A stretch of 64,000 nucleotides of DNA from Psococerastis gibbosa (taxonomy: Eukaryota; Arthropoda; Insecta; Psocodea; Psocidae), in NCBI GenBank assembly GCA_963971405.1, contig OZ020492.1, positions 19,374,204-19,438,203 on the forward strand. The letters are read 5' to 3'. Below the pieces are notes generated by a model. The model saw only the letters and a program-made list of their open reading frames with translations. It did no database searches and was not told the DNA's origin. This document shows, in pieces, positions 1-64,000 of the stretch. The position numbers and the translations under genes are program-made. Position 1 is the stretch's first letter, and each line of letters starts with the position of its first letter.

Positions 1-24
1 GCCATATTTCTACTCGACTTACTG

Positions 25-129
25 GTCTGAACACTGACTGTGCAAGTATAAACTGCATTGTTATACTGCTGTTTAACTATTCATTTCTTACTTGACCCTT
101 GGATTGTTAGTTGCGAACTTAAAATGAAG
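25..129 (+). other. Exon 1 copy (non-coding), zinc-finger unit A
   Basis: First of seven diverged copies of an about 100-nt block ending AAG|GTATGT, a good 5' splice donor (donor GT at 130-131). No open frame is shared by the copies, so it is read as a 5'-UTR exon. In other copies the block is preceded by TTACAG; here that is ACTG. A ten-base run of G starts 40 nt into the intron (170-179). The partner coding exon would be 3224-3355. Whether the block starts at a promoter or at a splice acceptor cannot be told from sequence. Confidence 0.55.
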
Positions 130-339
130 GTATGTTCAATAGATATTGTAAATTGTGTTGTTTAGTGGAGGGGGGGGGGAGTGGGAGTGGCTGCAGGATG
201 AAGTCAAGACATGCAGAGTAATGGTATAAACGGCCTTATTTCTGATAGTTGCAGGGAGTTTACCAGGCCTTTCAATTTAAGTTTGAGTTCAAGATTTCTT
301 TTCTTTTCATTCTTATAACTGAAATTAGAGGATATGGAA

Positions 340-435
340 AAATCTGGGCTTGGCGGGATTGTAACCCACGATCTACGCCTAACCGGGGCGTCGTTTTAAC
401 CACTGGACCACAAGCCCCGACAAGTCCAGTAATCG
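340..435 (-). repeat. tRNA-Thr-like SINE fragment
   Basis: On the minus strand this has a D-arm/A-box-like TGGTCCAGTGG, a five-pair anticodon stem around a seven-base loop whose centre reads GGT (Thr), and a T-arm/B-box close to GGTTCGAATCC. It has no proper acceptor stem and position 33 is not T, so it is a tRNA-derived repeat, not a tRNA gene. Related pieces occur at 650-840, 3515-3565, 18912-18975, 32556-32610, 39545-39610, 51105-51160 and 59858-59920. Confidence 0.6.
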
Positions 436-562
436 CCAAATCCTTTATATATGCTCTAATTGACATGATTCGTGTTGCTAGACAGGTTATCACAAATACA
501 CAACCATCTAACCGAACAGGTCTGTGAGCTTACTTAATTGTATCAAAGCATTGTTTTATTCA

Positions 563-935
563 ATACATTGTAGTATTATATGGTATACATAACACTGACA
601 TTAAATTAACTTTGGTTGAAGAGGTAACCTCCTCGTTATAACCGAAATTTGAGGATATGGAAGAAACTGGACTTGGCGGGATTCGAACCCACGATCTCCG
701 CCTAACCGGGGCGTCGTCTTAACCGCTGGAACACAAGACCCGACAAGTCCAGTAATCGCCAAATGTGGTCCAGCGGTTAAGACGACGCCCCGGTTAGGCG
801 TAGATGGTGGGTCCGAATCCCGCCAAGCCCAGTTTCTTCCACATTCTTTAATTTCAGTTATAACGATAATATTACCTCTTCAACCAAAGTTAACTTAATG
901 TCAGTGTTATGTATACCATATAATACTACAATGTA
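563..935. repeat. Large palindrome of two tRNA-Thr-like repeats, head to head
   Basis: The sequence from the start (ACATTGTAGTATTATATGG) returns as its reverse complement at the end, with arms of about 170 nt and a centre near 749. Each arm carries the tRNA-Thr-like segment and an outer segment containing AACTTTGGTTGAAGAGGTAA. A single related element lies at 39530-39680. Confidence 0.85.
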
Positions 936-984
936 TTCGTATGCTTTATTTTCTTAAAAATTCATATTTTTTAGTGAAAAATTT

Positions 985-1395
985 TGTGGAGATGTCACCC
1001 TAGCTCACCATATAACATGGATTGACCTTGATATTCCATATTGTGGGGCACGCTGGGAGTTAAAAGGCAGTTCATCGAATCGGGCATTAGTTATAGCAAT
1101 GAATCGCTGATTGGGTACATTATACGAATAATAACATTTTTGTGAGCTGATTACAATTCGCTTTTAGACTAAGTAGGTTCTTACTGCATAATAAACTGAC
1201 TTTACTTAAAATGTGTGTATTTATTTCGTATTGATTAATATTCTAACGAGACCGAGGCTGAAAAATGACCTCGTCTCGGTCTCGAATGACTCGAAAATCT
1301 CGGCTCCAAAGTTTACATTCATTTTTTCAACATGATGGTGGACGTGGGCTTATTATTTGATGATAAGATTGTTATATTTTACATTATAGTGAAAT
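985..1395 (+). repeat. Intron-1 block of the zinc-finger unit
   Basis: Shared with 18000-18230, 28400-28620, 48480-48960 and 57770-58260, always downstream of exon 1. It begins near GTCACCCTAGCTCACCATA and includes a region with repeated GGTCTCG / CGAGACC words near 1250-1300. It shows duplicated intron, with no coding sign. Confidence 0.6.
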
Positions 1396-1920
1396 AGTCA
1401 ATCATTGGCGCAAATAGGAGGTCCATGGGGCCCCCCCCCCTAGGATTTCTGGTGACAAAGACGTAATGTAGGTTAAAGGCATTTTATCAACAATAACGAA
1501 AGTGACATTAATTCTTTGTTTGCTTACTTTCACTAAAGACATGAAAACAAAATACATATATGTATGCATATTGACCAAGCAGCCTACTATCAGTGGTAGG
1601 TTTATTCGTCTGTAAAATCTCAACTGTACTGCTTGAAAAATGCGTGAAACCTCAATTATTTGGGCCTATTTATCAATTTTTTCTCTGGGGGAGACCCCTG
1701 GGTCCCCCTTTCACCAGGATTGGACATGCGCAAAACCTCACTTATTGTGGCCCATTTCATATCTCCGGGGGAGAACCCCGGGCCCCCATTCTCCAGGGTA
1801 TGACATGCGTATTGGTACTTATACTAAACTTGGATGTTGAATGCATAGGTTCCAATTTTAGGCAAAGTTTTCCCGCCACCTATGAGAAGAACCTGTCCGA
1901 GTTTACTCGAACATGCTTTC
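1395..1920 (+). repeat. Dispersed repeat family P (GGGGGAGACCC..CCCGGG blocks)
   Basis: Marked by AATGCGTGAAACCTCA, then one or two short GC palindromes of the type CCGGGGGAGACCCCCGGGCCC, then GAATGCATAGGTTCCAA. Other copies lie at 3570-3850, 25860-26300, 31030-31560, 38800-38990 (minus) and 58612-59060. The open frames here are not conserved between copies. A ten-base C run lies at about 1429-1440. Confidence 0.6.
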
Positions 1921-1974
1921 CAATTTATCATGTAGTAGCTAGAGAAAATGAGTAATTTCATGGTAAATAATTTT

Positions 1975-3223
1975 CCTATAGTTAAATTTCGGGCATCTCG
2001 GGGGGGGGGGGCGTTGTCCAGCTGACGTCACTGGAGGTGAGTTAATTTCTAGATAGGTCAGACCAACAAATTACCACACAGCAATAATGGCAGGGCCCGC
2101 AATGCATTTGACCGCGAATTTTCTATCATTTTTTCAAAAAATATTTCTCGTTTGTAATATTCTGTATGCAAGATAACTCCGAATAATTGGTATTCCGGGA
2201 TATCTTGTTATTTATCTCTGTATGATGCTCTTTCCCTACCTTCTAGCAACGAGCTGTCCATTACGTTTTGTATGGTGCCCGCCGCTAAAGGGTGGTGGGA
2301 ATTGTGTCATTTATCTCTGAGTATATTCTTATTGTGTAGACAGTATTACTGTTCCCATTATTCCGTACTGTTCAATTACTCTGTACTACAATGTATTTTG
2401 TACTGTATTATTGCCCTGTGTACTTCTCTTCTTGGGTGTCTTCAGGTGCTGCGGTGGTGGAGGTACAATACTCGATGTCAAGTCTCCTCAACTTTCGTCC
2501 ATCTTCTGTTCCGAGTGTCCCCGCCAGTGCACTGCCTGGGAATATCCAGGAGGAGCTGAGATAATGCGGAGGTGACTACTTATGCGCGGCTACTGGAGGA
2601 AGCAGCTGATTATAAGTAGCCTACTCATTTTATACTTTTATATTTCTGATACTGTACTGATTACTGTATACTGTTCATTCAACTGTTCATTAACAGCCCC
2701 TTAATATGTATTTATTGATTTTTCTTTACCTGTCCTGTGGAAGGAGCCTAATCATTCTTCAACTACACCAGCTCGTCTGGTAATAATTCATAATAATTTA
2801 GCATCTTAATATTTCCTTCTCTTGTCTACCGTACGTTTCCTTTTCTATTTTAATTTATTTAATTTAATAGTGGTTTATCCACACGGCGCCCAACCCTGAG
2901 TTTTGTTTCCCTTTGTTTTACTGACTAACTGAGCTTGTTCCTTGTTTGTTCCTTTTATTTCTACTCTAGTCCTTACCAATGACTGGGGTAGTTGAGGAAT
3001 GATTTGGCGAGAGTTAGCCCTCTGTCAAACAGTGTACTCCCACATAATACGTTTCAATGGATGGATGAGTCACTGGAATCAGTCCCAGATGCAGAGGTTT
3101 TTGTCAATCTGTTCCTGGATTAAATGTAACCGGTTTTATTAAGAAACATTTACTGTTCGTGCACCATTTTCTACTTGTCATTATATTATAAATAGTCTAA
3201 CCTAATATATTCCATCGTTTTAG
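1975..3223 (+). other. No gene seen: poly-G repeat, unique stretch, intron 1
   Basis: 1975-2170 is a copy of the poly-G repeat also at 60420-60680 and 62850-62970, with an eleven-base G run flanked by ATTTCGGGCATCTC and a TGACGTCA. 2170-3040 has no recognisable gene or repeat. From about 3040 the sequence is the intron-1 end shared by all units (AGTCCCAGATGCAGAGGTTT through the polypyrimidine tract before exon 2). Confidence 0.45.
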
Positions 3224-3355
3224 AGCTGCAACTCTAAGAAAATGAACAAAGATGGTGACCAGCAGAAGACTCCATCAGAAAAAGCATCTCCACTGGATTT
3301 AAGAGTGCAACCTGCAACAAGTCCTGACATAGATGCAGCGGGAACTTCTAACCAG
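3224..3355 (+). CDS. Exon 2 of zinc-finger unit A: N-terminus with degraded PLDL motif
   Basis: Bounded by TTTTAG| and CAG|GTATAC. The ATG at 3242 opens 38 codons running in frame to the donor (phase 0). The peptide begins MNKDGDQQ, has PLDLRVQP near residue 18 and ends AAGTSNQ. In the best copies the core is PLDLSMKP or PLDLTMKP, which fits the CtBP-binding consensus PxDLSxK; here R, V and Q replace the S/T, M and K positions. No finger exon follows within 5 kb, so this copy probably makes no protein. The repressor role is inferred from the motif alone. Confidence 0.6.
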
Positions 3356-4058
3356 GTATACCCAAATTTAATGACACACACTTGACAACTCATATTTGCA
3401 CTGACCCAAAATTCATGAGACGATGTCAAAACTGCACTAATAAGAACAGTTACTAAAGCAGCTATAATATTTCAATTAAAGCAAATAATAAATGTGCTAT
3501 AATATGCATTACTTGAGGTCCGGATAGGCGTAAACCGTGGATTCGAATCCTGGTTCAGGCGCGGATGTATATGCTATAGCCCCCCCCCCTTTAGGGCGAC
3601 CGGCACTGCGGGAAATCGCCCCTTTATTCGTTCCCTCGAGAATCGAAGTGTTACTGCTCTCAAAATGCGTAAAACCCCTCTATTTTTCAGCAACTTTCTC
3701 CCGGGGGAGACCCGGGCCCCCTTCTGCACAATTATATTAATTCTCTGTACTCTGTAATATGGAATATTATTGCTCTAAAAGTGCGTAAAACCACGACATT
3801 TCAGCCCTCTTTTCAAAATATTTCACTCGGAGGAGCCCCCGGCCCCCTTTCTTGTCCTCCGAGCCCTCTTGCTCTTTGCGCAATGGACAGGAAGGTCATT
3901 ATTTCATAAGCTTTGTACGTAGCTTCGTAAGTTTATTTAATCTTAGCCCCTTCCTAGATCCACGCCTGCAGTGGCTTGACTATTTTAATTTGTACTTTCA
4001 TGTTCTTGTTTTCTTGATTTTAAAATTTAAAAAAATAAAGTGATTTCCGGATCGGAGA
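3356..4058 (+). repeat. Intron-2 remnant, SINE fragment and repeat P
   Basis: 3356-3510 matches the start of intron 2 in other units. 3515-3565 is a tRNA-Thr-like SINE piece with B box GGATTCGAATCC that sits at the same place in at least four other units, so it was present before they duplicated. 3570-3850 is repeat P with a nine-base C run. 3860-4058 is unassigned and probably LINE-derived. Confidence 0.45.
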
Positions 4059-4060
4059 GA

Positions 4061-4189
4061 TCAGAGTTCGGCACCATGCTTTGCCACTTCGTCAGCAGCC
4101 TCGTTGCCTGAGATTCTTTCATGTCCCGGCACCCACATCAACTTGATTTGGTTCTTACGCGAAAGTTTGTTTATTGCTTTCCAATTTAT
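4061..4189 (-). pseudogene. LINE RNase H domain fragment
   Basis: The minus strand reads in frame as a peptide with the core WVPGHERISGNEAADEVAKH, the C-terminal motif of the RNase H domain in I/R1-type LINEs (PGH..I.GNE.AD). It is followed by a stop at 4061-4063 and a degraded tail. The catalytic Asp of the GNE.AD segment and the His of PGH are present, but the rest of the polymerase is missing. Confidence 0.75.
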
Positions 4190-4458
4190 AGCTAAGGCGT
4201 ATTTCTTTTGCCTACGATTGTAAAATGTTTACTAGAAAATGCTACTATCGTCATTTCGATGGGCAGAGCTTGTAAATTTTTTTCCCCTGTTTCGAGTTTG
4301 CGATTGTAAAATATTTTGTAAAATTACTTTTTGTTTCTGTTGACGTTTTGATCATTGAATTCAACAAGTTGAGGTTAGAGGTGAGGTTTTGCGATTTGTG
4401 GTTTGTACACGTTGTATTTTTGTTGTTTTTATTGACTTGGATTTAATCAAATTAAAGA

Positions 4459-5028
4459 ATGGAGGATGAGATTATTAAAAATGAGTTCCTGAGGATAAAC
4501 CTCTTTACAAGAGATTTTATTTTTAACACGGCAATGAGGCATTTGGCCGAAATGGCGAGTGTAGCTGATGATGACGATGACTTGGTGCTGTTAAATCGAC
4601 TCGGTCCAAATGTCATCCACCTCAGGCAACCGAATTACTTTGAGGAATGGGTGAATGGAATGGAATGAACGACGAAGCGTTTTTTCGTCTTTTTCGTATG
4701 AAGAGGACGACGTTTGATCGTTTTGTCCACTTGGTGAGCAGTAACTTGCCTAGTGATGTGCCTCGGTTTGGTGGAAGGGCGGCAATACCCACAGACAAGA
4801 AGTCCATCATAACTCTCAGTTATATGGGCAGCCAGCAACCCTTTGTCGTAATTGCTGACCGCTACGATGTCTGCGAAGCGACTGCATATCAAGCAGTGCT
4901 GCAAGTCGTGGGTTGCCTTTCGCGGCAAATTAGGTCCATTATTTTTTGGCCTATGAGAGAAGATTTTCGGAAGTTGGCCGACGATTTTGAGATGATGAGC
5001 AAACGTTCAGCAACGGCTGGACTTCCAG
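4459..5028 (+). pseudogene. PIF/Harbinger transposase, N-terminal exon (frameshifted)
   Basis: The reading starts at ATG 4459 in an acidic leader and continues after a frame change near 4660 into NDEAFFRLFRMKRTTFDRF, a typical HARBI1-like N-terminal helical region with the phrase ITLSYMGSQ. At the frame change the word GGAATG is repeated; removing one five-base unit restores the frame. The coding similarity ends at CTTCCAG|GTTTGT (5028), a plausible donor where the next exon should supply the first DDE Asp. That exon is not found. Confidence 0.75.
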
Positions 5029-5059
5029 GTTTGTTATATTATTTACAAGCCATCTACAA

Positions 5060-5262
5060 GACATGTAGCGTAGTAGTACGGACTCTTACTTTCACCCGAA
5101 AGGTTGTTGGTCCGAGTCCCCTCACTGGCTACATTTTCTGGCCATGCTTTGGAGGGCATGTAAAGCAGGCGGTTCCCGGGCTTTCCTAGTTCAGTGTAAG
5201 AGAACTCCGCTAGGTTGGCTTAGTAATAGAAGCATTAAAAAGTCCTTATTTATTTATTTCTT
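5060..5262 (+). repeat. tRNA-Glu-derived SINE
   Basis: The head contains GACTTTCACCCGAAAGG-like sequence, the anticodon arm of tRNA-Glu(UUC), and a B box GGTCCGAGTCC. The body contains CGGAGGGCATGTAAAGCAGG and the 3' end CGCTAGGTTGGCTTAGTAAT followed by a T/A-rich tail. It lies just downstream of the Harbinger exon. The family recurs at 10905, 18230, 26460, 28630, 29215, 30142, 30720 and 60210. Confidence 0.8.
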
Positions 5263-6910
5263 TTTAATTACGTTAAAACGGGGTGAAATATACTGACTGT
5301 GTACTATAATATCGTTAAAGGACAAAAATGCCCTGAGTACGACAGCTGTAAATGGGAAAACAAACTAACATTGATTTGGCTCTCATTAGATGGTGTTTTA
5401 AGCAAATACTGTATACATATATGATAGTATACAGTTGGTAGTAGTAGTTGTATTTGAAGTGGCACAGAGTGCTATTAAATACACCAAACTGTCTTCTTCA
5501 TGTCACGACTTCGTTCACTCGTACTTCTTCCGTACCCGATAGTTTTAATAAGCCAAATTAAAACTACCGGGTACAGAAGAAGTTCGAGTGAGTGAAGTGA
5601 CATATGAAGAAGACAGTTTGGTGTATTTATTTATTTACACTCAGTGCTTCTTAAAATATAACTACTATTACTACATACATGTAGGGAAGCAGGAAAATTC
5701 TTTTCATGAAAATGCGGTTTCATTACGGTATCGCAATTCATCTCTACTCTCTAGAGCGGTTCCAAATCAATAAAAATTAAAACTGACCTGACCAATAAAC
5801 CTTAAGAGATATCTAGTGTGAACGGAATGAAACACGGCCAATGCTTTTATGGTGTAATTGTGAACGACTAAGACTGTGGCTCATTCCCCTGATGTACTGG
5901 TAGAACAATAATACTTATTGTAACTATAGCCCAGTCAACGAAGAGGTATAGATGGAGTTAGAGGGAACACAATTTTTGACTTCGTAACTTTGTTTAGAAT
6001 AGTTAGGAGGAGAACATATCAAACGTCCTCACTCGTAGCCCTTAAGCCGGGGGGGAGGGGGGGGGGCTTTGAAGGTACCGTTTTTTTGTTTTTCGCTTAT
6101 ATTTCGGAAATAATGCGCCCTGGCGATATTTCTGCTCTACGCCAAATTAATGCTAATTAAATTTTCTACAATTTATATGGAGTAATGTTTATTGATATCT
6201 TGCATAGTTTCCGAGATATCTGCTCGGGAAAATCAGTAATTATGGAAAAATCCACTTTTTCCTAACTTTTTTTGAACCTTCTGACAGGAAAACTCTTCAA
6301 CGATGCAACCAAAAAATAAATGCAGGCCTTAGAGTTATAGAACATTAAATTTTCTCCAATAATTTATACTACTTTACTGTTTTATATATTTTCCTTCCTA
6401 TGTTAAACCAATTCTAGTGTTGAGAGGCGTCAAACGTATTGGCCAAAATATACACCATTCCCGGTAAGTTATGTACACATAGTGAGTATTGGACGGACGT
6501 CTAAATAGCTCCCTACAACATGCATTCGTTGCTATGAACATCTTGTTTGTGCATGTTGCAAAAGGGCAAAAAGAAAAGAAGAAAAAAAAAAGAATTATTT
6601 TTTATTGGTACTTATTGAAAAGTCAAAAAAATACAATGGAGTGTCATATCAGTCAATTACTTTGCTCTCATGGGGCGGGGAGGATCTTTTGATTTTGATT
6701 TTTCTGCGCCATTTTCTCCGATGTCTTCTCCATGGGACCCCTGGTCAGGGGCGGAACCAGCCCATTTCCCCATTTGGGGGAGGGGGGCTAGTTGTGGGTC
6801 AAACAGAAAAACATATGCACAGTACATAGAACTATAAATTGTCTATAAATTGTGATTGGCTTTCATAGTGACCTATTGTATCGCAAATTGGGATTGATGT
6901 TAATTTTGAT
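5263..6910 (+). other. Non-coding stretch inside the Harbinger relic
   Basis: 5479-5626 is a fold-back with arms of about 70 nt meeting near 5553 (outer word ATACACCAAACTGTCTTCTT). About 6049-6067 holds G runs broken by one A. 6740-6800 has a GC-rich GGGGCGGAACCAGCCC segment typical of a MITE end. I see no DDE motif, so the catalytic exon expected here is absent. Confidence 0.5.
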
Positions 6911-6914
6911 ATTT

Positions 6915-7187
6915 CAGAGTGAAAATTGAGCATAGCTTCGGCTTCTTGCAGGGAAGATGGAGGAGGTTTATGCTAATTAACACGAAGTCAGTAAAAAAGG
7001 CTGTTGAGGTTATTGTTGCATGTTGCGTTCTCCACAACTTTTGCCTACGTGAAGAAGATGTTTACCCGATTGGCGTTCCACAAGAAGAAAATGACGATAA
7101 CGATGATGGCGAAAATATTTACGTGCCCATAGAAGCCGCTGTACAGAAGCGCGACGAAATAAGGGACTTGCTGAGCAGACCTACTTA
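6915..7187 (+). pseudogene. PIF/Harbinger transposase, C-terminal exon
   Basis: It begins after ATATTTCAG| and reads VKIEHSFGFLQGRWRRF, the C-terminal part of the DDE_4 domain of HARBI1-like proteins (VE..FG.LK.R). It then has VIVACCVLHNFCL and an acidic tail ending with TAA at 7187. The catalytic Glu-containing segment is intact in shape. With 4459-5028 it makes a two-ended relic whose middle is missing. Confidence 0.75.
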
Positions 7188-9097
7188 AGGTTAACTGTCG
7201 CTGAACATCTTATTTGCTTTTACTTTCATTTCCCATTTTGTATGTCATATTGTAATTGTTTATAAATTTGTAATTTTAATTTTGTATCAAATTTATTTCT
7301 TGTCATCTTCCACCTTCTTGGTACCATCATCTATCTGGACACTGCCTACTGGAAGGCAGTGATCTATGAAGTTTATAATTACACCTGGTGTCTGGTATAG
7401 ACTAATGTGTTACAGATTCCAGTTGGCGCTTTATAAAAGCTGTTGTTATCCTCTAAATATTAAATTACACCCCACTTTCCGCTGATTACTTCTTTTCCCT
7501 GAGAAGTATCTTGCCAACACTAATGTCCTATGATAGTTCATTTGGTGCCTTCAACTCTGAGAGATAAGAAATTAAAGGGAGTGTAGCCTTCCAGCGGGGG
7601 AATGTTATGTAGACATTTTTGAGTCTCATAGGAGGTGCTGCAGATACGCTACACTGACCTTTGGGCTAGCGTATGACCACAATTGTTTACTGAGCGCTTG
7701 CTGCTTGGCATAGGAGCTCTTCATGAGCTAGTCAGAGGGCAAACCTTCCACCAGCTACCTACAGTCAAAGTGGGTATTTTGTAAGCAAGATTTTAATTAT
7801 TTATTTATCAGAGTACAGTTGCATATAAAGTTCACAGATAAGAATATAAATAAATGCGAAGTTATAGTATTTTTCTTAATAAGTTACACTATTGAAAAGT
7901 AGACCACACCCCAATAAAGAAATTCCCGATCGTGCCGTTGCCACGACCTATCTGCAGGGGCTTCAGTAAAATAGTTTAGAAAAACAGTTATACAAATTGC
8001 AGTAACTTACCTAAATAATTGTAGTCCGGGTAAAAAATTCCACCCCTTATATCAATAGCCTGCACTCCGGCCAGGCAGGGGTGCTCCCCTGAGTTTGCCC
8101 CTGAATTTCTGTAATGTTTACATCACAGTTGCAACTCCAACAACTAGCAGCGGACATCGCGATAATTATCCACCCTGCGTTTATATTTTATAACTAACTG
8201 AACTGAAAAACATTAAACATTCTCAGACCGTGGCGGGTGAATATAAACATTAAGCAAATAACAAAAGCATGTCTTCTGCTTCAGATTTTACTTTTCTCAT
8301 TTCATTGCAGAAAATGTGAGTAAATTGAAAACGAGCTCTGATTGGTCAGAAATATTTACTCACATTTTACTCACATTCTACGATCGTTGGCAAAAGAAAT
8401 ACGCCTCTAGTATAAGGAAAGTTTTGTGGCGGTCAAAATTTTCGACTCGAAGATTTCAACGGATTTACACGTTTTGAGGTATCAGGAACACAAGAAAGAG
8501 GTTTTTACAAAATGTCTGTCGCTCTGTCGCTCAATCACTCTGTCGCTCTATCTCGCTGCCTCTCTCTCTCTCTCTCTCTCTGATCATCGATTTGCGGGCC
8601 AAATCCTCGGTGGTTTAGGATGATATATGGCATGTAGGTTCACAAAAATCATGCCTCGGGACTTTTTTTTATTTGGCTGACTCAATTTGGGGGGCTTTCA
8701 TTCTCAAAAAACTCGAAAAAAACGTCTAAAAAAATTATTTCTCAAAAACGGCTCCAACCATTTTTTTTAAATTCACATATTATATTGTAGCTGTTATTAA
8801 TGTTAACAAAATGCGGTGGGTCAGTTGCCCCTAAATAGTTTGATTCTGAGGGCAAACAAAATAAAAATAACTCAATTTTCACTGATTCTGAAGCCCTTAC
8901 ATAAGTCAACAGTGTACTCCCACACAACACGTTTCAATGGATGGATGAATCAGTCCCAGAGGCAGAGGTATTTGTCAATATATTCCTGCATTAAATGAAA
9001 CCGGTTTTATTAAGAAACATTTACTGTTCGTGCACCATTGTCTACTTGTCTTCTTCATATTATTAATAGTCTAACCAAACATTTTGCATCGTTTTAG
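7188..9097 (+). other. No gene seen: unique sequence, repeat Q, intron 1
   Basis: 7188-8280 carries no recognisable gene. 8400-8870 is repeat Q on the minus strand (elsewhere read as CGGACAGACAGAC...GGGACCTCAAA) with a CT microsatellite at about 8561-8580. From about 8880 the sequence is the end of intron 1 before exon 2. Confidence 0.45.
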
Positions 9098-9229
9098 AGC
9101 TGCAACTATAAGAAAATGAACAAAGATGATAACCAGCTGGAGACTCCATCAGGACACGCATCTCCACTGGATTTATGCGTGAAACTAGCAACATGTGCTG
9201 ACATAGATGCAGCGGGAACTTCTAACCAG
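9098..9229 (+). CDS. Exon 2 of zinc-finger unit B
   Basis: Acceptor GTTTTAG| and donor CAG|GTATAC. The ATG at 9116 gives 38 in-frame codons with the motif PLDLCVKL, so S/T and P of the consensus are changed. The next finger exon is at 11932. The 2.7-kb intron between them is longer than the roughly 1 kb of other units because it has taken a LINE fragment (9846-10752) and a SINE (10905-11056). The downstream acceptor is mutated, so splicing to the fingers is doubtful. Confidence 0.65.
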
Positions 9230-9289
9230 GTATACCCAAATTTAATGACACACACTTGAAAACTCATATTTGCACTGACCAAAAATTCA

Positions 9290-9840
9290 TGAGACTAGGT
9301 ATGTAGGTATCTTTAACGACTTCGGTGGCAATGTAGCGTGCTTGTACTTGTACTCTCTGCACACCTTGCGGTCGGAGACGTGTCGTAACTCGACACAAGT
9401 ACCTAATAGGTCACTTAGTGAGGCGACTGAAGAGGTAAACCGGATACATTCATTAAATTGTTTGTATGCGTCTAACATTTTTTTAAAATAATAATAAAAA
9501 CAGCGACTAAAATAGCTATAATATTTCAATTAAGGCATTATAATAAATGTGCTATAATATACATTATATGAACAAATATAAAAATAACTCAATTTTCACG
9601 GGGGGGAAAAATAAAAAAGTTTTTCTGTAGAACCTTTTTAGCGATGATATCTACCTTCAGGTATGTTTTAGGTGTTCAATAGAGTAACAAAACCAAATAG
9701 ATTGCTTTCCCCCCCCCAAAAAAAAAAATTCGGTTCTGTGCAAGAAGCTATTGTTTGAATAAATTTTATAAAATGACTGGGCATTATACCTGTGTGGTAA
9801 TGTCTTAATTGGTCTGCCCATCCTATAATGTAAAAATGCC
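9290..9840 (-). repeat. Repeat R (minus) and repeat Q pieces
   Basis: 9290-9500 on the minus strand matches a family with GACCTCTTCAGTCGCC and TGAGTTACGACACGTC (other copies 14995-15130, 21440-21600, 26820-27010, 40325-40480, 62380-62500). Read on the opposite strand it carries an A-box-like TGGCCAGGTGG, so it may be an old SINE. 9560-9840 is repeat Q, related to 55440-55680 and 61200-61330. Confidence 0.5.
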
Positions 9841-9845
9841 AACGA

Positions 9846-10752
9846 TTAATTCAGTGCTTCGGGATAGTGAACCACGGTCCTATTTTCGATAATGGTGTCA
9901 GCACACAATCTCAGTGCCTGGTCAATTGCATAACCCTCTGAATGGAACACTCCTGCGCATTTCCCCAATGGGATCAAGAAAGACACCTGCAGCTCATCAC
10001 ACTGTATTCCAGCACCTGCTGACTGGTCAGATAAGGATCCACTCGTGAAGAGAACAAGATCCTCTGGGTTATAAGGAACGGCTCCGTCCGCCCAATCGTT
10101 TCGCTCTGGGAGTAAAATGTCCACGTTGGAAGGAACATCTTCCTTTGGGCATCTGTCTTTAGGCATTTGCAGTTCAGCCGACTTGATACTCATATCAGCG
10201 TGGCCGCCTTTAACAGGTTGCGGGTGCATGAGTTTAAGCTGCTTCAGTCAAAGGAGGGCCATGGTTGCTACGCCTCCCAGAAAGATGTGTAGGTGTGGTA
10301 GGCACATCAAAACCTCAAGGGCGGCTGCTGGCGTTGTTCCTATCGCACCGTTGATTGCTATGGACACCAATCTTCGTAGCTGACCTAACGACTTCTGACA
10401 TGTAAGAAGTTGTGTCCTCTTCCACCATGCTATACAACCATAAGTTAGCATAGGTCTTATAATCAGAATAAACAGAAAGCGAACAATTCGAGGGGGGGGG
10501 GGGCAGGACATTCCCGTGCATTTCCGAAGAACGTAGAACGAGGATTTATCACATTTAATAGTGGCATGGTGGCTTCAACGTGGGTGACCAAGTGAGCTTA
10601 CTGTCCACTCCAAAGTATTTAGCTGAGCCACTTAACGGAATGACAATGTCCCTGAACTTGAGCACCTCTGGCAATGCTTCTTCTTTGTGGTAAACAGTAC
10701 GGCATTCACCTTTGATGGATTCACCGAGAACCCTCTTGTTTCGCACCAACAT
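9846..10752 (-). pseudogene. R1/I/Loa-type LINE: RT thumb to RNase H fragment
   Basis: Reading the minus strand from 10752: a segment with SAKYFGVDSKLTW, a finger/thumb region with RPMLTYGCIAWW and INGAIGTTPAAALEVLMCLP, then an RNase H start with LVLFTSGSLSDQSAGAGI and FHSEGYAIDQALRLCAD. This order is that of R1, I and Loa clade LINEs. The RNase H Asp is replaced by Ser in FTSGS (usually FTDGS). Several frame breaks are present, and a G run at about 10491-10503 interrupts the coding sequence. Confidence 0.8.
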
Positions 10753-10904
10753 GTCATAGCGGGGCTACGACCAGTTACACACAAGTCATGTGGGCCCCGA
10801 AGGGGCGAGCTGCCACCCGCGGCTAGCGCATTTGGTTTTTATGTAATATTAATTGATTTAGGCATTGTCACGTTAGACTATCGTCTGTAAACCAACAAAA
10901 CAAC

Positions 10905-11056
10905 AGACCATTTTGTTTTGTTCTGTTACTAAGCCAACCTAGCGTAGTTAGGACAATAAAGCCCTCTCTTGATACACTCAACTAGGAATCCGCCTGCTTT
11001 GCATGTCCTCCGAAGCATGGCCAGAAAATGTACCAAGTGTGGGACTCGTACCAGTA
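10905..11056 (-). repeat. tRNA-Glu SINE, 5'-truncated
   Basis: On the minus strand it runs from a damaged B-box region (GGTACGAGTCCC) through GGCCATGCTTCGGAGGACAT to AACGCTAGGTTGGCTTAGTAA-like tail. It stops abruptly at sequence shared with intron 2 of other units. Confidence 0.7.
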
Positions 11057-11931
11057 TGGCCAGGATTTTTTCAGTAGCTGACAGTTCTGTTCTTCTGCTG
11101 AGACAAAGATAATTTATTTCTGTTATCGTTGCTGCCTTTGAGCACAACAATCAATCAATCATATAGTGTATTGCAAGAGAAATACACTATACCAAGCAGC
11201 TAATAACAGCAGTTTGACTATTTTACTATAATTTCTTGTACATGTTTCCCAGATTATTATTTTACGCGGGTCCCTATTGGGAATTTGCGTTAGTAATTTG
11301 GGGATGTGGACCGATTATTTTGTGGGAAAGGGTTATCGGCTCTGTTGAGCAAGAAGTAGGGGGGGGGGTGGAGGAGGTTAAATGCCGGTGGCTCATAGGA
11401 ACTGGATGATATCATATGTGGCTGTTGTGTTGTTTCATAACGCTTCGGAGAGGGATGAGGGAGCTCGTAAGACTGATGTCCGTTCAGGCACGTAGCCAGG
11501 GAGGGGGCTTTGGTGGCTGAAGCCGCTTGGGGCAGCACTGCAGCTTATAATTTATTGTGCATATTATTATGGAGCTGATTTATGAATAAGAGTAACTGTT
11601 ACATTAAATATTCTGTGTTTGGGAGTGATCATAATTTTTTAGTGTTTGATGTTTCACTTGTAATCTTTTCTCTAACTATAAAAAAAATTCCGGGAACCGC
11701 CGTTTTACTGGGGGCTAAAAGTATTCCGCTATACCTACAACGCCATTGACGATAATACCGTATGTAAGTCACCAAATTAGCAATACTAGTCCTTGAAATG
11801 CCTTTAACAAAGAATGCAGTTAATATCACATCAAATCACATTATGAACGTTCAAAAATTCATTACATATTATTTGAGAATAGATTCTACCATAGTCAATT
11901 ACAATACTTCAATACTAATTTTTCTTCTCGG
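11057..11931 (+). other. Intron 2 of unit B; no gene
   Basis: 11065-11130 and 11750-11925 match the intron-2 sequence upstream of every finger exon (TTATCGTTGCTGCCTTTGAG; TACCGTATGTAAGTCACCAAATT). 11290-11540 is an inserted G-rich segment with GGCACGTAGCCAGGGAGGGG, a common MITE-end type. Confidence 0.5.
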
Positions 11932-12450
11932 TGTGGAAAGAAGCCATTCACGTGTGCAATCTGCTCGAGGTCATACCAACGACGAACTACATTGAGGATT
12001 CACATGAGAGATCACACTGGTGAAAAGCCATTCCCATGTAAGAACTGCTCGAAGTCCTTCAATTTCAGCTCCGTCCTAAAAGTACATATGAGAAGCCATA
12101 CAGGAGAAAAGCCTTTCCGATGTGAGCAGTGCTCGAAGGAATTCTGTTACGACTATAACCTAAAAATACATATGAGAATCCATGCAGGAGAAAAGTCTTT
12201 CTCATGCTCGCACTGCTCGATGGCCTTCCGTCAGAACTCTAGCCTAAAACGACATATGGAAATCCATACAGGAGTAAAGCCATTCCCACGTAAGAACTGC
12301 TCGAAGGCCTTCCGTAGGAACTCTCACCTAAAAGAACATATGAGAATCCATACAGGAGAAAAGCCGTTCTCATGTGCGCACTGCTCGAAGGCCTTCCGTC
12401 ACAACTCACAACAAAAAAAACATATGGCTGCCTATTGTTATAAGAGTTGA
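11932..12450 (+). CDS. C2H2 zinc-finger exon, unit B (acceptor mutated)
   Basis: Open frame of 172 codons from TGT at 11932 to TGA at 12448-12450, with six C2H2 fingers of 28-residue period joined by HTGEKPF-type linkers. Finger 1 is CAIC..HMRDH, 2 CKNC, 3 CEQC, 4 CSHC. Finger 5 has lost its first Cys (RKNC) and the last finger ends HMAAYC in place of a second His. The base pair before the exon is GG where sister copies have AG (TTCTCGG versus TTCTCAG), so the normal acceptor is gone. An internal ATG at 11992 would give a five-finger protein without the N-terminal motif. Likely nuclear and DNA-binding if made. Confidence 0.75.
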   Translation, partial: CGKKPFTCAICSRSYQRRTTLRIHMRDHTGEKPFPCKNCSKSFNFSSVLKVHMRSHTGEKPFRCEQCSKEFCYDYNLKIHMRIHAGEKSFSCSHCSMAFRQNSSLKRHMEIHTGVKPFPRKNCSKAFRRNSHLKEHMRIHTGEKPFSCAHCSKAFRHNSQQKKHMAAYCYKS

Positions 12451-12639
12451 CTTGATGAAAATATTACATGAAAGTTAGACGTTGTTGAAACTGAAATGAT
12501 GTCCACATTCAAAATCAACAAATTGTATATAAACTTAAATTAACTTGCATAATAATATATACATGGCAATTCACAACAGCAGCGCTGTCGTGGAGTTGAA
12601 ACGTTGCAATTTCATCATCTCTTTGTGTTGAGTAAGTCT

Positions 12640-12945
12640 CCGCTCGTTGATAAGGGGTAACAGTGGAGGCAATGGATTTTGTCAGCAGCTAACAGTTCGT
12701 CTGTTCAGACAAAGTCAATTTATATCTGTTGTCGTTGCTGCCTTTGAGAATAACAGTAGTTTGACTATTTTTTATTTGACTATTTTATTATTTGACTATT
12801 TTAAAATAATACCGTAGTCACCAAATTTGACATATGGCAATCCATACAGGAGAAAAGCCGTTCTCATGCGCGCACTGTTTGAAGGCCTTCCGTCACAACT
12901 CTCAACTATGAAAACATATGGCAACCCATTGTAATCAGAGTTGAC
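12640..12945 (+). pseudogene. Finger-exon fragment joined to intron 2
   Basis: 12640-12830 repeats intron-2 sequence and then joins at about 12830 to the end of a finger exon (CATACAGGAGAAAAGCC...) that stops at TGA after about one finger. It looks like a product of unequal exchange or a partial duplication of the last finger just upstream. Confidence 0.7.
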
Positions 12946-14994
12946 TTGATAAATTGATAAATGATGATATTACATGAAAGCATAATATGAATTTAAAAAA
13001 ATTCCCGATGTTTTTTACTCGCAAATGGATTCTATGTACCCTAATGAGGACTCATATGAAGGGGGAAGAGACTGGAACAAACAGAAGACATGTTTTTTTT
13101 TTTAAATGACGTTTGCAAATTGCATCTTGCTTTTACGTCCGCCGCGTATGAGCAAGATGCAACTTGCAAATTCCCTTATAAAACTAAAAACTAAAAAAAA
13201 AGAGAAAACAGACATGCGTTAATGTCACAGGGAGCCTGGATTGACCCAAAGACATATCGACAACCGAATTTACATCTTTCTCCATGAGGTCCAGTATTAC
13301 TTATCACCTTTTATGTACTTTTGACAAAAGTGAGTTTTGCTGCAGACACAATCGTTTTTTTTTTTTAATCCCACTCCTGCCGTTTCTGGCTAAGGTATTC
13401 ATCTACATTAGCTACTAATGACAATTAACAACGTGATGTCAGTTCTTGGAGTAGAATACATAACAATATATGTGCTGACAGAGACCTAGTACAGATAGCC
13501 GAAAAATGGTCAATATTTTTAATTTTCTAAGCTTATTTCAGTCAGAATGTGCTTACTTATATTTTTTATACATGCATATCCTTTTTAGCAATTAACGTAT
13601 TTCATTCCATAAGTTGTAATCTATACATTATCGATACATTTGTGTTTACATTAAATTACTATGTTTAATATTCTGATTTTAAACCAGTTCCAGTCAGAAT
13701 GTGATTATTTTTCTTGTACTGTATGTATATTGGCCAGCATTAAATTTAGCTTTTACTCTCATTCAATTACTTACATTCTTTTTTCATTTATTTTATTATA
13801 ATTAAACTGTATTGGATATTATGTTGTAATTGTTTGCTTTTAGGTCAAGTGACCAAAGGTCAACCAGATTGTTTTGACTCATGATCCCGGCTATGTTCAC
13901 TCTTGTGTGCAGGGGCGTAGCTATAGGGGGGAGGGGGAGCCTCCCCCAATAATTTGGTTTTTTGGTGAAAGTTGGTAATTTGCCTTTGTTTAGTTGGCAA
14001 AAACAGAGTTCCAAACAAAGAAAAAAACTAAATAAAGTTGGATTAAAATAAGCTTGTACTAATGTTTTATGCTTATGTAACAAACTTGCCAACTCGGTGT
14101 GTCAAACTTAGAAAAAGGCGCGAGAAATTCAAATTTTAATTGACACAAGTATCCAACTCATAAAGCTACGTTAACCCGAAAAAATAAACAAGGGCATTGC
14201 TGGCAGGCGACAACCACATGAACAATCTATTGCCTATCAGTTCAAAAATTTAAAAAAGACAATGACAGATTCACACTTGGGAAAATAAAAAATATGTACA
14301 AATATAAAATTGGACATTCTTAACAAAAACCTTACATGAATATGTCTTCCATCCTTATAATATTAATTTTACTGCTGTAAAAATCGTAATATAGGAATAT
14401 GAATAAATATTTAAGCATTCGTTTGTAAGCTTAAAAAAATGTCTATACTTAACAGCTGTTACAATGCGTAAAATCCATTTATTTTGTAGTTAAATTTTCA
14501 AATTTTTCCCCCGGGCCCCCCTTCGGTGCCTATCTGCAATCCGGCGCATGGGCTTTTCAAACAATGCCCTGAAAATTAATGTGTCTAGTGTCGCTAAAAA
14601 CACCCCAATTGCACAATTGCTTAGAATTAATTTGGCTTTTCTCGGGATGCCCGAAAATCTTTTTAAAATTAGCCTAGATTTTATTGTCATTTAGTAAACC
14701 TAACAGGCCAATTTAGGGAAAATATTCCTCCCAATCGTAAGCAGTAAAGTAGCCGAGATTTTTTAAAAATAACAGTAGTGTTAAGAATAGTCTGAAATGA
14801 AAATATGAAAATAGCTTGCCCTATTTGTGCAATTATTCACTATGTCTTTGTCCCAACCAAAAAAACTCGAAGTTTAACCCTAGGACTATTATTAACGAAG
14901 GAACTAAAGCAATACCTTTCCTAATAAATAAATAAGACAGCATGTACGAGCTTTTTTTTTTAGATTAGATTAATCGCCTACAAACAATTTAATG
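12946..14994 (+). other. 3' flank of unit B; no further gene
   Basis: Shared with the 3' flanks at 33960-34760, 43850-45060 and 53360-54900 (markers TACCCTAATGAGGACTC, TTTCAGTCAGAATGTGCTTA, GGTCAAGTGACCAAAGGTCAA), probably 3' UTR plus intergenic DNA. 13910-14100 is a GC-rich GGGGCGTAGCTATAGGGG insertion also at 54140-54330. 14450-14690 has a CCCGGGCCCCCCTTCGG segment also at 54720-54900. Confidence 0.5.
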
Positions 14995-15480
14995 AATACA
15001 TCCGATCGACCTCTTCAGTCGACTCTGTAGGTTAGTACCAGTGCTGAGTTACGACACGTCTCCGATCGCATGGCGTGCAAGGACTTGCAGTAGTGCGCAA
15101 TCACGTTACCACCTGGCCATCGAAGTCGATTTTTACAAAAATGAAAAATGAAAAGTAAACATAAAATAATAATAAGAAAAAGTAAATTAGGGGGAGATGA
15201 GACTCGTTTCTGAACTAGGTTACTTGGTACTTTGCGTTTGCAGCCGGTGGAGGTTGACATCAAGAATGTATACCAGTTTGTCAATGGCCAAAAATTCATA
15301 CGGAAACAATACAAATAATGTCCGAAATCCATGGGGCCGTTGGCAATGGACTTGGGACCTATGGGCCACTAAAAGTAGGCCTGGGTCCATAAAACGTAAT
15401 AAGGGTGAGATGACGTATTTGGAACAGGCCCGTGAGTCATGATACAGCTACAGTGTAATGTTGCTGTAAATTTGCAAAAA
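14995..15480 (+). repeat. Repeat R and upstream block of unit C
   Basis: 14995-15130 is repeat R. 15235-15440 is the conserved upstream block with CAGCCGGTGGAGGTTGACAT and GGGCCGTTGGCAATGGACT, which also precedes the exon 1 copies at 27992, 47348 and 57383. Short open frames in it are not conserved in length. Confidence 0.5.
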
Positions 15481-15499
15481 AGACCGAGGCCATCATCCC

Positions 15500-15734
15500 A
15501 AGCTCCAATATCTATGACATCAGTTGGCGCCCCTCATCGACCAAACTTTTGCGCGGGAAATAATTTTAAAACTAGTTGTGAATTTCATTTGCTAGTTGAG
15601 CCAATTTCCAATTGAAGCCTTCTGACCACACATTAGTTCCACGGGAGGCACCAAAGGGAAATATTCAATATAGAAAATATTCCCTCACAAGACAGTTGGG
15701 TTTGGATCACTCCATATTTTTACCCAACTTACAG
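15500..15734 (+). promoter_or_regulatory. Conserved upstream block with E2F-like site
   Basis: About 230 nt directly before exon 1, strongly conserved with 27760-27991 and 41880-42115. At 15547-15560 it contains TTTTGCGCGGGAAA, which fits the E2F/DP consensus; GGCGCCCCTC lies just before it. There is no clear TATA box at a fixed distance. Promoter role is inferred from position and conservation. Confidence 0.45.
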
Positions 15735-15840
15735 GTCGGAACATTGACTGAGCGAGTGTAAACCGTATTGTTGCACACATTGTCAGTATTCGTTTCTTAG
15801 GTACTTGACCCTGGATTGTTGGTTGCGAACTCCTACTAAG
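15735..15840 (+). other. Exon 1 copy (non-coding), unit C
   Basis: Preceded by CTTACAG and ended by TACTAAG|GTATGT. A 14-base G run lies at 15883-15896, 43 nt after the donor. It should splice to 18619-18750. Confidence 0.55.
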
Positions 15841-16438
15841 GTATGTAGCCTACAATCGAAAATGTAAATTGTCTTGTATAGAGGGGGGGGGGGGGGTGGC
15901 TGCAGATTGATGTGATGTCAGGATATGAAGAGTAATGGCACTCGACACGAAATTTTGTAAAAATAATATTTAAAAAAACCGAGTGTGTGCTTAAGACCGC
16001 ACGGCAGAAGTGAAAACTTCACTGGCAATCCCAATCAATTTATGTGTATAACCGTAGTAAATAATATTATGTAGACAATATTATTATGGATAGCGTTCGT
16101 AGATTAAATGAGAAACAAGTCAGAAATTAAAGTTAATATTTATTATATTCTACACTAACCAAATTATTTATTTTCGTTTTTTTCGTATTCTACAATCTAC
16201 ATCTGACTCAACAATCCCTTTGAAACAATATATTTCCTCCTGCACCATCTGTCGCACCTTGCCTATTTGTACAATTATATGCACAGCACGATATTACCAT
16301 TACGAATAAGAGCTTAGAACTATAAAATAAACATAAAAAAAATGTCTAGAAAGCAATTAACACGAGGAATAAAAAATATAAACGGCCCAAAGTAATTTTA
16401 AGTAAATACTAAAAGGACGCGGTAAAGTCCTTCTGACG
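15841..16438 (+). other. Intron 1 of unit C; no gene
   Basis: Contains the G run and then sequence that matches other introns only at its start. 15990-16430 is AT-rich and unassigned. Confidence 0.4.
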
Positions 16439-16446
16439 TACTAACG

Positions 16447-16943
16447 CAGCGGTCGGCAAACCGCGGAGGAGTGTTTTTCGGCGGCCCGCGTAATGCAGAC
16501 AAAGTCGACAAATAAAAACAGAAATATTTGAATTTTGAACCTACGCATTTAAAAAAAATTATGAAAATATAAAATGTAATTTAATTTTCAAAATTCCCGC
16601 GCATTTAATGGGTAAAATATGCCAAGAACAAGTATCGTAACCGCCTCACAGATTCTCGTTTGGATGATATTTTGTTCATTTGGTGCAGCAAGACGAAGCC
16701 CAACATGTCCGAAATTGCAATTAATACCCAAAGTCGAAAATCGCATTAAATGTTAATGCGATTTTTTTACTTTTTGTTGAGGTTTACATTCATTATTGGA
16801 AAATATAGCCTACTTAAGAACAGAAAATGCCTATTTTTTAGAGTTTCCGTAATAGGTACTTATATATATTTAATAAGTGCGGCCCTCAGGAATGAACAGA
16901 ATAAAAAATTTGGCCCACTGGAGAAAAAGGTTGCCGACCGCTG
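16447..16943. mobile_element. hAT-type MITE
   Basis: 497 bp with terminal inverted repeats CAGCGGTCGGCAAACC and GGTTGCCGACCGCTG. It is flanked by TACTAACG (16439-16446) and TACTAACC (16944-16951), an 8-bp target duplication with one mismatch, the hAT size. It has no transposase frame. An internal palindrome lies at about 16736-16768 (AATCGCATTAAATGTTAATG). Confidence 0.85.
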
Positions 16944-16951
16944 TACTAACC

Positions 16952-18229
16952 AACTAACCAAATGCCGCCAAATGCTCCAGCGTGGCCTTGGGGGCACGAT
17001 TTTGTTACATTGCGCATATGGCGAGAACTACCCCCCTGATCACTCCAAATATAGCATGGCCTGAAAGAGGAAGAATAGATGAAGACATGGGTATAATTTA
17101 AATTGAGATAGACCTTCTAAATCTGCTTTGAACCCGCCCATGCAATTAGAAATAAAATGGGGTTGCTGGAAATGCGTCTCAGTTTTCTGATTTTGTGTTC
17201 CACTCGTGTTCAAGGGGTGATGGGGTAAATTTGAAACTGTTTTTATGTTCGTTTGAAGCCTAAATTCATACTGCTTCTAATGAAACATTACTAACTCAAT
17301 TCGGTTGAAAATTGCAGGCTGTGGAATGTTTTCACTTTATGCATGGATTGGTAAATGTACCCTTTGAACCTGTTGAACACGGATGGCTTACATACTCACC
17401 TGAGCCTGAACGAAGAGGCGGATTGTAAAATTGAATATATGTCTGGAAAGAGTAAGAAAGGTAAAAAAGAACTAAAGTAGTTTGAAGATTTCAAATTGAT
17501 ATTAACCCCTCCAAAATAGCTGCTGAAAAAGGCCCATTTAGGCCGAAAATTGGCAAAATTGGGAGCACCCCATCATCTTTCCACCCCCCAAAGTCGAAAC
17601 CCAGGCCCTATCACATCAAGAATAGCATGGCCTGCACGGCCAGAAAGAGTAAGAATAGACGAAGACATGGGTATAATTGAGATAGCCCTTCTACATCTGC
17701 CCAAAACGTTGCTTTAAACCTTAAATTTAAATGGGGTGTTCAGGCACCACATCGAGCGTGTCGCGCCGTCACGAACCAGCCCAACTCACTGCCCTGCTAA
17801 AAACTGTGTGTGGTGCGCCTGAAGAACTTTTCAGATAACTCTATCTTCTTTCTTAACTATTTCTTTTGTTTCTTTCTTCTTTCTAGTGAGCGTGTCCCGT
17901 GACGCGTGACGAACCAGCCCAACTCAATACCCAGCTAAAATCCGAATGTGGTGCGCCTAAAGAAGTTTTCACTTCAAAAATTAAATTAAGTGTTTCCTAG
18001 CCCACCATAGAACATAAATTGACCTTGATATTATATGTTGTGGGGCACGCAGGGAGTTTAAATGGCAATACGTCGAATCGAGTATCAGTTATAGCATTAA
18101 ATCCCTGATTGTGTTCATAAAGTGGTCAATAACATTATTGTGAGCACATTAGAATCCGCCTTTAGACTAAGAAGGTAGGTACCTACTGTATAACATGCCG
18201 ACATTATTTAAAATGTATGTATGTACATG
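16952..18229 (+). other. Intron-1 region with local direct repeats; no gene
   Basis: Two direct repeat pairs: 17045-17120 with 17627-17700 (GAAGACATGGGTATAATT), and 17750-17835 with 17885-17975 (ACGAACCAGCCCAACTCA, TGTGGTGCGCCT). 18000-18220 is the shared intron-1 block. Confidence 0.5.
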
Positions 18230-18445
18230 GACATGTAGAGTAGTGGTACAGACTCCGACTGTCACACGGAAGGGTGTTGGTTCGAGTCCCACACTTGCTA
18301 CTTTTTTCCTGCCATGCTTCGGAGGGTAAGTAAAGCAGGTGGTTCCGAGTCTTCCTAGATGAGTGTAAGAGAGTGCTTCATAGCCCCAACACCGCTAGGT
18401 TAGCTTAGTAATAAAACAAAAGAAGTCAATATTTATTTTTATTTA
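18230..18445 (+). repeat. tRNA-Glu SINE, full length
   Basis: One of the best copies: head ATGTAGAGTAGTGGTACAGAC, B box GGTTCGAGTCC, body CTTCGGAGGGTAAGTAAAGC and 3' end CGCTAGGTTAGCTTAGTAAT with a (TTTA)n tail. It occupies the same intron-1 place as the SINE at 28630, so units C and D share a more recent ancestor. Confidence 0.8.
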
Positions 18446-18618
18446 TTTTATTTTTATGTAATCAGTCCCAGACTCCCAGAAGCAGAGGTCAACCGTTTTT
18501 TATAATCGATTCCCGTATTTAAATTAAACCGGTTTTATGAAGAAACATTTACTGTTCGTGCCCCATTATCTACTTGACTTGTTATATATAGTTTACCTCA
18601 TATATTGCATCGCTTTAG

Positions 18619-18750
18619 AGCAGCGACTGTAAGAAAACGAATAAAGCTGGTGACCAGCCGGAGTCTCAATCAGAGCAAATATCTCCACTGGATTTAACTA
18701 TGAAACTTGCAACATGTGCTGACATAGAAGCAGCGGGAACTTCTAACCAG
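18619..18750 (+). pseudogene. Exon 2 of unit C, start codon lost (ACG)
   Basis: Splice sites are intact (CTTTAG| and CAG|GTAAAC) and the 38-codon frame is open with motif PLDLTMKL. The start codon, ATG in all other copies, is ACG at 18637-18639. The first in-frame ATG is inside the motif, so a functional N-terminus is unlikely. The partner finger exon at 20385 is only a stub. Confidence 0.75.
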
Positions 18751-19204
18751 GTAAACAAATTTAATGACACACACTTGAGAACTCATATTTACACTGACCA
18801 AAAATTCATGAGACTATGTCAAAACTGCACTATTAAAAACAGCGACTAAAATAGCTATAATATTTCAATTACAGCCTTATAATAAATGTTCTAAAATTAG
18901 GTATTATTAGAGGTCCGGTTAGGCGTAGACCGCGGATTCGAATCCTACCAAGTCTGCCAAGTTTTTTCTGGCCGGTAGCAGAATTGGAAGGCTGAAGTAA
19001 TGTTAAAGAATGTATTGAGGCTTGGTTACGATTTAACTGTCAGTTAAAAGCTTTGTCAGGCCAGTTTATGCATGGCTATAGCACAATATTGCTGCACTAT
19101 AGGAGTTTTCATACATAGCGTACGGTAAGCCCCAACATAGCATATATCCATACATAACATAGTATAATATAATTATGTATATGACTATGTATTTAGATGT
19201 AAAT
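18751..19204 (+). other. Intron 2 of unit C with SINE fragment
   Basis: 18912-18975 is the shared tRNA-Thr-like SINE piece (GGATTCGAATCCT). The rest matches the introns at 32400-32760 and 50975-51600. No gene. Confidence 0.55.
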
Positions 19205-19206
19205 TA

Positions 19207-19852
19207 CAGTACCGGCAAAAAAATCTTGACAAGGTGAAAAAAACACAATAAATCAGTTTTCATTGAGTTTATTTGTTATTTTATTTGTTTATTTTATTGG
19301 TGTTTATGTTTTAATTCAACAGCTGTTATGGACGGAGCCTTCAATACTTCTCGCTTTAGAAGTTCATCTGTTCGTTGGGAGGTCTTTCTAGGGGCTCCAG
19401 ACCCCTTTTTCCTGATCGGGACTTCCCCTGGTAGCAACTTTGAGGCTGTGCGTTTGAGCTGGTAAATGGTCTCCCTTGAGACTCCTAAATCACGCGCAAC
19501 AGATCTAACCGTGTCGCCCTTTTCCAGAAGTGTTAGAGCACGCGACTTTTCTTCCATTTTAAGCTTCTTATGCCCCATTGTAAATGAAATAAAACTCAGC
19601 AAACTTCCCAAATCAGAAAAAAAACTAACAACAAAAATCACCGTATTTTGTAACCTGTTTGAACAAGTACAGGTGACGCAATGAGACTGGAGTAGATGGC
19701 ATGCGCGGCCTATTGGCGCACGGACGAACTAAGCAACAGGCCAGGCGTCTTAATTCAATAGGGTGGCTATGGCAAGTAAAATCATGGCATGATGTTTGCT
19801 TGTCAGGTTTTTAATTGCCACCCAAGTGTAATAATTTTTTTTGCCGGCACTG
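19207..19852. mobile_element. Tc1-like element, internally deleted
   Basis: Ends CAGTACCGGCAAAAAAAT and ATTTTTTTTGCCGGCACTG are inverted repeats of about 18 nt, flanked on both sides by TA (19205-19206 and 19853-19854), the Tc1/mariner target duplication. At 646 bp it is too short for a full element of about 1.6 kb. It sits in intron 2 of unit C and explains why that intron is longer than its sisters. Confidence 0.85.
19294..19578 (-). pseudogene. Tc1-like transposase, N-terminal HTH only
   Basis: ATG at 19578 (minus) opens a frame with KSRALTLLEKGDTVRSVARD and LGVSRETIYQLKR, a homeodomain-like HTH of the kind that binds Tc1-type inverted repeats, followed by a basic GSGAPRKTS linker and a second HTH start. 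It ends at 19294, before any DDE residue. A longer start at 19641 exists, but MGHKKLK is the better start by family shape. It could at most make a DNA-binding fragment. Confidence 0.75.
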
Positions 19853-20384
19853 TATGTAAATGACTATATGGAACCCTATTAAACCCATTATATTACTGAG
19901 TTTAACCATGGATTTTGTCAGTATCTGACTGATCTTCCGTTCAGACAAAGTTAATATTATATTTCTGTTACCGTTGCTGCCTTTGAGTACAACAGTACAG
20001 ACCTAGTTTGACTATTATACTTTTTACTTTTTGGTGCTTGTTTTCTGGATTTTATAATATAAAAGATTAATATACATATCATTTATTTTTATTTACAATA
20101 AATTCCTGACAAATAATTATATTATAAGTTAATTTGCACTTAATTCCCCCCCCCCCCCCCATAAATTTTTATTAATGGATGACTGCTGTTTCGGTTCCAA
20201 TGCCATAGACAAATTACCGTAGTCACTAAATTTGCAATAATAGTCCTATAAATGCCCTCAATAAAGAATGCAGTTAAGACCACATCAAATCACTTTTATG
20301 AGCGTTCAAAATTTCGCTATGTAATATTTGATAATAATGTATCATAATCATTTACAAATCATCAATACTAATTTTCCTTCTCAG
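19853..20384 (+). other. Intron 2 of unit C, distal part
   Basis: Matches 32810-33371 and 51660-52147. It includes a C run at 20147-20160 and ends in a polypyrimidine tract with acceptor TTCTCAG|. No gene. Confidence 0.5.
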
Positions 20385-20485
20385 TGTGGAGAGAAGACAT
20401 GTACAATCAGTTCGAGGTCTTACAAACGACGAACTACTTTGAGGATTCACATGAGAGACCACACTGGTGAAAAGCGTTTCCCATA
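20385..20485 (+). pseudogene. Zinc-finger exon stub, unit C
   Basis: It starts TGT GGA GAG AAG as in intact copies, but the first finger has a deletion (CTISSRS in place of a CxxC), and the homology ends at KRFPY, where the sequence passes into exon-1 upstream sequence. The truncated product would have no complete finger. Confidence 0.75.
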
Positions 20486-20495
20486 TAACTTACAG

Positions 20496-20600
20496 GTCTG
20501 AACACTGACTGTGCAAGTGTAAACTGCATTGTTATACTGCTGTTTAACTATTCATTTCTTACTTGACCCTTGGATTGTTAGTTGCGAACTTAAAATGAAG
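20496..20600 (+). other. Exon 1 copy, recombined onto the stub
   Basis: Preceded by ATAACTTACAG and ended by AAAATGAAG|GTATGT, with a 13-base G run at 20641-20653. Its upstream promoter block is missing because the join at about 20485 removes it. It resembles the copies at 25 and 57383 most. No exon 2 follows before the pipsqueak gene. Confidence 0.55.
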
Positions 20601-21034
20601 GTATGTACAATAGATATTGTAAATTGTGTTGTTTAGTGGAGGGGGGGGGGGGGAGTGGCTGCAGGATGAAGTCAGGACATGCAGAGTAATGACATAAACG
20701 GCCTTATCCCTAAATATTTGAAGGTAGTCTACCAGGCCATTCAATATGTGTTTGAGTTGAAGATTTAGGGCCCTTCTTTTCATTCTTATGCTGCAAATTT
20801 TGTGGAAATAGTGAAAAAAAACAAAATAAAATGTCACCCTAGCTCACCATACAACATGGATTGATATTATATGTTGTGGGACACGCTGGGAGTTGAAACA
20901 GCAATTCGTCGAATTAGGAATTAGTTACGGTATAGCATTAATTAAATAAAAAATGAAAAGTCTTTAATTTTGGGGTGCAAATTTTCTACGTAGCATATTC
21001 TCTCTCTTTCTACTCTTGTAATTGAATTCTGCAG
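20601..21034 (+). other. Intron-like sequence before the pipsqueak exon
   Basis: 20601-20940 is zinc-finger intron-1 sequence. 20940-21034 is a new sequence ending in a pyrimidine-rich tract and TTCTGCAG|. The boundary between the two genes' DNA is near 20940. Confidence 0.45.
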
Positions 21035-21370
21035 GCCAACAAATCATTGCCAACTTCTTCGCCGTCCGACAATAGCGGAGTGTCCTCCGGTATTGCCACC
21101 TACGTGCAGCTACAGAAACCCGAATGGAAGAAGTATAAGCAGTACACGCGCAACGAAATTCTCAGAGCCATCGACGCAGTCAGAACCGGGATGAGTGCTC
21201 ACGTGGCGGCCCGCATGTTTGGCGTCCCGCTCCGTACGCTGTACGGCAAAGTCAAAAAGCTGGGCATCACGACGAGCAAGCCGTTCAAAAAGGGCTCCAA
21301 CTGGTGCAACGGGCCAGTTCTTCCCTACCCTATGGCCATGTTTCCGTGTAAACAGGATAATGAGGACCCG
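21035..21370 (+). CDS. Pipsqueak-type HTH transcription factor, DNA-binding exon
   Basis: Exon of 336 nt, phase 0 at both ends, acceptor CTGCAG| and donor CCCG|GTGAGT. It encodes a Ser-rich start, then a psq-type helix-turn-helix at about residues 26-75: YTRNEILRAIDAVRTGMSAH, then VAARMFGVPLRTLYGKVKKL and a GITTS end. The pattern AIDAV..GMS...AA..FGVP.RTLY.KVKK is that of the pipsqueak family, which in insects often follows a BTB domain. No BTB exon is seen upstream in the window, so the 5' part probably lies beyond it, across the zinc-finger units. I cannot decide which family member it is. Confidence 0.85.
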
Positions 21371-22239
21371 GTGAGTATCGTATATTTGTAACTTTTCTTC
21401 TTTGGAATTTCCGATTTCTTTTTTTAATTTTTAAGATTATTCGTATACAAACAATTCAATGAATGTATCCGAATAACCCCTTCAGTAATACCTGTGTTGA
21501 GTTACGACATGTCACCGATCGCATGATGTGTAAAGAATTGCACAAGTATACGAACAAGCTACCACTATGCCATCGAAGTTCATTAATCAGAACCCTACTT
21601 TATTAAATAAATAAATAATGCTATTAGTGAGAATTTTAGACTCAGCGGAGTATAAGAATCATTAGGTTCTCTCTGACACCAGAGCCAACAGGGGTAACGG
21701 CTCGGTGCGCAGTGCATGGATATCTTTGTCTGCCGACGTTAGGGCAAGGAGGCAAAGGGATAGAAGTAAAAACCACAATGGCAAGTAATAAATGCCCATT
21801 CATAATGCTGGAGGCTTCAACCATACATTAAAAAAAACAGTACATAGTTCCATTTCACACATAAACTTGACCTGACTAAGGTGAGTTCCGCCCCCCCCCC
21901 CCCCAGGTTGATGGACATGTACTAAAAGACTTCTTTTTACTAAAAGACATGCGTAATAGTTTTATACAAGAAAATCGGATATAGACTACGCCTGCAAAAT
22001 TGTGATTATACAAGTAAAATTGTATCACAACTTTGTTCGGGTAAAATCTCAATGGTATTGTATTGTACAATAGGCTATGTGAATTTTTTTAAACCGAAAT
22101 TTTAGAGCAAAATAGTGCCTTGTACTATATATAATGAAAATGTGCTCGTACAGGAAAAAGCCTAAATCGCAAATAACTTTAGGTAAATAAACAAACTACG
22201 TACAACCCTGGTTTACGTTCGATTGTGTTCGTGGTTTAG
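21371..22239 (+). other. Intron of the pipsqueak gene
   Basis: It contains a degraded repeat R at 21440-21600 and a C run at about 21891-21904, and ends in GTGGTTTAG|. No other gene seen. Confidence 0.6.
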
Positions 22240-22473
22240 GTGCCTCCACATCCAAGCGGCCCGATGCTGGAACCCATGTTCCTGCAACATGCACTGGAGA
22301 GCAGGAAGTCTGGAGACTATGGAGAGAGAGAAGCACTGATGGCGCTGGCAACAGCGCATGCACAACAGGCGTCCCAAGGTTCTGGCAGCACCCACAACTC
22401 GTCGCATGAATACAAATGGCCGGGAAGCATGACGCCAAGTCCAAACGATGATGTTATGGATGATGAGGACCAG
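22240..22473 (+). CDS. Pipsqueak-type factor, middle exon
   Basis: 234 nt, 78 codons, phase 0 at both ends (GTTTAG|GTG and CAG|GTAAGC), which keeps frame with both neighbours. It encodes VPPHPSGPMLEPMF, a segment GEREALMALATAHAQQASQG and a Ser/Pro and acidic end (TPSPNDDVMDDEDQ). No known domain. The composition fits a linker or regulatory region. Conserved splice phase and coding-like codons make it a convincing exon. Confidence 0.75.
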
Positions 22474-22957
22474 GTAAGCTGAATGGGAGAATAATATGGT
22501 CTGCATTGATCACTGTGATTTCTGCACTTGGGACTCTGTGAAGGCTCTGGGTTTGCATAAAGAGCGAGAAGCTCTGAGGTTGCTAGCAACAGCCGAGTTT
22601 GGAAGTAGACTACTGCCGCACGGGTAAGTTCAGTCGGTGGTAGGCCATTGCCCTCAAGCGCTGAAGACTGTTCTAGACGCGTGGAGTCCATTCTTTCACT
22701 GTTGCTTCGGATAGACGAGGTCTATGAAGGTAGGCCTGGACCTGGGACGTATGTTCTTAGGGGGCCAGCCCGGGATATGATCCTTTGGGTTCCCCTTCCA
22801 ACTGTAATTGTATCGTAATTTGTATACATGAAGAAAAGTACAATTTATTTATTTATATTGCGGTCGGTTTTTGTGCCTAAGGAAGTTTGTTTACAAGTTA
22901 ATTGCCTTGTCCTACCTGTTGCTTTTCCAAATTCAGACATTTGATTTTCTGTTTCAG
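22474..22957 (+). other. Intron of the pipsqueak gene
   Basis: About 22530-22625 reads as SVKALGLHKEREALRLLATA before a donor-like CGG|GTAAGT, echoing EREALMALATA of the exon just upstream (see findings). It ends in GTTTCAG|. Confidence 0.5.
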
Positions 22958-23476
22958 GTGGACGACCTTTTCGTCAATAGAAAGGAAACCCACCAACCGC
23001 AGCACCCTACAGGAAGCGTTATAGTACCACCCCCGACTCACTTATCACTGAAATCCGACGAAGAACGGGGGTACCGCTTTAGTGAAGTCGAAAGGAACCC
23101 CTTCGCACATAGAGATATGAAAGAAGACGTGGATTGTGGACGACTGGCCCATCTAAGAGAGGTAAAAGACGACAAACGTGGGCATCTGACCAATATAAGG
23201 GACAACGAACGGTTGACTCATTTTAGGGACCCTAATGACAACGAGCGGGGGTGTGTTTCTCTGAGAGATTTAAATGGTGACGATCGTGCTCGGCTAGCTC
23301 ATCTCAGAGATTTAAAAGATGAGGAACGGGCACGCATGGCGTTTCTCAGAGATATTAAAGACGAGGAGCGGTTCAGGATGACTCATCTAAGAGAGAATGA
23401 CGACTGTGGGCGCTTGTCACTCCTTCGAGATGTAAAAGATGAAGCCAGCGGACGCATCACGCAATACGAGATTTGA
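22958..23476 (+). CDS. Pipsqueak-type factor, last exon with charged tandem repeats
   Basis: Acceptor TGTTTCAG|, phase 0, 172 codons to TGA at 23474-23476. After a Pro/Thr-rich lead come about eight imperfect repeats of 13-15 residues with the core R-x-x-H-L-R-D-x-K-D-E-E-R, for example ARLAHLRDLKDEERARMAFL and RFRMTHLRENDDCGRLSLL. The repeats are rich in Arg, Asp and Glu and could form a charged helix. The frame breaks near 23462: in the next frame the pattern goes on (IRDLNEDVRSRLSLKDDDR) to a stop at 23545-23547, so one base seems to be missing. Confidence 0.75.
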   Translation: MDDLFVNRKETHQPQHPTGSVIVPPPTHLSLKSDEERGYRFSEVERNPFAHRDMKEDVDCGRLAHLREVKDDKRGHLTNIRDNERLTHFRDPNDNERGCVSLRDLNGDDRARLAHLRDLKDEERARMAFLRDIKDEERFRMTHLRENDDCGRLSLLRDVKDEASGRITQYEI

Positions 23477-25465
23477 ACGAAGATGTTCGAAGTCGTCTGT
23501 CACTTAAAGACGACGATCGAGTTGATGGAGAGGAACCTCGCGAATGATGCACTTACCCAATTTTTCACTAGGATATTACCTTGCCGTGGCAATTTGTTTG
23601 AAGTGTGAAGTTGATTCTAAAACGACGCTCTACCAATGTGTTTTAATGCTGTTCTTTTAGGGTTAGCGATGATATTCGGTATATTATTGTAATTTATTCA
23701 GTCCCGCAGAGATTTTCTAGTCCAGAAGATTTGTAGCAACGTTGCTCCAGTTTCTGTTAAATGCAGTTTTGATAGTTCAAGGAATTTTTATTTTAGCAGA
23801 GCTTACGACTTACTCAAAACCGAATGAAAAATGAAGCTCACCACTTTAACTTATGTAGCCTTTTTGTTTGCTGAAAGCACTGGGTAGTGCAGAGATCTCA
23901 TTCCCTTTTGTGTTAGATTCTTTAACCTTAATAAATGGCTGTTTTACAGTTAAGTTTCACTGGTAATTGATCTTAGAAAGTAATCCTATTCCCAAATAAT
24001 ATCTCCGCTCCCTTTTTCGTCATTGGTAGCGCGATGCCTTTGGATCTATCTCTATTAATAATTGTTGTTATTAGTAAGAAACAAATTGTCTACGAAACGA
24101 CAATTTCATAACACAGTATGACTTATAGGTGTAATATTACCTAACTTTAAACTTATGCGCAGAAAAGGTAGTCTCCCTTGGTAAATTGTGGCATTTTGTA
24201 GGTCGCTATGTATTTTCTGGCATTGACTACTTTAAACACTAATATCATTTTTGTAACTGTGCTTTGTTACGTAATCATTCGTGTTTTAAACCAAGTGATG
24301 CAAGTTACAATATATTATTTATCATTGCAGTCCATTGATATATGTTGACCTGGATGGGTTTCAATATAGCCATCCGCGTAGGCCAATCCTACATCTGAAT
24401 GGCCACCACGGGTGCGAAAGATGTAAAGTTGCGCGGTACATCTGCGGCTGGGCTGTGTTACCTACACCTTACTTTATCCAAGTTAAGAAAGGAATCTGCC
24501 AGTTTGGCGTTTTGACGTCTCCTCTTTTAAACTGTGAAATGTAAACAAAACATCACATATTGGCATTCTATATGGGTAACAATATTATAAGGAACTGTAA
24601 CAGGATTTCCACCCGATGGTGAAGTCCTGTATGTTTTAATATTGGACTCAGCTTATTTTTTTCGATTATGCCACCAGGTGATTATGCAATCGTTCAACTT
24701 TTAAGATTTTTAAATAACATTTTGTAATTTACTTAGCGAATTTGTCTATGTTTTCACCTCATCAGATTCACAGCAACTAACTCTTAACTGCTTCAATTAT
24801 AAACACTAACTGACTGCTAGATTTAAGTTTATTTTTAATCATATTTGTTTGTTAATTTTTCGACGTAGCTAGTGCGCAACCCATGGCTACAAATTATTAG
24901 ATTTCATTCTGTGAACATGTACCTACATTCTCTGCACTGTAAGTTGAGATTTTGCCTTATTTTTTCAACAACGGGAGACTTTTACAAAACTAATTTCAAA
25001 GGTTTAGACGACATTCGGACTTGATCCTTGCCATTCACTGTTGGATATAGTTTAGACTAGAATAGCCTTGTCAATTTTTTTTTTATTGTTTGTACTTGAG
25101 GAAGTTAGGTGCTATTCAAATAATAAATGGCAAAATCTCATCCATAGAACTAAAAAAATGATCCCCCCTTCGCCACGGCCTTGCACACTACACAAAAAGC
25201 CACATGGTCAGGACGCAGCTTAGCCATTTTAGTAAAGTGAATGATTATGTGCCATGGCGCGCTCTATACACTTTCTTCAACTATCAGACCATAATATTAT
25301 TCTATTGTACTAATCACAAAGTTCCTACTGGGCGTCCGATTTGAACCTGACGCTATGGAGGCCTTAACAAATTTATAAAATACATGTTATATCTCTATAT
25401 CTAACAAGCATTACATGTTTTAATTGTGTTTTTTTACCTTTTTTCTTCATATTTACGGGTAGGCT
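23477..25465 (+). other. Probable 3' UTR of the pipsqueak gene
   Basis: About 1.6 kb almost free of the repeats that fill the rest of the window, AT-rich, with AATAAA at 23930-23935 and again at 25122-25127. This fits a long 3' UTR. It contains one odd reading frame (24335-24544) listed separately. Confidence 0.5.
24335..24544 (+). pseudogene. Possible transposase-related fragment (uncertain)
   Basis: A frame of about 70 codons follows TTGCAG| and contains LHLNGHHGCERCKVARYICG then a VLPT segment. A G-H-x-G-C-x-x-C pattern followed by a short F/L-P segment is seen in some arthropod transposon-derived proteins (forms like GH.GYF.C.KC). There are no other domains. It could also be chance within a 3' UTR. 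Confidence 0.25.
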
Positions 25466-26455
25466 ACGTTTGTGGCCAATTGTTGTGCTCCTGCTGAGTG
25501 CGTTACTTCCTGCCAGGGGTGCCCGCTACGGGGGGGACACGGAACTTTTTGCCCCCCTAGATTTTTTCTTGGGGGGGGGCTTGCCCCCCAGGAAAGTGAC
25601 TTAAAGCCTACCATTTCCCATTACTTTTCCTGGGCATTTCAATTTTGGCGTTTCTAAACATTCAGTACGAATTCGAACTTGAAAAACTTTGTGAACGAAT
25701 TCATAAACCAAACGTCAGTGCGTCGATCGACATTTGCCCTGCTGGAGCTATGATTCTAAACATTCTGACAAGTTATTGATGGTTTATTCTTAATATATTT
25801 AATCATTTTCAAGCACTAGGTATACATTCTATATTCTGTAAGAAGTTCATTCAAACACGCATTTATCATTGGCGTAAATAGGGGGCCCTGGGGCCCCAGG
25901 CGCCAGGGGCACCCGTAGCCCCCCCCCCCAAGATTTCATGTGACAAAGACGTTATGGAGGCCAAAAGCATAGTATCCACAATAACGGAAGGGGAATTAAT
26001 TCATGGTATCCTTATTTTACATGAAAGACACCATGAAAAGAAAATCAACCAAGTATACTTTCACAAAAATATACTATTCAAAATGCTAAAATCCCTATTA
26101 TTTGAGACATATTTTTTCAATTTTTTTCTTCGGGGGAGACCCCCGGGCCCTCCTCAGTGCTAGGTTTATTCGTCGGTAAAATCTCAAGTCTCAACTGCAC
26201 AGTTTGCAAAATGCGTAAAACCTCATTAATTTGGGTCTATTAATTTTTGTTTCTCCGGTGGATCAAAGTCTTGGGGTCCTAAAGCCACAAAATTTTTGGA
26301 ATGTATGCCAATGGCTTTTTGTTTGAGCTTTTTTAAAGGTAGCAACTTAGTAAGAACAAGGGGTATAAGAGTCTGAGGTGTTGCATAGTTAAAAATACTA
26401 AAACAAGTTTCAAAACTGGGCGCCCCTGTGTATACTCACCATAATGGTTAGAAAA
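25466..26455 (+). repeat. GC-rich insertion and repeat P
   Basis: 25490-25600 has long G and C runs in mirrored order (GGGGGGGACACGG, CTTGGGGGGGGGCTTGCCCCCC), like a MITE end. 25860-26300 is repeat P with a C run at 25920-25929 and the palindrome CGGGGGAGACCCCCGGGCCC. No gene. Confidence 0.5.
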
Positions 26456-26459
26456 ATGA

Positions 26460-26672
26460 GGGCTTTTAGAATAGTGGTTCAGACTACGACTTTCACCCGA
26501 AAGGTTGTTGACTTGAGTCCCATAATTGCTTCATTCCCTGGCCATGTTTCGGAGGACATGTAGAGCTGGCGGTCCCAGGTCTTCTTAGTTGAATGCGAGA
26601 GAGGGCTTTAAAGCCCCAACTCCGCTAGGTTGGCTTAGTTATGGAACAAAAAGTCAGTATTTACTTTAATAA
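26460..26672 (+). repeat. tRNA-Glu SINE
   Basis: Head GAATAGTGGTTCAGACTACG, anticodon arm ACTTTCACCCGAAAGG, damaged B box GACTTGAGTCC, 3' end CGCTAGGTTGGCTTAGTTAT. The head keeps the closest match to tRNA-Glu in the window. Confidence 0.8.
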
Positions 26673-26814
26673 ATGAAAACTTTATGATCTAAAATGACGC
26701 TAATAGCTTTTACTTTTTGTACCATTATTCACTATGTATATACACTAGGACAATTATTTGCGAAGGAAATAATGCAATACCTTTCCTAATAGATAAATAA
26801 GACACTCCTACCGT

Positions 26815-27640
26815 TTTTTTTTTTAAATTAATCGCCTACAAACAATTTAATGAATGTATACGATTGACCTCTTCTGTCACCTATGTAGGTTAGTAGGTTA
26901 GTACCCGTGCTGAGTTACGACACGTCTCCGAACGCATGGCGTGCAAAGACTCGCACAAGTGCAAGCACGTTACCACCTAGCCGTCGAAGTCGATTTTTAC
27001 AAAAATGCTTTCGAGCGAAAAATAAAAAGTAAAAAAAAAATTGTGGGGAGATGAGACTCGTTTCAGTGCTTGGTTACTACGTACTTGGTTTTCACCTGTT
27101 TCATTGCGTCAATGGTAAGCTTGTCTCAGCTTGTCCATTATCGTTTGTAGCCGGTGGAGGTTGACATCAAGAACGTATACCAGTTTTCCAATGGCCAAAA
27201 ATGCGTACGGAAACAATTCAAATAATATCCGAAATCCATGGGGCCGTTGACAATGGACTAGGGACCTATGGGCCACTAAAAGTAGGCGTGGGTCCATAAA
27301 ACGTACTTAAAAAACAATAATAGTAATAAGGGGGAGATGACGTATACGTAACAGGCCCCTTATTAACGTATATGCAATGTGTCCGTGAGTCATGATACAG
27401 CTACAGGCATCTTGTACAACACATACAAGTGGAAAAAACACTGCTTGGCATGCCTAGGAGCAATGTCAAATAATTATAATATGGCAATAACAATGAGGCT
27501 ATGGAAAAATGTATAGGAATTAAATGTTAATAGGCTATATGCCAATTTATGTGTCACGTAGGCTGTGTGATACTTTCGATAGAGAATAAAATACAATCGT
27601 ATGCATGTTACCGTACATTGAAGATCTACGAGTGTACACT
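26815..27640 (+). repeat. Repeat R and upstream block of unit D
   Basis: 26820-27010 is repeat R. 27140-27300 is the upstream block (GCCGGTGGAGGTTGACATCA), followed by the shared segment GCATGTTACCGTACATTG near 27602. Open frames here are not conserved. Confidence 0.5.
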
Positions 27641-27991
27641 CACCTCGAATGGTTAGAAGTGGCGGTTTAATTTATTAAAGATATTCCCAATAATTAACAA
27701 GATAATTAATGTTGCTGTTAATTTTCAAAAGGGCCAGTGGCCGTCCCACCCAATTTCCAATATCTATGACATCAGTTGGCGCCCCTCATCGACCAAACTT
27801 TTGCGCGGGAAATAATTTTAAAATTTGTGAAGTTCATTTGCTGTGTGAGCTACTAAAATTTCCAATTGAAGCCTTCTGGCCGTACATTAGTTCCACGGGA
27901 GGCACCAAAGGGAAATATACACGATAGAAAATATTCCCTCACAAGGCAGCTGCTGGGTTTGGCTCGCTCAATATTTTTACCCAACTTACAG
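27641..27991 (+). promoter_or_regulatory. Conserved upstream block with E2F-like site, unit D
   Basis: Same block as 15500-15734, with TTTTGCGCGGGAAA at 27799-27812 and TTTGGCTCGCTCAATATTTT just before exon 1. A frame of 72 codons crosses it but is not kept in sister copies. Confidence 0.45.
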
Positions 27992-28098
27992 GTCTATACA
28001 TGGACTGAGCAAGTGTAAACCATATTGTTTCACAAATTGTCACTATTCGTTTCTTAGGTACTTGACCCTTCGATTGTTGGTTGCGAACTCCTATTAAG
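27992..28098 (+). other. Exon 1 copy (non-coding), unit D
   Basis: Preceded by CAACTTACAG, ended by TATTAAG|GTATGT; ten-base G run at 28139-28148. Candidate partners are the exon 2 copies at 29011 and 32268. Confidence 0.55.
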
Positions 28099-28629
28099 GT
28101 ATGTACAATCGAAATTGTAAATTGTCTTGTTTAGAGGAGGGGGGGGGGCTGCAGAATGATGTCAGGACATGCAGAGTAGTGGCACTCGAATAGTTGCTTT
28201 TTCGAGTTCCTCACTGGCGATATTTTCTGGTCATGACAAGGAAGGCTTTTAAAGCAGGTAGTATACCGGGCCTTTCAAGTTAAGTTTGAGCAAAAGGTTT
28301 AGGGCCCCACTTTTCCTTCTTATGCTTTTTCTTCTTAAAAAAATCACATTTTTGTGAAAGTAACATGACGGAAATTTTTGCGAAAATCATAAAAAATTGA
28401 AAAAGTGTCACCCTAACTCACCATATAACATGGATTGACCTTAGTATTATATGTTGTGGGACACGCTGGGAGTTAAAACAGCAATTTGTCGAATGAGGAA
28501 TTAGTTATAGCATTAAATCGCTGATTGGGTTCATAAATTATTATTGTGAGCACATTAGAATACGCCTTTAGACGAAGTAGGCACTTACTGTGTAACATAC
28601 CGCCATTATTTAGAATATATGTATGTAAA

Positions 28630-28850
28630 TGGACATGTAGAGTAGTGGTACAGACTCCGACTGTCACACGGAAGGGAGTTGGTTCTAGTCCCACACTTGC
28701 TACTTTTTCCGCCATGCTTCGGAGGGCATGTAAAGCAGGTGGTCCCGAATCTTCCTAGTTATGTGTAAGAGAGGGCTTCATAGCCCAAACACCGCTAGGT
28801 TGGCTTAGTAATAGAACAAAAAAGTCAATATTTATTTTTATTTATGTTAT
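28630..28850 (+). repeat. tRNA-Glu SINE, outer left arm
   Basis: Same insertion site as 18230-18445. Its mirror copy is 30720-30940 on the minus strand. The B box reads GGTTCTAGTCC. Confidence 0.75.
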
Positions 28851-29010
28851 TTTTATGTAATCAGTCCCAGAGGCAGAGGTCCGCCGTTTTTGATCATTTA
28901 TTCCTGCATTTAATTGAAACCGGTTTTATGTAGAAACATTTACAGTTCGTGCCCCATTATATCCTTGACTTGTTGTATAGAAGCTAACCCATTATATTGC
29001 ATCGTTTTAG

Positions 29011-29142
29011 AGCTGCGACTCTAAGAAAATGAGTGAAGATATTGACCAGAAGGAGACTCCATCAGAGCATATATCTCCGCTGGATTTAACCACGAAACCT
29101 TCAACATGTGCTGACATAGACGCAGTGGGAACTTCTAACCAG
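29011..29142 (+). CDS. Exon 2 copy on the left palindrome arm
   Basis: Acceptor GTTTTAG|, ATG at 29029, 38 codons, donor CAG|GTATAC. The peptide starts MSEDIDQK, with motif PLDLTTKP and end AVGTSNQ. Splice sites and frame are intact. It could serve as an alternative coding exon for the fingers at 33372, although 32268 is nearer. Confidence 0.6.
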
Positions 29143-29214
29143 GTATACCCTAATTTAATGACACACACTTGAGAACTTGAGAAGTAAATTGGTAGGCTGA
29201 AATAATGTTTTAGA

Positions 29215-29430
29215 ATAAATACATAATTATTGACTTTTTTGTTCTATTACTAAGCCAACCTAGCGGAGTTAGGACTATATAACCCTCTCTAACACTCAGG
29301 AAGGCCCAGGTCCACCTGCTTTGCATGCCCTCCGAGGCATGGCCAGAAGATGTACCAAGTGTGGGACTCGAACCAACCACCTTCCGTGTGAAAGTTGGAG
29401 TCCATACCACTATTTTACAATGCGGACATG
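29215..29430 (-). repeat. tRNA-Glu SINE, inner left arm
   Basis: Minus-strand SINE with B box GGTTCGAGTCCC; its mirror is 30142-30357 on the plus strand. Between the two lie about 700 nt of inverted AT-rich DNA with the palindrome centre. Confidence 0.75.
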
Positions 29431-30141
29431 TCTTGTCCTGACAGAATGCATTCAAGCTTGTATGAGCTATAACTGTCAGTTATAAGCTTTGTCAGATAAT
29501 GCATAGCTATAACACAATAATACTACAATATAGCATTATTCGTACAACGCGTAAGCCCCAAAAGGCGGGTAGCGTTATGATTAATAAAAATTAAAAAAAT
29601 ATTCAGTTTAATTGGTACGTATCCTGTAATATGTAGTATATGAGTGTGACTATGGAAGGTGTTATTAGACCCATTATATATTATTACTGAGTTAGACGTT
29701 GCTGCAATTGAAATGATGTACATCTACAAAAACAAATAAAATTATGTATAAGCTTAAATACACATGCATAATAATATTAGTCTTGCCTATGTATAATATT
29801 ATTATGCATGTGTATTTAAGTTTATACATAATTTTATTTGTTTTTGTAGATGTACATCATTTCAATTGCAGCAACGTCTAACTCAGTAATAATATATAAT
29901 GGGTCTAATAACACCTTCCATAGTCACACTCATATACTACATATTATAGGATACGTATTAAACTGAATATTTTTTTAAATTTTTATTAATCATAACGCTA
30001 CGCGCCTCTTGGGGCTTACGCGTTGTACGAATAATGCTATAATGTAGTATTATTGTGTTATAGCTATGCATTACCTGACAAAGCTTATAACTGACAGTTA
30101 TAGCTCATCCAAGCTTGATTGCATTCTGTCAGGACAAGACA

Positions 30142-30357
30142 TGTCCACATTGTAAAATATTGGTACGGACTCCAACTTTCACACGGAAGGTGGTTGGTTC
30201 GCGTCCCACACTTGCTACATCTTCTGGCCATGCCTTGGAGGACATGCAAAGTAGGCGGACCTGGGCCTTCCTGAGTGTTAGAGAGGGTTATATAGTCCTA
30301 ACACCGCTAGGTTGGCTTAGTAATAGAACAAAAAAGTCAATAATTATGTATTTATTC
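30142..30357 (+). repeat. tRNA-Glu SINE, inner right arm
   Basis: Mirror of 29215-29430; B box reads GGTTCGCGTCC. Ends CGCTAGGTTGGCTTAGTAAT. Confidence 0.75.
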
Positions 30358-30427
30358 TAAAACATTATTTCAGCCTACCAATTTACTTCTCAAGTTCTCA
30401 AGTGTGTGTCATTAAATTAGGGTATAC

Positions 30428-30559
30428 CTGATTAGAAGTTCCCACTGCATCTATGTCAGCACATGTTGAAGGTTTCGTGGTTAAATCCAGCGGAGATATA
30501 TGCTCTGATGGAGTCTCCTTCTGGTCAACATCTTCACTCATTTTCTTAGAGTCGCAGCT
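30428..30559 (-). CDS. Exon 2 copy on the right palindrome arm (inverted)
   Basis: Minus-strand exon: acceptor at 30560-30562, ATG at 30541-30539, 38 codons with PLDLTTKP, donor after 30428. It is intact in frame but points away from every finger exon on the plus strand, so it cannot be used by them. Confidence 0.6.
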
Positions 30560-30719
30560 CTAAAGCGATGCAATATAATGGGTTAGCTTCTATACAACAA
30601 GTCAAGGAGATAATGGGGCACGAACAGTAAAGGTTTTTTCATAAAACCGGTTTCAATTAAATGCAGGAATGGATTATCAAAAACGGCGGACCTCTGTCTC
30701 TGGGACTGATTACATAAAA

Positions 30720-30940
30720 ATAAAATAAATAAAAATAAATATTGACTTTTTTGTTCTATTACTAAGCCAACCTAGCGGTGTTTGGGCTATAAAGCCCTCT
30801 CTTACACTTAACTAGGAAGACTCGGGACCACCTGCTTTACATGCCCTCCGAAGCATGGCGGAAAAAGTAGCAAGTGTGGGACTAGAACCAACACCCTTCC
30901 GTGTGACAGTCGGAGTCTGTACCACTACTCTACATGTCCA
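30720..30940 (-). repeat. tRNA-Glu SINE, outer right arm
   Basis: Mirror of 28630-28850. Confidence 0.75.
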
Positions 30941-30958
30941 TGTACATACATACATTTT

Positions 30959-32267
30959 AGTAGAAATAGTAGGCTACACTTATCGGACCACCTAAAAATG
31001 GAGGACCACGCCCGTCAGCAGTATGTTAAATCATTGGCGTAAATAGCGGGCTCCATGCCCCCCCCCCCTAGGATTTCTGGTGACAAATACGTTACGGAGG
31101 TTAAAGTCATAGTATTCTCAATAACGAAAAGAAAATTAATTCTTGGCATGCCTAATATACACGGAAGACATGAAAAAAAATATCAACATAATGACTTAAG
31201 TACTTTCACAGAAAATTTGCTACTCAAAATGCTTAAAACCCCAATACTTCAGACCTATTTGTTCAAACTGTTTCTGCGGGGGGAACCCCCGGGCCCCTCT
31301 TTCACCAGGCTATAACATATCACTACTTGTGGCCCATTCCCATTCCCCCATTCTCCAGGGAATGACATGCTTATTGGTATTTATACTTGGAAGATGAATG
31401 CATAGGTTCCAATTTTAGGCAAAGTTCTCCCGCCACTCGAGGGAAAAATGTCTAAATCCGCATTCAGGACAGGTTCGGCAATTTTGCCGTCATGCATACA
31501 TATGTATAGAGAATAGATGACTAGGTCGCTGAGTGTGTCAGACCTTGTAAAAACATTTCAGGAGACCAAAAACATTTTTTTGTTTTAATTTTGAATTGCA
31601 CAGTTAATTTTTTTTGTATTACTGAACTTGTATTTCATACACATTAAAAAAATATGATTTAAATACCGTTAATAAAAAAGGCACATAATTTACTAGGCAG
31701 AATTTGGAAGAGAATGAGTCATGAATCAAAGTCTTAAGGTCCTAAGCCCCCCCCCCCCCCCCAGATAATTTAGAAATTTACGCCAATGCCATATACAGCC
31801 ATAGAATCATGTTGCTAAACGCCATGCGGACGGTGGTGTCCAAAATTATGCATTGTCCTTCAAGTTTAGGCCTTACACAATGTGCGAGAGAAGGCTATGT
31901 AGCCCTAACTCCACTACGTTGGCTTAGTAATAGAACAAAAAGTCTAAATTTATTTATTAATTAAATCATCTTACATTGCAAGAGGATTCGCACATTATTA
32001 AGAAGTATAAATCTAATTTTAAACTAAACGCCGAGAAATGACTCCATAATGCTGACTCTGAAGCCCTTACATAAGCGAACAGTACATTCCCACAGAATAC
32101 GTTTCGATGGATGAGTCACCTGCATCAATCCCAGAGGCAGAGGTTTTTGACAATCTATTCCTGTATTTAAATGAAACCGGTTTTATTAAGAAACATTTCC
32201 TGTTCGTGCCCAATTATCTACTTGACTTGTTATAAATAGTCTAACCTAATATATTCCATCGTTTTAG
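30959..32267 (+). repeat. Intron 1 of unit D with repeat P and SINE tail
   Basis: 31030-31560 is repeat P with a C run at about 31060-31069. A 16-base C run lies near 31747-31762. 31880-31965 is a SINE 3' end that is also found at 49600-49680 and 59190-59250, thus older than the duplication. No gene. Confidence 0.55.
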
Positions 32268-32399
32268 AGCAGCGACTATAAGAAAATGAATAAAGATGGT
32301 GACCAGCACGAGACACCATCAGAACAAACATCTCCACTGGATTTAACCATGAAACCTGCAACATATGCTGACATAGAAGCAGCGGGAACTTCTAACCAG
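32268..32399 (+). CDS. Exon 2 of zinc-finger unit D
   Basis: Acceptor GTTTTAG|, ATG at 32286, 38 codons, donor CAG|GTATCC. The peptide begins MNKDGDQHETPSEQ, has PLDLTMKP and ends AAGTSNQ, close to the family consensus. Intron 2 is about 0.97 kb and leads to 33372 in frame (phase 0). The motif fits CtBP-type corepressor docking, which would make the gene a repressor. This is inference from a seven-residue motif. Confidence 0.75.
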
Positions 32400-33371
32400 G
32401 TATCCCCTAATTTAATGACACACACTTGAAAACTCATATTAGCACTGACCAAAAATTCATGTCAACATTGCACTATTAAAATCAGCGACTAAAATAACTA
32501 TAATATTTCAATTAAAGCATTATAATAAATGTGCTTTAATTAGGTACTATTAGAGGTCCGGTCAGGCGTAGACCGCGGATTCGAAACCTCCCAAGTCTAG
32601 TTTTTTCTGGCAGGTAGCAGTAACGCTTTAAATGTCAGTTAAAAGCTTTGTCAGGCCAGTTTATGCATAGCTCTAACACAATATTACTGCGCTATAGCAG
32701 TTTTCATACAACGCGTACGGTAAGCCCCAAAGGGCTTAGCGTTATGATTAATTAAATATACGATATGTATTATACATAACATAATTACTATGGAAAATTT
32801 AGACTCATTATATTACTGAGTTTAGCCATGGATTTTGTCAGTAGCTGAGAGTTCTTCCGTTCAGACAAAGTTAATATATTTCTGTTATCGTTGCTGCCTT
32901 CAAGTATAACGGTATAGGCCTAGTTTGACTATTTTACTTTTTACTTTTTGTACTTGTTTTCTTGATTTTATAATTTAAAATATGCATATTATTTATTTTT
33001 ATTTACAATAAATCCCTGGTGAATTATATTAAAAGTGAATTAGCACTATATTCACCACATAAATTTTTAATAATGACAGCTGATGAAGAACCAGTAGAAT
33101 CAGCATGGATTCTACTGGTTGTTCATTTGACTCCGGCCATGAAAGCCTTTTCAATAATGGCAGCTGTTTTGGTGATATACTATCCAATGCCATAGACGAT
33201 AATACCGTAGTCACCAAATTTGCAATAATAGTCTTATAAATGCCCTCAATAAAGGATGCAGGTAATACCACATCAAATCACTTTATGAACGTTCTAAATT
33301 TCGCTATGTAATATTTGAGAATAATGTACTTTAGTAAAGTACGATACTTTAATACTCATTTTTCTTCTCAG
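32400..33371 (+). other. Intron 2 of unit D
   Basis: Contains the shared tRNA-Thr-like SINE piece at 32556-32610 and ends in TTTCTTCTCAG|. Open frames on either strand are not conserved in sister introns. Confidence 0.6.
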
Positions 33372-33932
33372 TGTGGAGAGAAACCATTCACATCTGCAAT
33401 CTGCTCGAGGTCTTACAAACGACGAACTACATTGAGGATTCACATAAGAGACCACACTGGTGAAAAGCGTTTCCCATGCAAGAACTGCCCAAAGTCCTTC
33501 GATTTCAGCTCTCAACTAAAAATACATATGAGAATTCATACAGGAGAAAAGCTTTTCCGATGTGTGCACTGCTCGAAGGGCTTCCGTCAGAACTCTAAAC
33601 TAAAAAGACATATGAGAAGCCACACAGGAGAAAAGCCTTTCCGATGTGCGCACTGCTCGAAGGAATTCCGTTGCGACTATAACCTAAAAACACATATGAG
33701 AATCCATACAGGAGAAATGCCTTTCTCATGTGCGCACTGCTCGAAGGCCTTCCGTGTGAACTTTAGCCTAAAAAGACATATGAGAATCCATGCAGGAGAA
33801 ATGGCTTTCTCATGTGCGCACTGCTCGAAGGCCTTCCGTGAGAACTTTAGCCTAAAAAGACATATGAGAATCCATACAGGAGAAAAGCCTTTCTCATGCG
33901 CTCGAAGGCCTTCCGTCACAAGTCTTTCCTAA
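33372..33932 (+). CDS. C2H2 zinc-finger exon, unit D (last finger frameshifted)
   Basis: 186 codons from TGT after CTCAG|. Finger 1 has Ser for its first Cys (SAIC). Fingers 2-6 are complete (CKNC, CVHC, CAHC, CAHC, CAHC; all HMRIH or HMRSH) with TGEK/TGEM linkers. In finger 7 seven bases are missing relative to sister fingers near 33898, which shifts the frame to a stop at 33932; the usual stop would be near 33967. Fingers 5 and 6 differ almost only at the first helix contact residue (V versus E). Joined to 32286-32399 it gives a protein of about 224 residues. Nuclear DNA-binding protein by family. Confidence 0.8.
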   Translation, partial: CGEKPFTSAICSRSYKRRTTLRIHIRDHTGEKRFPCKNCPKSFDFSSQLKIHMRIHTGEKLFRCVHCSKGFRQNSKLKRHMRSHTGEKPFRCAHCSKEFRCDYNLKTHMRIHTGEMPFSCAHCSKAFRVNFSLKRHMRIHAGEMAFSCAHCSKAFRENFSLKRHMRIHTGEKPFSCARRPSVTSLS

Positions 33933-34794
33933 AAGAACATATGACAACCCATTATAATACGAGTTGACTTGATAAAAATATTACATAAAAACATATAATG
34001 ATATACCGTCACGACCAGTTTCGACAGATTGTCATTCTCAAGTGAGCAGATAAAGCTTAAAATAAAAACAAGTAATTGCAAGATTAGTTTTCTAAACTAA
34101 ATTCAATTTCAGTTACAATGTGCTTGCCTGCATTTTTTATCCATTCATATCTTTACTTGCAATTTTTGTATTTCATTCCATAAGTTTTAATCTCATTTCC
34201 TACCTTTGTGTTTAATTAAATTACTATGTTTACTGCTAAATAATGTAATTTGAAACTAGACTCATGAATATTGACCAGCATTTAATTTAACTTTTAGTCT
34301 CAATTAATTACTTACAGTTTTTATCTTTTTTTAACCTAATTAGACTATCTTATTATACTATATTGGATATTATGTTGCAATTGTTTGCTGACCAGAGGTC
34401 AACCTGATTTTTTTTGACTCATGTTCCCTGTTAAATTCATTCTGATGTGAAGGGCAATCATTATCAGTATTTGAGATGCAATAGGTTTCTATGGGTAATT
34501 AATAATTATTGTTTGCAGTTGCCAGGATTCACATTTGAAGATTTCTGAGTATTTAAAATTAGCCTAGATTTTATTTTTAATTAGTAAATCTAACAGGCCA
34601 ATTTAGGGAAAATATTCTTCCCTGTAGTTAACAGTAAAGTAACCGAGATAAATAAAAAAAATAGTGATAATAATAGTTTTAATTGATGCCTAACGAGTAT
34701 TTTCATTTCACTGTGTACATGGTTGCATAATCGTTCAATCACAGGTAATCAATATAGGTAGTTACAGTACTTCAATGATCTAAGAGTGTATACT
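33933..34794 (+). other. 3' flank of unit D; no gene
   Basis: Holds the remains of the last finger to 33967 and then 3' flank shared with 43850-45060. No reading frame of note. Confidence 0.5.
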
Positions 34795-35215
34795 GTATAC
34801 TTCCTGCTGTAACCATACCATTGGTCATGGCTTCATGGACACGGCAAAATCAAACCACATGAGAATTTTTCTCTGGATAATCCAAATTATGGCTACATTC
34901 AGAAGACCGAATTCTCTGACATGATGCTCTACAGGGGCTATGAAATCCTGTCCCACTGCAGCAATGGAGATATTACTGGACCTCCCTCCCCTCCATGTTG
35001 CAGTGGAAACTTCAGCCGAAATGGCATTATTATAGGAGCGGGGTAAAAAGGAGTGGAAGGGCAATTAAGAAAGACTCAGCCTCTCTGGCTAAGTCTGACC
35101 CCTGCCTGGATATGGCAAGCGATAGAGTCTATCCAAAATACTGTTTTAGGAGGGAATGCGAAACTATATAAGGGACAACAGAAGAATCGGCAGGAATTTT
35201 TAATAGTCACAAAAA
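34795..35215 (+). repeat. R1/I-type LINE fragment
   Basis: Near copy of 40850-41260 (GTAACCATACCATTGGTCAT start), from the LINE region between RT thumb and RNase H. Its frame is broken: the segment SDPCLDMASDRVYPKYCF corresponds to LDMPSDRIHPKYCF in the other copy. Confidence 0.65.
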
Positions 35216-35258
35216 AACTATTAAACAATTGAACGTATTTCGAAAATATCTAAACAAT

Positions 35259-35580
35259 GGAAGGAGAAAAAGAAGACTGGACTGAGGAGCAGGGACATAA
35301 TTGGAGGTACGTACGAAGAAAAAGTTTATATAATTGAAAACCTGTGTCCAACTGTCCGTGAACTATTTTGGAATGCCCGAATACGTGGGAAGAGGTGCAA
35401 TGGGTGAAGAATGGCAATGTATTCATCAGAAAAAATGACGGTGATCGAGTTATCGTAATCAACGGATTAGATGATTTGCCACGTTTGCCTAGTGACTCAT
35501 TAGAGAAGGCCCCCATATAGGACGGCACTATAGCCGGCGCAACCGGTTCCAACCAGTGACCTGCATTCTTCAACAGGTTT
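35259..35580 (+). pseudogene. Possible LINE ORF1 relic
   Basis: Starts ATGGAAGGAG and reads an acidic/basic start (MEGEKEDWTEEQGHN), a stop, then in another frame VQWVKNGNVFIRKNDGDRVI and INGLDDLPRLPS. It lies 50-370 nt before the endonuclease frame of the next element on the same strand, the place of ORF1. No zinc knuckle is seen, so the assignment is by position only. Confidence 0.35.
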
Positions 35581-35631
35581 TTGAACTGAATTTATTATTG
35601 ATTACATATTGAACCTTTTTTTTATTTACAA

Positions 35632-38464
35632 ATGGGTAGTTCAGGATTTAATTTATTTTATGCCAATGTCAGAAGTATGAGACAAAATTTTGACCAAGTC
35701 AAATTATACTTAGAACATGCTAATATTTCTTATGACGTTATTATATTGTCTGAATCATGGATACATGAGTCCGAATTAAAATTGTTTCAATTACATGATT
35801 TTACGGGTATTATTCAAATGAGACATAATCGGCGTTCGGGAGGGATTGTTGTTTATGTTCGCAATGGGATTAAATTTACAAATACTAATTATCATGATGA
35901 AAATCATGAAAGTATATTATTGTCAATGAAAATTGATATGAAGAGATTAAATTTACTTTGCACTTATAGAAATTGTAAGGCTCCATTACAAAGTTATATT
36001 GATTTCTTGAAAAAGGAAATATTAATATGATAATTGGAGATATTAATCTAGACATTATTAAAACTAATACCGAAACTGTCAATTACCTAAATTTTATGGA
36101 TATGGCTGGATTAATTTAAAAAATTAATTTTCCAACTGGAATTGCTACTGGTTCTGAGACTTGTATTGACCACTGTTTTTCTAAGCAAAGTGTGGGCCAG
36201 ATAAAATTGAAAAAACTAAATATTGCCTTGAGTGATCATAACTGTATTTCAATTAAATTGAATGATTATAACACTGGGAATAATAAAGAGCAAACATACA
36301 GTTTTTGTGATCTGAGGGTTGTAAGAACCGAACTATTTAACACTGATTGGTCTGTTGTAATTAGCAATAATGATGTAAATATTATATATGACAAGATAGT
36401 ACAGCTTATTAAAAAAGCAAAAAATGAAGCAACTGAAAATGTGAGAATTAATTCAAAAAATAGAAGAAGAAAAGAATGGATAAATCAGGCTGTGATTGAT
36501 AAATGCACACGAAGAAACTTGTTGTATAAGCTGAATCGAAAATATCCTTCCTGTAACTTTATAAAAAATGAGCTAGAATTATCACAATTTGAGCTGAAAA
36601 ATGAAATCAAACAGGCAAAACGTAATTTTTATAGAAATAAATAGGCCTATAGGAATGCAAAAAATGTTAAGGAATATTGGTCAATTATAAAAACGAAAGT
36701 AAAAAATGGGAAAACCCCTATAAGTGTTTTGGATTCAAATGGAGACTCCATTGATGTTTCTCAAAATGGTGTAAAAATAGCAAATTTATATAATGAATAT
36801 TTTGTAAATATTGCTCCAAATATTTTATTAGAAAATAACATAGATGCAAATGCCCGCCTCATGAAGAGGTGAATCACTCTATGTATTTTCCACAAGTAAC
36901 TATGCTAGAAGTTGAAAAGGCCATTGATTCAATAAAATCTAAAAAGTCCTCAGGATTTGACAATATTTCTAGTGAATTAATTAAGTTTTGCAAGGTCGAG
37001 TTACTAAGGCCATTGTACCACCTGTGTTATGTTTCTCTTAGTATAGGTATCTTTCCTGAAGTTTTGAAGCTCAGCTGTGTGTTACCTCTATATAAAGAAG
37101 GAAGCAAGTCGATAATTGGAAACTATAGACCATTGTACTTAAATTCTTCAATTGGCAAAGTAATTGAGGTTGTTCAAAAAACAATAATGCATTATTTAGC
37201 AACAGTAAATTTTTTTGCATACCGCCCAAAATCTGGTACCGATAAAGTTATTTACAATTACTTGACTTGATAATGGCAAAAAAGTTGCTGCTTGCATTGA
37301 TTTAAGCAAGTGTTTCGATGTTATTAGTAGAGATCTACTGATAAAAATAATTGCGGCTGCAGGCATAAGAGGCAAACCATTAATGTGGATTAAATCCTAT
37401 ATTTATTAAATAGAGTACAGATTACAAATGTTCATGACCAGTATATAAGTGATAAAAGACCCCTAAAATATGGAATTTTGCAGGGTTCTGGGATGGCTCC
37501 ATTATTTTTCCTTATATTTATTAATGGGTTAAGCAACTTGAAATTAAAAAATAAGAGTCATTTTTTAAGTTTCGCGGATGATTGTGCAATAATTTGTTCT
37601 GCTTCAAATGCATTATTGCATTGCTACATTGCTACTTGCTTGATTCTATAAAAAGAGTCATGAAGTGGATTACAAAACACCAGCTTATAATAAATTGGAA
37701 AAAAACTAACATAATCGAATATTTTTATAATTATTCACTTTATAGAGTGTCTAGTATTTCGAATGCGAATGAAATTAAAAGCCATTTGTTTAATTGTTAT
37801 CATTCAAACATGACCAATGTAATGACAAATTGTTTCTGCCCAAGTATTCTAATCGTTAACAACATCGAATATCTGGGAATAGTAATTGATAGCCATCTTT
37901 CTTGGGATCAACATATTAATAACGTATATAAAAAGCTAAGGCTTATAAATTTACTTTTTTACAACCTGAGTAAATTCATGACTACAAAAGACATGGTACC
38001 TATTTATTGTGCTTTTTATCAATCAATATTACAATATGGAATCTGTTTTTTTTGGGGGGGGGGGGGGTGCTGGAGTTACAAAAACTAAAAAAATTGTTAC
38101 TTGCCAAAAATTTGCCATGAGAATGCTCAATAAAACAGGGTACAATGTTACTACGAGGATAATTTTTAAGGAGTTAGGAATTTTGTCATTTGAACTTTTG
38201 TACAAGAAAATTTTACTAACAACGGTTGTAAGTAACTTGAGTAACTTTCAAGGTGATAGAATTTCTGCTAATAACATAAGCACGAGGCAAACAGGACGTG
38301 GTTTCCTTACGGTTCCTAATTACAAATTAACACACAGCAGAAATTCTGTCAACTATAGAGGTTTGAGTTACTATAATGATATGATCAGGGCCGGATACCT
38401 AGAAAATATTACATTGTCTGCAACTAAGAACTATATTTTAAGTCTACTCACTGATACAGATTAA
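35632..38464 (+). pseudogene. Jockey/CR1-like non-LTR retrotransposon, ORF2 relic
   Basis: Endonuclease N-terminus at 35632-36030 (FYANVRSMRQNFDQV; IILSESWIHESE, the catalytic Asn and Glu motifs), linker 36192-36644, RT fingers/palm 36869-37270 (KSSGFDNISSELIKF; LPLYKEGSKSIIGNYRPLYL), palm centre with LSFADDCAIICSASN near 37565-37615, and thumb to 38464 (NIEYLGIVIDSHLSWD). The frame breaks at least at 36031, 36645, 37271 and 38060, where a long G run lies in the coding sequence. There is no RNase H domain, unlike the R1/I pieces elsewhere here. Confidence 0.85.
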
Positions 38465-38979
38465 AAAACTAACATAATAAAAAGAATTGTGCGGTGATCC
38501 CAACGCGCCTTTATTGACTTTGAGGCACCGGTTATTAGAAAAATGTGTAATGTTTTTTTTTTTTTTCAGTTAAATGTACGTATTATTATTATTATTATTA
38601 TTATTATTTTTGAGCCGAGCAACGGTTTGAAAATATTTTTCACGCTCCACCTTAACATAAATGACAAATAACGCCAGCAATTTTTTGTATAATTTATGTA
38701 CTACTCACTGCTACTACTGCAATAATAATCACACAGAATCATTAAAAGTGAATTTTTGAATTCACTTCATTAGTGAGCTTTTTGACGCAAGAGAGTCAAT
38801 GTCAGGCATTGGCGTGAATTCCCAAAATGGGGTCTCCCTCGGAGAAAAAAATTGATAAATTTTACGCATTTTGCAAGCATTACAGTTTAGATTTTACCGA
38901 CGAATAAATCTACCATTGAGGGGGCCCCCGTCTCCCCCGAAGAAAAAGTTTGAAGAAATAGGTCTGAAATATTGGGGTT
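38465..38979 (+). other. LINE 3' end, (ATT)n tail, repeat P (minus)
   Basis: A short 3' UTR ends in an (ATT)n run at about 38580-38609, the usual tail type for this LINE group. 38800-38990 is repeat P on the minus strand. No gene. Confidence 0.6.
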
Positions 38980-39475
38980 TTAAGAGTGTACAGCCCGTAG
39001 GAAAGTGGCAGCCCGAAATTTAATGCTTATTACGATTTATTTAATTAACTAAGCATGTTATTTAAAGATATGACTCTTCAAAGTTGTAGAAGACTATTTC
39101 ATGCATCATATTATAAGATATTTTTAATTTTCGAAATTGTAGTTTTTTCATAAACATGCAAATATGTTTTTTTTTTTTTTTTTTTTTTTATTTAAGGCGC
39201 GGGACTCTTTCGAGTATTTGCGCCGGTCGGTGTGTGTGTGTGTGTGTGCGGAAGTCATGGGTGTTTTAGAAATATGTTATTAACAATAACTTTTCAAATA
39301 TTTGCATGTTTATAAAAAAACTACAATTTCGAAAACTAAAAATACCTTATTATATGATGCGTGAAGTAGTCTTCAACAACTTTGATGAGCCAAATCTTTA
39401 ATAACATGCTTAGTTAATTAAATAAAAAATAAAAAGTATTAAATTTCGGGCTGCCAATTTCGTACACTGTTAAGC
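38980..39475. repeat. Fold-back element with poly-T and (TG)n centre
   Basis: Arms of about 170-190 nt: AGTGGCAGCCCGAAATTTAA at 39004-39023 returns inverted near 39441-39456. The loop holds a run of about 23 T (39167-39189) and a (GT)n of about 20 nt at 39230-39249. No transposase. Confidence 0.8.
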
Positions 39476-39529
39476 TTTTGAGTAATATATTTTTGTGGAA
39501 GTACTTGGTCGATGTATTGATATTTTTTC

Positions 39530-39680
39530 ATGATAACCGAAATTAAAGGATTTGGAAAAAACTGGGCTTGGCGGAATTCGAATCCACGATCTATGGCTAA
39601 CTGGGGCGTCTAATTTCGGTTATAACGAGGAGGTTACCTCTTCAACCAAAGTCAATTTAATGTCAGTGTTATATGTACAA
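39530..39680. repeat. tRNA-Thr-like element with inverted ends
   Basis: ATAACCGAAATTA and TAATTTCGGTTAT flank a shortened tRNA-Thr-like segment (GATTCGAATCCACGATCTA on this strand). It continues into GGAGGTTACCTCTTCAACC, as in the palindrome at 563-935. Confidence 0.65.
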
Positions 39681-39894
39681 TGTATTTTATTCATGATGTC
39701 TTTCAGTAGATGAGAGTTGGTGTTCTTCCTATCAATTTTTGATTGGTGTGTTTCTTATCAAAATTTGATTGGTGCGCATCCTATCAATTTTTGACGTTGA
39801 AAAAAAATTGGTGTGGATCCTATCAATTTTTAGAAAAAGTATAACCAAAACTTTGCAGGCGGTTTTTCCAAGAAGACCGTGATGACGTCATCAC

Positions 39895-40254
39895 GTGGCG
39901 GTTGACACCTGGACCTGGAGCCTAATTATAGACTTGCGGGCATGGATGAGTAGAAAGCATGGACAGCTTGACTTCTTCCTAACACAGTTTCTAACTGGAC
40001 ATGGCAGTTTCCGGGCTTTCCTCCATGAGTGCATAAGAAGTACTACTAACCGGTGCATATACGACGGGGAAGAGGACACAGCGGCACATACTTTCTTTGA
40101 CTATCGGCGGTGGGAAAACGAGAGGAGGGCATGTGAAACCAAGGTCGGAACCCTAAATGTGAACATAGTGCGCAAAATGATTCAGTCAGAGGTGGTTTGG
40201 TGTGCTGTGAAGGAGTTGGCATGGCTCATCTTGAGCCGCAAGATGAAAGAATAA
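39895..40254 (+). pseudogene. R1/I-type LINE ORF2 C-terminus
   Basis: An open frame with FLTGHGSFRAFLHECIR, then CIYDGEEDTAAHTFFDYRRW and a tail of about 40 residues. This is the post-RNase H end of R1/I-type LINEs (LTGHG.F..YL; C..C...D.AEHTLF.C.RW). One zinc-binding Cys is replaced by Asp (CIYDGE for C.YC). It ends in TAA followed by AAAGACC. Confidence 0.75.
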
Positions 40255-40677
40255 AGACCTTAACTATCCTGAAAAAATACTGAAGAGTGGTCCCAGGATA
40301 GTTCGGGGAGAAAGACAAAAAAATGAATGCATCCGATTGACCTCTTCAGTCGCCTCTGTAGGCTAGTACCCGTGCTGTGTTACGACACGTCTCCGATCGC
40401 ATGACGTGCAAACACTCGCACGAGTGCAAGCACGTTACCGTCGTTAGCACCGGGCCATTGAAGCCGATTTTTACAAAAATGCTTTCGAGCGAAAAATTAA
40501 TTATCGCTCGCTACTATGTTGCCACTCAACATAACTAAATAACACGCAATAACAATGAGGCTATAGAAAACTGTATAGGAATAAAAAGTTACTAGGCTAT
40601 ATGTCAATTTATGCGCCACGTAGGCTATATGATACTACAGATAGGGAATAAATAATCGTATGCATGTTACCGTACAT
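40255..40677 (+). repeat. Repeat R and upstream flank of unit E
   Basis: 40325-40480 is repeat R. 40500-40677 is the upstream flank with GCATGTTACCGTACATTG, interrupted by the LINE insertion at 40693. No gene. Confidence 0.5.
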
Positions 40678-40692
40678 TGCAGATCTAGTAGT

Positions 40693-41726
40693 AGTAGTGT
40701 TCGTCGGGTTAATAACGACTTAGGCCTCATATTTGGACCCATAGAGCGACCCCGACTTGACTATCCTATGCCAGCCCATAGGACGGTGGACCTCCTGATT
40801 ATAGTGGATTCCGAACCACTTGGGAAACACAGTGAACCAGCCTGTCTTTTCCTGCTGTAACCATACCATTGGTCATGGCTTCATGGACACGGCAAAATCA
40901 AACCACATGAGAATTTTTCTCTGGTTAATCCAAATTATGGCTAAATTCAGAAGCCCGTATTCTCTAACATGATGCTTTGCAGGGGCTATGAAATCCTGTC
41001 CCACTGCAGCAATGGAGATAGTACTGGACTTCCCACCCCTCCATGTTGCAGTGGAAACTTCAGCCGAGATGGCATTATTAGAAGTGGAAGGGCTATTAAG
41101 AGAGACTCAGCCTCTCTGACTACGTCTGACCACTGCCTGGATATGCCAAGCGATAGAATCCATCCAAAATACTGTTTTAGGAGGGAATTCGAAACTATTA
41201 GGGATAATGCAAGAATGCTGCGAATCAGCAGGAATTCTCAATAGTCAGACAATCGCGTGGTTTACTGATGGCTCTAGGCTAGGAAGTACAAAACCAAGAA
41301 CGGGCCTTGGCGTCTTTGGTCCCGGGGTTAAATATCTGGAGTCACTTGGGGAGACAACTATAGTCTTGCAGGTTCTGTAATGAAGGTACGGAGGACCTGC
41401 GATGCGATGCGATGCAATCGCACGAAGAAGAGCAGCATGCTCGGGAAGCTTGCAGTTACATGTAAAAGACCTTCCACTTCTGAATCCCCTCAAGATCCTG
41501 GCTCTCCTGAGGGAGATAGGCCTCGAGAAAGTGATGTAAAAGTGATGTGGATACTTTGTTGTAGGGGGCACAATAGGCCAATAGGCTTAAGTGCACACAG
41601 GTAACACCTGCACCCCAATTTAAAAAAAAAAAAACACAGTGAAGTCACACGATTACTTCGGAGGTGACCAGGACAAGTCCTACCATGTTTCCCTACCGGC
41701 ACTGTGCACACGACCAAGTTATCTGC
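40693..41726 (+). mobile_element. Truncated R1/I-type LINE with 15-bp target duplication
   Basis: TGCAGATCTAGTAGT occurs at 40678-40692 and again at 41727-41741; sister units have one diverged copy of this site (GAGATCTAAGAGTGTA). Between them is a LINE piece: post-thumb region (DHCLDMPSDRIHPKYCFRRE, 41128-41187), RNase H start (AWFTDGSRLGSTKPRTGLGV, catalytic Asp present, near 41258) and the LINE 3' end with CACAGGTAACACCTGCACCCC and an A run at about 41621-41635. About 90 nt of extra sequence follow the A run before the duplication. Confidence 0.75.
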
Positions 41727-41749
41727 TGCAGATCTAGTAGTCGAGTAAT

Positions 41750-42115
41750 CGATTGTATACTCACCACGAATGGTTTGAAGTGTCAGTTTCAATTATTAAA
41801 TATATTCCCAATAATTTACAAGATACTTAGGCTAATGTTGTTTAAATTTACAAAAATGACAGTGGTCATCCTCTCTCAAGCTCCAATATCTATGACATCA
41901 GTTGGCGCCCCTCATCGACCAAACTTTTGCGCGGGAAACAATTTTTAAATTTGTGAAGTTCATTTGTTATGTGAGCCAATTTCCAATTGAAGCCTTCTGA
42001 CGCTGACCGCACATTAATTTCACGGGAGGCACCATAGGGAAATATTCACGATAGTAAATATTCCCTCACAAAACAGTTGAGTTTGGCTCGCTCCATATTT
42101 TTAACCAACTTACAG
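41750..42115 (+). promoter_or_regulatory. Conserved upstream block with E2F-like site, unit E
   Basis: TTTTGCGCGGGAAA at 41925-41938 inside the block shared with 15500 and 27641. It directly precedes exon 1. Confidence 0.45.
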
Positions 42116-42214
42116 GCCGGAATATTGACTAAGCGAGTGTAAACTGTATTGTTACACAAATTTTCACTATTCATTTCTTAGGTACCTGGCCCTCGGTTGC
42201 GAACTCCAATTAAG
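42116..42214 (+). other. Exon 1 copy (non-coding), unit E
   Basis: Preceded by CAACTTACAG, ended by CAATTAAG|GTATGT. A 12-base G run at 42250-42261 follows. No exon 2 is found before the next exon 1, so unit E lacks its coding start. Confidence 0.5.
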
Positions 42215-43358
42215 GTATGTACAATCAAAATTTTAAATTGTCTTGTTTAGGGGGGGGGGGGTGGCTTCAGAACAAAGTCAGGACATGCCGAGTAGTACCT
42301 ACTAGGTAACTTAGTGATTGATGAGGTTAATTGGATACATTTTTCGGGTTCCACACTGGCGATATTTTCTGGTCATGAGAAGGAAGGCTTGTAAAGCAGG
42401 TATCAGTATACCAGGCCTATCAATTTATGTTTCAGGCTTCCAGCACATGATTTTGATGATCTTTTGCTTCTTAAGCTGTTTTTTCTTAAAAAATATTTTT
42501 TTTGTGTAAGTAACATGCCGCAAATTTTGTGAAAATAATAAATAATTAAATAAAGTGTCACCGTAGCTCACCATATAACATGGATTGATCCAGGCACGCA
42601 GCAAGGGGGAGGGTTCGGGGTTTCAACCCCCCCCCCACCTGTGTTCACCCACTTAACACAGTGCCCCCCTGCCTGTAGTTTAAAAAAATTACAGTAATAT
42701 TTTGGAAATAAAATTTAAGTGCAACAGTACCTAATAAAAGAAAAAGTAAACTAAAAGAAATATTGATTTGGCGCGTCCGCGCATAATATTTCCGTCGTGG
42801 CTGTTAACACACAACCTCGTTCCTATTGGTTGCTATTGGCCCGTTCCTGTCTCCTTGCACTCTTCTTCTATCTGCCTCGTTTACCATTTAAATTAATACT
42901 ATGAACATACTCACTCGCTCAGACTCACGAGAAGGATTTTTGCCCTAGTGGCCTTTTCCTTCTCCCTGTTCGGTTATCACTAACATTCAGGCTATTCTAT
43001 TCAGACTCTAAGAGACTCAGAGTCTAATTGCCTTCGGGCAGACTCTTCATCCTTCCCTTCAGACTTTTCGGGAGGTGACATCGGTATTTGAAACCATACT
43101 TGGTATTTGAAACCGGGTCGGTTGCCACCATTTCTTAGAGCGAGGTTGGGGCTCTATTTCACAAAAAAAAAACTGCCTGATTTTAAAGTATACATTATTT
43201 TTATTGATTGAGAAAAGTAATTTTTTCGTGGCTTGTTAAAAATCAAACGAAAAGAGACAGATTTATTTGGTTTTTATAAAATGAAAATAACACCTAGCCT
43301 TTCAGTGGATTGTCATATATATATATATATATCCTTCGCAGCTTTGTAATATTTAAAA
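42215..43358 (+). other. Intron 1 of unit E with unique insert
   Basis: 42590-42690 is a GC-rich insertion with C runs. 42770-43140 is GC-richer, with ATTGGTTGCTATTGGCCC (two CCAAT-type words) and repeated AGACTC words; it has promoter-like composition but no gene is visible. (TA)n at about 43316-43331. Confidence 0.4.
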
Positions 43359-43617
43359 CACATTATAATAAGAGTTGACTTGATACAAATACTGTATTAC
43401 ATATGAACAACATAGGACATTCATGTACCTTTAAAGATTTTAAAATATTACGCAGTCATAGCCAACCAAGGAATATTGCAGGATAATCTGGAAACCATTG
43501 AGATAAAAGAAGCTATTAAAAGCTATGACTGTAATATTTTAAAATCTTTAAAGGTACATGAATGTCCTGTGTTGTTCATATGTAATATTTTTAAAATTCA
43601 ACTCTTATTATAATGTG
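43359..43617. repeat. Inverted repeat made of zinc-finger 3' flank
   Basis: Arms 43359-43461 and 43523-43617 (shared word GTACCTTTAAAGATTTTAAA and its complement) around a 60-nt loop. The left arm begins with the end of a finger exon (CATTATAATAAGAGTTGACT). The right arm is also present at 53060-53135. Confidence 0.85.
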
Positions 43618-43639
43618 TTCGAAATATCACAAAGATACA

Positions 43640-43860
43640 AAGGACACTATTTTATGCATGTGACAACCCATGCAAAAGGAAAGCCTTTCTCATGTAAGAT
43701 CTGCTTGAAGTCCTTCGCTTGCAGCTCCTACCTAAAAGCACATAATATAGTGAGAGTTCATCCCTCAAGCCTTCGCTTGTACCATTTGCTTGAAGTCATT
43801 CAGCCGTGATCTAAATAAGCATAATATGAAATTTAAAAAAATTGTCCGTGGTTTTTTCCC
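43640..43860 (+). pseudogene. Degenerate terminal zinc fingers, unit E
   Basis: One readable finger CKICLKSFACSSYLKAH after a degraded HAKGKPFS linker, then a frame break, then FAC-type remnants (TICLKSFSRDLNKH in another frame) to about 43830. A sister remnant is 53190-53380. These fingers differ from those of the main exons and seem older. Confidence 0.65.
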
Positions 43861-45894
43861 CGCGAATGGATTCTAAATACCCTAATGAGGACTCACAAAT
43901 TTTGGGGGAAGAGACTGGAACAAGCAGAAGATTTATTTTATTTTTTTTTAATTTTTTATTTTAAGGACGATTTTAAGTGACCCAAAGACATATCGACCAC
44001 AGAATTTTCTTCTTCCTCCATGAGCTCCAGTATTTATTACCTTCTATGTACCTGTGACAAAAGCGAGTTTTGCTGCAGACACTATCGTTTTTTTCTGCTT
44101 CCCTTCCTGGCGTTTCGGAATTCGGACTAAGGTATTCGTCTATGTAAGCTAACAATGAATATTAACAGAACGGGATGTAAGTTCTGGGAGTAGAATATAT
44201 AACAATAAATGTGCTTACTTTGGCCTAGTATAGATACCCTAAAAATGATTAATATTTCTAATTTCCTAAGCTAATTTCAGTCAGAATGTGCTTACCTGTA
44301 TTTTTTCTACATGCATATCTAAACTAGCAATTTAAGTATTTCATTCCATAAGTTTTAATCTCATTTCCTACCTTTGTGTATAATGAAATTACTGTGTACA
44401 CTGTTTAATATTGTGATTTTAAACTAGTTTCATTCAGAACGTGATTATTTTTCCTGTATTGTATGTATATTGACCAGCATTTAATTAAACTTTTAGTCTC
44501 ATTTAATTACTCACATTCTTCTTCTCATTATTTTATTCTAATTAAACTAGGCCTATATTGGATAATATGTTGTAATTATCTTATACTTTACATGTATTGT
44601 ACAATTTAAAGGAAATATATATTGTATTGCATTGTATTGTATTGTGTTATGTTGTGTTGTATTGTATTGTATTGTATGCTTTTAGGTCAAGAGACCAAAG
44701 GTCAACCTAATTTTTTTTACATATCCGGTTAAGTTCACACTTGTGTGATGGCCTCAGGCCTGTGATTACCTGTATTTGAGATGCTAAAGGTTTCTATGGG
44801 TAATTAATAATTGTGCGTAGTTGCGAGGATTCACTTTTATAAATTTCCGAGTTTTTAAAATTAGCCTTGAATTTATTTTTATTTAGTAAAACTAACTAAA
44901 CTTACTAAATGTAGGGAGAATATCTTCCCAATAGTAAACAGTAAAGTACCCGAGATTTGTTTAAAAATAATTTTAGTGATAATAATAGTTTTAATTGAAG
45001 ACTAACGAATATTCTCATTGTACAGTGTACATGGTTTCATAACCGTTCATTCACAGGAAATCAATATAGGTAGTTACCGTGCAATAAAGATCTTAGAGTG
45101 TACTGTATACTCACCATGAATGGTTGGAATGGTGAGGACTTTTAGAATAGTGGTACAGACTACGACTTTCACCCGAAAGTTTGTTGACTCGAGCCCCATA
45201 CTTGAATGAATGAATGCATGAATGAATAAACGACTTTATTGCAATTCAAATGGCGTATAATAAGACTATAAAGTCTTTTTTTCATGTTAAGCATAACTTA
45301 ATAACAGTATACATAGTAAAATATAACTTATATTATCGTATATGGAATATAAAAAGGGGGAAAGAAGGTAAAAGGAGGGGTATAGGAGGGGGGGGGGGAA
45401 AGGGTGGACCATTGTTTCTACTGCTACGAGGCTAGGTAACTTGCTTCATTTTCTGGCCTTTGTCAGATCAGTTTATGCATAGGTATAACACAATATTCCT
45501 GCACTATAGCATTATTGATGCAAAGCGTAAGACCCAAAGGCGTAGCGTTATGATCATTAAAATAAAAAATAATTATGTTTTATACGTATCCTGTATGTAC
45601 AATAAATAATATATACTAAAATACACATGCATATTATATGCAAGGCCGTTAACACCAGCAGCGTTATCAAGGACTTAAAACATTTATTTCTTTTCTGCCT
45701 TTGAGTACAACAGAAATGGATTATTTTACTTATTTTACTATTTTACGATTATACTGTAGTCACCAAAAATTAAATAATAGTCGCGGTAATGCACATCAAA
45801 TCACTTTTATGATCGTTCAAAATTTCGGTATGTAATATTTGAGAATATTGTACTATAGTCAATTCAATACTTCAATATTCATTTTTCTTCTCAG
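43861..45894 (+). other. 3' flank of unit E, SINE with insertion, intron 2
   Basis: 43861-45060 is the shared 3' flank with a (TTGTA)n microsatellite at about 44617-44680. 45146-45206 is a tRNA-Glu SINE head, interrupted at 45207-45440 by a segment starting with (AATG)n, probably a LINE 3' end on the minus strand; the SINE continues as CTTCATTTTCTGGCC. 45600-45894 is intron-2 sequence ending TTCTCAG|. Confidence 0.5.
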
Positions 45895-46160
45895 TGTGGA
45901 GAGAAGACATGTACAATAAGCTCGAGGTCTTACAAATAACGAACTACTTTGAGGATTCACATGAGAGACCACACTGGTGAAAAGCGTTTTCCATGTAAGA
46001 ACTGCTCGAAGTCAGAAGTTCTTCAATTTCAGCTCCGAACTAAAAGGACATATTAGAATCCATACAGGAGAAAAGCCTTTCTCATGTGGGCAGTACTCGA
46101 AGGCCTTCCGTCACAACTCTCTAATAAAAATACATATGACAACCCTGTACTATTTGCCCG
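45895..46160 (+). pseudogene. Zinc-finger exon with early stop
   Basis: Begins TGT GGA GAG AAG, but the first finger lacks its second Cys (ACATGTACAATAAGC) and a TAA stop occurs 15 codons in. A second break lies near 46014 (extra AGAAGT). The end passes into the remnant type seen at 43800 (CTGTACTATTTGCCCGAAGT). No functional product. Confidence 0.8.
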
Positions 46161-47347
46161 AAGTCATTCAGCCGTTATCTAAATGGCAATGGACTAGGGA
46201 CTTATGGGCTTATTAATAGGCCTGGGTCCATGAAACGTCCTTAATAAGCTATTACAGTAATAAGGGGGAGATAACGTATATGTATCAAGCCCGTGAGCCA
46301 TGATACTGTACAGGCATCTTGCATAATACATACAAGTAGAAAAAAACTCCTTGACAAGCCTAGGCGCAATGTCAATAAATTATATGTCAATAACAATGTT
46401 GCTATAGAAAACTGTAAAGGAAAAAAAAGTTAATAGTCTATTTGCCATTTATGTATCGAATAGGCTATATGATACTCCCGATAGGGAATAAATAATCGTA
46501 TGCATGTTACCGTACATTGGAGATCTAAGAGTGTATGCTCACCACGAATGGTTTGGAGTGTCGGTTTAATTAATTAAATATATTCCCAATAATTTACATG
46601 ATACCTAATGTTGCTGTTAATTTGCAAAAATGTCTGTGGCCATCCTCCCAAGCTCTAATAAATATGGCATCGTCGATCAAACTTACGCGGGAAATAATTT
46701 TAAAATTTGTGAAGTTCATTTACTATGTGGCCCATTTTCCAATTGGAGCCTTCTGACAATACATTAGTTCCGCGGGAAGCACCAAAGGGAAACGATAGAA
46801 AATATTGCCTCACAAGCAAAGAACTTCTAATATAATATACTAGAAGTTCTATTGGCGCTAGTGTCGCACGGTCATTTGATTACCGCCATTTTTGAGCTCA
46901 CAGCAGGTGGTATTCTGTATTTTATTTAAAAACTAAAAGAAAATACCTTTTTGTTGCCCTGTTGTTATTGCCTATAATTAAATTTTGCATTTGCTACATT
47001 TTAAATTTCATAGGGTACATTACAGTTGCTGTTTTGGATGATTGAACTTTTTTGATGCTATTGTTTATTTTTAATCCACATAATTTTCAGCTATTTTGGG
47101 AAAGCATATTAATTATAATAATGAAGTTAGACAGTCTAAATATTTAATAAAGACCCATTTTTTTTTGTTTTAAAAATTTTGGGTTAGGTACCATAAGATA
47201 ACTATAGTTTCATTTGGCGCGAAAATGTGAGGCCAAAAGATGGCGGATCTTCTATTGGTCCCCACTTCCGCAAGCAAATCATATGGAGGTGTAGGGGCTT
47301 GCTCACAAGGCAGTTTGGCTCGCTCCATATTTTTTCCAAACTTACAG
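46161..47347 (+). promoter_or_regulatory. Upstream flank of unit F
   Basis: 46180-46290 is the upstream block; 46502-46560 and 46590-46830 are the promoter-proximal block, with a weaker E2F-like TTACGCGGGAAA at 46683-46694. 46825-47290 is a unique insert between the promoter block and exon 1, containing TTTGGCGCGAAA at about 47213, another E2F-like word. The intact gene thus has a different proximal region from its sisters. Confidence 0.4.
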
Positions 47348-47450
47348 GTGTGAACATTGACTGAGCAAGTGTAAACCGTATTGTAACACACATTGTCACT
47401 ATTCATTTCTTACCTGACCCTTGCATTATTGGTTGCGAACTACTATTAAG
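47348..47450 (+). other. Exon 1 (non-coding) of the intact unit F gene
   Basis: Preceded by AACTTACAG and ended by TATTAAG|GTATGT. The 19-base G run at 47494-47512, 44 nt downstream, is the longest of the seven. It splices by model to 50843. Confidence 0.6.
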
Positions 47451-49599
47451 GTATGTACAATCGAAATTGTAAATTGCGTTGTTTAAGGGGGACGGGGGGG
47501 GGGGGGGGGGGGTGGCAGCAGAATGATGTCAGGACATGCACAGTAGTGGCACCCGACACAAGTACTTATTAGGTGACTTACTGCGGTGATGAGGTGAGGA
47601 GACTAAGAGCCCATCTTTTCCTTCTTATGCCTTTTCTTCATTAAAAGAAAATTATATTTTTGTAGTAGATAGAGATAATGAGATATTTCATAGTAAATAA
47701 TTTCGCTACGGATAAATTTAGGAACACCAAGGGGGGGGGGGGGGGGCGGTCCATCCGACGCCCCTCTGGCTATGGCCCCGACTCCGAAGCACTGGATTAA
47801 TAGATGGCATTTCATATTATAGAACGGGCAGACATTTCCACGCATTAATAATGCCACGGCACGCAATGAAAAAATATTGTTTTGCAGAAAACCAAATACT
47901 TTTGTTGGAAAGCAACCTAATCGGGTTAGTTACTCTACTTAACGCCTAAATCTAACCTGAAGTTTGAAATTATCGACGGAATGGTTCCACAGAAAAATTA
48001 TTTCTTAGTCATTTTTCATGAAAATTGAGTTATTTTTATTTTTTTACCCCCAAAAGCAAACCATCAAGGGGCAAGTGACCCACCCACATTTTGTTAACAT
48101 TAAGAATGACTACAATATATGTGAATTTAAAAGAAATCGTTGCTGCCGTTTTGGAGGAATAACTTTTTTAGACGTTTCTTTGGAGTTTATTGAGAACAAA
48201 ACCCCCCAAATCGTGTTCGTCCAAAATATCAAAATCATTCCCGAGGCATGACTTTTGGGAACCTATATACCAAATCTCATCAAAATCGACAGAGTAGTTT
48301 GCCTGTAAATCGATGAACAGACAGAGCGACAGATAGACATTTCGTAAAAGCCACTTTTTTGGGTTCCAGGGACCTCAAATCGTGTAAATCCGTTGAAATC
48401 TCGGAATCGAAAATTCCGACCATCACAAAGTTATCTTTATACAGTTATACTACTTATAAATTGAAAAGCAATTAGATAAAATGTCACCCTGGCCTAGCTC
48501 AATATATATATATCATGGAGTGACCTTGATATTATATGTTGTGAGGCACGCTGGGAGTTAACAATGCAGTTCGTCAAATCGGGCATTAGTTATGGTAATA
48601 AACGTCGCTGATTGGGTACATAATGCAAACAATAACATTATTGTGAGCACATTAGAATCCGCCTTTAGACAAAGTAAATACTAGATAAAAAACATTCCGA
48701 GTCTACTTAAAATGTATTTATTTGTGTTCTAACGAGACCAAAGTTGAGGCCGAGACCACCGGGGTTCTTATCAGTTCCCAAAGTAGTTGTTCTTGGTCTC
48801 GGTCCTGGTCTCGAAAAATGACCTAGTCTCGGTCTTGAATGACTCGAAAATCTCGGCTCCAAGGTGTACAATCGTTATTTCAATAAAATGGTAGACGTTC
48901 AAACATTCCTTGATGACAAGGTTGTCATACTTTGCATTATAGTGAAATAGTACAAAAATTACTTATTTATTGAAATGTTGGGTGGAACTTTCCAAGTTTT
49001 TTTTGGGCAATATTGCAATTAGGTACACTTTTAAACATGATTGTAGGGATTTCGTTGTTAGTCAGGGTCAATGGAAAAAAATTCCCATACGCCGGGAGGG
49101 GGGGGGGCAGCAATTTACACAATGAGTGGCTCGTGTTGCAAATTAAATAATGGGGTTGGAGTGAGTTTCCAACGGCTTGTCACCATAGGAAATGGGTTCA
49201 TTTGGCCCATATTGAGAGTATTTTCTGTTTCCTTTAAACTAGAGTGTGCCATTGGGATCAACTATATGTAGCCTACTAGCTGTGTGTATACCTACAATAC
49301 ACACCCGTACGACAGCACTGTCAGTTTCTTTAAGACTGTGCTATTTATTATTGCAGCGTCAAAATGCACCAGGATACATAAAATGAGCAAACTTGACAAC
49401 TTACCAAGGTGACAAAAACTATTGTGGCCTATAATATGAACTAAATCGTAGTAGAACTATGGTGTAAGCTACACTTATTAAACAGCCTGAAAGTGAGGGT
49501 CCATGCCCGTCAGCAATGACCGCCATAGAATCATGTTACTTAACACCATGGGAACGGGTGGTGTCAAAAATTATGCTTCGTCCTTCTAGTCTAGGCCGT
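47451..49599 (+). repeat. Intron 1 of unit F, proximal part
   Basis: 47690-48460 is repeat Q with a 15-base G run near 47731-47745 and the GGGACCTCAAATCGTGTAAA end. 48480-48960 is the shared intron-1 block. 49060-49270 resembles 58270-58450. No gene. Confidence 0.5.
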
Positions 49600-49714
49600 A
49601 CAGAATGTGCAAGAGAAGGCTTTATAACCCTGACTCCGCTAGGTAGGCTTTGTAAAAGAACAAAAAGTCAATAATGATTTATTTATTTTTTTAATCATCT
49701 TACATTGCAAGAGG
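49600..49714 (+). repeat. SINE tail in intron 1, unit F
   Basis: tRNA-Glu SINE 3' end (CTCCGCTAGGTAGGCTTTGTA), orthologous to 31880-31965 and 59190-59250. Confidence 0.6.
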
Positions 49715-49724
49715 CAGCGCGCGA

Positions 49725-50544
49725 GCCAAGTTCCTACACACCCCCGACATCATATCTAAACATATCAAACCAAATTTTGCTGGTTTTATAGTCACGGCCT
49801 TGTTAATAAATTTGAAAAATTTCATCTCTCTACCTAATCAGGGGGCTTAGATCTGATACCCCTAAAAGTCAAAAATGGTGGACATATTGACACAAATGTT
49901 TGGAGAGAACTACTGATCGACATGAGTTACAACTGGTTTATTACCTGAGCTATGGGCAAAATTGTAACAAATTCATATTTTTTCTAATTCATTATTGGCC
50001 GCAGTTTACCCAATGAAGTAGGTAGATTTCTTTTCATAATTTTTTTATTGGTTTGGGACCATGCTCTATAAGTATAGAATGTTTCATAGATTTCTGTCAA
50101 GCGGTTTTCTCTGGGAGTTTCTTACTTTTGCCCATTTTTTAATCTGTTGGTGTAGAGCTCGCGTAGCACCCAGCTTAACCAAATTTTGCAGGGTTTCTAG
50201 TCATGTTAACATATGTGCACAATTTCATCTCTCTACCTAATCAGGGGATTGAGATCTGACACCCCCGCGAAATGTCAAAAATGGCGGAACAAATTGACAC
50301 AAATGTTTGAAGAGAGCCACTGATCGTAGAAAAATGAAATGGTAAGAGACTAAAAAGAAAATTATGACAAGAATCCTAGCTGGTTTATTACCTGAACTAT
50401 GGGCAAAATTGTAACAAATTCATTATTGTGTTCCGGGGGATTCCGGGGGTTTCCCGTAAGTAGACCTACCGTACTGCAAAAAATTATGAGATCCCTACCA
50501 AAACACTTCGAGTAACAAAAACTAACAATTGGTAGGAACTTGGC
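49725..50544. mobile_element. TIR element with internal direct repeat
   Basis: Inverted 13-base ends GCCAAGTTCCTAC (49725-49737) and GTAGGAACTTGGC (50532-50544). Inside, about 280 nt occur twice in direct order (49755-49985 and 50185-50430; word TCTCTCTACCTAATCAGGGG). Sister introns lack the whole insert (flanks GCAAGAGG / ATAAATCTAATTTGAAAC). No transposase frame. Superfamily not identified. Confidence 0.7.
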
Positions 50545-50842
50545 TTGTTTTACACGAAGTGCTTTGGTTGGGATAAATCTAATTTGAAACTAAACTCCGG
50601 GAAGTGATCCCATAATGCCGACTCTGAAGCCCTGACATACCTGAAAGTCAACAGTATATTCCCACACAACACCTTTCAACGGATGAGTCACTTGAATCAG
50701 TCCCAGAGGCAGAGGTTTTTGATAATCTATTCCTGCATTTGAATGAAACCGGTTTTATTAAGAAACATTTACTGTTCGTGCCCCATTAACTACTTATTGA
50801 CTCGTTATAAATAGCATAACCTAATATATTGCATCGTTTTAG

Positions 50843-50974
50843 AGCTGCAACTATAAGAAAATGAATAAAGATAGTGACCAGCAGGGGACTCCATCAAAAC
50901 AAGCATCTTCACTGGATTTAACCATAAAACCTCCATTAAGTGCTGAAATAGATGCAGAGGGTCCTTCTAAACAG
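50843..50974 (+). CDS. Exon 2 of the intact unit F zinc-finger gene
   Basis: Acceptor CGTTTTAG|, ATG at 50861, 38 codons, donor ACAG|GTATAC, phase 0. The peptide begins MNKDSDQQGTPSKQ, has SLDLTIKP (Pro of the motif changed to Ser) and ends EGPSKQ. It is followed after 1.17 kb by the complete finger exon. In CtBP-binding motifs the D-L core matters most, so binding is possible but weaker than in PLDLSMKP. The protein would be about 239 residues in total. Confidence 0.75.
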
Positions 50975-52147
50975 GTATACCCAAATTTAACGACACACAC
51001 GTGAAAACTCATATTTGCACTGACAGAAATTGCACTAACAGAAATAGTGGTAATATTTCAATTAAAGCATGTAATAAATGTGTTACAATTAGATACATTA
51101 TTAGTGATCCGGATAGGCGTTGACCGCGGATTCGAATCTTCCCAAGTTCAGTTTTTTCTTGCAGGAAGCAAAATTGGAAGGCATAAATGAGGAGCAACCT
51201 TTCAAAACGGCACTAATCCATTTTCGTAAAATGTTCAGGAAACACGAAAAACATAATTATTTCGGCTTTATTATAACGCTAATATAAGATTTTAGCCCTT
51301 CAGAAAACTTAGTTAAAATGTTTTTGTTTTTGTTTTGATTAGCAATCCTGATTCAACTCATCTTCGAGATGGAAAATCGATGATATTTTTAATTTTCATG
51401 GATTTGTGAAATTTTGAAAGTTTGCTCCTCAAATAATGTTATACGATGCATTCAAGCTTGGATGTGCCCTTGCTGTCAGTTAAAAGCTTTATCAGGCCAG
51501 TTTATGCATAGCCATAACACAATATTACTGCACTATAGCCTTTTTCATACAACGCGTACGATAAGCTCCAAAGGGCATAGCGTTATGATTATTTAAATAT
51601 ATGTAATATATATAACATTATATAAAATTATGTATATATGACTATGGGAGGCGTTTTATTATTATGTTACTGAGTTTAACCATGGATTATGTCAGCTGTC
51701 AGTTCTTCTGTTCAGACGAATTTTATTTATTTCTCTTATCGTTGCCACTTAAGTATAACAGTATAGTTTGACTATTTTACTTTATACCTTTTTGTACTTG
51801 TTTTCTTGATTTTATAATTTATAAGAATAATATACATTTTTTTTCTTATTTTCAGTAAATCCCTAACAAATCATAATATTATAAGTAAACATGAACTTAA
51901 TTCCACAACATTTCCACAGATTTTTAATAATGACAGCTGTTTCTGTGTAACACCATCTAATGCCATAAACGATAATACCGTAGTCACCAAATTTTCAATA
52001 ATAGTCCTATAAATGCCCTTAATAAAGAATGCAGTTAATACCACATCAAATCACTTTTAAGAACGCTCAAAATTTCGCTATGTAATATTTAAGAATATAA
52101 TGTACCATAGTCAATTAAAATACTACAATATTGATTTCTCTTCTCAG
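50975..52147 (+). other. Intron 2 of unit F
   Basis: Carries the shared tRNA-Thr-like SINE piece at 51105-51160 and the intron-2 end with TACCGTAGTCACCAAATTTT. Acceptor TCTTCTCAG|. No gene. Confidence 0.6.
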
Positions 52148-52753
52148 TGTGGAGAAAAGTCTTTCGAGTGTGCAATCTGCTCGAGGTCTTACAAACAACG
52201 ATCTACTTTGAGGATTCACATGAGGGACCACACTGGTGAAAAGCGTTTCCCATGTAAGAACTGCTCGAAGTCCTTCAATTGCAGATCTCACCTAAAACGA
52301 CATAGGAGAATACATACAGGAGATAAGCCTTCCCCATGTGCACACTGCTCGAAGGCCTTCCGTGACAGCTCTGACCTAAAAAAACATATGAGAATCCATA
52401 CAGGAGAAAAGCCTTTCACATGTGCCCACTGCTCGAAGGCCTTCCGCCACAACTTTCATCTACAAAGACATAGGAGAATCCACACAGGAGAAAAGCCTTC
52501 CCCATGTGCACACTGCTCGAAAGCCTTCCGTGACAGCTCTGACCTAAAAAAACATATGAGAATCCATACAGGAGAAAAGCCTTTCACATGTGCCCACTGC
52601 TCGAAGGCCTTCCGTGACAGCTCTAACCTAAAAACGCATATGAGAATCCATACGGGAGAAAAGCCTTTCTCATGTGCGCACTGCTCGAAGGCCTTCCGTC
52701 TCAACATTAAATTAAAAAGACATATGGCGATGACCCATTGTACTAACAGTTGA
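52148..52753 (+). CDS. C2H2 zinc-finger exon of the intact unit F gene (seven fingers)
   Basis: 201 codons from TGT after CTCAG| to TGA, no breaks. Seven C2H2 fingers at a 28-residue period: 1 CAIC..HMRDH, 2 CKNC..HRRIH, 3 CAHC..HMRIH, 4 CAHC..HRRIH, 5 CAHC..HMRIH, 6 CAHC..HMRIH, 7 CAHC..HMAMTH, with TGEKPF-type linkers. Helix contact residues (-1,2,3,6) read Q-S-T-I, C-S-H-R, D-S-D-K, H-F-H-R, D-S-D-K, D-S-N-T, L-I-K-R. Fingers 3 and 5 are nearly identical through a 168-nt duplication. A nuclear sequence-specific DNA-binding protein by family. AATAAA at 52886-52891 may be its poly(A) signal. Confidence 0.9.
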   Translation, partial: CGEKSFECAICSRSYKQRSTLRIHMRDHTGEKRFPCKNCSKSFNCRSHLKRHRRIHTGDKPSPCAHCSKAFRDSSDLKKHMRIHTGEKPFTCAHCSKAFRHNFHLQRHRRIHTGEKPSPCAHCSKAFRDSSDLKKHMRIHTGEKPFTCAHCSKAFRDSSNLKTHMRIHTGEKPFSCAHCSKAFRLNIKLKRHMAMTHCTNS

Positions 52754-53189
52754 CTTGATGAAAATATTACATAAAAACATATAAAAATATATTATCGTCA
52801 TGACCGGTTTCGACAGATTGTCATTCTCAAGAGATGTAGCTTAAAATTAAAATAAGTAATTGCAAGATATAAACCTCACGTTATGAATAAAAAGTCATTA
52901 CATACATACGATCCTGCTGCCAAGTCCAACCAAGGAGACGAATTGCTGATAAACTTTATCATTTAATAGGGGCTTATTCCTATTTATAGCTGAATTTATT
53001 TCAATGGTTTCAATATTATTAAGCAATTTTCCTTTTTTGGCTATGTGAAATATTTTGAAATCTTCAAAGGTACCGTACATGTCCTGTGTTGTTCATGTGT
53101 AATATTTTTAAAATTCAACTCTTATTATAATGTTTTCGAAATATCACAAAGTTACAAAGGACACTATTTTTGTTTTCCAATTTTTTATG
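52754..53189 (+). other. 3' flank of unit F
   Basis: Shared with 33960-34060, includes GACCGGTTTCGACAGATTGT and the possible poly(A) signal. 53055-53160 matches the arm at 43523-43660. No gene. Confidence 0.5.
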
Positions 53190-53380
53190 CATGCGACAAC
53201 CCACACGAAAGGAAAGCCTTCCTCATGTTAGAAGTTCTTGAAGTCCTTTGTTTGCCACTCATACCTAAAAGCACATATATTGTGAGGGTTCATCCCTCGA
53301 GCCATTCACCTGTACTATTTGCTCGAAGTCATTCAGCCGTGATCTAAATAAGCATAGTATGAAATATAAAAAATATGTCT
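53190..53380 (+). pseudogene. Degenerate terminal zinc fingers, unit F flank
   Basis: Degraded copy of 43640-43860: a linker HTKGKPS-like, a broken CxxC, then in another frame FTCTICSKSFSRDLNKH to a stop near 53382. Old remnant, not expressed as a finger protein. Confidence 0.6.
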
Positions 53381-54998
53381 GAAGTTCTTTTATCGCGAAT
53401 GTATTTTGAAATACCCTAATGAGGATTCTTATGTTGGGGGATGAGACTGGTGCAAAGTCTGTGTCGCAGGGAGTCTGGAGTGACCCAAAGACTTATCCAC
53501 AACCGAATTTTCTTGTTTCTCCATGAGGTCCAGTATTACTTATCACCTTTTATGTACTTGTAACAAAAGCGAGTTTTGTTGCAGACACTATCGTTTTTTT
53601 TTTCTACTCCCTTTCCTGCCGTTACAGGCTAAGGTATTCGTCTACATTAGTTACTAATGACTATTAACAGAACGGGATGTAAGTTCTTGGAGTAGAATAT
53701 GTAACAATAAATGTTCTGACAGAGGCCTAGTATAGATAGCCTAAAAATGGACAATATTTTTAATTTTCTAAGCTAATTTCAGTCAGAATATGCTTAATTG
53801 TATTTTTTATACATGCATATCTTAACTAGCAATTAATGTATTTCATTCCATAAGTTTTAATCTCATTTCCAACCTTTGTGTATAATTAAATTACTGTGTA
53901 TACCGTTTAATATTGTGATTTTAAACTATTTTCAGTCAGAATGTGATTATTTTATCTGTATTGTACGTATATTGGCCAGCATTAAATTTAGCTTTTAGTC
54001 CCATTTTATTACTTACTTTTTTCATTTTATTTTAATATAATTAATCTATATTGGATATTATGTTGTAATTGTTTGCTTTTAGGTCAAGTGAGCAAAGGTC
54101 AACCTGATTATGTTGACTTATGTTCCAGGTTATGTTCACTCTTGTGTGCAGGAGGAGGGGGGAGCCACCCCCCAATAATTTGGTTTTTGGTGAAGGTTGG
54201 TAATTTGCCTTTGTTTCGTTGGCAAAAACAGAGTTCCCTACAAAGAAAACAACTAAATAAAATTGGCTTAAAATAAGCTTGTACTATTAATTTATTCTTA
54301 TGTATCCAACTTGCCAACTCGGTGTGTCAAACTTTGAAAAAGGCGCGAGCAATTCAAATGTTAATTGACAGTATCCAACTCATACAGCTACGTAAACCCG
54401 AAAAAATAAACAAGGGCTTTGCTGGCAAGCGGCAACAATATGGACAATCTTCTGAAGTCAGCATCTATTGCCTATCAGTTGAAAATTGTAAAAAGCGATC
54501 TTAGAACGACAATGACAAATTCATGCTTGGGAAATGTGGAAATAAAAAATTATATATATATATATATATACAAAAACCTTATTAAATATGTCTTCCATCC
54601 TTAAAATATAAATTTTACTGCTGTAAAAATCGTAATATGGGAAAATGAATAAGTATTTAAGCATTCCTTTGTAAGCTTAAACAATATCTATACTTTACCG
54701 CTGTTAAAATGTGAAAAACCCAGCTATTTTTCAGGTAAATTATTTTTTGCCCCGGGCCCCCCTTCGGTGCCTATCTGCAATCCATCGCATGGGCTTTTCA
54801 AACAATGCCCTGAAAATTAATGTGCCTAGTTTCGCTAAAAAACACCCCAATTGCACAATCACTAAGAATTAATTTGGCTTTTCTCGGAATGCCCCCCCCC
54901 CCCCCCCCCAATAAAAATGTGAAAAAATGTGTCCAAGACCCGCCCTATGTAAAAACATGAATTTTCCCACCAATGTAATAAGAATGTAATTGTAAACT
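53381..54998 (+). other. 3' flank of unit F; no gene
   Basis: Same order as 12946-14700: CCTAATGAGGATTC, a T-rich stretch, GTCAAGTGAGCAAAGGTCAA, the GC-rich insertion at 54140-54330, a (TA)n run at about 54551-54570, the CCCGGGCCCCCCTTCGG segment and a 16-base C run near 54893-54909. Confidence 0.55.
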
Positions 54999-55368
54999 AT
55001 GTTGATAACACCTGCCTTCAATAAAGGGGACAAAACGTTATGTAGTACTTATCGTGGCATATCACTCCTCACTACAGGCTACAAAATTCTATCTAAAATC
55101 CTCCTTGTAAGGCTAACGCCATATGCTGAAGAAAACCTGGGTGAGTACCAAGCTGGCTTCAAACGTAACCGCTCAACAACAGAGCAGCTTTTTTACCTTA
55201 CGACGACTTTTTGAAAAATGCTGGGAATTCAACAGTCCTGTCCACAATATTTTTGTCGGCTTCAGTAAAGTATACGACTCCATTAACAGAAGCAAAATGT
55301 GGGAGACACTGCAGGGCATGGGTATACCCGCTAAGCTCTGCAAAATGGCAAAAGTATGTGTGGAGTGA
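54999..55368 (+). pseudogene. RTE-like LINE reverse transcriptase fragment
   Basis: Two overlapping frames: KGDKTLCSTYRGISLLTTGY then KILSKILLVRLTPYAEENLG and YQAGFKRNRSTTEQLF; and after a frame break EFNSPVHNIFVGFSKVYDSI with MWETLQGMGIPAKLC. These are RT motifs 2-4 (NYRGISLL; GFR..RST.DQ; F.DF.KAYDS). The Asp of the DF.KAYDS strand is changed in VGFSKVYDS. It is cut off by a G run near 55425. Confidence 0.8.
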
Positions 55369-55399
55369 TCACGAGCTAGAGTGAAGACGGACGTAGGAG

Positions 55400-56699
55400 T
55401 GTCTGAGCCCTTCGATGTTATCAGCGGGGGGGGGGGGGGTTCGCTTGCCCCTTGATAGGTTGCTTCTGGGGGTAAAAAATAAAAATAACTAAATTTTAAT
55501 GAAAAATGACTAAAAAATAATTTTTCTGCGAAACCTTTCTATCGATGATTTCTACCTTCAGGTATGTTTTAGGTGTTAAATTGAGTAACGAAACCGGACA
55601 GGTTGCTTTCCCAAAAAAGTATTTGTTTTTGTACAAAAAATGTTTTTTATTAAAAATGATAGAAAATTCACGCTCTAATGCATTGCGTGCCCTGCCAGTA
55701 TTGCTGTGTGGTAATTAATGTGTTGGTCTCACCTATCTAGAATTTAACTCACCTCCTGTGACGTCAGGTGGACTACCCCCCCCCCCCCCCCGAGGTATCG
55801 GAAATTTAACCATAGGAAAATTATTTACCATGAAATTACTCATTTTCTCTATCTACTAATTTTGATAAATTGGAAAGCATGTTCGAGTAAATTCGGACCG
55901 GTTCTTTCTCATGTTATTTGTGATGGTATCTGTCCAATTTGTCACCACGGTTTTTCACAAGAACCAATCTTCAGTTATTTTTCAAAAAGCATTTTGCAAT
56001 AATTTATATTATTATTCGATTTAAAATTCGATTTCTTCGATTTGGTGCTTAGTTCAAAATACAAAATAAAAACCCGGAGTATCCTGTCACGGTCGCCATG
56101 AAGTATGGTTCACGTAATTAAGCACTCGATATTTGCATTTCCATGTTCACTGTATTGTACTGACACTTCCGCTACTCTCACAACAGTCCTCTCCACCGTC
56201 CTCTCGCACCACGCAGGGTACTAACTTATATCCATTCAGCACTAACCTACTTTCAGTTCATATACAATACATGCCACACCTATAATATACCAAAGGAAGC
56301 TTGCAGTTACATGAAGAAGGCCTACCGCTTCTAAATCCCCTGAAGATCCTGGCTCTCCTGAGGGAGATAGGCCTCAGGAGATACTTTGTCGTAGGGGGAA
56401 CAATAGGCCCAATGGGCTTAAGTGCACACAGGTATCACCTGTACTCCAATAACATAAAAAAATAAAAACTATACTAATTTTATTTGTTATTATTCAATAT
56501 GTATTTGTCCCAACTATCAATTCACTTCTTTAGGAGAGGGAACATTTTAACCCTAGGACAATTATTTCCGAAGGAACTAATGCAATACCCTTCCTAATAG
56601 ATATGTATGTACGAGTTCACATGTACTGGTTCTTTTACAAAAAAGCTTTCGTGTGAAAAATAAATTATCGCTCTCTACCTATGTTGCCACTTAATATAA
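55400..56699 (+). repeat. Repeat Q (minus), unique part, LINE 3' end
   Basis: 55440-55860 is repeat Q and poly-G repeat on the minus strand with a 16-base C run near 55777-55792. 56290-56460 matches the LINE 3' end at 41440-41620 (CCTGGCTCTCCTGAGGGAGA). 55900-56280 is unassigned. Confidence 0.5.
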
Positions 56700-57382
56700 C
56701 TATATAAGTACAGGTTTAAAAATAGAAATTAGAAACGGTAAATCAAGGAGAGATGAGTCCAGTTTGCCAATGACCAAAAATTCGTACGGAAACAATAAAA
56801 ATAATGTCTGAAATCCATGGGGCCGTTGGCAATGGACTTCGGACCTATATACTATACTATATTCAGGCCTGGGTCCATAACAAGAACTAAAATAGCAATA
56901 ATAGTAATAAGGGGAAGATGACGTATACTTAGCAGGCCCGTGAGTCATGCTACAGCTACAGGTATTTTGTAAAATACATAGAAGTTGAAGAAACTCCATG
57001 ACAATTAAGCCTAGGGGCAATGTCAATTACAAAACAATAGCAATGTGGCTGAAGAAAACTGTAAAGGAATAAAGTGTTAATAAATTATATGCCGATTTAT
57101 GTGTCAAGTAGGCTATATGATGCTCCCGACATTAAGCTCCATTAAGAACTTGGAGTGAATACTCACCACGAATGGTTAGGAGTGGCGGTTTAATTTATTA
57201 AGGTTCCAATAATTTACAAGATACTTAATGTTGCTGTTAACTTGCAAAATTGCCAAGGTCCAAGCATCAATATCTATGACACCAGTTGGCATCCCTCGCC
57301 GACCAAACCTTTACGCGGGAAATAATTTTAAAATTTGTAAAGATCATTTGCTATGTGAGCCATATTTCTACTCAACTTACAG
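56700..57382 (+). promoter_or_regulatory. Upstream flank of unit G with E2F-like site
   Basis: 56750-56900 is the upstream block. 57170-57360 is the promoter block with TTACGCGGGAAA at 57311-57322, one base off the better copies. A segment present in sisters between this block and exon 1 is missing. Confidence 0.4.
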
Positions 57383-57487
57383 GTCTGAACACTGACTGTG
57401 CAAGTGTAAACTGCATTGTTATACTGCTGTTTTACTATTCATTTCTTACCTGACCCTTGCATTGTTAGTTGCGAACTTAAATTTAAG
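57383..57487 (+). other. Exon 1 copy (non-coding), unit G
   Basis: Preceded by CAACTTACAG and ended by ATTTAAG|GTATGT, ten-base G run at 57528-57537. It should splice to 59564. Confidence 0.55.
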
Positions 57488-59563
57488 GTATGTACAATAG
57501 AAATTTTAAATTGTGTTGTAAAGGGCAGGGGGGGGGGAGTGAAATGAAATGGGAGTGGCTGCAGGATGAAGTCAGGACATGCAGAGTAATGGTATAAACG
57601 GCCTTATCCCTGATAGTTGCAGGCAGTTTACCAGGCCTTTTAATTTAAGTTTGAGTTGAAGATTTAGGGCCCTTCTTTTCATTTTATGCTTTTCTTCTTA
57701 AAATTTCATTTTTTGGAGCAATAAAACATGCTGCAAATTTTGTGAAAATAATGAAAATAAATAAATAAAATGTCACCCTAGCTCACCATATAACATGATC
57801 TTGATATTATATGTTGTGGGGCACACTGGGAGTTAAAAAGGCATTTCGTCAAATCGGGCATTAATTATAGCAATGAATCGCTGATTGGGTACAAGAAGCG
57901 AACAATAACATTTTTGTGAGCTCATTACAATCCGCCTTAAGACTAAGTAAGTTCTTACTATGTAATATACTGACTTTACTTAAAATGTTTGTATGCATGT
58001 ATGTTTGTATTTATTAGTGTTCTAACGACACCGAGGCCGAGATTGAGCCCACCAGGTTTCTTATCAATACCCAAAGTCTAGGTCTCGGGCTTGGTCTCAA
58101 AAAATGACCGCGTCTCGGTCTCGAATTACTCGAAAATCTGGGCTCCAAAGTGTAGATTCATTTTATCAATAAGTGAATAAGATGGTGGACGTGGGGTTAT
58201 CATTCTTTGATGATAAGGTTGTTATATTTTGCATTATAGTGAAATACTAGTAGTACAAAAATTACCCAATCACCCAAAGGGGGGAGGGGCAATTTACACA
58301 ATCTGTATCCCGTGTTCCAAATTACATAATGAGGTTGGAGTGAGTTTTAGACGCTTGTCACCATGGGAAATGGGTTCGTTTCGGCCATATTGAGAATATT
58401 TTCGGTTTCGTTTAAACTTGAGTATGCCATTGGGATCTATTATCTACCATGCATACCTACAATACACACCCGTAAGACGTACTACACTTTCAGTCAGTTT
58501 CTTTAAGACTGTGCGATATATTGCAATTTCAGAAGGCACCAGGATGCATAAAATGAGCAAACTTGACAACTAACCAAGTAGGCAAACAATTGCAGCCTAT
58601 ACCATGAACTACTTCAGTGGTAGGTTTATTCGTCGGTAAAATCTCAACAGTACTGCTTGAAAAATGCGTGAAACCTCAAACATTTGGGCTTATTTATCAA
58701 TTTTTTTCTCCGGGGGCGACCTCTGGGCCCCCCTTTCACCAGGATTCGACATGCGCAAAACTTCACTTATTGTGGCCCATTTACCAATTTCATCTCTCCG
58801 GGGGAGAACCCCGGGCCCCCATTCTCTAGGGTTCTACATGCGTATTGGTACCTATACTAAACTTGGAAGTTGAATGCATAGGTTCCAATGTTAGGCAAAG
58901 TTCTCCCGCCACCTAAGAGAAAAATGTCTAAGTCCGCATTCAGGACAGGTTCAGCAATTTTGCCGTCATGCATACATATATGTATAGAGAATGAGATGAC
59001 TAGGTCGCTGTGTGTTTCAGAACTTGTAAAAATATTTCACGAGACTAAAAACATTTGTTTTAAATATTGATGTGCACTTTTTTTTTGTTTTAATGAACAT
59101 GAATAGCTTAGTGTACACATAATATATACTAAAAAAAGAAAATTTAAAATAATAAAAAAGTCATATAATTTACTAGGCAGACTTCAGAAGAGAAACTCCG
59201 CTAGGTTTGCTTAGTAATAGTACAAAAAGTTAATATTTATTTATTTAATAATTGCCTTACATTGCAAGAGGATTCGTACAATCTTAGGAAGTATAAATCT
59301 AATTTGAACCGAAACGCCGTGATGAAATGAATCCAAAATGCTGAATCTGAAGCCCTTACATAAGTCAATAGTGTACTCCCACACAATACGTTTCAATGGA
59401 TGGATGAGTCCCTGGAATCAGTCACAGAGGCAGAGGTTTTTGTCAATCTATTCCTGCATTAAATGAAATAAACCGGTTTTATTAAGAAACATTTACTGTT
59501 CATGCACCATTACCTACTTGACTTGTTATAAACAGTCTAACCTAATATATTGCATCGTTTTAG
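57488..59563 (+). repeat. Intron 1 of unit G
   Basis: 57770-58260 is the shared intron block, 58612-59060 repeat P, 59190-59250 the SINE tail, 59330-59563 the exon-2-proximal part with AAACCGGTTTTATTAAGAAA. No gene. Confidence 0.55.
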
Positions 59564-59695
59564 AGCTGCAACTATAAGAAAATGAACAAAGATGATGACC
59601 AGCCGGAGACTCCATCAGGACACGCATCTCCACTGGATTTAAGCATGAAACCTGCAACAAATGCTGACAAAGATGCTGCGGGAACTTCTAACCAG
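59564..59695 (+). CDS. Exon 2 of zinc-finger unit G with canonical PLDLSMKP
   Basis: Acceptor GTTTTAG|, ATG at 59582, 38 codons, donor CAG|GTATAC. The peptide begins MNKDDDQPETPSGHA and carries PLDLSMKP, an exact fit to the CtBP-docking consensus PxDLSxK. No finger exon follows in the remaining 4.3 kb; the window may end before it, or it may be lost, because the intron-2 similarity stops near 60080 and other repeats follow. Confidence 0.7.
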
Positions 59696-60209
59696 GTATA
59701 CCTAAATTTAATGACACACACTTGAGAACTCATATTTCCACTGACCGAAAATTCGTGAGATTATGTTAAAACTGCACTAATAAGAACAGTTACTAAAACA
59801 GCTATAATGTTTCAATTAAAGCAAATAATTAATGTGCTACAATATACATTATTTGAGGTCCGGATAGGCGTAGACCGCGTGGATTTGAATCCTACCAAGT
59901 CCAGTTTTTTCTTGCGGGAAGCACAATTGGAAGGAATAAACTGCAAACAGAATGAATACAAGATTGCTGGATAGGCTTTTACTGTCAGATAAAAGCTTTG
60001 TCAGATCAGTTTATGTAGCTACGATTATAACACAATATTGGTGCACTATAGCATTTTTCAGTTTTATGCGTATCTTGTGTATAAGGCAATGTAAGAGATT
60101 TTTAGACCCTTCAAATGTACATTTCAAAAACAAAGAACCGGTCCGAGTTTACTCGAACATGCTTTCCAATTTATCAATAATTAGCAGATAATGAAAATAA
60201 ATGAATAAA
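59696..60209 (+). other. Start of intron 2, unit G
   Basis: Holds the tRNA-Thr-like SINE piece at 59858-59920 (GATTTGAATCCTACC) and intron-2 sequence to about 60080. Repeat-type sequence follows (ACCGGTCCGAGTTTACTCGA). Confidence 0.5.
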
Positions 60210-60373
60210 TCTTGACTTTTTGTTGTTCTATTACTAAGCCAACCTAGCGGAGATAGGGCTGTAAAGCCCTCACTTACACTCAACTAGGATGACCCGGGAA
60301 ATGTAGCCAGTGTGGGACTTGAACCAACAACTCTTCGGGTGAAAGTCGGAGTCTGTACCTTTACTCTACAGGA
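60210..60373 (-). repeat. tRNA-Glu SINE, minus strand
   Basis: Minus strand: GACTTTCACCCGAAGAG-like anticodon arm, B box GGTTCAAGTCC, 3' end CGCTAGGTTGGCTTAGTAAT. A segment in the body is deleted. Confidence 0.75.
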
Positions 60374-61629
60374 CCTGACTATGAGTAATTTCATAGATAA
60401 TAATTTTCTTATGGTTAAATTTCTGATATCGGGGGGGGGGGGGGGGTGGTCCTTCTGACGTCATTGTAGGTGACTGGTGAGGTAACCTCAATATATTTAA
60501 AAATCCTTGAAACTCCATTCCACCCATTCCAGTGTACGCTGCAACCATTTTGGGAAGAGGGGTCCGTACCCCCTGGACCCCCCTAAACGGTCTAGGATAT
60601 CCCCTATCCCAAAGCATTGAATTTATTTGCATGTTGTAGATCGGGCATACCAATACATTACAACACAGTAATAATGGCAGGGCAAGCAACGCATTTGAAC
60701 GTGAATCTTCCATCATTTTTTCAACAATTATTTTTTGCACAAAACCAAGTACTTCTTTGGGAAAGCAACCTCTCCGGTTTTGTTACTCAATTTATCACCT
60801 AAACATGCCTGAAGGTAGATATCCTCGATAGAAAGGTTCCGCAGGTTTTCTTTTAGAATAAAACCCCACCCGAATTGAATTAGTCCAAAAAAAAGAAACT
60901 ATCCCGAGGCATGATTGTTGTGAACCTACAAGCCAAATTCCATTGAAATCCACAGGGTAGTTTGCCCGGAAATGAACAGACTGACAGAGCGACAGACAGA
61001 CATTGTTGGGGAAGGGGAGGGGGGTCCGTCCGCCTGAGCCTCCCTCTGGCAACGGCCTAGGATATCCCCTATCCCAAAGCACAGAATTCATCGATGGCAT
61101 TGCATGTTCGGGCATACATTACCATGCTTTTGAGGGTGAATTTTCTATAATTTTTTAAACATATAATTTTGTGCACAAAACCAGATACTTTTTGGGAAAG
61201 CATCCTGTCCTGTTTTGTTACTCAATATAATACCTAAAACATGCCTGAAGGTAGAAATCATCGATGAAAATTATCCGCAGAAAAATCATTTTTGATTAAT
61301 TTTTCATGAAATTTTAGTTATTTTAATTTTTTGACAAAAGCAAACTATCAAGGGGCAAGCTACTCCCCGCATTTCATTAGCATTAGTAACGACTACAATA
61401 TATGTGAATTTAAAATATAAAAGTAATATGGAATATATAATATAATAGTAATACTATATTATATAGCAGTATATTATACACTGAAGTTATCGACCGCACA
61501 TGTTAACGAAATCGCTTTCAGGAAGATGACGGCCTATCATTCCAGTTTCCACTGCTTTGACACGTAACTCCAGCAGTATTGCAGCACCCATACTAATACT
61601 CTTATTATATTATTATTATTATTATCTTA
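60374..61629 (+). repeat. Poly-G repeat and repeat Q copies
   Basis: 60420-60680 poly-G repeat with a 16-base G run near 60431-60446. 60780-61030 and 61130-61420 are repeat Q pieces (GACAGAGCGACAGACAGACA; CCTGAAGGTAGAAATCATCG). 60530-60610 has GTCCGTACCCCCTGGACCCC. No gene. Confidence 0.5.
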
Positions 61630-61634
61630 TCCAG

Positions 61635-61876
61635 AACCCGATTTGATTGAGATTATCGGCTTTGATCCCATGAAATGGGACGGAAAACCAGGAGAGTGGC
61701 CGAAAGTAATGGCCCTTGATACCTATACATACATAATTCACGGCTGCAGCTTTTACACTGCGAAGGAATTTCAAGCCAGGCCTTTAAACGGTTTTGCTTG
61801 TAAAGATCCTACCGTCCTATCGTCTCATATCCCAATTGTTTTATGGCTTCCAATCTGGATTAGTATAATCCTCTAA
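61635..61876 (+). pseudogene. Coding-like fragment, possibly transposon-related
   Basis: Follows TTATCCAG| and reads LIEIIGFDPMKWDGKPGEWP, then ALDTYTYIIHGCSFYTAKEF and LNGFACKD before the composition changes near 61800. The phrase Y.Y.I...SFYT..E..A...L resembles N-terminal regions of YqaJ/SWIM-type transposon-associated proteins of animals, from memory of the pattern only. No further domains are found. Confidence 0.3.
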
Positions 61877-61934
61877 TGCACTAGGTTTGCCTTGAAAAGT
61901 AACAAAAGGCTTACGGAATAAGTAATTGATACGT

Positions 61935-62077
61935 ACATACATACTTTAGAAATAGTAAGCCACCGAACAGAGAATAACCGTATCCGTAAGACCATTACCG
62001 TATCTCAATTATTAATAGGGATACGGATACGGTTATTCTATGTTCGAAGGCTTACAATATCTACAGTATGTATGTAA
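61935..62077. repeat. Fold-back repeat
   Basis: TACATACATACTTTAGAAAT...GAATAACCGTATCCGTA returns inverted as TACGGATACGGTTATTC...CAGTATGTATGTA around a loop near 62005. Arms are about 65 nt with a few mismatches. Confidence 0.8.
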
Positions 62078-62790
62078 GTCAACTAACACATGGAAACACA
62101 TGGAGTAATGGCCGCCAATGGCGCCTATTGATATCCAGCCAATTAGAGTGAACCTGAAGTGACGTCATTCTGGAATGATCTATCTTACAAATGAAGAAAG
62201 AAATCATTACGAAAGAAATTTATTTATTCTGGAACTTGACAATAACAACAAATGCTAGAAATAACCCTTTTTAGATTATTTTACAATTTAAAGTATTCAC
62301 ATTCTGATGGATTGAGAACCCCTCAAAATCCCATGGGTTAAATCTACCTATCTATCTAATTTTTTACCACTCTTAGAAATTTTTCGCGAGGAACACTGGT
62401 GGACCACGGCACTTCGATGGCCAGGTGGTAACTTAGTGAGGCGACTGAAGAGGTCAATTGGATACATTCATTGAATTGTTTGTAAGCGATTAACCTTTTT
62501 TTTGAAAAAAAAATAACTTGGGACTGCTTTCACGCGAAATACCGAGCACCTCCGATAGTAGCCGAAATCAAGAGAGCCCGCATCAGGTGCCTACGTGGAA
62601 CGAATGCCAGAAAATAGGGCTACAAGAGCAGCCCTACATCGCTTGTAGCCAGTGTAGGTTGACATGAAGAACGTATACCAGTTTGTCAATGGCATTGGAC
62701 AAGGGACCTATGGGCTACTATAAGTAGGCCTGGGTCCATAAAAAGTAATTAAGAACCGGTCCGAGTTCACTCGAACATGCTTTCCAATTT
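62078..62790 (+). other. No gene: repeat R, LINE scrap, upstream block
   Basis: 62380-62500 is repeat R on the minus strand. 62560-62630 reads AEIKRARIRCLRGTNARK, like the linker between endonuclease and RT of R1/I LINEs. 62640-62760 is the upstream block (GTAGGTTGACATGAAGAACG). Confidence 0.45.
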
Positions 62791-63596
62791 ATCAAAATTA
62801 TTAGATAGGGAAAATTATTAATTTTATGGCAAATATTTTTCCTATGGTTAAATTTCCGATATCTCGGGGGGGGGGGGGGGCGGTTGTCCACCTGACGTCA
62901 CTGGAAGTGAGGTAAATTCTCGATAGGTCAAACAAACACATTAATTACCACACAGCAATAATGGCAGGGCATGCAATGCATTTGAGCGCGAATTTTCTAT
63001 CATTTTTTGGGCAAAACCAAATATTTTATTGGGAAAGCAACCTATCCGGTTTCGTTACTCAATTTAACACCTAAAACATGCTTGAAGGTAGAAAGGTTTC
63101 GCATTTTTTAGTCATTTTTTCATTAAAATTTAGTTATTTTTATTTTTTTACCCCCAGAAGCAAACTATCAAGGGGCAAGCGACCCCCCGCATTTTGTCAA
63201 AATTAATAACGACTACAATATACGAGAATTTAAAAGAAATCGTTGGAGCCGTTTTTGAGAAATAATTTTTTTAGACGTTTTTTTGGAGTTTTTTGAAAAT
63301 AAAACCCCCCCAAATTGAGTTAGCCCCCAAAAAAAAAAATGTCCCGAGGTATGATTTTTTTGAACCCACATGCCAAATTTCACTCAAATCCACCGAGTAG
63401 TTTGCCCGGAAATCGACGGACAGACCGACCGACAGGCCGACCGACAGACAGACATTTTGTAAAAACCACTTTTTTGGGTTCCTGGGACCTCAAAACGTGT
63501 AAATCCGTTGAAATCTCGGAATCGAAAATTTCGACCATCACAAAGCTTTCCTTATACTACGTATAAATTGGAAAGCAATATACTACGTATAAATTG
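62791..63596 (+). repeat. Repeat Q, most complete copy, with poly-G repeat
   Basis: Runs from GTCCGAGTTCACTCGAACAT through a 14-base G run near 62867-62881 to CGACGGACAGACCGACCGAC, GGGACCTCAAAACGTGTAAA and CGAAAATTTCGACCATCACA. It shows that the poly-G repeat and repeat Q are parts of one element. An open frame of 75 codons in it is not conserved. Confidence 0.6.
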
Positions 63597-63715
63597 GAAA
63601 GAAATAATAATAATAAATATAATAATAATAATAATAAAATAATAAAATAAAAATAAATAAATAAATAATAAAATAAAAAAATAAAAAAATAAAATAATAA
63701 TAATAAATAATGTAT
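63597..63715. repeat. AT-rich microsatellite (AAT/AAAT)n
   Basis: About 115 nt of AAT and AAAT units right after repeat Q. 63716-64000 beyond it shows nothing recognisable. Confidence 0.9.
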
Positions 63716-64000
63716 GATGGAGAATATAATAGTAAAATACAATCTGATCATATAAAGTTGAGACAATTTGTTATACGGTACTAATCAACCTCATCCCCAA
63801 TCAATAAATCCACCCAATTGCTCTCACTGCAACAATATTTACCCATTACTATTGAATTACCCATAGTTAAATTGGATTTTAAATTTTTCTTGGGGTGTAT
63901 TATGTGTTATTTATTGTAAGCTGGTAATGCACTAAATAATTTGGAAGCTGAATACTTCCTTTTTTTTTCCTTTTCCATGTCCAGTATCCCCAGGACAAGG

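Follow-up and report, generated by a model that had tools for sequence, protein, structure and literature searches.

A tandem cluster of C2H2 zinc-finger genes occupies a 64,000-nucleotide stretch of Psococerastis gibbosa DNA (contig OZ020492.1, positions 19,374,204 to 19,438,203; hereafter the window), and its layout is real: exons are repeated, splice sites are conserved and the junctions are in phase 0. The window holds seven copies of exon 1, eight of exon 2 (one inverted) and five finger exons, the numbers counted in a first-pass annotation, whose repeated order of exon 1, exon 2 and finger exon with constant phases is supported by the genomic layout; its proposal of tandem turnover is upheld as well. 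These genes probably represent a lineage-expanded tandem C2H2 family, composed of a leader, a 44-codon exon with a PLDL(T/S)xK motif and a multi-finger exon, in which the corepressor CtBP is recruited via the motif exon. PxDLS or PLDL(T/S)-type motifs are docking sites for CtBP, and a CtBP gene is present in the genome, with a match on chromosome C3 of 93% over 80 residues to a fly sequence.

Coordinates are given as window positions on the plus strand unless stated otherwise. The first exon 1 (1..129), a leader with an unfixed left edge, ends in AAAATGAAG|GTATGT and is followed by exon-2 copies at 3224..3355 (PLDLR) and 9098..9229 (PLDLC) and by a finger exon at 11932..12450, in which the acceptor AG has become GG. 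The next exon 1 (15712..15840) precedes an exon 2 at 18619..18750, with PLDLT and its ATG changed to ACG, and a truncated finger exon (20385..20486), which merges at about 20487 into a further exon-1 copy (20488..20600); no exon 2 was found between this copy and the next exon 1. The most complete unit starts with exon 1 at 27971..28098, continues with PLDLT-bearing exon-2 copies at 29011..29142, 30428..30559 (minus strand) and 32268..32399, and closes with a finger exon at 33372..33932, which has five strict C2H2 matches and a last finger that is out of frame. The first two of these exon-2 copies lie in the left and the right (inverted) arm, respectively, of a palindrome at 28611..30959, the arms of which are 95.8% alike. 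Exon 1 at 42093..42214 is followed by a degenerate finger exon (45895..46153) with a stop after 14 codons, and exon 1 at 47325..47450 by an exon 2 with SLDLT (50843..50974) and a finger exon of seven fingers that is open to its stop (52148..52753). The last exon 1 (57359..57487) and exon 2 (59564..59695, PLDLS) have no finger exon before the window end, the next one downstream among those listed being 41.6 kb away. Many units are without one part or another, and by strict criteria only two, 27971-33932 and 47325-52753, look complete. At 21035-21370, between units and in the same orientation as they are, there is a psq-domain exon that is well formed.

The seven exon-1 copies, which end at 129, 15840, 20600, 28098, 42214, 47450 and 57487, share the donor AAG|GTATGT and measure 99-107 bases from an acceptor-like TTACAG that is present in six of them (TTACTG in the first). 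As each copy has stops in all three frames (7/7), exon 1 looks like a non-coding leader; the terminal ATGAAG of the copies ending at 129 and 20600 could contribute an in-frame Met-Lys. Among the matches listed for the genome, 11 of 11 are on C20, the chromosome that carries the window, near cluster genes; at least one known copy, that at window position 1, is missing from this list.

Exon 2 comprises 132 bases, or 44 codons, from its TTTAG| acceptor to its phase-0 donor CAG|GTA. The 38 codons originally assigned to it are correct when counted from the ATG, which the copy at 18619 has lost. We read 49 copies in the 409-Mb assembly, all on C20, and in every one (49/49) the frame is open for at least 38 codons up to the donor. 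The PLDLS/T motif by which the exon had been characterized holds, as PxDL[ST], for five of the eight window copies, but the remaining three have PLDLR, PLDLC and SLDLT. The motif occurs in 28 of the 49 C20 copies, or 28 of 37 if a block at 19.207-19.230 Mb is excluded; none of the 12 copies in this block has it, and conservation there is lowest at PLDL, although the finger frames stay open. This motif loss and the decay of several window copies go unmentioned in the first-pass annotation. Lysine at motif position 7 is present in 32 of the 37 copies outside the block, and PLDLT is amplified in frame in four exons, to two copies in three of them and to five in one. Multi-copy runs of the whole exon also occur, for example five in 1.5 kb. 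Three exon-2 copies scanned against the Pfam models gave no match at E values up to 1, consistent with the earlier statement that the exon resembles neither KRAB nor ZAD; control searches for KRAB were silent.

The finger exons had been expected to follow a phase-0 junction. Those at 20385, 33372, 45895 and 52148 do so, after CTCAG|, as does the one at 11932, there after a broken acceptor (CTCGG); the exons at 20385, 33372 and 45895 are not intact. Over 80 fingers, entropy is highest at the DNA-contact positions -1, 3, 6 and 1 (2.95-3.34 bits), and distances between exon-2 copies correlate weakly with those between finger exons (Mantel r 0.24, p 0.03; 19 readable pairs).

Exon 2 and finger exons travel together on C20. 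Of 43 merged exon-2 loci, 42 have their nearest listed finger exon in the same orientation and no more than 10 kb away, so exon 2 is not confined to a mobile element unrelated to fingers, the case in which the first-pass reading was to be given up. A same-strand finger exon lies downstream within 10 kb for 37 of the 43, among the finger exons listed, and conversely, of 36 finger exons, 31 are preceded on their own strand by an exon 2 at most 8 kb upstream, with none so placed for the other five. The 127 listed exon-2 matches are divided between C20 (53) and C3 (74), where all but a single match at 45659428 belong to one array. Dispersal of exon 2 in a mobile element is unsupported, with its listed matches confined to C20 and C3 and those of exon 1 to C20.

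A search for processed copies of the predicted junction between exon 2 and finger exon gave no match with up to three mismatches, a threshold that a diverged copy could escape. At 14.895 Mb a single 168-codon frame spans exon 2 and fingers, which could be due to chance (about one in six by rough estimate); it was rejected as a spliced copy, as the fused frame retains the start of the intron and is therefore no proof of splicing. Leaving this copy aside, 7 of 19 second introns outscored every one of 200 shuffled versions of themselves and the rest did not, and a derivation of intron 2 from finger-coding DNA is not claimed. Frame conservation of other open reading frames in the units is uninformative, because recent duplicates are all alike. 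Among viral contigs, 89 pattern matches yielded no confirmed relative. In two genes read from a large finger cluster on C15, six frames of 9.5 kb contain no P[LVI][DN]L[STR]; given this and its distinct N-terminus, SEVDVKV(E/Q)EEES, we treat that cluster as another family.

The finger genes could be real while exon 2 is merely carried along in each tandem duplication, as a non-coding or untranslated exon prone to form satellites, with an open frame left over from recent copying; we regard this explanation as improbable. It would account for an exon-wide dN/dS near 1, with omega at 1.10 for 11 copies and 0.90 for 23, both indistinguishable from 1 (lnL -559.57 vs -559.68 and -1101.23 vs -1101.38, respectively) and 1.3-1.4 from pooled counts. 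It would also fit the C3 array, in which a piece of exon 2 has turned into a satellite of about 30 kb with no fingers seen and, over the 5 kb that were read, loss of most donors, as well as the palindrome, the multi-copy runs and the motif-less block. The gap pattern speaks against it: in 13 plus-strand main-cluster copies the exon has three gap events, all multiples of three, versus 26 across the two equal-sized flanks (11 and 15). The GT donor is kept in 48 of 49 C20 copies, across subfamilies, and motif amplification remains in frame. PLDL is the most conserved of 35 four-residue stretches in the 37 copies outside the block (entropy 0.39 vs a mean of 1.10), ranking only 12th when all 49 are included. 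The other reading frames are mostly closed as well; in 11 ungapped main-cluster copies the exon-2 frame is stop-free throughout (11/11) and each of the other five is stopped in 7-11 of 11. This set omits the inverted copy, the copy at 19327300, which has in-frame indels, and that at 19471441, which has two stops directly before a Met; when the set is enlarged to 15, a single copy bears a stop in the exon-2 frame.

A still weaker candidate is an old and largely defunct family, in which most of the window copies are pseudogenes and repressor function has been lost. In its favour, three of the five window finger exons are broken in acceptor or frame, and of the only two complete-looking units one has SLDLT as its motif. 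Just upstream of the window, however, units at 19.339-19.344 and 19.350-19.355 Mb have an exon 1 with GT donor, an ATG, PLDLT, preserved splice sites of exon 2 and finger exon, and 5 or 10 fingers, and all 12 finger exons that were sampled from other subfamilies are open over 135-299 codons. Least credible of all is a single large BTB/psq-type, lola-like gene, in place of separate ones, that splices the modules as alternative 3' cassettes to shared upstream exons. The psq-domain exon between the units is what suggests it, but that exon is not duplicated along with them, its sole other match being on C14; most units in or near the window carry their own exon 1, and family members occur on both strands and over distances of up to 5 Mb, with minus-strand copies at 19.87-20.1 Mb and further ones at 14.9 and 17.8 Mb.

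Under the CtBP-recruiting interpretation, exon 2 of each unit would typically supply one PLDL(T/S)xK motif, and exons 1, 2 and 3 would be spliced into one protein, as their order and phases in genomic DNA suggest. The motif, which has the form described in the literature, may dock in the cleft of CtBP; the fingers of each paralogue would select a different DNA site, at which CtBP-bound enzymes could repress. More speculatively, these targets may be mobile elements, which, if true, would explain the tandem turnover. We put forward only tentatively that the family is an independent KRAB-like genome-defence repertoire, in which a separate exon carries the short CtBP-docking motif and corepressor valency is tuned by duplication of that exon or by an in-frame motif minisatellite of up to five PLDLT.

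Kruppel, Snail and ZEB are single CtBP-recruiting zinc-finger factors. Teashirt is reported to be a further one, and CtBP is reviewed in PMC9907507. All four combine a PxDLS-type motif with C2H2 fingers, as does the P. gibbosa cluster; they are, however, single conserved developmental genes, whereas the P. gibbosa genes form a tandem family in which a separate, duplicated exon carries the motif. Of the conserved PxDL[ST]x[KR] motif typical of such factors, the PxDL[ST] part is found in 28 of 37 copies outside the block and in 0 of 12 inside, and the lysine at position 7 in 32 of the 37.

ZAD is a zinc-binding domain; the zf-AD model (PF07776) has 22 matches in the genome, none of them on C20 and hence none N-terminal to the cluster fingers. 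ZAD-ZNF genes are lineage-expanded insect C2H2 genes with an N-terminal module (PMC7655104), and are similar to the cluster in these respects. The KRAB model (PF01352) has no match in the genome, and none in 14 control genomes either (0/14). KRAB, the domain of tetrapod KRAB-ZNF proteins that recruits KAP1/TRIM28, resembles the exon-2 design in being a repressor-type module joined to a finger array in tandem clusters with turnover (PMC10547256); multi-finger exon and tandem cluster are both present in P. gibbosa. The same paper describes the FiNZ-ZNF genes of cyprinid fish, in which a 28-aa N-terminal sequence is encoded by a single exon upstream of the fingers, as clustered and lineage-restricted, with about 700 zebrafish copies, under positive selection and linked to repression of mobile elements. 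They share with the P. gibbosa cluster, there judged by position and phase alone, a short N-terminal exon before the finger exon and the clustering; going by that description, they differ in host (fish vs arthropod), sequence and length. FiNZ is also Glu-rich with no known cofactor (PMC10547256), whereas the PxDL(T/S)xK of exon 2 points to CtBP. The ZF271-like/APEZ genes of Hemiptera are, like the cluster, large C2H2 families arranged in tandem in insects, which include pseudogenes and varied arrays and lack KRAB; in PMC6444547 they have no reported domain beyond the finger arrays, and alternative interaction partners are called for, whereas the P. gibbosa genes have a motif exon, with no known domain, upstream and predicted to be spliced to the fingers. 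No tandem PLDLS/T zinc-finger family is named in the titles and abstract openings found by full-text literature searching. The design looks like a cousin, seemingly independently evolved, of the zinc-finger families with KRAB, ZAD or FiNZ modules.

A direct orthologue of KAP-1 is lacking in insects, and the partner of their expanded C2H2 families is an open question, as stated in PMC6444547. A dedicated exon with a CtBP-type motif, if true, would be a concrete and testable answer for the partner of insect C2H2 expansions, and the motif-amplified exon-2 copies would constitute a natural dosage series. It would also mean that the layout of KRAB, ZAD and FiNZ genes does not require a folded domain and can be built on a short linear motif instead.

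Splice-site reading of the window bore out both the copy numbers of the first-pass annotation (at least seven exon-1 copies, eight exon-2 copies and five multi-finger C2H2 exons) and its phase 0. All seven exon-1 copies have the donor AAG/GTATGT (slash, exon boundary) and measure 99-107 bases counted from an acceptor-like TTACAG, which is found in six of them; all three reading frames contain stops in every window copy, and the exon looks, from its sequence, like a leader, first or internal. Exon 2, carrying the PLDLT/S motif, has the form TTTAG/AGC...CAG/GTA, with 132 bases and phase 0, and the finger exon, also phase 0, begins CTCAG/TGTGGAGA, with the acceptor broken in one copy. Under strict criteria, two units of the window are intact. 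A 2.35-kb palindrome (28611-30959; arms 95.8% alike) holds one exon-2 copy per arm. Stray finger-coding fragments, some with stops, lie downstream of or between finger exons (12816-12941, 43654-43743 and 53187-53340, plus strand).

Two exon-2 queries, one with 150 scored candidates out of 153 and the other with 150 out of 158, were run against the 409-Mb assembly of 68 contigs, in which TTAGG telomere repeats were found at three of five contig ends examined (both of C3, one of C20). At least 94 matches were obtained at E ≤0.001 and at least 127 at E ≤0.01, all on C20, the contig holding the window at 19374204-19438203, or C3. The 53 C20 matches of the 127-match search represent 49 exons, and merging at 300 bases yielded 43 loci. 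Family members lie on the plus strand of C20 at 14.9, 17.8, 19.11-19.23 and 19.33-19.48 Mb, and mostly on the minus strand at 19.87-20.1 Mb. An exon-1 DNA search gave at least 11 matches, with all those listed on C20, and missed at least the copy at window position 1; weaker matches were located upstream of other subfamilies.

Linkage of exon 2 to the fingers was assessed with 36 merged finger exons, comprising the C20 matches listed (150 of 2442 candidates scored) and five found by reading. Measured against these, 42 of the 43 exon-2 loci have their nearest finger exon in the same orientation and no more than 10 kb away, the sole exception being the inverted arm of the palindrome; at 37 loci a same-strand finger exon follows within 10 kb downstream. 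Of the 36 finger exons, 31 are preceded on their own strand by an exon 2 lying no more than 8 kb upstream. Same orientation and common phases argue for linkage, as do the modest tendency of the two exons to diverge together (Mantel r 0.24, p 0.03; 19 readable pairs) and a frame at 14.895 Mb in which exon 2 and fingers are fused. The 17.81-Mb and 20.068-Mb copies are alike in both exons, which were thus copied together. No processed copy of the predicted exon 2-finger junction was found in the genome, which is either neutral or speaks against linkage. On C3, an array (45704774-45734145) repeats a piece of exon 2 with its 5' intron at periods of, e.g., 565 and 2940 bases, higher-order ones included. 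In the 5 kb read (45729601-45734600), CCGTTTT replaces the donor in most copies and no finger-coding sequence was found; the array reads as a satellite derived from exon 2.

All 49 C20 exons were surveyed, excluding a 20-residue fragment at 19116730. The frame is open for at least 38 codons up to the donor in all 49, and the donor GT is kept in 48. Of the 45 single-motif copies, 42 have Met at the usual start, and so do the four multi-motif copies. The latter lie at 19.11-19.20 Mb; three of them hold two in-frame PLDLT motifs each, and the fourth holds five, built as a 66-base repeat. PxDL[ST] is present in 28 of the 49: in none of the 12 copies forming a block at 19.207-19.230 Mb and in 28 of the 37 elsewhere. 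At 19218166-19222885 lies a run of exon-2 copies, five of them packed inside 1.5 kb, in which the motif has turned to LLDF, LLNY and similar. The docking consensus of the corepressor CtBP is PxDL[ST]x[KR], and outside the block 32 of 37 copies have K as the seventh residue of the motif. Because PLDL ranks first in conservation among 35 four-residue stretches in these 37 copies, 12th over all 49 and last within the block, either most members keep the motif under constraint and one branch has been freed from it, or common ancestry accounts for the pattern. For the whole exon, omega is near 1 (1.10, 11 copies; 0.90, 23 copies). In the main cluster, an alignment of 13 copies on the plus strand has three gap events within exon 2, each a multiple of three, and 11 and 15 in flanks of the same length.

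In 80 fingers from 13 C20 finger exons, the most variable positions are -1, 3, 6 and 1 (3.34, 3.11, 3.05 and 2.95 bits); one non-contact position has 2.81 bits and position 2 has 2.80 bits. Fingers of the same array are non-independent, and Cys and His are invariant by construction, since fingers were selected by the C2H2 pattern.

Between the finger units, the window also contains a well-formed psq-domain (HTH_psq) exon (21035-21370, plus strand; second copy at C14:5270417-5270752, 86% identity), followed by an RD-repeat-rich exon (22958-23476, plus strand). Further elements are tRNA-like sequences within repeats (345-417 and 668-740, minus strand), probably tRNA-derived SINEs, a transposase-like helix-turn-helix frame (19294-19728, minus strand) and, judged by eye, LINE-like frames (35602-38464, plus strand); a LINE frame in the assembly appears Jockey-like by eye. 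In the two genes read of a second, larger zinc-finger cluster at C15:28.9-31.2 Mb, the N-terminus is acidic, SEVDVKV(E/Q)EEES, and no PLDL motif was found. The genome yielded 22 zf-AD matches, which, taken with the TTAGG repeats and the Jockey-like LINE frame, point to an arthropod, probably an insect.

Among the papers listed in literature searches, none names a tandem family with a PLDLS/T exon in its title or the beginning of its abstract; automatic gene names may exist in animal annotation databases, which lay outside these searches. PMC6444547 describes insect C2H2 expansions that consist of fingers only, without another domain, and reports that insects lack a direct KAP-1 orthologue. PLDLS motifs are bound by CtBP (PMC9907507). 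A CtBP gene is present in this genome, and the exon-2 motif would, judging from its sequence, confer repression via CtBP. In the least supported step of this proposal, the family may serve in genome defence, as the parallel with the KRAB and FiNZ families would suggest (PMC10547256).
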